From NCBI GenBank assembly GCA_024699645.1, contig JAILPE010000115.1:1-38773 (forward strand): a DNA stretch of 38,773 nt. Reading direction: 5' to 3'. A program made the position numbers and the translations under genes. Origin of the DNA: Lachnospiraceae bacterium. Lineage in GTDB: Bacteria; Bacillota; Clostridia; Lachnospirales; Lachnospiraceae. Under the pieces are notes generated by a model. The model did no database searches and was not told the origin of the DNA. It was given only the letters and a program-made list of their open reading frames with translations. Of the stretch, positions 1-38,773 are shown one piece after another. How positions within the stretch are numbered: position 1 is the first letter of the stretch; the number at the start of each line of letters is the position of its first letter.

Positions 1-1
1 G

Positions 2-130
2 CTGACACAGGATGGATTTAAAAAGATTATTATTACAAAGGATGCCATTGCGCCATTGTATAACGAAGATGGGGTGCTTGTGATGGGATTGTTTGATTTT
101 CTCCTTAATGAGAGTAGTCTGGAAATATAA
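2..130 (+). CDS. C-terminal fragment of a probable AAA/DUF4143-type ATP-binding protein
   Basis: An open frame enters from the left edge and ends at TAA 128-130, giving the last 42 residues of a protein. The tail has the pattern KKIIITKD, then a short acidic turn (NEDG), then MGLFDFLLNESSLEI. This resembles the end of the nuclease-like C-terminal domain in the large family of AAA ATPases with DUF4143, whose last strands commonly read 'K-ilT-D ... dGI-.mnv.DFLL'. No ATPase motif is inside the window, so the assignment rests on the tail alone. Another protein with a similar beta-helix end is possible. Confidence 0.45.
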   Translation: MTQDGFKKIIITKDAIAPLYNEDGVLVMGLFDFLLNESSLEI

Positions 131-411
131 AAAATTAGAAATGCTTTTGAATTAAAAATTTTACGACTATTGATCTAAAACTGTTGGAAGGAAATATATA
201 TAATTTTGTTAATAGTGCTTTGGATTATATCCTGAATCGTATCAATTGGAGAGGAAAAATAGGTACAAGGAAACGAAAGAAATACCTGAGATACCGGAAT
301 TAGCATTGCCGGACTTTTCGGCAGGATCGTCGGGTCAACGAGAAACTATAAAATAGGGGACTGCGTTGTTGCCGGAAAATAACATTATATTAGAGGTGGA
401 AAACACTTGTT
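131..411. other. intergenic stretch, possible decayed coding remnant
   Basis: No intact gene is seen. Overlapping open stretches without a convincing start run through about 180-350. One reads through PEIPELALPDFSAGSSGQR and stops at TAG near 354; another reads LLEGNIYNFVNSALDYILNR before it is lost. Together they look like frame-shifted remains of one gene, but this is weak. An AGAGGTGG-like ribosome binding site at about 393-400 belongs to the next gene. Confidence 0.3.
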
Positions 412-1119
412 ATGGATGTTAACATATATCATTTGATCGAGGGCGCAAAAGAGGCGAAGGGCCTAACTGTGATAATAGACGTTTTCAGAGCGTTTTCGCT
501 GGAATGTTACCTGATGGCCATGGGCGTCAGGGAAATCCGACCGGTCGGAAAGCTCGAAGAGGCGTTTGCATGGAGAGAACGCGACAAGGATTGTGTGTTG
601 ATCGGTGAACGCGGTGGCAGGATGTGCGAGGGCTTCGATTTTGGCAATTCGCCATCGACAGTGGAGGCAAAGCGCGTTAGAGGAAAGCGGGTGATCCACA
701 CCACAAGTGCAGGAACTCAGGGGATCATAAATGCAGAAAAGGCGGATGAGATCATCACCGGAAGCCTTGTGAATGCGGCGGCCGTGGCAAGGTACATAAA
801 GGGCAGACAGCCGGCCGGGGTGTCACTCGTTTGCATGGGAACAGCGGGAAAAGTAAGGAATCAGGAGGATGAGCTGTGCGCTGAATACATAAAAAGCATG
901 ATAATCGGAACGCCTATGCCTGATATCGGAGAGAGATCGAAGACCCTCCGATATAACGGGGGAGAGCACTTTTTCGACCCCGATAAACAGGAGATATAAC
1001 CGCAAAAGGACTTTTTAATGTGCATAGATTATGATAAATTTGATTTCGTCCTGAAAATTCAGAAGGATAAAGATGGCTTTGTGGCGCGGAGTGACAGAAG
1101 CATAGGGATGGTTTTGTAG
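412..1119 (+). pseudogene. 2-phosphosulfolactate phosphatase-like (ComB family), split by an in-frame stop
   Basis: The ComB family hydrolyses 2-phosphosulfolactate in coenzyme M/sulfolactate metabolism; homologues occur widely in bacteria, often with unproved substrate. Family-like blocks in the first 195 residues are VIIDVFRAFS, the GERGG...GFDFGNSP block, HTTSAGTQGI, GSLVNAAAVA and the VCMGTAGKVRNQEDELCAEYI block. TAA at 997-999 ends the frame after DPDKQEI. The same frame then runs for 39 more codons (PQKDFLMCIDYDKFDFVL...) to TAG 1117-1119. That stretch fits the expected family C terminus and would give about 235 residues, close to the usual family length. A single nonsense change in a formerly full-length gene is therefore likely; a sequencing error is the alternative. 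The 195-residue product would lack the last helix and strand. Confidence 0.7.
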
Positions 1120-1156
1120 TCCGGAGTGACTGAATGATAAGGATAGTTTTATAGTC
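1087..1156. repeat. two tandem copies of a 35-bp imperfect repeat
   Basis: Copy 1 (1087-1121) and copy 2 (1122-1156) both begin CGGAGTGAC and end TTTTxTAGTC. They match at 29 of 35 positions by eye. Copy 1 contains the last codons and TAG of the extended ComB-like frame, so the present tail of that frame comes from repeat sequence. Confidence 0.75.
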
Positions 1157-1202
1157 GGGGCTCACAAATAATTATAAAATTGTAAGGTAAAGGAGTATAA
1201 GG

Positions 1203-2000
1203 ATGAGAAAAGCATTGACGATCGCCGGCTCTGATTCCGGCGGAGGAGCCGGTATTCAGGCAGACATAAAAACGATGACCATGAACGGTGTGTACGCGAT
1301 GAGCGCGATAACCGCACTGACAGCGCAAAACACCATGGGAGTGACGGGAATTATGGAAGTTACTCCGCAGTTCCTTGCGAAACAACTTGATGCAGTGTTT
1401 GAGGATATATTCCCCGATGCGGTTAAGATAGGCATGGTCTCTTCTTCAGCACTGATCGAGGTGATAGCTGATAAGCTGGATCAATATAAACCGTCCAATA
1501 TCGTAGTTGATCCGGTTATGGTGGCAACGAGCGGTGCACGTCTTATTGAGGAGTCTGCTGTCGAATCACTCAAAAACCGTCTTCTTCCGATCGCAACCTT
1601 GATAACGCCCAATATCCCCGAGACAGAGATACTTACGGGAATGACCATCAACGACGAAGCGGCCATGGAAGACGCGGCTAAGGCGCTTTATGAGCGTTAT
1701 GGATGTGCCGCACTTGTAAAGGGCGGCCACAGGATCAATGACGCAAATGACGTCCTCTATGATGGAAAAGGCGCGGGAGCTGTGTGGTTCAGAGGCAGGA
1801 AGATCGACAATCCCAATACTCACGGAACAGGCTGCACGCTTTCGAGTGCTATAGCCTCGAATCTGGCAAAGGGCTGTTCACTTGCCATGTCGGTCGACAA
1901 CGCAAAAGCGTACCTTTCGGGGGCGCTTGCCGCAATGCTCGATCTCGGCAAGGGTTCGGGACCCCTTGCACACAACTTTGCACTGATGAAAGACGACTGA
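1203..2000 (+). CDS. thiD: hydroxymethylpyrimidine / phosphomethylpyrimidine kinase
   Basis: ThiD phosphorylates 4-amino-5-hydroxymethyl-2-methylpyrimidine and its monophosphate to the diphosphate used in thiamine synthesis. It is cytoplasmic and belongs to the ribokinase fold. The 265-residue protein has the typical length. It starts with AGSDSGGGAGIQADIKT (pyrimidine-binding glycine-rich loop), then GVYAMSAITALTAQNT, DPVMVATSGARL, TPNIPE and the C-terminal anion-hole block NTHGTGCTLSSAIA, which carries the catalytic Asp/Cys-region pattern of the family. The ATG at 1203 follows AAAGGAG about 8 bases upstream. No other thiamine gene lies next to it, so it appears to be transcribed alone or with the interrupted gene before it. 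Confidence 0.95.
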   Translation: MRKALTIAGSDSGGGAGIQADIKTMTMNGVYAMSAITALTAQNTMGVTGIMEVTPQFLAKQLDAVFEDIFPDAVKIGMVSSSALIEVIADKLDQYKPSNIVVDPVMVATSGARLIEESAVESLKNRLLPIATLITPNIPETEILTGMTINDEAAMEDAAKALYERYGCAALVKGGHRINDANDVLYDGKGAGAVWFRGRKIDNPNTHGTGCTLSSAIASNLAKGCSLAMSVDNAKAYLSGALAAMLDLGKGSGPLAHNFALMKDD

Positions 2001-2008
2001 ATAACTTG

Positions 2009-2033
2009 GCAATTCAGCAACCGGGTGAATTGC
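2009..2033 (+). other. stem-loop after thiD
   Basis: GCAATTCA (2009-2016) can pair with TGAATTGC (2026-2033) around a 9-base loop. A CTTTTTT run lies about 25 bases further on, too distant for a typical intrinsic terminator. It may be a weak terminator or RNA 3' end of thiD. Confidence 0.35.
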
Positions 2034-2147
2034 GAGGATGAGAAAAATAAAAAACCTTTTTTGGAACCGATTGATTTTAAGTGTCGTCTATTGGGCATAA
2101 GGGGAGATAAAAACTTTCAATCCGGGCATCTGAGAAAGGAACGGCTT

Positions 2148-3812
2148 ATGAAGAAAATAATCACATTATTACTTGCTTTGACGATGATATTTGCAATCGT
2201 CGGTTGCTCAAGTGAAGAAAATAAGGAAGACGATGTGGATATATACATTGACGCATCGGATACGACCTCATCAGGAACGACCTCATCAGGAACGACCTCA
2301 TTAGGAACGACCTCATCGGATACGACCTCATCAGGAACGACCTCATCGGGGAGATCTGCGGAGAAAAAGTCGGATGCTTCGACAGGAGTGACCGGTGAAA
2401 TAAAGAACGGCGGCAGTTATAGCAGCAAAGCCACTGATACAGAGACTTCCGGAGACGCGGGCTACGAATCGGAAACAATCGGGGGAGACGCGGGCTACAA
2501 ATCGGAAGCAATCGGGGGAGACGCAGGCTACACAATCGATGAGGCCAAAGCAGACGCTGTCTACAAAAAAGAAGCGGCACTCGCAGAAGCGAGCCGTGAA
2601 AAGTGGGCAGGCGGGCCGGCATATGAGGAAAGCGAAGCTTATTCAACTGACGAATATCTTGGTCCCTCTGCGATGTCCGATCCTTATGGATCTATAGCAA
2701 TCGATGATCCGCACGAACCCATAGTGATTGACGATCCGTACGAACCCATAGTGATCGACGACCCGTACCTTGGCTATCAAATAAGCTCGGGACTTCTCAC
2801 AGCAGGTGAGTGGAACGATAATAAGAATTTTTATTTTATCCAAAATCTTCTTAACAACGGTCAGAGTTATAACTACAGTGAATTTTTCAAAAAATGGGGA
2901 CTTGCTCCTTTTACAAGGATCGTTGTAAAGTGTACCGCATCCGGCGCACCTGCTGCAGGAGCGCATGTTACGGTAACAACCGCTTCGGGCAGCGCAATAT
3001 ATGAAGGTGTCACGGACCATGAAGGAATGTGCTACGTGTACTATTCTCTGCTCGACACAAATGCGGCACCCGCCCGGGTCACAGTTAATTATGAGTCGGC
3101 CAAACAGGTTTCCGACATAACGCCCATACAGCTTACCGGCGAAGAAAACGTGGAATTCACGTTTGCGGATCAATCGCAAAAAACCAAGAAGCTTGATCTG
3201 ATGTTGACGATCGACACAACGGGCTCGATGGGAGATGAGATAAGGTATCTTCAGAAAGAGCTTGAAAACGTTATAACACGCGTACAGAACGATTGCGGAA
3301 ACATCCCCGTCAGACTTAGCGTAAACTTTTACAGAGATCACGGCGACGCATATGTGGTAAAGCCCTACGAGTTCACAACTGACATCAACAGCGCACTTGC
3401 GAGCCTTGCCCGCGAATATGCCGATGGCGGCGGAGATTACGAGGAAGCTGTCGAGCTTGCACTCGCAAATTCTGTGGATGAGCACGACTGGGAAGAAGAC
3501 AGTGTCAAACTCCTCTTTCTGGTTCTTGACGCACCGCCCCATAACAATGAAGCAAACTGTAAATCGCTTCAAAGGAGCATTATGAATGCTTCGGAGAAGG
3601 GCATCAGGATCATCCCCGTTGCTTCAAGCGGCGTGGACAAGGATACGGAATTCCTTTTGAGAGCATTCGCAATGACAACCGGAGGAACATATACGTTCCT
3701 GACCGATGACAGCGGAATCGGCGGGTCTCATATTGAACCCACGGTAGGGGATTACGAAGTTGAACACCTCAACGACATGCTTGTCCGCATAATCAAGGAG
3801 TATATCGGATAA
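2148..3812 (+). CDS. repeat-rich lipoprotein with von Willebrand factor A domain
   Basis: The ATG at 2148 follows AAAGGA and opens a lipoprotein signal peptide: KK, a hydrophobic core, then a lipobox AIVGC at about residues 18-22, so the mature protein should be anchored by Cys on the outer face of the membrane. An in-frame ATG-less extension upstream is not needed. Next come low-complexity stretches: six TTSxx units, an 11-residue GDAGY unit repeated about 2.5 times, and EPIVIDDPY units. A carboxypeptidase-regulatory/CnaB-like sandwich (about 255-345) precedes a vWA domain from about residue 350 whose MIDAS-type motif is D356-T-T358-G-S360, a DxTxS variant of the usual DxSxS. The vWA family binds metal and protein ligands. 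The ligand here is unknown. Total 554 residues. The hydrophilic repeats probably form a stalk through the cell wall. Confidence 0.8.
   Translation: MKKIITLLLALTMIFAIVGCSSEENKEDDVDIYIDASDTTSSGTTSSGTTSLGTTSSDTTSSGTTSSGRSAEKKSDASTGVTGEIKNGGSYSSKATDTETSGDAGYESETIGGDAGYKSEAIGGDAGYTIDEAKADAVYKKEAALAEASREKWAGGPAYEESEAYSTDEYLGPSAMSDPYGSIAIDDPHEPIVIDDPYEPIVIDDPYLGYQISSGLLTAGEWNDNKNFYFIQNLLNNGQSYNYSEFFKKWGLAPFTRIVVKCTASGAPAAGAHVTVTTASGSAIYEGVTDHEGMCYVYYSLLDTNAAPARVTVNYESAKQVSDITPIQLTGEENVEFTFADQSQKTKKLDLMLTIDTTGSMGDEIRYLQKELENVITRVQNDCGNIPVRLSVNFYRDHGDAYVVKPYEFTTDINSALASLAREYADGGGDYEEAVELALANSVDEHDWEEDSVKLLFLVLDAPPHNNEANCKSLQRSIMNASEKGIRIIPVASSGVDKDTEFLLRAFAMTTGGTYTFLTDDSGIGGSHIEPTVGDYEVEHLNDMLVRIIKEYIG
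2262..2351 (+). repeat. six tandem 15-bp units coding for TTS-rich stalk
   Basis: The unit ACGACCTCATCAGGA is repeated six times with few changes (units start at 2262, 2277, 2292, 2307, 2322 and 2337). It codes TTSSG/TTSLG/TTSSD. Near-identical DNA suggests recent copy-number change by slippage. Confidence 0.9.
2451..2533 (+). repeat. 33-bp tandem repeat in the lipoprotein gene
   Basis: Two full units (2451-2483 and 2484-2516) and a partial third begin GGAGACGCGGGCTAC. They code an 11-residue unit starting GDAGY. A further 27-bp type repeat (EPIVIDDPY) lies at about 2706-2768. Confidence 0.8.
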
Positions 3813-3822
3813 TACAAGTAGC

Positions 3823-3938
3823 AAAAAGGCCGTGCAAGACCGTGTGTATATGGAAGAGCTGTGAGGCAAGTCGATTTGCCGAACAATAACGCTTATGTTC
3901 CAAACGATACACATAGTTGCCTGCACGGCCTGTTTTTT
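3823..3938 (+). terminator. long branched hairpin ending in a T-run
   Basis: GGCCGTGCA (3828-3836) pairs perfectly with TGCACGGCC (3922-3930), flanked by AAAAA on the left and TGTTTTTT on the right. The 85-base interior is also structured: TGTGTAT (3843-3849) with ATACACA (3907-3913), TGGAA (3851-3855) with TTCCA (3898-3902), GGCAA (3865-3869) with TTGCC (3876-3880), and a bulged hairpin at 3882-3899. It can end transcription of the lipoprotein gene. The size and branching go beyond a simple terminator, so a small RNA or a MITE-like palindromic element is possible. Confidence 0.65.
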
Positions 3939-3945
3939 GTATAAT
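3917..3945 (+). promoter_or_regulatory. probable fprA promoter inside the terminator arm
   Basis: A perfect -10 TATAAT lies at 3940-3945, with TTGCCT (3917-3922) 17 bp upstream as a weak -35. Transcription would start near 3952, giving a leader of about 60 bases before fprA. The -35 falls in the right arm of the long hairpin. Confidence 0.5.
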
Positions 3946-4009
3946 AGTAGCTGCTTTTGCAGTACGCGGCCGATTGCCGTTAGACAGCAAAAAGCCACGA
4001 GGAGGAAAT

Positions 4010-5179
4010 ATGAAGATTACAGATAACATTGTCTATGTAGGCGTTAACGACCACAAGCTTGACCTTTTTGAAGGCCAGTATACTATACCGAACGGAATGG
4101 CGTACAATTCGTATGTGATCCTTGATGAAAAGATCGCGGTCATGGATTCCGTTGACGGAGGTTTTACAAAGGAGTGGTTTGAGAATCTTGACGGGGCACT
4201 CGGGGACAGAAAGCCTGATTTTCTTGTGGTTCAGCATATGGAGCCGGATCACAGCGCAAATATAGTTAATTTCCTTGAACGATATCCCGATGCGAAGATG
4301 GTTTCGTCGGCCAAGTCGTTTACGATGATGAAGAATTTCTTCGGAAATGATTTTGAGGACAGAAGAGTTGTTGTGGCTGAAAACGACACACTCGTTCTCG
4401 GAAAGCATGTACTCAGATTTATCACAGCGCCTATGGTACATTGGCCGGAAGTGATCTTCACCTACGATGAGACCGATAAAGTTATCTTTACGGCAGATGC
4501 ATTCGGAAAATTTGGGGCGCTTGACGTTGAAGATGATGATTGGGCGTGTGAGGCAAGAAGATATTACTTCGGAATAGTAGGCAAATACGGAATGCAGGTC
4601 CAAAAAGTCCTTGAGAAGGTTGCAAAACTTGAAGTAAAGGCTATCTGCCCGCTCCACGGACCGGTGCTTGATAAGAATCTTGATTATTATCTCGGACTTT
4701 ATGATACATGGTCGTCATATGGGGTTGAAACAGAAGGGATACTTATCAATTTCACTTCTGTCTATGGACATACGAGGAAAGCCGTAAATACGCTGGCTGA
4801 CAAACTGCTTGAATACGGATGCCCGAAGGTTGTTGTGAACGATCTTGCGCGTTCTGATATGGCAGAGTGCGTTGAGGATGCTTTCAGGTACGGAAAGATG
4901 GTGCTTGCGACCACGACATATAACGGCGAGATATTCCCGTTTATGAGAGAATTTATTAATGAACTTACGGAACGCGGCTACAAAAACAGAACGCTCGCCA
5001 CTATTGAGAACGGGTCATGGGCGCCGATGGCAACAAAAATCATAAAGAAGATGTTTGAAAACTCGAAAGACATCACATTCGCAGAGAATAATGTCTCAAT
5101 CCTTTCTGCGATGAATGAAGCGAATGAAGAGCAGATTGATGCACTTGCACAGGAACTGTGCAGTGAATATGAGGTCTGA
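4010..5179 (+). CDS. fprA: flavodiiron protein (FprA family O2/NO reductase)
   Basis: Flavodiiron proteins reduce O2 to water and/or NO to N2O in the cytoplasm of anaerobes, taking electrons from rubredoxin or a related donor. The 389-residue protein has the usual two domains. The metallo-beta-lactamase-like part has the diiron ligand set H76-x-E78-x-D80-H81, H144 (VHWPEV), D163 (DAFGKFG) and H216 (PLHGPV). A flavodoxin-like part begins about residue 245 with an FMN-phosphate loop of the form TSVYGHT, followed by the TTTYNGEIFP and NGSWAP loops. The ATG at 4010 is preceded by AGGAGG at good spacing; an in-frame upstream extension lacks one. The gene stands alone behind its own promoter. No rubredoxin gene is adjacent and no rubredoxin domain is fused at the C terminus. 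Confidence 0.93.
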   Translation: MKITDNIVYVGVNDHKLDLFEGQYTIPNGMAYNSYVILDEKIAVMDSVDGGFTKEWFENLDGALGDRKPDFLVVQHMEPDHSANIVNFLERYPDAKMVSSAKSFTMMKNFFGNDFEDRRVVVAENDTLVLGKHVLRFITAPMVHWPEVIFTYDETDKVIFTADAFGKFGALDVEDDDWACEARRYYFGIVGKYGMQVQKVLEKVAKLEVKAICPLHGPVLDKNLDYYLGLYDTWSSYGVETEGILINFTSVYGHTRKAVNTLADKLLEYGCPKVVVNDLARSDMAECVEDAFRYGKMVLATTTYNGEIFPFMREFINELTERGYKNRTLATIENGSWAPMATKIIKKMFENSKDITFAENNVSILSAMNEANEEQIDALAQELCSEYEV

Positions 5180-5254
5180 ATCCCCGGATACTGAAACATT
5201 CGGGTGCTGAATCCCCGGATATTGAAACATTCGGACACTGAATCACCCGGACAG
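5177..5254. repeat. 31-bp tandem repeat starting at the fprA stop codon
   Basis: Unit 1 (5177-5207) and unit 2 (5208-5238) both begin TGAATCCCCGGATA and contain TGAAACATTCGG. A truncated third copy (5239-5254) begins TGAATCACCCGG. The first unit includes the fprA TGA, so each unit repeats that stop. Confidence 0.8.
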
Positions 5255-5260
5255 AAAAAA

Positions 5261-5294
5261 ATCGATATACTCACTTTCCTGTGAGTATATCGAT
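5261..5294 (-). terminator. intrinsic terminator of the STAS gene
   Basis: ATCGATATACTCAC (5261-5274) and GTGAGTATATCGAT (5281-5294) form a perfect 14-bp stem with a 6-base loop. Read on the minus strand it is followed by TTTTTTT, so it ends the STAS transcript. It may also act on fprA read-through. Confidence 0.85.
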
Positions 5295-5303
5295 GAATCC
5301 GAC

Positions 5304-5603
5304 TTATTCGATCGTGAGTATATCAATGAATCCGGTAAGTTCGAGAACTTCCATGATATCCTTGTTTACATTGCGAAGTACCATTGAACCCTTTATGGAA
5401 TTATAATATTTCTGCGCTCCGAGAAGTACTCTTAAACCTGCGGAAGAAACATATTCAAGTGTGGCAAGATCAAGGATAAGGTCCTTGGCGGTACCTTCCA
5501 AACTCTTGATCTTAGCTTCGAGGGCAGGAGCTGTAGTAGTGTCGAGTCTTCCCTCGACAATAAGCACATTCGCAGCACCTTCAATCTTCTCAGTAATGTT
5601 CAT
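5304..5603 (-). CDS. STAS-domain anti-sigma factor antagonist
   Basis: A 99-residue single-domain STAS protein of the SpoIIAA/RsbV type. Such proteins bind a serine-kinase anti-sigma factor and release its sigma factor; phosphorylation of a conserved Ser switches binding off. Visible features are the N-terminal strand with VEGRLDTTTAPALEAKI, the strand LILDLATLEYVSSAGLRVL with the candidate phospho-site at Ser53-Ser54, and the C-terminal part MVLRNVNKDIMEVLELTGF. AGG-containing purine-rich sequence precedes the ATG. No anti-sigma kinase or sigma gene is adjacent, so its partner lies elsewhere. Its leader is about 230 bases long and repeat-rich. Confidence 0.9.
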   Translation of the reverse strand: MNITEKIEGAANVLIVEGRLDTTTAPALEAKIKSLEGTAKDLILDLATLEYVSSAGLRVLLGAQKYYNSIKGSMVLRNVNKDIMEVLELTGFIDILTIE

Positions 5604-5698
5604 TTTGCTGACCTATCCTTCCTATTTTATTGTTTTTCTATATCTATGTATTTATTTCTTGCATAAAAAACCATTAACAAAACCAGTGAAAAAAACTA

Positions 5699-5757
5699 AC
5701 AAAAATTCCTGACAAAAACTATTAACAAAAATCACTTACAAAAATTCCTGACAAAAA
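5699..5757. repeat. direct repeats in the STAS-gene leader
   Basis: The 20-mer ACAAAAATTCCTGACAAAAA occurs at 5699-5718 and 5738-5757. Related shorter ACAAAAA or AACAAAA motifs recur about every 13-20 bp from about 5675 to 5790. On the transcribed strand these read TTTTTGT and would give an unstructured U-rich leader. Confidence 0.75.
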
Positions 5758-5837
5758 TCTTTAACAAATACCACGGACGAAAACCATTTACAAAAAGCAT
5801 TAATGAATTACATGTGTTTTGGAATAACGCTCTTCAT

Positions 5838-5867
5838 ATTATACTACACCGCGACAAGGTGTGTAAA
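5838..5867 (-). promoter_or_regulatory. probable sigma-A promoter of the STAS gene
   Basis: On the minus strand, TTTACA (complement of 5862-5867) and TATAAT (complement of 5838-5843) are 18 bp apart. Transcription would start near 5831 and run about 230 bases before the ATG at 5603. Confidence 0.6.
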
Positions 5868-5888
5868 GTGGTGTATATGTATCATTTA

Positions 5889-5923
5889 TGCATCGTTTAT
5901 GCATGAACGCTGTAAACGATGCA
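5889..5923. other. 10-bp inverted repeat between thyX and the STAS gene
   Basis: TGCATCGTTT (5889-5898) pairs with AAACGATGCA (5914-5923) around a 15-base loop. There is no T-run on either side, so it is not a clear terminator. It could mark the 3' end of the thyX RNA or bind a protein upstream of the STAS promoter. Confidence 0.4.
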
Positions 5924-5976
5924 CCTGATGATGAGTGCCTGTACAGTCATTATAAGAGAAAATTTCCATGAATGAC

Positions 5977-6666
5977 TTACTGCTCTTTTTTGGGTTTTCT
6001 GCCGCATGAATTCTTTTCGGGACAATAGCCGAGAACTTCGCACTTCGGAGAAAAGAGATTAAGTGAAGCGTCGGTTGTCAGTGTTTTCCACTCCTCCGAA
6101 TAACTGCTCAGAGCAGTGACAATATCATTGAAAAGCTGACGGAATTCCCACCAGGCACGCGTGCACATGCGCTGCCTGCTCATATCGCTGAGGTTGCGAA
6201 GGTTGGTGCGAAGAACAACCTTTGTCGTCATACATAAAGGAAGTACCATTGACGAATCTTCTCTGGGAATGCCGAGTGTGTCAAGCTTGAGCAATGCGTT
6301 TTTGATGACATCGATCGTGCTGTTATAGACATCGAGAGCCTCGGGATTGGCCTTTACTTTTGCGGGGGTGACATATTCGAAACCGTGTTCGTAATCGATA
6401 TAGCGGGTGGAAGCCTGTAATCTCGTGGGAGCACCGCCTATGTGCGTGTAAAGCTCGCGGATCACTTTTGCACTATAGCCGTCGATTACCATGTAAACCT
6501 GAGGGTATTCGAGTACACGCCCATGATTTGTCTTGACACATTCCAATCCTCTTTTGTAATTCTTTTCGGGGTCAGATGTGTTGCTGTTGTAGCAGATTCC
6601 GGATTCCATACCCATAAGGGTTATGGGATTTTTTGTCGTTAGATCCTGAATGGTGATCGTTCCCAT
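5977..6666 (-). CDS. thyX: FAD-dependent thymidylate synthase
   Basis: ThyX makes dTMP from dUMP with methylenetetrahydrofolate, FAD and NADPH, without releasing dihydrofolate. The 229-residue protein has the ThyX layout. The first part includes NHGRVLEYPQVYMVIDGYSA. The nucleotide/FAD region is THIGGAPTRLQASTRYIDY, the form seen in clostridial ThyX and divergent from the textbook RHRxxSxxxxSxR signature. Further on are PREDSSMVLPLCMTTK, the conserved C-terminal NLRNLSDMSRQRMCTRA block, and a Cys-rich end (KCEVLGYCPEKNSCGRKPKK). The ATG at 6666 is preceded on the minus strand by AAGGAG at about 8 bases. A plain TATAAT lies about 85 bases upstream. Confidence 0.92.
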   Translation of the reverse strand: MGTITIQDLTTKNPITLMGMESGICYNSNTSDPEKNYKRGLECVKTNHGRVLEYPQVYMVIDGYSAKVIRELYTHIGGAPTRLQASTRYIDYEHGFEYVTPAKVKANPEALDVYNSTIDVIKNALLKLDTLGIPREDSSMVLPLCMTTKVVLRTNLRNLSDMSRQRMCTRAWWEFRQLFNDIVTALSSYSEEWKTLTTDASLNLFSPKCEVLGYCPEKNSCGRKPKKEQ

Positions 6667-6994
6667 GATGACGCTCCTTGTAGCTGAATTATGATCCCTG
6701 CAGAGTAAAATATAAATGAAAATATTCTACAGATAAGGAATGAGACAATTATATCATAAGAAGTAATCATGGAAAAGGCAGGTACTGAAAATAATCCAAT
6801 TCGAAAACAAATAGCAAAATGTAACCAATTGGAAAATGTGGAATATTATTAACAAAATAAAATATTCAGACTAAATATTTGCTAAAATGAAAGCGCACAA
6901 ATTGCATATCAGGGAGTTACAAAACACAATTCACGTTCACAACACAAAAAATGAAATATTACTAAATTATTCTCACGATATAAAAAAAAATACG

Positions 6995-7023
6995 TTTACA
7001 AAACAAATAAAATGGGTTAAAAT
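6995..7023 (+). promoter_or_regulatory. probable sigma-A promoter of the giant F1-like operon
   Basis: TTTACA (6995-7000) and TAAAAT (7018-7023) are separated by the optimal 17 bp. A-rich DNA just upstream (6981-6992) could act as an UP element. Transcription would start near 7030, so the in-frame ATG at 7029 would have no leader or ribosome binding site. This supports the start at 7128. Confidence 0.7.
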
Positions 7024-7040
7024 GACGAATGGGTATCTGG

Positions 7041-7076
7041 GCAGCGCGAATTGAATATATTTCTCGCATTGGCTGC
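7041..7076 (+). other. leader stem-loop of the giant operon
   Basis: GCAGC-GCGA (7041-7049) can pair with TCGC (7064-7067) and GCTGC (7072-7076), with a 4-base bulge on the right side. It lies within the roughly 100-base leader. No known riboswitch class was recognised in it. Confidence 0.35.
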
Positions 7077-7127
7077 TATTCCCAAGAATACTCAATAACG
7101 ATTTTAGAAGAATCAAGGGGAACAAAC

Positions 7128-10100
7128 ATGAAGAACAAACTTGTCATGATAGTGCTCAGCATCATTTTGGTTTTAGCGGCCGGGGCAATGACGTATGCCA
7201 TTTACAGTACGCAGACCGGAAAGGAAGTCTTCGCTGAAGACGGCTACATCATCGTATATGATGATAAGGATGCCGAACAGCCGGCTAAAACTTATCATTT
7301 TAGCGAGGGGACGGCTTTCAAACGCTCTTATGAGGGGAGTATTCAATTCACTGACACTGAAGGGAATACTGTAGTTGCCGACTCTAATTCCTTTGTTCAC
7401 TATGACAGCGGCGCATCTGCTTCACTGTCCAAGAGTGTTCTTGTAAACCTCGACGAGGTTGATTCTTCTGCCCAGAATTATTATGGACTTAATTCGGGTA
7501 CTTCTGTTAATCGTAGTGGCTCCTCTTATACAATAGACGCTTCGGGAAATGAATCGGTGGATCTTTCCGATTACCTCTGGAAGGTCGGTGACAATCATTA
7601 TATGATGGTTTCCGATTATCTTACAGTTTCTTTTACTGACGGATCTTCTTATGATTTCGAAGATTATGTTGAACTTCTTTACCAGGATGGCGGAATGGTA
7701 TGTATTATGAACGGAGACACTGTGCTTCGTGATGCTTCCAAGAATACATATGTAACGATCGATTCGGGTGTTTCTATTAACCTTAATACTCAGATGATCG
7801 TTAAAGACGGTACACCCAAGATGTCTCTCGGTCAGATCACGACCGATTCGGAACAGGTTGTTGACATACTTCCTGCCGACGTAGACGCGACAAGATATAT
7901 TATGCCTGTTTTTGATTTTGAAATTCACGACGGAAAAAAAGGTGAGACAGGCGCAGACGGAATAAACGGAACAAACGGTGCCGACGGAACAGTCGGAGCT
8001 GACGGAATGAGCGGTGAAAACGGTCTTTCGGGTCTTATCGGATACGATGGCGATAACGGCGAAGCAGGCGAGGCCGGCACAAGCGGACACAGCGGAACCA
8101 ACGGTATTGAAGGTGCTATCGGAACCGACGGAGCTCAGGGAGCACCGGGTGCAGCGGGAACGCAGGGCGGCCAGGGCGCGGCAGGCGGCGCGGGAGCAGC
8201 CGGAGGCGGTGGAGCAGCCGGTAATAACGGTTACGACGGACTTATGGGTAACAACGGAACAGACGGTGTAAACGGACAGAATGTTATTTTGGATGATCCT
8301 TTGGATGTGCTCAAGGATGTTCCCGTTATCAGATGGGTTAATCCTCTTACAGCTACATACTCCGAAATCAAAGGAACATTTGGTTTTAAAATGAGCATCG
8401 AGGAGAAAACACCGACTCCTATCAAAGATGTTACGGTCAGACTTATAAATATTGAAACCGGAAAACTTGTACATACACAGGAGATAGCAAGCGAAATGTC
8501 AACCGGTAGTACTTCGGATGCGGCCGACTTAACCGGATTTGACAATCTTGCTCCCGCTACCGCGTACAGGTTTTTGATCAGCGGAAAATACGATTATAAA
8601 GGAAAAACGGTAGAAACATCATTCGAGGACAGAGTTCTTGTAACGGATGATTTCCCTTTGCATGTAAATGTTTATGGCGTTAAATCACAAGAAATTGATA
8701 TGGAACTTGTAAACCGCGATGCGGGTGCTGATGTTAATACTTCAAGTGTAACACATACCGCGTCGGTAAGCTGGGTTCTTACGGATGCAAACGGTTCAAA
8801 TAAAAAGAGTGGATCTCTTACACTTTCACAGAACCTTGGTGCCAACGATAATCCTACTGTCATAAACAGTGACGGAACCACGTCGGATCATGTGATCATC
8901 AACACGATTGACACTACCCAGCTTTCATCGGATACGCAGTATTATTTCTCGATTACGGAGCTGGACGGTAACACAACACAGATACCTTCAAGATACGTAA
9001 GGATACCTGTTAAAACGTTAAAGAAAACTCCTTCGATATCGGATGTTGAAGTTGTAGTCAATGTGATGAATCAAAGCTTCGATTTCTCTGTTGGCAGAGT
9101 TAACGATATAGATCATGCAATAACCGGATACAGATATGAGGTTTACGATACAAGCGGTAAGCTTGTACGTGTGGTTCGCGCGTCAGACAATCAGTTGGTT
9201 CACTGCTATATTGACGGCGTTGATCCTATGACGGGCCTCGGACTTGATCCGAATGAGGCATACAGGGTAAGAGCTATCGCGGAGGCTTTTGATAACAAGA
9301 AAAATATCGAAGTAACCTGCGATTTCCCGGATGCGTTTACAATGGACGGCGTAACACAGTATACATGGCTTACGCTTGACAACAAAGAAACATCACTTTT
9401 ACCCAATGCGCTGGGCTCATCGGCCGGCGGATCTATCGAAAATGCGCAGTTTACCATTCACTTGCCGGGCAACATAGCTCTTAAACGGGACAGTAATATA
9501 ATCATTTCCTATCATTCCGATGCGATTCAGATGGGAAGTAAGGTCATATCGACCCAGGGTTTGAGTTTCGGCACCGGAGACAAGGGAGAAAAGACCTTGT
9601 CAATAAGAGACGTATTCAGTAACCTGAAGAGTAAGACAACGTACAGATTTGATGCAAGAGGATTAGTAGATATAAACGGCGACGGATATTATCAGGACAG
9701 ACTTTTGGGTTCGGTTATCGTTACTACTCCTTACTATAAAGACGGCAAGGTGAAGATTGTCGGCGAGAAGAATAATACAAAACCTATTTTCTTTGACTTG
9801 ACATTGGAACCCGATACAAACCAGATATCCACAGGCATTAATACATCTCAGTATGCGGTGAGTCAGGCCGGCAGCATCACAACGACCGAGGACGGAACCA
9901 ACATCGGTGGTGTTCATGTTCAGCTTTACACTCCGAGCCTCATCCAGGGAAATGATCCGGTTCTTGTTTGTGAAGGCAACATAGAGATGGCATATGATCC
10001 AACCTCCGGTACATCAAAACAGAAAAGCGGAAATAAGATAACGCTTGATGATTTCCCCGGAAATCCTTCTATCGGATCCTTTAACGGAAAGTATATCGTT

Positions 10101-13100
10101 AAAGTTACAGAAGCATACGATTCAACATCACACAGAAACCCTATTCGTGTAGCTGATAATAGTTTTGAACAGGAAATAGGTAAGGCGTATCCCGATCCGG
10201 CAAGTCTGGGTCTTAATGTTGTACCCATTACAATAAATAATTATTCCGAAAAGGTTGGCGATACTCTTCCGAGCGAATACAGTAGCTATAATCCGGAAAC
10301 TGTACTTGGATTCTTTGTTGAGCCCACAGGGATAAAGAACCTGGATTATTTTAAACGACTTGATTTCTACGTGTATGATTCTGAGTATTACAAAGCAACA
10401 ATGAAACCGATAGAGGATAAGCTCAGAAGCAGCAACCCCAAGCTCGGCGCGGGAGAGAACTACAGCAAGGTATCTTCTGATGCTGAAACAGCCGGTGGGT
10501 CATATTTTTACCCGAGCAGCGATCAAAACTATATGGTCAAATTGAGTATTGACCTCACGAAGGATACCCCGAACGGTAAAGCCAGAATGGATGAAGCACC
10601 CACAGGTGTATTCCTTTTCGAGGATTTTAGTGGAGATAATGATACCTCGAAGGGTAAGCTTGTAGATCGTAACAACACCGGAAAAAAGGCGGGATATAAT
10701 ATCGAGGCCTTTATACCCGACGGAAACGGCGGAAGTGCTTCATTGTATGGATTTGCACGTGGTAGAGATTATGAATTTACATTCCGCTTGCAAACGGATC
10801 ATGATACGATGGGTGATAATAATAAAATGTACCCTGAAGTACTCGGGGATGATAAAGCTTGCGTTTTGAAGTGCCCTGTAACAATGCTTGCTCCTTATGA
10901 GCAACCCTCATATTACTTCTATCCTGCAAGCAGTGATGCTAATTCGTTTAGCTATGGTTACTATATCAAATCGGTTGATGCTTCACTTTGCCTTGGTAAT
11001 CCTATGAGTGTTGCTCCGGGTAGCGCGAACGTTACAAGTTATCTTAAATCTGATTCAACTCAAACAAACGGTACGAGTACGCTTCATTGTAATGAAGAGG
11101 CTCTTCTATGTGTTACAAATGCCAATAAAGGAAAATATACGATCAGCGTACCTGTTAATCTTTATATAAGTGCTTACGGAAGAAGTACGGATGTTAAACT
11201 GATAGAGAGATTTTTCTCCGGACTGAAACCCGAAACCACAGGAACATATGTTGTTAGTGCTGAAGAAAAGTATTCAAGAGTAAAATTTGATATAACTTGC
11301 GGAACAGACAATCAACCCAGAAATGTGGTTGCCATTGCAGCTAAATTTGTTAAGCTGGATGGTTCCGGAAACCCTACAACTCAAAAAACGGATTTAATAC
11401 TTGACATTTCTTCTGTTGCCGGAAGAACGATCACTGCATATGCGAAGTTTTCAGATCTTACATCCATTGCAAATGCGAATGATGTTATCAAAACAGAACT
11501 GACTGTTTATTATGATACAGGAAAAGAGGGATTCCTCGTAAAAGATGGTGATGGAAGCCCGCTGTATAAGAATGAGTTGAGTTCCGCGCAGTATGTCTGC
11601 CTTAAGGAACTTACAAGTGAGAATGAAGGACAATATATATTGCCTATCGGCGAAGATGTTTCTGACTTTTCGGTAAGAAACGATCATTCGACTGACAGAT
11701 TGGCTATCGGTTCCATATTCAGAATGACGATGAATTCGTCGGTGGCAGGCGCTCAAGCACAAAATATTGCCGGTACATTTGAGGATGCGAGCAATGACAA
11801 CGGCTACCTTGCTGTGACATTTAATGATTGGCAAAAAAACCTCGGATGGCATTATGAGACTACTAAGACTTCTCATGCACAAAAAGGCGGCCTTTATGAC
11901 TTTAAGATCACCAAGAATATTGAGCCGTATACCGTATCCCTTGTAAAAGGGACGAGTCAGGTTACAGCCAACTCCCCTTCTGAAGGACAATTTACTATGG
12001 GATCTGTAATACCTATGGTCAATCTTCACTCTGACAGAGGATTTACAATATCGGGCGGTATACATTCTGCAATCATCAACTTTAAGATTTCGGGTGTAAA
12101 AGGTGAATCTGAGATATACGAAAGGACTTGGACGCAGAATAATCCTACAGGAAGCATGGGTAACGTATATATCCTGCTGTACGACGTAGTTCAAACCGGA
12201 AACGGAACAAAATATACGCCCCTAATTGATCCTGATACCCATAAAATAAGGCGATTCCCCGTTGCATTGAATAAGCTTAACAGTGTGGAAGGAGCGCCCG
12301 GAGACGGAACATATACGATAGAGATCGGTGCTGATACAAACGGATTCCAGCTTAATGCCAATTCGCAGTATGTTATCCAGCTCGTATATTATAAGAATCA
12401 GGAAGACTTCAATTTAGATGTTGATTACGATGCCAATCCTATAGTAGACAAAAGAGTATATCTCCGTGATGAAAAATACCCTGAAGAATTGGCATCGGGA
12501 ATCTATTATCCGATCAACACGACAGAAACCATACAGGTGGCAGAAAACCTTTCAAGAGTTTTGTATTCTGCAAAGGCATATGATAACAAGAAACTGTTGG
12601 TAAGCGTTCAACTTGCAAATACGAGTGCATTGATCCAAGAGGGAGTTACCGCCTTCAGATACGCGCTTTATGATAATGAGGACCATTTGGTACTCACACA
12701 TGAAGAAATGGAGCAGTATATTAGAGAAAGAGAGAACAGTGGATCGGTTGTGCTCGATGTAAGTCCAAGAACTATTTTGATAGGACAGAAACCTGACGAA
12801 AATGATAAAATGAAAAATGTGTATTTCAATTTCTCAGATGGTTATGGAGGAGCACGTAAGTATAAGCTCAGATTGATACCGCTTACCATCGCAGATCTTG
12901 ATTCGTTTACATCATACATGGCAGCAGAAAATAAATCAACCGATACACATGCTTCGGGAGTAGCATATTACTATCATACAGATGAATATTCAGATGTTTA
13001 CAACAAATGGCTGACAACTCATTCGTTGGGATCGGACAGAGGAAATGATGTCGGACACTATTTGGATAACGCGACATTTGTTTCCTTCAACAGTATCCCC

Positions 13101-13865
13101 GAACTTAAGTCTGCGTTCCCTAACATCAGGGCATATGCGGGTGAGAAAAAAGTAACATTCCGTATCGGTATGGTTGATACGGACGGTGTTGTTCAATCGG
13201 ATAAGTATATGGTAAGAATCCTCGACAAAAACGGAGCTGACAGAACACCGGGAAGTATAGCAGACACAACATACAGTACAAGGTCAACCCAGAAGATTGA
13301 AGTGAATGTATCGGACCCTGAAGAAGCGGTAACACTCAGGGTATATTATGTGGAGGATCTGACAGGTACAAAGACCAAAGGAATTAATGGATTTAAGGAT
13401 ACATTCCTGGATCCCACAGAAGAGCCGACCGCTCTTGAGAATGGACAATATAAGATGACGTCGGTAACACAAAAATCCGCAAGGGCCGATGGATTCTCAT
13501 ACGGAGCTATAGAAGCGGTAAGAAAGGGATCGGAAAAGAGCGTATTTGTTGACTTCTTTAATCCTTCGAAGATCGATAAGGTTAATAAACTTGATGTAAA
13601 TATCAGGTTCCCCAGCGGTAAGACATTAAGCTACAGTTCGGATAATCCTTTTGCCAGCACTAATTATTATGATGCGACGACCAATCCGGAAGGTGTGACT
13701 GAATTGATTACCGGGGATGATACGATATACCGATACAGAGGAATCGCGGAAGGAATCTTTACGGAAACGGGAACGTATACCATAGCTCTGCGAATGAGCG
13801 TTGATAACGGTAGTGGCGGAGCTACGCAGGAAGACTATGTAATAAATAACTTTACGATTGCTTAG
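7128..13865 (+). CDS. giant type II membrane protein with collagen-like segment and Fn3-like domains (2245 aa)
   Basis: First gene of the F1-like operon. The ATG at 7128 follows AAGGGG by 7 bases. A basic tail (MKNK) and one membrane helix (about residues 5-27) give an N-in, C-out topology without a clear cleavage site. Residues about 35-260 form the membrane-proximal module shared with four other proteins here; an example block is YMMVSDYLTVSFTDGSSYDF. Residues 269-385 are 39 uninterrupted Gly-X-Y triplets. From about 390 to the end are many beta-sandwich domains of Fn3/Ig type, shown by recurring patterns such as LAPATAYRFLISGKY, LSSDTQYYFSI and LKSKTTYRF. The function is unknown. The repeated Fn3-like part suggests an extracellular fibre or adhesin. 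No LPxTG motif or second membrane helix is seen at the C terminus. Confidence 0.85.
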   Translation: MKNKLVMIVLSIILVLAAGAMTYAIYSTQTGKEVFAEDGYIIVYDDKDAEQPAKTYHFSEGTAFKRSYEGSIQFTDTEGNTVVADSNSFVHYDSGASASLSKSVLVNLDEVDSSAQNYYGLNSGTSVNRSGSSYTIDASGNESVDLSDYLWKVGDNHYMMVSDYLTVSFTDGSSYDFEDYVELLYQDGGMVCIMNGDTVLRDASKNTYVTIDSGVSINLNTQMIVKDGTPKMSLGQITTDSEQVVDILPADVDATRYIMPVFDFEIHDGKKGETGADGINGTNGADGTVGADGMSGENGLSGLIGYDGDNGEAGEAGTSGHSGTNGIEGAIGTDGAQGAPGAAGTQGGQGAAGGAGAAGGGGAAGNNGYDGLMGNNGTDGVNGQNVILDDPLDVLKDVPVIRWVNPLTATYSEIKGTFGFKMSIEEKTPTPIKDVTVRLINIETGKLVHTQEIASEMSTGSTSDAADLTGFDNLAPATAYRFLISGKYDYKGKTVETSFEDRVLVTDDFPLHVNVYGVKSQEIDMELVNRDAGADVNTSSVTHTASVSWVLTDANGSNKKSGSLTLSQNLGANDNPTVINSDGTTSDHVIINTIDTTQLSSDTQYYFSITELDGNTTQIPSRYVRIPVKTLKKTPSISDVEVVVNVMNQSFDFSVGRVNDIDHAITGYRYEVYDTSGKLVRVVRASDNQLVHCYIDGVDPMTGLGLDPNEAYRVRAIAEAFDNKKNIEVTCDFPDAFTMDGVTQYTWLTLDNKETSLLPNALGSSAGGSIENAQFTIHLPGNIALKRDSNIIISYHSDAIQMGSKVISTQGLSFGTGDKGEKTLSIRDVFSNLKSKTTYRFDARGLVDINGDGYYQDRLLGSVIVTTPYYKDGKVKIVGEKNNTKPIFFDLTLEPDTNQISTGINTSQYAVSQAGSITTTEDGTNIGGVHVQLYTPSLIQGNDPVLVCEGNIEMAYDPTSGTSKQKSGNKITLDDFPGNPSIGSFNGKYIVKVTEAYDSTSHRNPIRVADNSFEQEIGKAYPDPASLGLNVVPITINNYSEKVGDTLPSEYSSYNPETVLGFFVEPTGIKNLDYFKRLDFYVYDSEYYKATMKPIEDKLRSSNPKLGAGENYSKVSSDAETAGGSYFYPSSDQNYMVKLSIDLTKDTPNGKARMDEAPTGVFLFEDFSGDNDTSKGKLVDRNNTGKKAGYNIEAFIPDGNGGSASLYGFARGRDYEFTFRLQTDHDTMGDNNKMYPEVLGDDKACVLKCPVTMLAPYEQPSYYFYPASSDANSFSYGYYIKSVDASLCLGNPMSVAPGSANVTSYLKSDSTQTNGTSTLHCNEEALLCVTNANKGKYTISVPVNLYISAYGRSTDVKLIERFFSGLKPETTGTYVVSAEEKYSRVKFDITCGTDNQPRNVVAIAAKFVKLDGSGNPTTQKTDLILDISSVAGRTITAYAKFSDLTSIANANDVIKTELTVYYDTGKEGFLVKDGDGSPLYKNELSSAQYVCLKELTSENEGQYILPIGEDVSDFSVRNDHSTDRLAIGSIFRMTMNSSVAGAQAQNIAGTFEDASNDNGYLAVTFNDWQKNLGWHYETTKTSHAQKGGLYDFKITKNIEPYTVSLVKGTSQVTANSPSEGQFTMGSVIPMVNLHSDRGFTISGGIHSAIINFKISGVKGESEIYERTWTQNNPTGSMGNVYILLYDVVQTGNGTKYTPLIDPDTHKIRRFPVALNKLNSVEGAPGDGTYTIEIGADTNGFQLNANSQYVIQLVYYKNQEDFNLDVDYDANPIVDKRVYLRDEKYPEELASGIYYPINTTETIQVAENLSRVLYSAKAYDNKKLLVSVQLANTSALIQEGVTAFRYALYDNEDHLVLTHEEMEQYIRERENSGSVVLDVSPRTILIGQKPDENDKMKNVYFNFSDGYGGARKYKLRLIPLTIADLDSFTSYMAAENKSTDTHASGVAYYYHTDEYSDVYNKWLTTHSLGSDRGNDVGHYLDNATFVSFNSIPELKSAFPNIRAYAGEKKVTFRIGMVDTDGVVQSDKYMVRILDKNGADRTPGSIADTTYSTRSTQKIEVNVSDPEEAVTLRVYYVEDLTGTKTKGINGFKDTFLDPTEEPTALENGQYKMTSVTQKSARADGFSYGAIEAVRKGSEKSVFVDFFNPSKIDKVNKLDVNIRFPSGKTLSYSSDNPFASTNYYDATTNPEGVTELITGDDTIYRYRGIAEGIFTETGTYTIALRMSVDNGSGGATQEDYVINNFTIA
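7932..8282 (+). repeat. 39 consecutive Gly-X-Y triplets (collagen-like)
   Basis: Residues 269-385 of the 2245-residue protein follow Gly-X-Y with no break. The X/Y positions are rich in Ala, Asp, Asn and Thr, with a single Pro in the whole run. Bacterial collagens are often Pro-poor, but this low content leaves a polyglycine-II-like bundle as an alternative to a triple helix. Extended length would be roughly 33 nm at collagen rise. Confidence 0.9.
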
Positions 13866-13886
13866 TGGGGAAAGGAAGCAGGTATT

Positions 13887-15704
13887 ATGAGAAAGTTGGA
13901 CAAAAAAAGCATGTTCTCCTTCTATGCATTTGCTTTGGCGATTGTTGCAATAGGTGCGATCGTCGTAGTGATGATGACGATGGGAATGGGAAAAAATGAA
14001 GACCCTTATGTAGTAGGGGCTTCAAGCATAGTCTATGATGCGGAGAATCATGCGATTGAAGTCAATGAGGAGTCTGTCATTGAGAAGAAATGGGACGGGA
14101 AATATTACCTTAAGACTCCGGAAGGACAGGGTCATTGTCTCGGCGAACAGGTTGTTATGTACGAGAGCAGCTCGGGTTCTGTCAGAACATACGGAGGGGG
14201 TCTGGAAGTAACCGACGATGGCGGGATCAAGTCTATCGAAGGTGTTATGGACATAACAGATTTCTCAACTCCCGGCTTTTACAAGCTTGCGGACAGAAAG
14301 TACCTGCTTGTCGGACCTGAGATTTCGACGGAAGACAAAGTAGTGGATACGACAGGATTCTTGTATTTGATACTTGACACGGCAGGAAATGCGCTTTTGT
14401 TTAACGGAGATACAAATGTTAAAACAGCGGTGCCGTCGAAGATATATGTCGGCGACTATGAATTTGACGTTGCGAACGAGGTCTTTGTAAAGGGAGACAG
14501 GCGTATCAACACGGCAAGTATGATGGGAACTACCAGTGCATACAGTGAAACTATCTACCGTGAGATGGAGAAGTCGGAAGAAACCGATGAACAGCGTGCT
14601 CCTGAATTTCATATAGTTATAAACGGCGGAGACGGCGGAGCAGGTGGAGCCGGCGGAAACGGCGGAAACGGTGGTCTTGGTGGATCAGGCGGTGCCGGCG
14701 GAACCGGTGGAACCGGCGGAGACGGCGGTGACGGCGGCATGGGCGGCTTGGGCGGCCAAGGTGGAATCGGTGGTACAGGCGGAAACGGCGGTAACGGCGG
14801 ATCCGGTGGAACAGGTGGTTCCGGTGGCGCCGGAGGACAAGGTGGCCAGGGTGGCCAGGGCGGAACCGGTGGATCCGGTGGAACAGGTGGAACAGGTGGT
14901 ACCGGTGGCCCCGGTGGAAACGGTGGTAACGGTGGCCAGGGCGGCCAGGGTGGTCTTGGCGGAAACGGCGGAAACGGCGGTGGCGTCGAAGGAACAAAGA
15001 CACTGTACAAATACCTCAAACTCAGAGGAGTTACTCCTTTTGCCAACAGACTTTCAATCGATTACGGTGTTGACGATCCGGAGCTTTCATACGGGCAGAT
15101 CTATCTTGGTGTAATACCCACAGATGCTGACGGAAAAGCCGATGAGACAAATTATGAATATTACGTATTCCCCGTAGACAGATCACTTGTAAATGCGATC
15201 TCGTATGTGGGCGGAATGACAAAGGGTGACAATAGCACGGAAATTAAGATCAAACCCGGAGAAATGTACGTAGTTAAGCTTGGTTTCCTTGACTATAACA
15301 AAATAGGTTCCGACATTGTATGGGATCAGTACATAGTGGTACGTACACCTCAGCTTTACAGTAACATCACACTTGACAGCATTACTCCGGTAGGACCGGC
15401 TACGGGCGGCTCGATCTCCGCAAAAATTATTGTTGAACTCGATCCTCTGATCGATGAGGCATATGTAGAGGTTGTAGGAGAAAACGGAAGTGTTATCACG
15501 ATAACGAATCCGTCTCCGGCACTCGAAAACGGAAACGATGCTCGCTGGAAGATCGATATACCTACGGCAGTGCAGGTCGGACAGAAATTCTCGTTCAATT
15601 ATGACAAAAACGATGAGAATCTTCTCGTCAGGATAACGGATGTTAAATACGGAAATGAGGCTCATCCTCTCAAATCGGAGTTGTATATCAATAAATTGTT
15701 TTGA
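13887..15704 (+). CDS. type II membrane protein with 40 Gly-Gly-X triplets (605 aa)
   Basis: Starts 21 bases after the giant gene, behind AGGAAG. It has a basic tail (RKLDKKS), one membrane helix (about 9-31) and the shared membrane-proximal module (about 40-235). In the module IVYDAENHAIEV, then WDGKYYLKTPEG, can be lined up with the IVYDD... and YEGSIQFTDTEG blocks of the preceding protein. Residues 247-366 are the Gly-Gly-X run. The C-terminal 240 residues are beta-rich and end in two probable sandwich domains (ISAKIIVELDPLIDEAYVEVV and a final strand set ending ELYINKLF). There is no C-terminal anchor. The position between the giant gene and the c subunit suggests a structural part of the same machine. 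No known family was recognised. Confidence 0.85.
   Translation: MRKLDKKSMFSFYAFALAIVAIGAIVVVMMTMGMGKNEDPYVVGASSIVYDAENHAIEVNEESVIEKKWDGKYYLKTPEGQGHCLGEQVVMYESSSGSVRTYGGGLEVTDDGGIKSIEGVMDITDFSTPGFYKLADRKYLLVGPEISTEDKVVDTTGFLYLILDTAGNALLFNGDTNVKTAVPSKIYVGDYEFDVANEVFVKGDRRINTASMMGTTSAYSETIYREMEKSEETDEQRAPEFHIVINGGDGGAGGAGGNGGNGGLGGSGGAGGTGGTGGDGGDGGMGGLGGQGGIGGTGGNGGNGGSGGTGGSGGAGGQGGQGGQGGTGGSGGTGGTGGTGGPGGNGGNGGQGGQGGLGGNGGNGGGVEGTKTLYKYLKLRGVTPFANRLSIDYGVDDPELSYGQIYLGVIPTDADGKADETNYEYYVFPVDRSLVNAISYVGGMTKGDNSTEIKIKPGEMYVVKLGFLDYNKIGSDIVWDQYIVVRTPQLYSNITLDSITPVGPATGGSISAKIIVELDPLIDEAYVEVVGENGSVITITNPSPALENGNDARWKIDIPTAVQVGQKFSFNYDKNDENLLVRITDVKYGNEAHPLKSELYINKLF
14625..14984 (+). repeat. 40 consecutive Gly-Gly-X triplets
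   Basis: Residues 247-366 of the 605-residue protein are exactly 40 GGX units without interruption; X is mostly Asn, Thr, Gln, Ala, Ser, Asp or Leu. GGX runs are known to form polyglycine-II helix bundles in phage tail and antifreeze proteins. The DNA is a degenerate 9-bp repeat. The long antisense open frame here is a by-product of this composition. Confidence 0.95.
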
Positions 15705-15741
15705 TCTTAAAAATATTAAAATAAAGAATAATAATAGATAG

Positions 15742-15999
<258 letters not shown>

Positions 16000-16109
16000 T
16001 GTTTTCGAAAAGGTTTGGCATGATGATCGGGGTATGAAGGCTTCGAAATGTCGAATGTTTTGAAACTTTATGGAAGATGATATCGAATGAGGGAAGGGAT
16101 TAGGGCATA

Positions 16110-16880
16110 ATGAGCGAGATTATTCTTGTCATTGCGATTCTCGTTATTGCGATAGCCGTTGTGTTTATGGTAGTGGCAATTTACTCGAGAGAAGCGGAAA
16201 AAAACTTAAAATCAAATGTAAGCGACAGGATTCTCATCTATGACGATCTCATTGAGGAGAAACAGGCGAGACTTGAGAGCGTACAGAATCGAGTTGATAC
16301 TCTTGAGAAGAGACTCAGAGAACTTGAGGAAAGCGAGGATTCCCGCACGGTTTCCACGGGTCAGATGTTCTTTACCAGGACAACGGGGTATTGCAGCCCC
16401 GATCTGAAAAGGGACTATCGAAACATGCGCGAACATTTTTCGTTTGACAGACAGGGCCTTGTTAAAGATTTTATGGCATCATACGTTGTTCCCGATGTTT
16501 CGGCTGAATATGCCGCAATAGATGAGCTCTGTAAGGCGCTCTCGGGAGATCTGTGCTACAGATTATTGGCATTTGACAGCGCGGAACAGTATGAGGCATT
16601 GAATGATTCTCTCGACGACGAGGGGAAAAAGCTTCTTGCTTTATATTGTGAAGAACGCGGTGATTTTGATACGACCGATAGATTTGTTTACTGGCTTGCA
16701 TGCAGAAGAGACAGACTCGATCCTTCGATCGTTGTCCGCACAGCCGAAAAAGACGATGATTTCTCTGATATATCACCTCTTATAAAGACCGTATACGACA
16801 AGGGTCTTTGCGAAGGAATCCAGATCATCGCCGGACGTAAACTGTATGATTTCGGTATTCATCGTTCCGAACTGGGCTAA
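16110..16880 (+). CDS. peripheral stalk protein, b-delta-like fusion
   Basis: The 256-residue protein has an N-terminal membrane helix (about 4-25) followed by a charged coiled coil (about 35-80), as in subunit b. A globular remainder ends in a delta-like C terminus: RTAEKDDD..., then GLCEGIQIIAGRKLYDFGIHRSELG. This last stretch matches the delta pattern 'l-iGGv.i.igd.viDgSi..rL'. The gene occupies exactly the b-delta position between c and alpha. In classical enzymes b and delta are the stator that holds the alpha/beta ring still; natural b-delta fusions exist in mycobacteria. A GGGAAGGG purine tract precedes the ATG at 16110. The sequence is divergent, so the delta part is judged from pattern and position. 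Confidence 0.7.
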   Translation: MSEIILVIAILVIAIAVVFMVVAIYSREAEKNLKSNVSDRILIYDDLIEEKQARLESVQNRVDTLEKRLRELEESEDSRTVSTGQMFFTRTTGYCSPDLKRDYRNMREHFSFDRQGLVKDFMASYVVPDVSAEYAAIDELCKALSGDLCYRLLAFDSAEQYEALNDSLDDEGKKLLALYCEERGDFDTTDRFVYWLACRRDRLDPSIVVRTAEKDDDFSDISPLIKTVYDKGLCEGIQIIAGRKLYDFGIHRSELG

Positions 16881-16955
16881 ACCGGGATTATATGTGAAAA
16901 TATTGGTATAAGATAATATAGTAAAAGATTTTTAGATTTGGGGGTTGAACTTTTT

Positions 16956-18278
16956 ATGAGCAAGCATGTTGAAGAACTCGTAGATCGTAAGTGCCGTGAG
17001 ATCGTGGACAGAAAGAATATCCATGAGGTAGGCCGTGTTGCGGGTATCAAGAATTACATCATTGAGGTTGAAGGACTTGACGGAGCCGGTTATTTCGAAA
17101 AGATAATCATCGACGGTAAAGCTGAAGGATATGTCAGCACTATCGGCAGAAACCGTATTTATGTCGCTCTTATCCGTAAGACCGACGAAATATACGTTGG
17201 TGATGCGGTTCATGCAACGGGAGTTGAATTCAAAGGTGTTTTCTCTCCCGATTCCATCGGGCATATAGTTGATATGTTCGGAGTTGATCGAATGAACGAT
17301 CAAAAGTTTGATAATACCGTTGAGCTTGCTATTGAAACTCCCCCCATTCCGATCATGGACAGAGGAAACGTTAAGCGCCCCATGCAGACGGGAGTTACCG
17401 GTATCGACATGATCTATCCCGTAGGTAAAGGACAGCGTCAGCTTATCATCGGCGATAAGCGTACAGGTAAGACACAGCTTTGCCTCGATGCGATCGTTAA
17501 TCAAAAAGGTCGCGATATGATCTGTATCTACATTGCTGTAGGTAAGACAAAGAAAGAGATCAAGAATGTATTTTATGAGCTCTTAAAGCGTGGAGCCATG
17601 GAATACACGATAATCATAAGCGCATTTAACGACGAGTTCCCTCCCGTTATCAAAACAACACCTTTCATGGGTCTTGCTGTCGCTGAAAAATACATGCTTG
17701 AAGGAAAAGACGTACTTGTTTGTATCGATGATCTAAAGCGTCATGCCGATGTATGCCGAGAGATCGGACTTCTTACGGGAACGGTTCCCGGACGTGATGC
17801 ATATCCTTCGGATATATTCTATACACATGCACGTCTTCTTGAAAGAGGATGCCAGCATAAGGACGGAGGCTCAATAACGATCCTTCCTATTTGCGAGACA
17901 AAGGGCGGAGATATCACCGACTACATTTCAAGTAACATTATTTCAATAACAGACGGACAGATCGTTCTTTCTGCAAAGAACTTTGAGAAGGGTAATAAAC
18001 CCGCTATTGAATACGGACTTTCGGTTTCTCGTCTCGGTGGTGCCGTTCAGACCAGAGAGATGAAGCAGGTTGGCGCAGTCGTAAGACGTGAGCTGCTTGC
18101 ATATCTTGAGAAATGTGATGTTTACGAGCTTGCAAATGAGGATGAAATGAGCCCTGAGCTCTTGAAGAGTATGAGAAACGGTAAAGCAATCAGAAATAAG
18201 CTTCGTCAGTATAAGTTTTCACCCATACCGCCTGAAGAGATGCAGCATATGTTTGACGGACTTGTTGATTTGGGTTGA
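16956..18278 (+). CDS. F1-like ATPase alpha subunit
   Basis: The 440-residue protein is shorter than typical alpha (about 500). An ATG at 16956 after GGGGG is preferred to an in-frame TTG at 16938. It has an N-terminal beta-barrel, a non-catalytic Walker A GDKRTGKT (166-173) of alpha type, Walker B-like DVLVCIDDLKRHA, the PGRDAYPSDIFYTHARLLERG block, and the Arg finger R359 in GLSVSRLGGAVQ. The C-terminal helical domain is short. Alpha alternates with beta in the F1 hexamer and lends its Arg to the catalytic sites. The Arg finger and P-loop are intact, so the hexamer should be active. The N-terminal delta-binding helix appears reduced. Confidence 0.95.
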   Translation: MSKHVEELVDRKCREIVDRKNIHEVGRVAGIKNYIIEVEGLDGAGYFEKIIIDGKAEGYVSTIGRNRIYVALIRKTDEIYVGDAVHATGVEFKGVFSPDSIGHIVDMFGVDRMNDQKFDNTVELAIETPPIPIMDRGNVKRPMQTGVTGIDMIYPVGKGQRQLIIGDKRTGKTQLCLDAIVNQKGRDMICIYIAVGKTKKEIKNVFYELLKRGAMEYTIIISAFNDEFPPVIKTTPFMGLAVAEKYMLEGKDVLVCIDDLKRHADVCREIGLLTGTVPGRDAYPSDIFYTHARLLERGCQHKDGGSITILPICETKGGDITDYISSNIISITDGQIVLSAKNFEKGNKPAIEYGLSVSRLGGAVQTREMKQVGAVVRRELLAYLEKCDVYELANEDEMSPELLKSMRNGKAIRNKLRQYKFSPIPPEEMQHMFDGLVDLG

Positions 18279-18297
18279 TGAAAGGGGATAGCACCTT

Positions 18298-19083
18298 ATG
18301 AGGATAAAACCGATAGTTAAGGTCATGAACTTCCACTCTCTTATACGTGTCGACAAAGCACGAAAAAAAGCTGAAAAGTATTTGAAGCTGGAGAGAGAAG
18401 CATCGGATATCATCGACCTGATCGCAAACAATCGTAACTTCCAGCTTGATAAAAAGTTGTGGAGCATAGACGAGACAAAGCCGCCGCTCAATATTTACAT
18501 CGGAAGTGATTTCGGTTTTTGCGGCAACATAAACTTCACGGTTAATCAGTTTATTGAACAGGATACGGATGCAGATAAGATCCTGATCGGAAGAAAGCTC
18601 AGGCAGAGCGCACAGGGAATAATCCTTTCGCTTCCGCGTGAAGAATTTTATTCAAGCTATGATAAGGTCCATGACCTCCTGGTTGAGACCATCATGGGAA
18701 AGAAGCATTCACAGATCAACCTTATATACAATCACTTTTATAATACGTCAAGGATCGAGATCATGAAGAAAAAGATCTTCCCGTTTGACATTGAGGTTGG
18801 ATCAAAGGTCTACACGGAGGACTTCTTCGTGGAAGGTGATGCGAACCGGATACTTTATAACCTGCTTACGAGTTATGTCAACTACGAGGTAAAGATTGCA
18901 GAAGTAAACAGTTACGCTTCTGAAAATATTTACCGCCAGAATTCGACATCGGAATCACTTAAAAAGATTGAAGAGATCGAAGCAGAACAGTTGGTACAGA
19001 TCCGTAAAGAAAAAGTTGCAAAGGAATTTGAGAAGGTTATAGACAATTTCACTAAAAAGATGGCAAAGAAAACTGTAGATTGA
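18298..19083 (+). CDS. F1-like ATPase gamma subunit (central shaft)
   Basis: The 261-residue protein is a little shorter than usual gamma (about 285). The N-terminal coil has IVKVMNFHSLIRVDKARKKAEKYL, matching 'ITkAMkmvs..kl.kA' of gamma. The Rossmann-like part has SDFGFCGNIN, matching the family SDrGLCGgfN. The C-terminal coil (ASENIYRQNSTSESLKK onward) corresponds to the SE-x-x-RM...A family helix, though with less Ala and more Lys/Glu. Gamma turns inside the hexamer and transmits torque to the c ring. The start follows AAAGGGG 19 bases after the alpha gene. Confidence 0.9.
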   Translation: MRIKPIVKVMNFHSLIRVDKARKKAEKYLKLEREASDIIDLIANNRNFQLDKKLWSIDETKPPLNIYIGSDFGFCGNINFTVNQFIEQDTDADKILIGRKLRQSAQGIILSLPREEFYSSYDKVHDLLVETIMGKKHSQINLIYNHFYNTSRIEIMKKKIFPFDIEVGSKVYTEDFFVEGDANRILYNLLTSYVNYEVKIAEVNSYASENIYRQNSTSESLKKIEEIEAEQLVQIRKEKVAKEFEKVIDNFTKKMAKKTVD

Positions 19084-19105
19084 CAGTTGGGCGAGGAGGA
19101 TATAA

Positions 19106-20473
<1,368 letters not shown>

Positions 20474-20502
20474 TTTGACGAACATTTTGAAAGGATCATC
20501 TA

Positions 20503-20781
20503 ATGAAGAAGCAGATTCAAAAAAAGTATATAGAAGTGATCCTCATCAGCTTTGCCACCGGATATGAGGTATTCCATGATGTCCATATGGTGCGCTTGAA
20601 GGATAAGCGTTCAAATCTCCTTATAATGGTGGATTATATGCCCACACTCGGAGAGATGGACGGAGAGCTTGAGATCGTCACGGATAATGATGTACGTAAG
20701 CTGGAAGGAGTCAGAGGCTTTTACTGCATAAAGAATAATGTGTTCAAGCTTCTTTTGAAGGAGGACAGTGAGGTTGGCTAA
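20503..20781 (+). CDS. short F1-like epsilon subunit, beta-sandwich only
   Basis: 92 residues. The fold pattern of the epsilon N-terminal sandwich is visible: I-x-x-x-ATGYEVFHDVHMVRL, then LLIMVDYMPTLGEMDGELEIV (matching the 'GilpgHapl.t.l..Gel.i' region) and GVRGFYCIKNNVFKLLLKE (matching 'v.GGflev.nn.v.ila'). The C-terminal two-helix domain of usual epsilon (about 130-140 residues), which inhibits ATP hydrolysis in bacteria, is missing. It would couple gamma to the c ring without auto-inhibition. Its 3' end overlaps the next gene by 14 bases. Confidence 0.85.
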   Translation: MKKQIQKKYIEVILISFATGYEVFHDVHMVRLKDKRSNLLIMVDYMPTLGEMDGELEIVTDNDVRKLEGVRGFYCIKNNVFKLLLKEDSEVG

Positions 20782-21979
20782 CGGATTTGACCTGAATTCC
20801 CGTCTTAGCCGTATGAAGGTTACGGCTGCGGGTTTTGATCAGTTTGATACTCTTGCGGTCGCAATCGTATTTGTTAGATTCTTTATCTACCTTATTGCCG
20901 CTGCTCTTATACATGATTATGATGAGAAAATAATGATCGCTGCGGCAACCATTGAGATCATGGTCATGATATTCACGCTTATAGCAACATTCAAGCGCGA
21001 TATATTGGTAGGATGCGTGATCAGGCTGGTCGGAGAAGTTTGCATGGCCGGTGTGGCCATGGGCGTTATATATGTCAACGGTATTATAATGACATATCTC
21101 AAAGATGTTCAGATGAGGGAAAGCGTTATCGTTTTGCTTGTGGTCCTGAATATACTGTTTGTTGTTATGGAGATCGCAAACCTGATCCTGAGTCTTGATG
21201 TGCTGTTTGCTGCATCGACTTCAAAGCACAGAAAAAGCAGTACCGCTGAATTTAAGTCGCGTATTAAACCCACGACGCAGCTTATCGGAATGGTGGTCTG
21301 CATATTGGTCCTCGGTGTGCCTGCGTTCTTTGCGGGAAACATTGTTTCCGGCCTTGATAACGTAAAGATCGATACCAAGGTTTATCAGATCGTTAAATCC
21401 GAGTACGTCTATTATGACTATCCGGCGACAGCGAGAAAGAGAAACAACGGCTGTGTCATCACCTACGGAGATGAAAAAGAGATCGCTCTTGCGGAAACTC
21501 CTTTGTATTTCGAAGGGGGAAGCGCAGGTAAGAAGATGATGATGCCCAGAGCATATGCGATCGTTGAGCCGGCTATATCATCGACAAAGAGAGTTGATAC
21601 TCTCAGTACGATCGAAGCCGGAGACGGCGGAAGCTATATCATAAGCAGAGAAGAAAAAGAGAGAGAAGCAATGAATTTCTTCCTCTACGACGGAAGCGAT
21701 TCCTATGTTTTCTTCAATGATCTCGAGCTTACGGTCGGAGACAACGTTGTTAAGATCTCGCCGTTCACGTATCTAAAGGCTACGTATAACGGATCGCTCA
21801 TGATATTTGATCCGGGTGCTTCATCGATCAATACATACAGTTTGATCGGAAAAGATGCATACGTGATGCTTAAGGACGGCACACAGCTTGATATAGTAAC
21901 AGATATTTTGATAAAAACAGACGGTTCTGAACAGATGCTTTTCGTACAGCCACAGAGCCTCGATGAATATGTTGGTTGA
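20768..21979 (+). CDS. five-helix membrane protein with ectodomain, candidate a-like stator
   Basis: 403 residues. Start is GTG 20768 (AGGAGG only 3 bases away) or TTG 20774 (9 bases away); the latter spacing is better. Five helices at about 27-49, 53-75, 79-106, 118-148 and 168-195 put the N terminus inside and the C-terminal 200 residues outside. A basic loop after helix 4 (SKHRKSSTAEFKSRIK) agrees with this topology. Several charges lie in helices: R37, E63, R86, E90, E135, D144. Helix 3 reads IRLVGEVCMAG, close to the RLfGNm-AG segment of subunit a that carries its essential Arg, but with a one-residue shift. The ectodomain is the shared module, with PRAYAIVEP also found in the next protein. 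It overlaps epsilon and is the only multi-helix protein of the set. Confidence 0.7.
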   Translation: MRLANGFDLNSRLSRMKVTAAGFDQFDTLAVAIVFVRFFIYLIAAALIHDYDEKIMIAAATIEIMVMIFTLIATFKRDILVGCVIRLVGEVCMAGVAMGVIYVNGIIMTYLKDVQMRESVIVLLVVLNILFVVMEIANLILSLDVLFAASTSKHRKSSTAEFKSRIKPTTQLIGMVVCILVLGVPAFFAGNIVSGLDNVKIDTKVYQIVKSEYVYYDYPATARKRNNGCVITYGDEKEIALAETPLYFEGGSAGKKMMMPRAYAIVEPAISSTKRVDTLSTIEAGDGGSYIISREEKEREAMNFFLYDGSDSYVFFNDLELTVGDNVVKISPFTYLKATYNGSLMIFDPGASSINTYSLIGKDAYVMLKDGTQLDIVTDILIKTDGSEQMLFVQPQSLDEYVG

Positions 21980-21981
21980 TT

Positions 21982-23406
21982 ATGAAGAGAAATAATGTTT
22001 CAAAGACAATCCTTTCGAAGAAGGCGCTTTTGGTGATAGTTCCGTTGATTATGATACTCGCGGTACTCATCATGGTAGCTCTTTCTTACAGGGGTAGACG
22101 TGAAGTGATGGTGAAAGATTACGGCTTTGCGTTTGTCAATACGGGAAGACTCGTCGGGGTCATGAGAGTCCCCGGGGCTCAGACAGATATCAGCGAGATG
22201 GTCTGCATTCTGTCACCGGACGGAAGGATTGAGATTGATGACGAGGTACCTGAATACAACGGCGAGAAACTGGCCTCAGAGGTTCCGTCATTTTTCAATA
22301 ACAACAGCTATTTATACATACCATGGGATAAAGCAGTCTTCCTTGATGTAAACCTTAAGCTTAAGACATTTGAAGGCAGGTCGTTTCTTATCAAGGAAGT
22401 GCTTTTTGATGAAGAATACATGAGAAGAGAAGAGGCTAAAGATCTGTTGCTTCTTTCCTGCACAAAGAACTTATTTGTGGCATTGAAAAGCTTTTCTGTA
22501 ATATCAAGCGGAGAAAGATTTGAAGTTGATCCGATGGAGCTTGTGCTTTTTGACGGATACAGCATCAGAAAAGCGACAGTAACGGAAACTACCGCAGAGA
22601 GGGAATCGCACGGAATCGGTAAGGATTCGCTCGTTAATGTGGGAGACAAGACGTATATGATGGAGGATTTCCTCAGCGTCCTCGGTCTTTCCGTCGAACG
22701 CGACAGTACGTCAGGCGGTCTTGAAAAGATCGAAGTTTCCGAGAATGAAGACAGGGAAGAGAAAAAAGAAGCCCCGAAACCGATAAACGATACCATACTC
22801 GTTATACCGGAAAAGACATTCCAGTATTGTATCGGATACAGATATGATTACCCGGAAAACTTCGAGGTATTCTTACACGACGGAGAATGGTATCAGAAGA
22901 GAGAAGAATTTACCTCACCGCTTGAGGGAGCGCCTTTGTACGGTGAAAACACGATATATCTTCCTCATGATTATACGATCGTCGAACCGCTCAAAGGAAG
23001 GCAGTACAAATTGCCGGCTTTCAGCAGGATAAATACAGAGGAAAACGAAGATACTGCAACGCGTATAGAATCGAGTGATTCCAAGAAAACAAAAACGCTC
23101 GACAGAACTGTGATCTACGACGGGGAAAACTACATCGTTACGGATCGGGCCACACTTTCGTGGGGAGACAGTTCATATACGCTGGCACCATACTCGTATG
23201 TCAGCTTTGATGGGAATGAGATACTTGAATTTTACGACCCGGAGCTGGACGAGTTTAAAACATTCATTTTACAGGTTGATTCGGCCAAAGTTTTATATGA
23301 AGACGGGAGCGGCGTTGATGTTATAAACAGAACGGTTCTCGAGGACGAAGAGCCTAAGATGCTTGTTATAAATGATTCATCGACATTTGGTTCGATTTTT
23401 GACTAA
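21982..23406 (+). CDS. type II membrane protein with two copies of the shared module (475 aa)
   Basis: The ATG at 21982, two bases after the preceding stop, is preferred over an in-frame TTG. A basic tail (MKRNN...SKK) and one membrane helix (about 15-35) precede two ectodomain copies. The first (about 45-245) contains ERFEVDPMELVLFDGYSI and then DSLVNVGDKTYMMEDFLSVL. The second (about 275-475) contains LPHDYTIVEPLKG, VIYDGENYIVTDRATLSWGD and YTLAPYSYVSFDGNEILEFY. The second copy is clearly related to the ectodomain of the a-like protein. A charged linker (about 252-270) separates the copies. Unlike its neighbours it has no fibre segment, so it may remain near the membrane and connect the motor to the longer proteins. 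No known family was recognised. Confidence 0.8.
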   Translation: MKRNNVSKTILSKKALLVIVPLIMILAVLIMVALSYRGRREVMVKDYGFAFVNTGRLVGVMRVPGAQTDISEMVCILSPDGRIEIDDEVPEYNGEKLASEVPSFFNNNSYLYIPWDKAVFLDVNLKLKTFEGRSFLIKEVLFDEEYMRREEAKDLLLLSCTKNLFVALKSFSVISSGERFEVDPMELVLFDGYSIRKATVTETTAERESHGIGKDSLVNVGDKTYMMEDFLSVLGLSVERDSTSGGLEKIEVSENEDREEKKEAPKPINDTILVIPEKTFQYCIGYRYDYPENFEVFLHDGEWYQKREEFTSPLEGAPLYGENTIYLPHDYTIVEPLKGRQYKLPAFSRINTEENEDTATRIESSDSKKTKTLDRTVIYDGENYIVTDRATLSWGDSSYTLAPYSYVSFDGNEILEFYDPELDEFKTFILQVDSAKVLYEDGSGVDVINRTVLEDEEPKMLVINDSSTFGSIFD

Positions 23407-23450
23407 AACATAAAGAAGTGATTGAGACTTCTTAAGAGGAGGGTTACAGG

Positions 23451-26400
23451 ATGAAGAAACGCGGCATGGGTCTATTTATCGCCATGGGCGGGATCGCTCT
23501 TGTACTGATTGTTGCATCGATATTTTTGATAGTATCCGGAAGTTATACGGCACGTCTGGTGCTTGTTAATGACGGATTTTTTGTCGGTGAGACGGTTCGT
23601 GACAGCCTTTACGCCAATGACGAAAATGCGGTTATGACGTCTATTCCGGCTATTACCGCATCGCAGTCAGACATTCTTTACGAGAAGTCGGGTAAGTATT
23701 ATCTGGGTGACAATTACACTCCGGTATCACTTAATTATCCCTATGTCATCAATAACGCTTCGGCTGTTATGTTTACGAGCAATGTCGATAAGCTCCTCAC
23801 GGGAACATTTGAATATGTCGATTCATATGAGAACCTTTATATGAGCGGCGGTGTAACATTCAACTCTGACATGGAGCGTGCTTACAGAGAGGATTTCATC
23901 CTTGTAGATACCGGAAACGGAGTCTATATGAATGCCAACAAGCTTACTGTAGGCGGAGCATTGACGACTGCGGGCGAGGTTCCCGCCAATTCATTTATCC
24001 GTTTCCTTGAAGACAGGGTAGATTATTATTACTATGAAGATGATAAGCTTGTTTATGCAAGCATTTCTCCGGTTTCACGTACAGCTACGATCGAGACCGG
24101 TTCATACAGCTATTCTTATATCGAGTTCCTTGAGAAACTCGGTCTTTACAGTGAGAGAAAGGTTAAGGAAAAAATTTCGCCCACACCTACTCCTGTTCCC
24201 GTAAACGAAGAATCCGAAGACCTTCCGGCACCTACAAGAGAGGTGATCTTTGTCAGCGATACGTCATCGGGATCGGGTGATGATACCGATGATGAACTTG
24301 ATAAAGCAGAAAAAAGCACATCGTCTGATGAAGGAAGAAAGACATCCGAACAGACAACAGATCCTTTGCCTGCAGGAGATGATGTACGTGATGATGATGG
24401 AGAGCGTGAGTCCGTAACTCCGGATCCCGCGGAAAGACCCACAAGGGCGCCGCGTCCTACAAGTGTTCCTTCGATACCTGAACCTGCCGGAGATCCTCTC
24501 CCTGCAGAAGATGTAGATGTAGTGCGCGTTACTCCTACGCCCAGGCCTACGGCTACACCTCTTCCCACACCTACACTTATACCTCCCCTTGAGCAGACAG
24601 TATCGGGAGGAGATCCCTATGTGCCCGAAGCACCGGCTCCGGGAGGTGCTGCAGCTGCCGCATCACCTGTAAAACCGCCGGAATTAATTCCTAAGCAGGA
24701 GACGGGAAATCCCCAACGTCCCGTATATTTTACAGAGTGGAAGAAGCCCGTTGTTCATCTCGGAGATATAACAACAGGTACATATACCATATTCCTTGAT
24801 AATTTCCATATCGAAAATGCACAATTTATCTATAAGCGTTACGGTGTTGAGATCTATGTTAAAAAGGGAACTGACGAAAACGGTGAGCTTGTTTATACAA
24901 AATCGGTAACAGGAAGCGGCCCGCTTCGCCTTGCACAGCCTTTTGAACCTGAGGAGAAGTATACCCTTAAAGTAGTTCTTAACTACATCAACGCATTTGG
25001 TGAAACTGTAGCCGAGGACATTATGCAATTCGGCGATGTCGTTGTTGAGACCAAGAGCCGTGATTTCCTCGACAAACTCGATCTTACTTTTGCTAAGGCC
25101 AAAAAGGCTCCCAATTCATTTAAGATCAATGATCTCGGTATCGGTATTGCCGTAAACAAAACAAATGACAAATTCATAGAGTCGGTTGAGTACATGGGAA
25201 GGTTCGAGATAACCGCAACCAATGCAGCCGATCCTAATGATGTCAGGATTCTTACACTTTCTTCTTCCGAACTTGAAAAACTCAGAAGAGGAGAGAAGTT
25301 TAATTACGAAAGTTCAAGAGTATTCCGTTCAAATTCGACCTATAACTATGTCATAAAGATTTATGACAAGACAGGTGCTTTACTTAAATTTGATGACGGA
25401 TCGGGCAATGGTGTCGAATCGATAAGCGGTGTGTTCAAAACATGTACCGAAGCACCCAATGCCGTATTCCGTGTGCTCAATAACAAGATATACGACTATA
25501 CCGTTGCGATGCGTATGACTAACAGCGGTAATGCCGGAATGAAGAATATAAAATACAGGATAACCGATATTAACGGCAATGAAGTTCTTACGACCGTTAA
25601 ATATCTGACTACGGTTACCGGCGCGGGCGTTACATACACTGCCCCCGAAGGTCCTTTGAGCGAGCATTTGTTCACGGACGCTCAGGTGGATGGAATCTTC
25701 GATTCATCAGCGGGAGCATCGGGTATAAACCCCAATCGTATGGTTGAAGTAGCAACACAATTTACAGATCTTTCGGATCAGACGGTCTACAAGCTTCAGG
25801 TAATCGCGGATTATGATATATATGACTACGATGAAGCCGATTATGAAGGCGGTATTGTGCCCGAATCAGAAAAGTGGCATGTCGGAGAGGTGATCGGTGA
25901 GACTAGATTTACGACAGCCTCGATCTCATCCCTTGGAAACCTTTTCTTAGACAATATTATTCCCGAAACGGATGAGAATCTTAACGAGGGCAATCTTTAT
26001 ATGACCCTCAGACTCGGTGACAGAACCAACGATCTTCTTATCGATCTGCTTGATGACGTTACGATCGGTTTTTATAAGAACAAGAAAGATGAGAACGGCG
26101 TAGAGACCGGAGTGTATGAACTTGATACAGATGCAAGGATCTCATATATATTAAGTGATGCAAGTGAAACACAATACTCCGATATAAAATCTGTGCTCAG
26201 CAAGACAAGGCCCGATGAGCTTGCCGAGTGGGAAGAAACAGCCAATAAAGCAGCTCAGCTTGCATATGATCAGGTGATGAACACGGCGTATGCAGATTGC
26301 TACAGTGAAGTCAGACAAAATCATAAGTTTATAGAAATTGACGAGCAGGGAGTAGAAAAAGAATATACTCTTGATGATTACTACTCTGCTGCCGCAAATG

Positions 26401-29400
26401 CACAGACAGAGCTCAATTCCGGTAATTATGCGACCGAGGGTGATGAATATAAGATCCTGACGGCCATTGTTGATAAGTATTCTGATGCTCTTGCCGAGAT
26501 CGAATCGGAAGCTATGACTTTACTGAGAACGAAGGCAGATGAGGCTAAGACAACAGCATATGAGGCTTCCATGGCTACTCATAACATTGCGGACCCCGGT
26601 CAATATTATAAGAACGGCGAATTTTCGTTCGGAAGTTCGCATGCAGGTTATACTGAAGGAACAATCGATAGCCTTAAGGAGCTGAGCCCTGAGAACACTA
26701 CGGGAGGAGTAGTGCCTTATAAGTATAAGAATGAACTCAGGATTGTTGTTACAGGTCTTTCAACCAATTCGACATATAACATCAAAGTGAAGTCGAAAGC
26801 TACGGTAGGAACAAGCGGCAAGGAAAGCGAAGTTCGTACGACGCTTTCGCGTACTTCATTCAAGACGTACCGCAAGAAAGCAAGAATAAAGATGGATGCT
26901 TATTATGCAGCATCAGACTTTATTTCACTTTTTGGTGTGAGTATCGATGATCCCGACGGTGCCATCAGTTCGTATCCGGTTACGCTTACGATGATGAATC
27001 GTGTTGGAACGACGATGGGTACCAGAACGTTTAACGGTCCTCAAGATACGTTCGATGAGATAAGGTTCAGCGGTCTTACACGAGAAGAAGTGTACAGTAT
27101 CATGTTCCTTGCAAAAGAGTACAACAAGGGATGGACGAAGGCATCAAGCGAGATAAACAAAGAACTCTTTGTTAATGACAACACGGAGACTCTGATGATT
27201 GTCACTCATGAGTCGATCAAGGCTGACATATCACTGATCGGTATAAATGAAGCATACGATCTTGCTCCCGAAGTGAGAGTCATGGTTAAGAGAGGAACGA
27301 CGAGTGTTACAGCCGGACCTATAACCGGTAAGTATTCAACCGAGGAAAACGGGACACCGACTACTTACCTTAACAAGGGAAGCCTCGGAAGCGGGGAGTA
27401 TTATATAGCCGGTGCTGACGGCAAAGATAAACTGATATACAGAACGGCAGTATATACGATCGATGTCGATCTGGGAGACGAAAGCTATAATATCATTGAG
27501 CCGGCCATATATCCCACCAGAAACAGATTCACAAAATATCAGCTGTTTGAGGATGAGGCATGTACTATACCCCTTTCGGATGCATCGGATCCGAACGCAA
27601 GGGTTGAAGTTACTTCAGACACTTCAAACGGTGTCGCACGTTCACGTAGCTATTGGACGAGTAATTATATCAGACTTAATAAATATCTTACCGGTTCGGT
27701 AAGAGTATATCTTCGTGCAACAGCACTTAATATTGGAAATGCCATCGGTGGAGCGTCGCCTAAATTCAATGGCGTGTATATGCTTACCGGAGTTTCGTTC
27801 CATAAATTCGGAGAAAAAGCTTATACAGCGAACATTAATGCAGTCCTTAAAGATGAGTACGGTCAGCTTGGTGAAGGCGGTGTTTCTACATACTATGTCA
27901 GAGTATATGAGAAGGAAGGCGAATCTGTTTCGTCCGATTCGGGATATGCTCTTGTAAGCGAGCGTATGCATACATGGAGGGAGCTTGAAAAAGACGAGGC
28001 AAGAGAACACACCGGGGATAATTGTCTCCTGTCTATGTGTGAGTACGACAAGTATGCTTTAGACGGTAAAGGTGAAGATCTCGGACAAAAGACGTTTGTC
28101 GGCGGTTCTAAGCAGATAGACACCAACTTTGGTGTCAGAGTTGCGTACGGTAAGTATTATCGACTCGAGCTGTGGATCAAGATAAATAACTACAATATAC
28201 GAGTAGGTACTTCAGTATTTACGTCAGACAGATTTATCCATTCGATAGAAGATGAAAACGATCTTCTTGATGCTTACTGTCATCCTTCAGACAGTTATAT
28301 AGTGACCAAAGATCTGAAGATAAACATAGCCAATATATATAATACAAAGCAGTTCGACGGTGTTCTGGATTTCAACGGTCATACTCTCGTTCACACTTCG
28401 AATGAGTACCTTATTCATACACTCGGTGCGTACGGCGAGGTAAAGAATATTGTATATGAGAAGGGTGTCGGCGATCCTAATGTTTATGACAACCTGAAGA
28501 ACGTCAGGGGTATAACCTATGCCAACTACGGACGCATTGACAATGTGATCATAAACTACAAGAACAGAATTGAGACAATCTGGATAACCGATGAGAACGG
28601 AAATAGGGTCCGTTCCGCAAGAAATGCTTCAGACTTCAGAGAGTCATCTTATATACAGGGAATGTGTTCATATGCAAACTATCCGACGGGTATTATTGAG
28701 AATTTCTGTGTTAACGTGGAAGAGGATATTTATTTATACGGAGGTAACGGATTAGGACTGGTTACATATATAAATTATGGATTAGTGCGAAACGGTTACT
28801 CGTGTTCGACAACCGGTGCCAAGATTCATCAGCTTGCGCTTCAAAGTGATTACGAAATTATTTTTGAGAATAAGACTACCGCTAAGACGAACTATACAAC
28901 AAGTTATTATACGGGAGGTCTGGTTCGTCAAAATATCGGAGGTATAATCGAAAGTACTTTCGGTCTTGTTGACATGGATTTGAAAGCTGATACTACAGAT
29001 GGAAGATATAAAAAGGGTGCCGTCCTTTGCGGAAAGAATGATGGTTTTGTTCGTAACAGTTTTTCTGCGGCTAAAGTACTTACGTTAAACGAGAGTGATG
29101 CCACTGTTTCTAATCCTTATTATGAAGCAAAACAGGGAAGATCTCCGGCCGTTCGTAACTTTATCGAAGGAAACAATATATACGGTTATTCCAAGAATGT
29201 ATACCATTACGGAATGGGTCTTGATTACGGTATATGTCTTGACTACAGGGGTTTTGATTATGACTCCGTAGAGATCAGGAAAGAGATCCTTTACGATGTG
29301 AATTGGTATAAATCGCTCTTCGAGTCAGATGATATTACAAGACCCGGTCAGTGGGATTATGATTATGTTGCGAGAAATTGCTACCCTCATGTTCGCTTGC

Positions 29401-32400
29401 CTGAATGTATGCCGGCGCAGCCCGATATAGCGCTTCCCGCTATAACATCGATCGGTACATCGATTATTCCGCTGGCAGCTATGGTGACAGAAAACAACGA
29501 TACCGAAGCATATGCTACTGTTACGTTCTATAATCCGAGCACGCTTGTCATCAATAATGTGAGTCTTGATTATGCCAACGGACGTGTTATAGAACAGTGG
29601 GAAGACGGTAAGTTCTACTATGCAAGGATCCGTGTACAGAATCCTTCGAGATATCTCAGCAGTTACCGTATTACCGGAATACGTTACTCACTCCGCGGAG
29701 AAACGAAAACCTATGAGAGAGAGTTCACAGAGGAGGCACAGAGGATTCCGCTTAGGGTAGAATTCTTTAAGCCGGTAAGAACAGTGGGCGATTTTATTGA
29801 TATTTCAGCTGATCTTGAACAGAATTATATGCTCGGTAACGATATTGATTTTACAGGTTACTTTGCGGCAGATTTTGTTGTCGGTGCGAAAACAACGGAC
29901 GGAACTCTTGATTCAAAATATACCCAAGAGGACGATGATAGATGCTTTTCGGGTAAGTTTGACGGTAGGAACCATGCGATCCGGAATATAGATGTCGGAA
30001 ATGTGGGATTTGTTTTCAGTAAGGTTTCAGGATCTATTTCGAATCTTAAGGTTGAGAATATACACACAATGAATCAGGAGATATACGGAGCTACACTTTC
30101 AACGGCGAAGTATATGGGACTTGTCGGAATATTCAGGCAGGGAGCCAGTCTTGACAATGTTCATGTTGACGGGGCACGTTTTGAGAATATCACACAGTTC
30201 TGTGGTGTACTTCTTGCTCGAAACTTCTTTGAGAACAAGATCACCAATTGTTCCGTTCGAAATGTATATCTTTCTACAGGATTGCCTTCGGAAAATTCGA
30301 CTGCGGCATCCGTCGGATGTCTTGTAGGACATAACGACCTTGGTTTGATAATAAACAACTGTTATGTAGATAATTATGAGATCAATGCCAAACAGGCCGG
30401 TGATGTATACGGAATAGGCGGAGCGGTAGGATATACCATAAACGGAATCAAGCTTGAAAATGTTTATGCAGTCAGAGGTAAGATCAATACATATTATTCG
30501 AATGTTGGCGGACTTGTAGGTTCTGTTCAATCCATAAATGATGTTTCAACATCGAGTAAATCGAATTATTATACAAATGAGTATTTCATAAAGAATTACT
30601 ATACCGATTGCGAGATCTATACAATGGCCAATAATATCGGAGGTGTCATCGGATACACATCGAAGCTTTCGGGATGGGACTATAACTATGGTATTGCATT
30701 CGGAAGAATAGTTCCAAAGAGTAATTCGGTTGACCTTGCAACATTGGGTCCTATTGTCGGATACTATTCTGAAACACCGGTTGACGACAAATCGGGTCTC
30801 AGACTCGGAAAGAACCAGTATGTATATTCGGATTACGAAATCGGAGGAACACCTTTCGTACCGCACTCCGGAGATGAAACAGAAACATCAAGAAATGCAT
30901 ATTTCAAGACGTTGTCATACGGCGAGATCACCACGTCGGAGATTGTAAACGGTTCGCAGACATACGGCTGGGAGGATGCACTCTTAAGACCCAGACTTGC
31001 ATGGAAGGGTAATTATGAGATAGATGAAGAAGAGCTTCAGAAGGGAATACTGCCGAAGCTTTACTACAGCTATAAGGATGAGAACGGGGCTAATATGCTT
31101 CTTCCGGGTCAGCAGGATTTCTCGCTGAAGCCGGCGGAAATAGAGATAGTTGATGTAACAATAAGTGATTATAACGGGGACAATGCAAACTCAATTCCCA
31201 GAATAACTGCGAAATTTGAGCATGATAAATCAATCTGTGTAAACGGATACGATGAGAACAGCAATAAGGTTCTTACGTTTGAGGGTACTGAATGGTTTGA
31301 ACCGGAAGCAAACGTTACGGTAACTTCCGGACAACCTGATGAAAGCGGAAGAATCGTTACCACTGTAACAGGACTGTTAAAATTAAAGGGCGACGATGAT
31401 GGTGTTGTGTTTGCTGTGGATAAGTATTTTATTAAATCCATTCGATACAAAAAGTCATCTGTTGCTACAATGTCGGCGATTGAGGCACAGACAGCCATTA
31501 CAGGAGGAGCAGATTCGTCGCTTCTGGTGGACAAAGAAAGAGAAATATATTACGAGATCAAAGGTATTAATTCCGGTTGGATATATATTTCGAGTGCAGA
31601 CGACTGGAACGCAAAGATGTCGGCAAACAAATACGGACTTAAGGGATTCAATATCTATTTGACGGGAGACCTTGAATTTAACGACACGATAAACAACGCT
31701 CAAATGAACGTAGTTGTTAACAATATAATCGGAAAAAAACTGGGCATGAGCGGTGACCTGGAAAATGCCGATGGTACTTATAATACGGCAAATACTGTCA
31801 CGATCAAGAATGTAAATATTTATAAGGACGATGAATCCGGAAATGCATCGAGTTTCATTGAACAGGTTCTCGGTAAAATGGAGGGTATCACATTTGAGAA
31901 TTGCTCCGTTTCACAGACCTATAAGAAGGCTGTAACCGAGAAAAAGGTATCCAATAAAACGGCTCTTATCGGAATCGTTAACGGTAAGATCAACTGCGTA
32001 ACGATGAAAAATATCGATATTACTGCATTCAGATCTGCCAATATCGCACCGATAGCGTTTGCATATGGTGTCAGCACGAACATCGAGATATCCGATATCA
32101 ATGTTGTTCAGCATAAAGCCGGCAGTTATATAAGCACATATTCAAACAGGGGTGGCTATGTTTCGTTCATGGGTAAGTTCGCCGGCATAGACGGACTTAA
32201 TGCAGAAAGGATCTACATTGACGCTTCCGGTGCATACATCGGAGGAATCGTCGGAAACCAGCTCGGTGGTACATACTTGTGGAATATCAACGCGAAAGAT
32301 ATTGTTGCCTTCTCAAGATCGAGTTCAAGCTTTGTCGGTGGTATCATAGGTAGTGCAAAAGACAGAGGTATCAGACAACGTGCCGGTATGCTGCATATCG

Positions 32401-35400
32401 AAGACGTCTTTGTAAGAGGAGGATCTTACATAGGCGGTATTGCAGGACGCCTTTTCTTAGGCGGATGGGACAGTGACGGATACAGAAGAGTTACGGGAAC
32501 AGGAATCAGTGCACTGAATGATTACTATGCTCTCGACCTCGGTACCTCATCATCGAATTCTGTAAGATCGTGGGTAAAGAGAGGCTTTGTCGCTTCGATG
32601 ACCAATGGTTCGTACGTTGGCGGTTCGATAGGTATCGGCGGAGCTTGGAAGACAACGGTCGAAGATACGTCAGTATTCGGAGGAACATATACGGGCGGTA
32701 TTGTCGGGCTTTACGCAGCAATCGATTGTGATGTGCGCAACAGTTTTATATCACACTGGTATGAAAAGGTCGGTGGAAATTCACTTAATTCCATTACAGC
32801 AGATAACTGGCCGTCAATGGCATACAGACCCGGAGATAGTTATAAGAATTTGTATAGTAATGATATATCCGGAAAAACTTACACGTCATACGTGACAAAT
32901 AAGACAAATGTTGACAATCATTTTACTGACCATGATGCAGAACAGGATGTCGGAGAAGGAAAGTATTTTGACTGGAAGGATAGTGTCATGACCAATGTCA
33001 ATGCCGAATCAGATAATGCGGTAAAGACTTTGCGAGGTGATTTCTGGAATCAGGCTACATGGGGAATGACTTCTTACAGTAAGAATTTTGGAGTGCAGGA
33101 AAGAACAAACGGAAGATCGGGAATAGTAATCAACAAACTTAAAGACCGACTTCCGAGTGACATGCAGGCAAGTGACAAAACTCCCATAGGTAACCTTTCT
33201 TCAGACCGTATGTTGACATACCTGACTTACGCATCTGTATATAATGCATTGAACTCAACGTGTAATGATTATATCGGAGGAATTGCGGGTCGAGGAACCT
33301 CTATAAGAGGAGCTGCTGTTCTTGACAGCATGGTATACTCGCCTAAATCGACCTTTGTCGGTGGTATTGCAGGCGGAGCGGCTTATTATGACGGAAACTA
33401 CACCAGCATGGGCGGTTACTATTCGTTGATGGTAGGGAATACTCATGTTGTCGGTGGTAAAAATGTCGGAGGCGTTTTCGGAGAAACTTACAGGTATAAT
33501 ACCGTGCGTGTGTTTGTAGACGAAAAGACCATTGTAGAAGGAAGAACATACACGGCATCCGGAAGAGACGGAACAAATGTCGGAGGTATCGCGGGATATG
33601 TACGTATGGGATCGTCTTCGGCATCTGAGCATCCGCAGTTTGATTACATCATAAGCGGAGCCACTGTTATTGGTAATAATAAGGTTGCCGGAATGATCGG
33701 ATATATGAACGTAGATTTCTATACTGATGAATCCGAATCAGGCTGGGCAATGCTCGGTAAAGTTATCGTCAACGGAACGGATATCAACAAGGGTGACCTT
33801 ATTATAAACAAGGATTCCGATATTAATTATATTAACAAGTCGGTTATACTTGGTACGTCAACCATTGAGGCCATATCAAATCCTGTTGATACAACAACAA
33901 ATACCATTGTTGCAAATGCTACTGCATCGACTAAAAAGACTGCCTCGATGTACTGGACTCCTTTAACTCCAAACAGACAGACCAGATTGCAAGTCATAGA
34001 CGCTGCAGATCTGAAGAATAAGGCAACTTATACCGGCAAGCTGGGAATGGCTGATTCGAGTGGAATCACGAGCGGTAATTATAAAGACAAGATGTTCATT
34101 TATGATAAACTTGGAGACGGATACTTGCCATACTTTTCTATGGGAGCAGTTATTCAGAGCAATTTTGATCAAGGTAAAGTAGGTATGTTCCCCGGAACAG
34201 ACAGTTCAGGTAAATCAAGAACCGTAATGCTTCCTATACCGGGAATCAGCACGGGATCGGGAAATGCAGGCAACGAAGTAAACGGTGCTTTGATATCCTT
34301 CCTGGGTATACCTGAAGCAAGGCTTTACACTTCCGGTGTAGATACGATCTCGGTTGACTTTAGCCATATCGATCCTACATATACATGGACGATCTCGATG
34401 GGCGACAAGGTGATCTCGGGAGTAGTTGATCAGAAGACGATCAGTTTCACGTATGACTTTGCTTCTGATGTGACGGTTGTTGTTTCGGGAGCCGACGGAG
34501 AAAAGGTAGTTGCATCTTCCGGTTCGGAACTTGCTAATTACGTTTCGGCAGCAGGCGGCTCATACAATATGATAACAGGCGAAGGAATTGTCAGAGGATC
34601 GGGAAGCAGTTCACTTCCTACCAGGTACGGAGATTATGTAAATCTCTACGACGGTAAAGCTCTTGAAAGAGACGGAAGTATAATCGATCTTGAGACGGGA
34701 GTTGTTACTTCGGCGGTTGACAGAGCAACATCGCTCGGTGACGAACGTACACCTGAACCTCTTGCAAAGGGTGAATTCGGTGGATTCAGAATTGAAACAT
34801 TTGCTTCATATTCTGTAACGACCAATGTCGCAACAGGCGAGAGCAGTATAAGAGATGAATTCCTCTTCTACACAGACGGTAAGACTCTGCAGAGTATCCG
34901 TACAAGTGAGAGAATCAAACCTGACAGCGTGATCCTTTACAGTGATCTCGAAAATACATATTTTGCAGCACTCGGTTCGGACAGAAAACTTAATGTTCTG
35001 CTTGATGGGGCATTTAAGGTTCCCGACGGCATAAGCGTTGAAAATATTTACGAGATGAGCAGCTCAAGAGAAATCAGAGCTCCGTACTGCATCATGAGAT
35101 ACTCTAACGGCGGTGTATGTGCGTTCAACTTCGTAACGGGAGAGATTCTGTACGAGAAGGATGCAAATCGCGGTTTGGCGGTCGGCGGAGGAAGCGCTTC
35201 GAGCGGAAGCAGCGCAATAAGCTTCTCACGTGCGATGGAACTTAATGATGCACTTAAGTCCGGCTCGATCAACCTTAAGGGAATCATTCTCGCTTCGCCG
35301 ATCGATAAGAATAACGGTGGAGCTGCGAGACCTGCAATAGACGGAGAATTCGTTGAAGGCGGTGCAAACAATCCGAACGGTAACTTCACATTTGTCAAAG

Positions 35401-36458
35401 AAGGTGAGGCTGTTAACGGAAATGCTACGGAAGTAGGAGAGATCGGTGCTGACGGACTTACTGTAATATCTGAAGAAAGTGAAAGGAACAAAGCCGAAAT
35501 TGCCGGAAACAGCAGCGGTAACGTCGGTGAGCCGGATGAAAAGAATGTTGGAGAACAGCCTGAGACAACAGAAGGCGGCGCAAGCTCTGACAGTTCTGAA
35601 TCAGGTGTGGCTATCGTGCCCGATCTGAGCGGTACGGCTACCGGAATCGAAGGCGCACTTCCTGTTGAAGGCGAAGTACCTTTAGGTAATTATGACGGAA
35701 ATACAATTAACGGAACAAATTCTCAGAATGGCAGTGTGGCCGTTGAGAATGGTGTGGTCATTGAGCCTATAGGCGGTGATCCGAATTCTCAGATCGGTTC
35801 GAACGTGGTCGAGAGTTCACTTGTAAGTGTCGATCCCAAGCTTCTTGCTTCAGTAGAATCCGAAGCATCCTCGCTTATTGAGGACGGAAGTATTTCAATC
35901 GAAACGATCACAGAAGTGCTCGGAACTACCGAAAGCGAAGCAAAAACAAAGCTTTACGGAGCTGCGGCGCAGATCGCTGACAGAGATGGTTTCTCGATCA
36001 GAGATGCTATCACGGAAGCGTACAAGGATATTGTCCTTAATCCGACGGAATATAAAGAGGAGCCGATAGCAGCACTCAAGCACACTGCAGAAACAGTGAA
36101 TGCTATAACGTTTAAGCGTGATCTTGAGATTGCTAAACAGACGCTCATGGGCGGTGATTCGATCGATCCTTCAACGCTCAACCTCGTAACCGTATTCAAT
36201 CCTGAAACGGGCGAGTATGAACTCTTTGATATGAATGAGCTTCTTGCAGGTGAAGAAGAGCAGTTGAAGTCGCTTGAAGAAAGACTTGCCGAAAGCGGTA
36301 GGTTTATCGATACTTCTCATGCATTTAGGTCGGGTGCGGAGAAATCAAAGGCATCACGTGATTACAACGGTTTCATCGCAGTTATAGCTGCGGTACTCCT
36401 TGCGGGAGGATTAACGTGTGCCCTGATCTATAAAAAGAGAAAGGAAGGAAGCAGATGA
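23451..36458 (+). CDS. giant double-anchored surface protein with Pro-rich stalk and beta-helix domains (4335 aa)
   Basis: The ATG at 23451 follows AGGAGG by about 9 bases. Order of parts: basic tail, membrane helix (about 6-28), shared module (about 35-235), Pro/Thr/acid-rich stalk (about 241-429), Fn3-like domains with a helical insertion (about 920-1045), then three regions of GLUG-like right-handed beta-helix repeats (about 1610-1990, 2105-2515, 2705-3415). An example pair is SNVGGLVGSV and TYTGGIVGLY. Then come beta strand-turn repeats (about 3610-3930), a Gly/Ser/Glu-rich linker, a helical segment and a C-terminal membrane helix (about 4305-4327) followed by KKRKEGSR. There is no LPxTG before this helix, so sortase linkage is not indicated. 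Both ends appear to be in the membrane, making a giant external loop. It may be the main surface element of the machine. Confidence 0.85.
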   Translation: MKKRGMGLFIAMGGIALVLIVASIFLIVSGSYTARLVLVNDGFFVGETVRDSLYANDENAVMTSIPAITASQSDILYEKSGKYYLGDNYTPVSLNYPYVINNASAVMFTSNVDKLLTGTFEYVDSYENLYMSGGVTFNSDMERAYREDFILVDTGNGVYMNANKLTVGGALTTAGEVPANSFIRFLEDRVDYYYYEDDKLVYASISPVSRTATIETGSYSYSYIEFLEKLGLYSERKVKEKISPTPTPVPVNEESEDLPAPTREVIFVSDTSSGSGDDTDDELDKAEKSTSSDEGRKTSEQTTDPLPAGDDVRDDDGERESVTPDPAERPTRAPRPTSVPSIPEPAGDPLPAEDVDVVRVTPTPRPTATPLPTPTLIPPLEQTVSGGDPYVPEAPAPGGAAAAASPVKPPELIPKQETGNPQRPVYFTEWKKPVVHLGDITTGTYTIFLDNFHIENAQFIYKRYGVEIYVKKGTDENGELVYTKSVTGSGPLRLAQPFEPEEKYTLKVVLNYINAFGETVAEDIMQFGDVVVETKSRDFLDKLDLTFAKAKKAPNSFKINDLGIGIAVNKTNDKFIESVEYMGRFEITATNAADPNDVRILTLSSSELEKLRRGEKFNYESSRVFRSNSTYNYVIKIYDKTGALLKFDDGSGNGVESISGVFKTCTEAPNAVFRVLNNKIYDYTVAMRMTNSGNAGMKNIKYRITDINGNEVLTTVKYLTTVTGAGVTYTAPEGPLSEHLFTDAQVDGIFDSSAGASGINPNRMVEVATQFTDLSDQTVYKLQVIADYDIYDYDEADYEGGIVPESEKWHVGEVIGETRFTTASISSLGNLFLDNIIPETDENLNEGNLYMTLRLGDRTNDLLIDLLDDVTIGFYKNKKDENGVETGVYELDTDARISYILSDASETQYSDIKSVLSKTRPDELAEWEETANKAAQLAYDQVMNTAYADCYSEVRQNHKFIEIDEQGVEKEYTLDDYYSAAANAQTELNSGNYATEGDEYKILTAIVDKYSDALAEIESEAMTLLRTKADEAKTTAYEASMATHNIADPGQYYKNGEFSFGSSHAGYTEGTIDSLKELSPENTTGGVVPYKYKNELRIVVTGLSTNSTYNIKVKSKATVGTSGKESEVRTTLSRTSFKTYRKKARIKMDAYYAASDFISLFGVSIDDPDGAISSYPVTLTMMNRVGTTMGTRTFNGPQDTFDEIRFSGLTREEVYSIMFLAKEYNKGWTKASSEINKELFVNDNTETLMIVTHESIKADISLIGINEAYDLAPEVRVMVKRGTTSVTAGPITGKYSTEENGTPTTYLNKGSLGSGEYYIAGADGKDKLIYRTAVYTIDVDLGDESYNIIEPAIYPTRNRFTKYQLFEDEACTIPLSDASDPNARVEVTSDTSNGVARSRSYWTSNYIRLNKYLTGSVRVYLRATALNIGNAIGGASPKFNGVYMLTGVSFHKFGEKAYTANINAVLKDEYGQLGEGGVSTYYVRVYEKEGESVSSDSGYALVSERMHTWRELEKDEAREHTGDNCLLSMCEYDKYALDGKGEDLGQKTFVGGSKQIDTNFGVRVAYGKYYRLELWIKINNYNIRVGTSVFTSDRFIHSIEDENDLLDAYCHPSDSYIVTKDLKINIANIYNTKQFDGVLDFNGHTLVHTSNEYLIHTLGAYGEVKNIVYEKGVGDPNVYDNLKNVRGITYANYGRIDNVIINYKNRIETIWITDENGNRVRSARNASDFRESSYIQGMCSYANYPTGIIENFCVNVEEDIYLYGGNGLGLVTYINYGLVRNGYSCSTTGAKIHQLALQSDYEIIFENKTTAKTNYTTSYYTGGLVRQNIGGIIESTFGLVDMDLKADTTDGRYKKGAVLCGKNDGFVRNSFSAAKVLTLNESDATVSNPYYEAKQGRSPAVRNFIEGNNIYGYSKNVYHYGMGLDYGICLDYRGFDYDSVEIRKEILYDVNWYKSLFESDDITRPGQWDYDYVARNCYPHVRLPECMPAQPDIALPAITSIGTSIIPLAAMVTENNDTEAYATVTFYNPSTLVINNVSLDYANGRVIEQWEDGKFYYARIRVQNPSRYLSSYRITGIRYSLRGETKTYEREFTEEAQRIPLRVEFFKPVRTVGDFIDISADLEQNYMLGNDIDFTGYFAADFVVGAKTTDGTLDSKYTQEDDDRCFSGKFDGRNHAIRNIDVGNVGFVFSKVSGSISNLKVENIHTMNQEIYGATLSTAKYMGLVGIFRQGASLDNVHVDGARFENITQFCGVLLARNFFENKITNCSVRNVYLSTGLPSENSTAASVGCLVGHNDLGLIINNCYVDNYEINAKQAGDVYGIGGAVGYTINGIKLENVYAVRGKINTYYSNVGGLVGSVQSINDVSTSSKSNYYTNEYFIKNYYTDCEIYTMANNIGGVIGYTSKLSGWDYNYGIAFGRIVPKSNSVDLATLGPIVGYYSETPVDDKSGLRLGKNQYVYSDYEIGGTPFVPHSGDETETSRNAYFKTLSYGEITTSEIVNGSQTYGWEDALLRPRLAWKGNYEIDEEELQKGILPKLYYSYKDENGANMLLPGQQDFSLKPAEIEIVDVTISDYNGDNANSIPRITAKFEHDKSICVNGYDENSNKVLTFEGTEWFEPEANVTVTSGQPDESGRIVTTVTGLLKLKGDDDGVVFAVDKYFIKSIRYKKSSVATMSAIEAQTAITGGADSSLLVDKEREIYYEIKGINSGWIYISSADDWNAKMSANKYGLKGFNIYLTGDLEFNDTINNAQMNVVVNNIIGKKLGMSGDLENADGTYNTANTVTIKNVNIYKDDESGNASSFIEQVLGKMEGITFENCSVSQTYKKAVTEKKVSNKTALIGIVNGKINCVTMKNIDITAFRSANIAPIAFAYGVSTNIEISDINVVQHKAGSYISTYSNRGGYVSFMGKFAGIDGLNAERIYIDASGAYIGGIVGNQLGGTYLWNINAKDIVAFSRSSSSFVGGIIGSAKDRGIRQRAGMLHIEDVFVRGGSYIGGIAGRLFLGGWDSDGYRRVTGTGISALNDYYALDLGTSSSNSVRSWVKRGFVASMTNGSYVGGSIGIGGAWKTTVEDTSVFGGTYTGGIVGLYAAIDCDVRNSFISHWYEKVGGNSLNSITADNWPSMAYRPGDSYKNLYSNDISGKTYTSYVTNKTNVDNHFTDHDAEQDVGEGKYFDWKDSVMTNVNAESDNAVKTLRGDFWNQATWGMTSYSKNFGVQERTNGRSGIVINKLKDRLPSDMQASDKTPIGNLSSDRMLTYLTYASVYNALNSTCNDYIGGIAGRGTSIRGAAVLDSMVYSPKSTFVGGIAGGAAYYDGNYTSMGGYYSLMVGNTHVVGGKNVGGVFGETYRYNTVRVFVDEKTIVEGRTYTASGRDGTNVGGIAGYVRMGSSSASEHPQFDYIISGATVIGNNKVAGMIGYMNVDFYTDESESGWAMLGKVIVNGTDINKGDLIINKDSDINYINKSVILGTSTIEAISNPVDTTTNTIVANATASTKKTASMYWTPLTPNRQTRLQVIDAADLKNKATYTGKLGMADSSGITSGNYKDKMFIYDKLGDGYLPYFSMGAVIQSNFDQGKVGMFPGTDSSGKSRTVMLPIPGISTGSGNAGNEVNGALISFLGIPEARLYTSGVDTISVDFSHIDPTYTWTISMGDKVISGVVDQKTISFTYDFASDVTVVVSGADGEKVVASSGSELANYVSAAGGSYNMITGEGIVRGSGSSSLPTRYGDYVNLYDGKALERDGSIIDLETGVVTSAVDRATSLGDERTPEPLAKGEFGGFRIETFASYSVTTNVATGESSIRDEFLFYTDGKTLQSIRTSERIKPDSVILYSDLENTYFAALGSDRKLNVLLDGAFKVPDGISVENIYEMSSSREIRAPYCIMRYSNGGVCAFNFVTGEILYEKDANRGLAVGGGSASSGSSAISFSRAMELNDALKSGSINLKGIILASPIDKNNGGAARPAIDGEFVEGGANNPNGNFTFVKEGEAVNGNATEVGEIGADGLTVISEESERNKAEIAGNSSGNVGEPDEKNVGEQPETTEGGASSDSSESGVAIVPDLSGTATGIEGALPVEGEVPLGNYDGNTINGTNSQNGSVAVENGVVIEPIGGDPNSQIGSNVVESSLVSVDPKLLASVESEASSLIEDGSISIETITEVLGTTESEAKTKLYGAAAQIADRDGFSIRDAITEAYKDIVLNPTEYKEEPIAALKHTAETVNAITFKRDLEIAKQTLMGGDSIDPSTLNLVTVFNPETGEYELFDMNELLAGEEEQLKSLEERLAESGRFIDTSHAFRSGAEKSKASRDYNGFIAVIAAVLLAGGLTCALIYKKRKEGSR
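24171..24740 (+). other. Pro/Thr/acid-rich stalk segment of the 4335-aa protein
   Basis: About 190 residues starting ISPTPTPVPV, through acidic Asp/Ser stretches, to TPTPRPTATPLPTPTLIPP and a final Ala/Pro part. Such sequences stay extended and are typical of wall-spanning linkers. It takes the same place after the membrane-proximal module as the Gly-X-Y and Gly-Gly-X runs of the other two proteins. Confidence 0.85.
28270..33700 (+). repeat. GLUG-like beta-helix repeat regions
   Basis: Short units with the pattern 'I.N..v.n..v.......vGGlvG...' recur many times, for example VGCLVGHNDLGLIINNCYV, IGGAVGYTINGIKLENVYA and VGGIAGYVRMG. They fit the GLUG motif family that builds right-handed beta-helices in surface proteins. 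Three blocks are separated by sandwich-like inserts at about 29430-29760 and 31080-31560. Confidence 0.75.
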
Positions 36459-38731
36459 AAAGGAGATACCTGATCCTTGCGGTGGTGACCATACTGATGT
36501 TAGCGGGCGTAGCCGTAGGGTATTCCTTCTTAAGTAGCAACGAAAATCTGATGCGCATTGAAGAGGCGGGAAAAGAGTTTGAGATTCTTGACCAAACTCT
36601 CGCATCCAAAATGCAGGTATATACTCAGAGTGTCATGAAGAACCTTGAGGGTGCCGCAAGTGCTATCAGTACGATCGGTGGGGAAAAAGCTACGAAGGAA
36701 GAGCTTATGGCGGTTCTTACTCAGTTAAAGGAAAGGGGCGGATACGACGAACTTTCCTACGTTGGGACTAAGAATGACGCTATGAGCAGCAATGGTTCCA
36801 CTTATGATGTTTCATTTGATCCTTATTACGGAAGAGCACTGAACGGAGACAGTACGATCACTAAATCCGGGTACCTTTCTGAGGAAGACGATTCCTATAT
36901 GGCAACTGTTCCGGTTAAGGGAGCTGCCGGTATAACAGGCGCATTAAGGGCAAAGCTTTCTGCTACGGCAGTTGAAGGTAATCTGACGATCAGCAATTAT
37001 CGCGGACGCGAGGTTATTCTTCTTCTTAATCGTGACGGTGAGGTCATACATGTTTCGAGCGGAACGGATCTGTCAAATACTAAAACGATCTACGATGTGT
37101 TTGGAAAGAATTCCGACAGCCGTGCGCAGTTCGAATCAGTCGTAAGACAGGGTAGAGGTCTTTTCCTCAGAGTTGATGAGAACCTTACAGTGGAAGTTTT
37201 CGGAGACGGACCGTATTATATTGCATATCAGGGCGTCTCGGGAACAGGCGAGTGGGGCGTCATGATGATCATGAACGAGGAGAAACTCTTCGAGTTTTAC
37301 AAGAATGACGCTGTTTCATCAAATGCGATAACTGCGGTCATTTTGTTCCTGATCGCGCTTGTCGGTGCGATAGGACTCGGAATTTACGGATTCTTTGAGA
37401 CCCGATCGAGAAACCGTATGTACAACCTCGCATACTATGATGAATTTGCGGGAACCATGAACATTAACTATTTCCGAAAGGGAGTCAACCAGACACTTAC
37501 GAAAAGTAATTCAACTCAGTACGCATTTGTATTGATGGGTATTGCAAAATACGAATACTTGCGAGACTTCTTCGGTGAGAACGAGATCTCGCGAATACTT
37601 AGAGAAATCTCTCAGATACTTAAGTCGAATGTAAAGCGCGACGAGTACTTCTGCCATAACTTCGGTGAAGAGTACGATCTTCTCCTCTCATACCATAACA
37701 GGGATGAGCTTGTGGCAAGACTTAAGTTCCTTGAGGGATCGCTCGAGATGGTGAACAAGAGCGAAGGCGGTTCCGATAAATATGCACTTACCTTCAGATA
37801 CGGTGTTGCTTTCGGCGGTGCTGACGCACATGACTTCGATACACTGATGTCCCGTGCCAACATGGCTCACATGGAGGCAAAAGGCAAGGGTGCCGGTGCG
37901 GTTGAATTCTACACCGAAAAGATGCAAAGCCGTATCGTTGATGAGAAGGAAATCGAGCGCGATATGTATGACGCTCTCGAAAACAAGGAATTCCTTGTTT
38001 ACCTTCAGCCTAAATTCAACCTTTCAACAGGTCTTCAGGCCGGTGCCGAGGCACTTATCCGTTGGATGCACCCTGTTAAAGGACTTATGTATCCCGGACG
38101 TTTCATTGAAACTTTCGAGAAGAACGGTTTCGTAACAAGACTCGACATGTACATGCTCGAAGAGCTTTGCCGACGTATTAAGGTTTGGACAGGTAAGGGC
38201 TACAGACCCATGCCGTTGTCACTTAATATTTCCCAGCAGAACCTTTTGAATCCCGAGTTCGTAAACGATGCTATCGCACTTACCGAGAAGTATGGTGTTT
38301 CTCCCAACCTCATCATCTTCGAGATGTCGGAGAAAGTGGTTGTTGACAACATGGGCATCCTTAACAAGATCATGGAGCAGATGAAGGATCACGGCTTCGT
38401 GGTATCAATGGATAACTTCGGTACAGGCAGCACGTCCATGAACACTCTTTACAACGTGCCTGTCGATGAGCTTAAGATCGACCGTAAGTTCCTCCTCAAC
38501 GCCGAAAAGACCGACCGTGGACAGAACGTTATCCAGTCCGTTATCGAGATGGCCAAGCGTCTTAAGATCGACGTTGTATCCGAGGGTGTTGAGAACAAGC
38601 AGCAGGCAATCCTCCTCCGCGAGATGGGTTGTGACATGATCCAGGGCTTCGCCTTCTCCGAACCCCTCCCCGAGCACGAGTACGAAGAGTACGCTTACGG
38701 CCCCCGTGCAAGAGACAATTCGGTTTGGTAA
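36455..38731 (+). CDS. membrane c-di-GMP signalling protein: sensor, degenerate GGDEF, EAL
   Basis: The 758-residue protein overlaps the giant gene by ATGA, so translation is probably coupled. Membrane helices at about 6-27 and 288-312 enclose a possibly Cache-like extracellular sensor. The GGDEF domain (about 325-485) has GEEYD at 404-408 in place of the motif and should not make c-di-GMP. The EAL domain (about 500-745) has E532-A-L-I-R-W, LNISQQNL, FEMSE, ELKIDRKF, VVSEGVEN and the QGFAFSEPLP end. The usual DDFGTG reads D653-N654-F-G-T-G: the second metal-site Asp is Asn. EAL enzymes hydrolyse c-di-GMP to pGpG. This one may be active, weakened or only a binder. As last gene of the operon it probably links the surface machine to c-di-GMP level, with the sensor facing the giant ectodomains. 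Confidence 0.9.
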   Translation: MKRRYLILAVVTILMLAGVAVGYSFLSSNENLMRIEEAGKEFEILDQTLASKMQVYTQSVMKNLEGAASAISTIGGEKATKEELMAVLTQLKERGGYDELSYVGTKNDAMSSNGSTYDVSFDPYYGRALNGDSTITKSGYLSEEDDSYMATVPVKGAAGITGALRAKLSATAVEGNLTISNYRGREVILLLNRDGEVIHVSSGTDLSNTKTIYDVFGKNSDSRAQFESVVRQGRGLFLRVDENLTVEVFGDGPYYIAYQGVSGTGEWGVMMIMNEEKLFEFYKNDAVSSNAITAVILFLIALVGAIGLGIYGFFETRSRNRMYNLAYYDEFAGTMNINYFRKGVNQTLTKSNSTQYAFVLMGIAKYEYLRDFFGENEISRILREISQILKSNVKRDEYFCHNFGEEYDLLLSYHNRDELVARLKFLEGSLEMVNKSEGGSDKYALTFRYGVAFGGADAHDFDTLMSRANMAHMEAKGKGAGAVEFYTEKMQSRIVDEKEIERDMYDALENKEFLVYLQPKFNLSTGLQAGAEALIRWMHPVKGLMYPGRFIETFEKNGFVTRLDMYMLEELCRRIKVWTGKGYRPMPLSLNISQQNLLNPEFVNDAIALTEKYGVSPNLIIFEMSEKVVVDNMGILNKIMEQMKDHGFVVSMDNFGTGSTSMNTLYNVPVDELKIDRKFLLNAEKTDRGQNVIQSVIEMAKRLKIDVVSEGVENKQQAILLREMGCDMIQGFAFSEPLPEHEYEEYAYGPRARDNSVW

Positions 38732-38773
38732 TCCGATCCTTGCCGGCAATCCAATCCTTACTTTACTTACCAC
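38732..38773. other. short end piece after the last gene
   Basis: Only 42 bases remain after the stop codon at 38729-38731. They include two similar AATCC(G/A)ATCCTT stretches. No terminator hairpin is complete inside the window, so whether the operon continues cannot be seen. Confidence 0.5.

Follow-up and report, generated by a model that had tools for sequence, protein, structure and literature searches.

What is an F1-type ATPase doing in a row of genes for giant surface proteins? The question is raised by a contig of a Lachnospiraceae bacterium (GCA_024699645.1, contig JAILPE010000115.1), of which we analysed positions 1-38,773 of the forward strand; this whole stretch of 38,773 nucleotides is referred to below as the window. 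All genes between 7128 and 38731 lie on one strand (+), in a tight row that runs Giant1, Gly-rich protein, c, b-delta fusion, alpha, gamma, beta, a gene at the epsilon position, a 403-aa protein, a second ectoprotein, Giant2 and a GGDEF-EAL protein, and the intergenic gaps from Giant1 to the EAL gene are, in order, 21, 49, 110, 57, 19, 25, 29, -14, -4, 44 and -4 bases. The initial annotation had described F-type genes lying amid genes for giant ectoproteins and an EAL protein, on the same strand and with small gaps, and this arrangement was confirmed at the coordinates first given; every gene it named is present, but it had omitted the 403-aa gene, which encodes several TM helices and an ectodomain. 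A scan of 6600-24000 found 40 promoters, which is chance level (37.4 expected), and 19 terminator-like sites where 12.1 (sd 3.7) were expected. Upstream of the window operon Rfam gave a weak, irrelevant match alone and, with a riboswitch in mind, no match above the gathering score was seen in seven related loci; PADLOC, for anti-phage defence, matched none of six proteins.

Public genomes scanned with a gamma profile yielded 133 matching stretches, which is an undercount since the scan searched with two short peptide patterns, and the locus counts given here refer to the best 80 of these 133. These 80 come from Clostridia, Bacilli, Coriobacteriales and Bifidobacterium colobi; because some are near copies or share a genome (for example L078-L080, L100/L101, L126/L127, L133/L135 and L118/L147), the counts are of loci and not of independent events. 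The order of the genes present is kept in 75 of the 80, and the full set recurs in the same order, up to contig ends, in five other genomes of the genus. We conclude that the arrangement is not a chance neighbourhood.

The nucleotide sites of the F1 head are well preserved. In the window, beta (19109-20473; 454 aa; PF00006, 1.7e-63) has intact nucleotide-site motifs, and alpha (16938-18278; 446 aa from TTG at 16938, or 440 aa from ATG at 16956; Pfam, 1.6e-68) keeps its nucleotide site and Arg finger and lacks the ordinary C-terminal tail; gamma (18298-19083; 261 aa; PF00231, 4.6e-24) is divergent. Across loci, Walker A and the catalytic Glu were present in 77/77 beta sequences and Walker B in 76/77, while the Arg-finger motif SRxGG is kept in 73 of 74 alpha sequences and the alpha Walker A pattern in 70 of 74 (missed in L082, L104, L140 and L148). 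Some loci have extended alpha genes, among them L110, L112, L136 and L137.

This head is related to that of ATP synthase and distinct from it. None of the window proteins scanned reached an NCBIfam cut-off: against the ATP synthase equivalogs, beta scored 445.4 (cut-off 462.85), alpha 403.6 (554; NF009884), gamma 58.3 (194.45) and c 26.2 (43.95). When profiles were compared with the PDB, ordinary F1 ranked first for both beta and gamma; the Mycoplasma mobile G1 beta was the lowest of 58 beta matches, and no chain named G1 was among the 47 gamma matches. In alpha and beta trees the machine F1 forms its own clade, apart from ordinary F1, with support of 100/100. Only alpha genes with the Walker A pattern entered the alpha tree: 65 from the machine, 11 ordinary and 6 of the long-alpha type.

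The 92-aa gene at the epsilon position (20503-20781) had been called epsilon; its position and size fit, but profile comparisons give no support for homology, with 0.1% by hhalign (one ordinary-epsilon row, L054, looks NUDIX-like by eye) and no matches in a PDB profile search. An epsilon reduced to its N domain, which would point to a hydrolysis-only enzyme, was expected here and found no support in either search, and we therefore build no argument on epsilon.

The protein encoded at 16110-16880 (256 aa) was modelled by AF2 (pLDDT 88.7) as a single TM that continues as a 76-residue helix, a low-confidence linker, a six-helix delta/OSCP-like domain and a beta C-terminal domain. What had been termed b-delta-like stands for the delta half, which aligns with ordinary delta (hhalign 84.4%, E 7e-6) and whose model has ATP synthase chains as its top Foldseek matches (E 1e-4), but the b half is unmatched by profile (0.1% against three ordinary b sequences) and is b-like solely in its single TM and long helix. 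The model and profiles support a role for this putative fusion as a stator arm.

In its membrane sector the machine departs from an ion pump. The window c subunit (15754-15999; 81 aa; Pfam, 1.5e-8) keeps its glycine motif and RNP loop, and T60 replaces the ion-binding Glu. An acid at the ion site was found in none of 67 unique c sequences (nor in any of 82 rows with repeats included, nor in 20 further stretches), the residue there being T, A, V, S or M, and yet the gamma-docking GRNPE loop is kept in 66/67 and the helix-1 glycine motif in 67/67. The same host genome also encodes an ordinary F-ATPase, a point that the initial annotation had set down for checking, and its c has the Glu. Subunit a (PF00119) was matched 14 times over 18 carrier genomes, never at the machine operon; in six of the 18 no subunit a was found and the machine gamma was the sole F-type gamma found.

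By themselves, a missing subunit a and a c subunit stripped of its carboxylate could be decay, the operon then being a spare ATP synthase that had come by chance to lie among surface genes. We regard this as extremely improbable, since conservation already contradicts it: the catalytic motifs of beta are intact and gene order is kept, alpha and beta within the genus are 95-99.8% identical to those of the window (G014 excepted), and in the six genomes just mentioned the machine gamma stands by itself. The missing c acid and PF00119, the ordinary F-ATPase of the host and the co-occurrence of partner genes with F1 across classes together strongly support, from sequence, the reuse of F1 by walled bacteria for something other than ion-coupled ATP synthesis, and bear out that part of the earlier proposal which placed such a reuse in a walled Firmicute.

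Could the machine pump something else (a lipid, a solute, or an ion by a new site), with a multi-TM protein acting as subunit a? As in a pump, c ring and stator are both kept, and a multi-TM gene adjoins F1 in 64 of the 80 loci, is fused to an ectoprotein gene in 11 more and adjoins F1 in 19/19 further genomes. In the window it is the 403-aa gene (20768-21979), which follows the epsilon-position gene and precedes that for the 475-aa protein; its AF2 model (pLDDT 91.1) is a helical TM domain fused to a single-TM, beta-rich ectodomain, which are encoded by separate genes in most relatives, where the TM-domain gene mostly has three to five predicted TM. However, a multi-TM profile of 46 rows compared with three ordinary subunit a sequences gave 0.2%, the basic residues of the multi-TM protein are not invariant, and the c ion site is without its acid, so that we think a pump improbable. 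A search with the 403-aa protein fold gave no PDB or viral match at E<=0.001, and its identification as an ordinary subunit a was rejected on this and on the profile comparison. A complete subunit a, which had been named as evidence against a reused F1, was thus not found by PF00119 in the 18 genomes or by the multi-TM profile. The 403-aa protein could at most be a very remote remnant of subunit a. One of its TM helices (RLxGxxxAG) resembles by eye the RLxGN of subunit a; the Arg is present in six of seven aligned rows, including the window, and missing in the G014 relative.

Four of the remaining proteins are predicted surface proteins. Giant1 (7128-13865; 2245 aa from ATG at 7128) has an N-terminal TM anchor, a shared domain, a collagen-like tract (Pfam, 3.2e-12) and a long ectodomain, and relatives carry a co-located copy; an in-frame ATG further upstream, at 7029, would give 2278 aa. 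The Gly-rich protein (13887-15704; 605 aa) likewise has an N-terminal TM anchor and shared domain, followed by a long GGx tract and a C-terminal domain. Giant2 (23451-36458; 4335 aa) has TMs near its N terminus and at its C terminus, the shared domain, a Pro/Thr-rich stretch and a very long repetitive ectodomain. The second ectoprotein (21976-23406; about 475 aa, one TM) matches the 403-aa ectodomain in its C-terminal half (residues 266-470 against the ecto profile, hhalign 99.8%) and is an extra copy in the window's group. The Gly-rich protein gave 89.7% with ecto, 94.1% with the Giant1 N-region and 89.7% with the Giant2 N-region; altogether six of seven ectoprotein profile pairs scored 84.5-99.8%, where controls against the ecto profile gave 0.1 and 0.5%, and the Giant1 and Giant2 N-regions just 51.5% with each other. 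From these profile comparisons one domain appears to be common to five ectoproteins. Within the genus, G014 excepted, the giants are 39-63% identical to those of the window; set beside the near-identity of alpha and beta, this is what one would expect if the engine is fixed and its surface parts evolve fast.

The initial annotation had held that F1 operons regularly found without the ectodomain proteins would speak against a surface machine. No locus among the 80 is certain to be without every ectoprotein (L180 is ambiguous), and the Gly-rich protein was recognised in 66/80, but giants are missing from some. Bacilli loci L167, L168 and L169 have the core and, in place of the giants, one small single-TM protein, Giant2 is not neighbouring in 6 of 65 loci, and no giant was recognised in 13 of the 19 further genomes read, several of these at contig edges. 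In two further cases, each with kilobases of additional sequence available, genes went unrecognised: ecto and Giant2 in G937, which has Giant1 and Gly-rich genes, and multi-TM, ecto and Giant2 in L116. Ectoproteins went unrecognised in two of the 80 loci, L122, which is too short, and L132, where the upstream gene, judged by eye, resembles the tail of a Gly-rich protein. Although the giants are common, they are not universal and are dispensable in some loci.

This pattern bears on the idea that F1 drives the export, folding or assembly of the giants through the multi-TM protein, with no lasting motion afterwards. In its favour, the genes for giants and motor lie together, fold searches with the 403-aa membrane protein returned nothing known, and passages of PMC3369863 discuss a translocation role for mycoplasma F1-like ATPases. 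Nevertheless, some operons that keep the engine have no giants, the N-terminal hydrophobic anchors of the ectoproteins would suit the general Sec route, and export should need neither c ring nor stator arm. We consider this explanation unlikely, though the strongest of the alternatives.

The nearest precedents are the mycoplasma F1-like ATPases, which, in passages of PMC3369863, PMC12994834 and PMC11864180, are described as reusing alpha, beta and gamma in cells that also have an ordinary F-ATPase, and as having unfamiliar membrane and surface proteins, no subunit a, and surface functions. The type 3 system (MSC_0618-0624) and the type 2 G1-ATPase, the gliding motor of M. mobile, are thus alike to our machine in reused F1, surface proteins and absence of subunit a. 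However, as described in those passages the mycoplasma motors lack both a c homologue and a TM-anchored b-delta arm and include a 12-TM protein, whereas the machine has c and b-delta, multi-TM proteins of at most six predicted TM, giant ectoproteins and walled hosts; GliD of M. mobile G1 is regarded in PMC11864180 as derived from a fusion of b and delta. Window scores were 397.5 and 283.8 for the type 3 models MSC_0618 and MSC_0619 (cut-offs 570 and 520) and 357.7 and 377 for the type 2 models MMOB1660 and MMOB1670 (600 and 850); for window alpha the score on the M. mobile model (357.7) is about level with that on TIGR00962 (359.3) and below that on NF009884. In the beta tree (37 rows of the machine after thinning by half, 20 of type 3 and 21 'ordinary', the last including 5 of long-alpha type) machine, type 3 and ordinary sequences form three separate clades, with 100/100 each for machine and type 3, so the machine beta is not nested in type 3; the tree is unrooted, leaves out type 2 and, by the tool's warning, has long branches that meet, and so cannot decide sister pairs. 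As far as type 3 is concerned, the separate clades agree with the earlier suggestion of a reuse separate from that in mycoplasmas.

Type 3 F1-like ATPase is reported in PMC12994834 to be required for MIB-MIP, and many carrier record titles name gut or rumen samples, so a comparable capture-and-release or processing device, in which hydrolysis resets the ectoproteins after binding of a host or food ligand with no net fibre motion, has to be weighed. Yet the partner proteins that were scanned matched neither a protease nor an immunoglobulin-binding family, and both sequence families and tree set the machine apart from type 3; such a device seems to us less probable than export. The ectodomains may nonetheless serve binding or signalling and not motion.

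Compared with F1Fo ATP synthase, the machine shares alpha, beta, gamma, c, a b-like arm and delta, in the order c-b-delta-alpha-gamma-beta-(epsilon position), but it lacks subunit a and the c ion-site acid, its b-like arm and delta are fused, its alpha is shortened, ectoproteins are added and its NCBIfam scores fall under the cut-offs. The N-ATPase is likewise a second F-type operon beside an ordinary one (PMC3369863), from which the machine differs in lacking subunit a and the c carboxylate; N-ATPase models TIGR03305 and TIGR03324 gave 406.5 for beta (cut-off 752) and 329.1 for alpha (750.5).

The gene content suggests an undescribed, ATP-driven machine acting outside the cell. We give a probability of roughly 0.55 to an F1-type rotary ATPase that moves no ions and uses ATP to work on surface proteins or fibres. 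The retained catalytic motifs of alpha and beta would hydrolyse ATP, while the b-delta arm, anchored by one TM, would hold alpha3beta3 still. Hydrolysis would then rotate gamma and the c ring, which has its helix-1 glycines and gamma-docking loop and not its ion carboxylate, against this stator. Encoded alongside are the conserved multi-TM protein and one to five predicted membrane-anchored ectoproteins, usually including two giants; the related ectoprotein domains might assemble as one unit above the ring, with the multi-TM protein connecting them to rotor or stator, so that torque or strain would reach long external fibres. Likely uses would be to move, extend or re-grip surface adhesins on fibres, mucus or host surfaces. 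More tentatively, and with somewhat under even odds in our estimation, the machine would be an ATP-powered rotary motor of the plasma membrane whose ion-dead c ring turns or twists a multi-protein stalk built on a recurring ectodomain, thereby moving giant adhesive fibres beyond the Gram-positive wall of gut bacteria.

Flagellar motors are powered by ion flow, and rotary ATPases are generally taken as coupling ATP to ions. If the proposed reading is true, gut Gram-positives would have, in addition to flagella and pili, a third major means of working on their surroundings, and a c ring could serve as a purely mechanical shaft. Here a conserved and widely scattered system keeps the c ring yet drops its ion site, which makes testable the long-standing question of whether F1 and a c ring can serve simply as a mechanical motor that works across a membrane. 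Carriers made up 6 of 397 genomes sampled in the family, 3 of 391 in the class (own genome included) and 22 of 288 in the order of a Bacilli carrier. Two hosts have records not marked as MAGs, Lachnospiraceae bacterium G11 and Bifidobacterium colobi strain LC6, and they offer a handle on the giant surface proteins of commensals.

The row closes with a dCache-GGDEF-EAL protein (36455-38731; 758 aa; domains by Pfam, EAL 3.4e-64). Set against the canonical c-di-GMP motifs, its FGEEY and DNFGTG both look altered, so that it is perhaps a sensor, and in the window's group it may tune the machine to c-di-GMP.

The operon consists of twelve genes arranged head to tail on the + strand (7128-38731), with gaps of no more than 110 bases and three overlaps, on contig C27 of a 2.13 Mb host genome assembled in 123 contigs. 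Pfam matched the F-ATPase c, alpha, gamma and beta genes and identified EAL-GGDEF-dCache domains in the EAL protein and collagen repeats in Giant1; nothing above the Pfam cut-offs was found for the other ectoproteins of the operon. Gene calling and Pfam bore out the gene content listed in the initial annotation, save that a 403-aa membrane protein encoded at 20768-21979 had been left out. The upstream neighbours (412-6666; 2-phosphosulfolactate phosphatase, ThiD-like kinase, VWA protein, ODP-flavodoxin protein and ThyX) are ordinary genes, and ODP and ThyX genes lie upstream of the operon in some relatives too. The EAL protein (36455-38731) reads FGEEY where the canonical motif is GGDEF, and DNFGTG instead of the usual DDFGTG; DNFGTG occurs in four of five sequences including that of the window, the fifth being unmatched by the pattern.

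We consider, with a probability of about 0.9, that these genes encode a non-pumping complex of an F1 engine with ectoproteins. At the level of sequence the basis of such a machine is established: a predicted ATP-competent F1, a putative tethered stator, an apparently ion-dead ring, an absent subunit a and linked ectoproteins. Walker A and the catalytic Glu were each present in 77 of 77 beta genes and Walker B in 76 of 77, and the Arg-finger motif was found in 73 of 74 machine alpha. The C-terminal half of b-delta matched ordinary delta by profile (84.4%, E 7e-6), and b-delta gave no match to the ordinary b profile (0.1%). Its AlphaFold model has a transmembrane helix to residue 76 followed by a low-confidence linker, helices and a beta domain; the best PDB matches were ATP synthase chains (E 1e-4, probability 1.00, TM-scores about 0.3-0.45), presumably delta or OSCP, and some of the entries matched are named 'b-delta'. 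By these features the machine appears to be an active, stator-equipped ATPase.

The machine does not look like an ion pump. Glu is present at the ion site of the host's ordinary c, whereas the aligned residue in 67 unique machine c sequences is T (31), A (25), V (5), S (4) or M (2), one row having Asp next to this position. In ordinary c the GRNPE loop is the part that docks on the foot of gamma; it is retained in 66 of the 67 machine sequences, and all 67 have the glycine motif of helix 1. With loop and motif kept and the ion-site acid gone, the ring therefore seems to be retained and the ion site alone lost. A complete subunit a, which would have counted against the original proposal, was looked for in 18 carrier genomes, and no PF00119 match was found at the machine operon, while 14 matches were found in these genomes as a whole, 12 genomes having one away from the operon. 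In G357, G370, G444, G447, G448 and G450, whose assemblies are incomplete, PF00119 was not found and the machine gamma was the only gamma found; the host's ordinary gamma was also missed although its ordinary operon, cut by a contig end, is present. In that operon, the other F-ATPase whose presence was to be checked, profiles recognised a (PF00119), c and alpha, while b and delta were picked out by eye.

A collection of species genomes was scanned with a gamma profile, giving 133 matching stretches, of which the best 80 loci were read and their open reading frames assigned and counted by profile. In these best 80 of 133, carriers were labelled Lachnospiraceae, other Clostridia, Coriobacteriales, Bacilli/Erysipelotrichaceae and Bifidobacterium colobi, and we counted gamma in 80, beta in 79, alpha in 77, the epsilon-position gene in 76, b-delta in 75, c in 71, ecto in 71 and Gly-rich in 66, with a separate multi-TM gene in 64 and one fused to ecto in 11 more. 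The proposed co-occurrence of giants was upheld in most of the same 80 loci, Giant1 being recognised in 53 and Giant2 in 60. With the three permuted loci set aside, 61 loci have more than 900 bases ahead of the Gly-rich gene; Giant1 was recognised in 50 of them, and in 58 most of that space is taken up by a gene. Giant2 was recognised in 59 of 65 loci with more than 900 bases downstream of ecto. Nine loci lacked c, six of them starting too close to gamma and three being permuted. In 75 of 80 loci the genes present follow the canonical order, the exceptions being L092, L113, L116, L118 and L119. Giant1 is downstream in L113, L118 and L119, followed by the Gly-rich gene in L113 and L118, and a machine-type c was found elsewhere in the genome for each of the three. 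The partnership of the machine genes thus seems to persist when their order is changed.

The nearest titled relatives are metagenome-assembled genomes named Lachnospiraceae or Clostridia, some of them from goat omasum and horse faeces. Within the limits of the contigs, the operon genes recur in unchanged order in five other members of the genus, three of which show the EAL gene. The same holds for four genomes from other genera of the family, two of which are without the second ectoprotein and EAL gene and have the 403-aa protein split in two. The operon genes are one unit. Compared with the window, alpha and beta show 95-99.8% identity and the giants 39-63% in four of these genus members; in the fifth, G014, the values are 81.5% (alpha), 84.8% (beta), 26-30% (giants) and 40% (a 98-residue end piece). 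Another genus member, G011, has three operon copies on three contigs (L038, L039 and L040 on C196, C140 and C65), in which the giants are far less like those of the window than the F1 genes are, possibly reflecting surface variation. After the EAL gene, L043 (9115-14775) and L046 (5668-11494) each encode two more large proteins, of 1058-1070 aa and 821-822 aa, which are alike in order and size.

Within the order to which the Bacilli carrier L131 belongs, machine gamma was found in 22 of 288 genomes, and further reading covered 20 stretches from 19 genomes (18 of the 22 and one Clostridia genome). Each of the 20 encodes alpha, gamma, c and b-delta together with the multi-TM and epsilon-position genes; beta is likewise present throughout, although split into two pieces in L180. 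The gene order is variable and frequently ends with gamma, and the c ion-site residue was M, T, A or S. The association of giants with the F1 operon held here in part: a giant was recognised in 6 of the 19 genomes, but L167, L168 and L169 have none and instead carry a lone single-TM protein (246-259 aa) ahead of the core. In several other stretches a large open frame runs up to the edge of the stretch or contig, which leaves the absence of giants unproven there. In G937, Giant1 and Gly-rich genes are present, and the multi-TM gene is followed by ordinary-looking genes. At its smallest, the machine seems to consist of the engine and stator, an ion-dead c, the multi-TM protein and one or more ectoproteins; L116 is the exception, as a multi-TM gene was not recognised there. 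Alpha is extended, mostly C-terminally and by roughly 100-650 aa, in the Bacilli-type loci L110, L112, L131, L136, L137, L141, L145 and L146 (open frames 562-1090 aa; 1416 aa in L181). Small single-TM proteins downstream of some Bacilli operons (L167 8024-11142, L169 4637-5287, L172 12587-13378) presumably resemble TasA/camelysin fibre proteins, as judged by eye.

Seven profile pairs were compared among ecto, Gly-rich, the Giant1 and Giant2 N-terminal regions and the 475-aa protein; six scored 84.5-99.8% and Giant1-Giant2 51.5%, against 0.1% and 0.5% for ecto with ordinary delta and ordinary a as controls. The 475-aa protein matches the ecto domain in its C-terminal half. The outside proteins seem to have a common base domain, and Giant2 has a transmembrane segment near each end in five complete copies; we infer that the ectoproteins may form a joint assembly at the membrane. 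The 403-aa protein was modelled with a pLDDT of 91.1, and a search with the whole chain gave no PDB or viral fold match at E<=0.001. ATP hydrolysis would rotate gamma and c, the multi-TM protein and ectodomains would transmit turning or strain outward and, as the least sure step, the giants might serve as fibres or adhesins. We lean slightly towards the machine performing mechanical work on external proteins.

In the alpha tree the 65 machine rows formed one group (100/100, 100% of bootstraps). In the beta tree the 37 machine, 21 ordinary and 20 mycoplasma type 3 sequences each formed a group of their own (100/99 or better). Of the operon's proteins, the 11 other than EAL were scanned, and all fell below every listed NCBIfam cut-off. 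The open-access PMC literature gave no description of the machine, preprints and most subscription journals lying outside this scope, to which 'undescribed' is limited. What it did yield are the mycoplasma systems (PMC3369863, PMC12994834, PMC11864180). These motors, in which an F1 freed from ions is already known, are nearest in principle; none of the systems found, however, has a c that is retained yet ion-dead, a b-delta arm with a tether, these multi-TM and ectodomain families, or the giants. The machine fails membership of each known family tested on a defining feature. A second unusual F-ATPase type was seen in the same family, with an alpha of 590-672 aa that has a long N-terminal addition and adjoins beta and other genes (L050 9572-11362, L051 7908-9680, L052 9477-11495, and L053-L055); such genomes can also hold an ordinary F-ATPase and, in G014, the machine.
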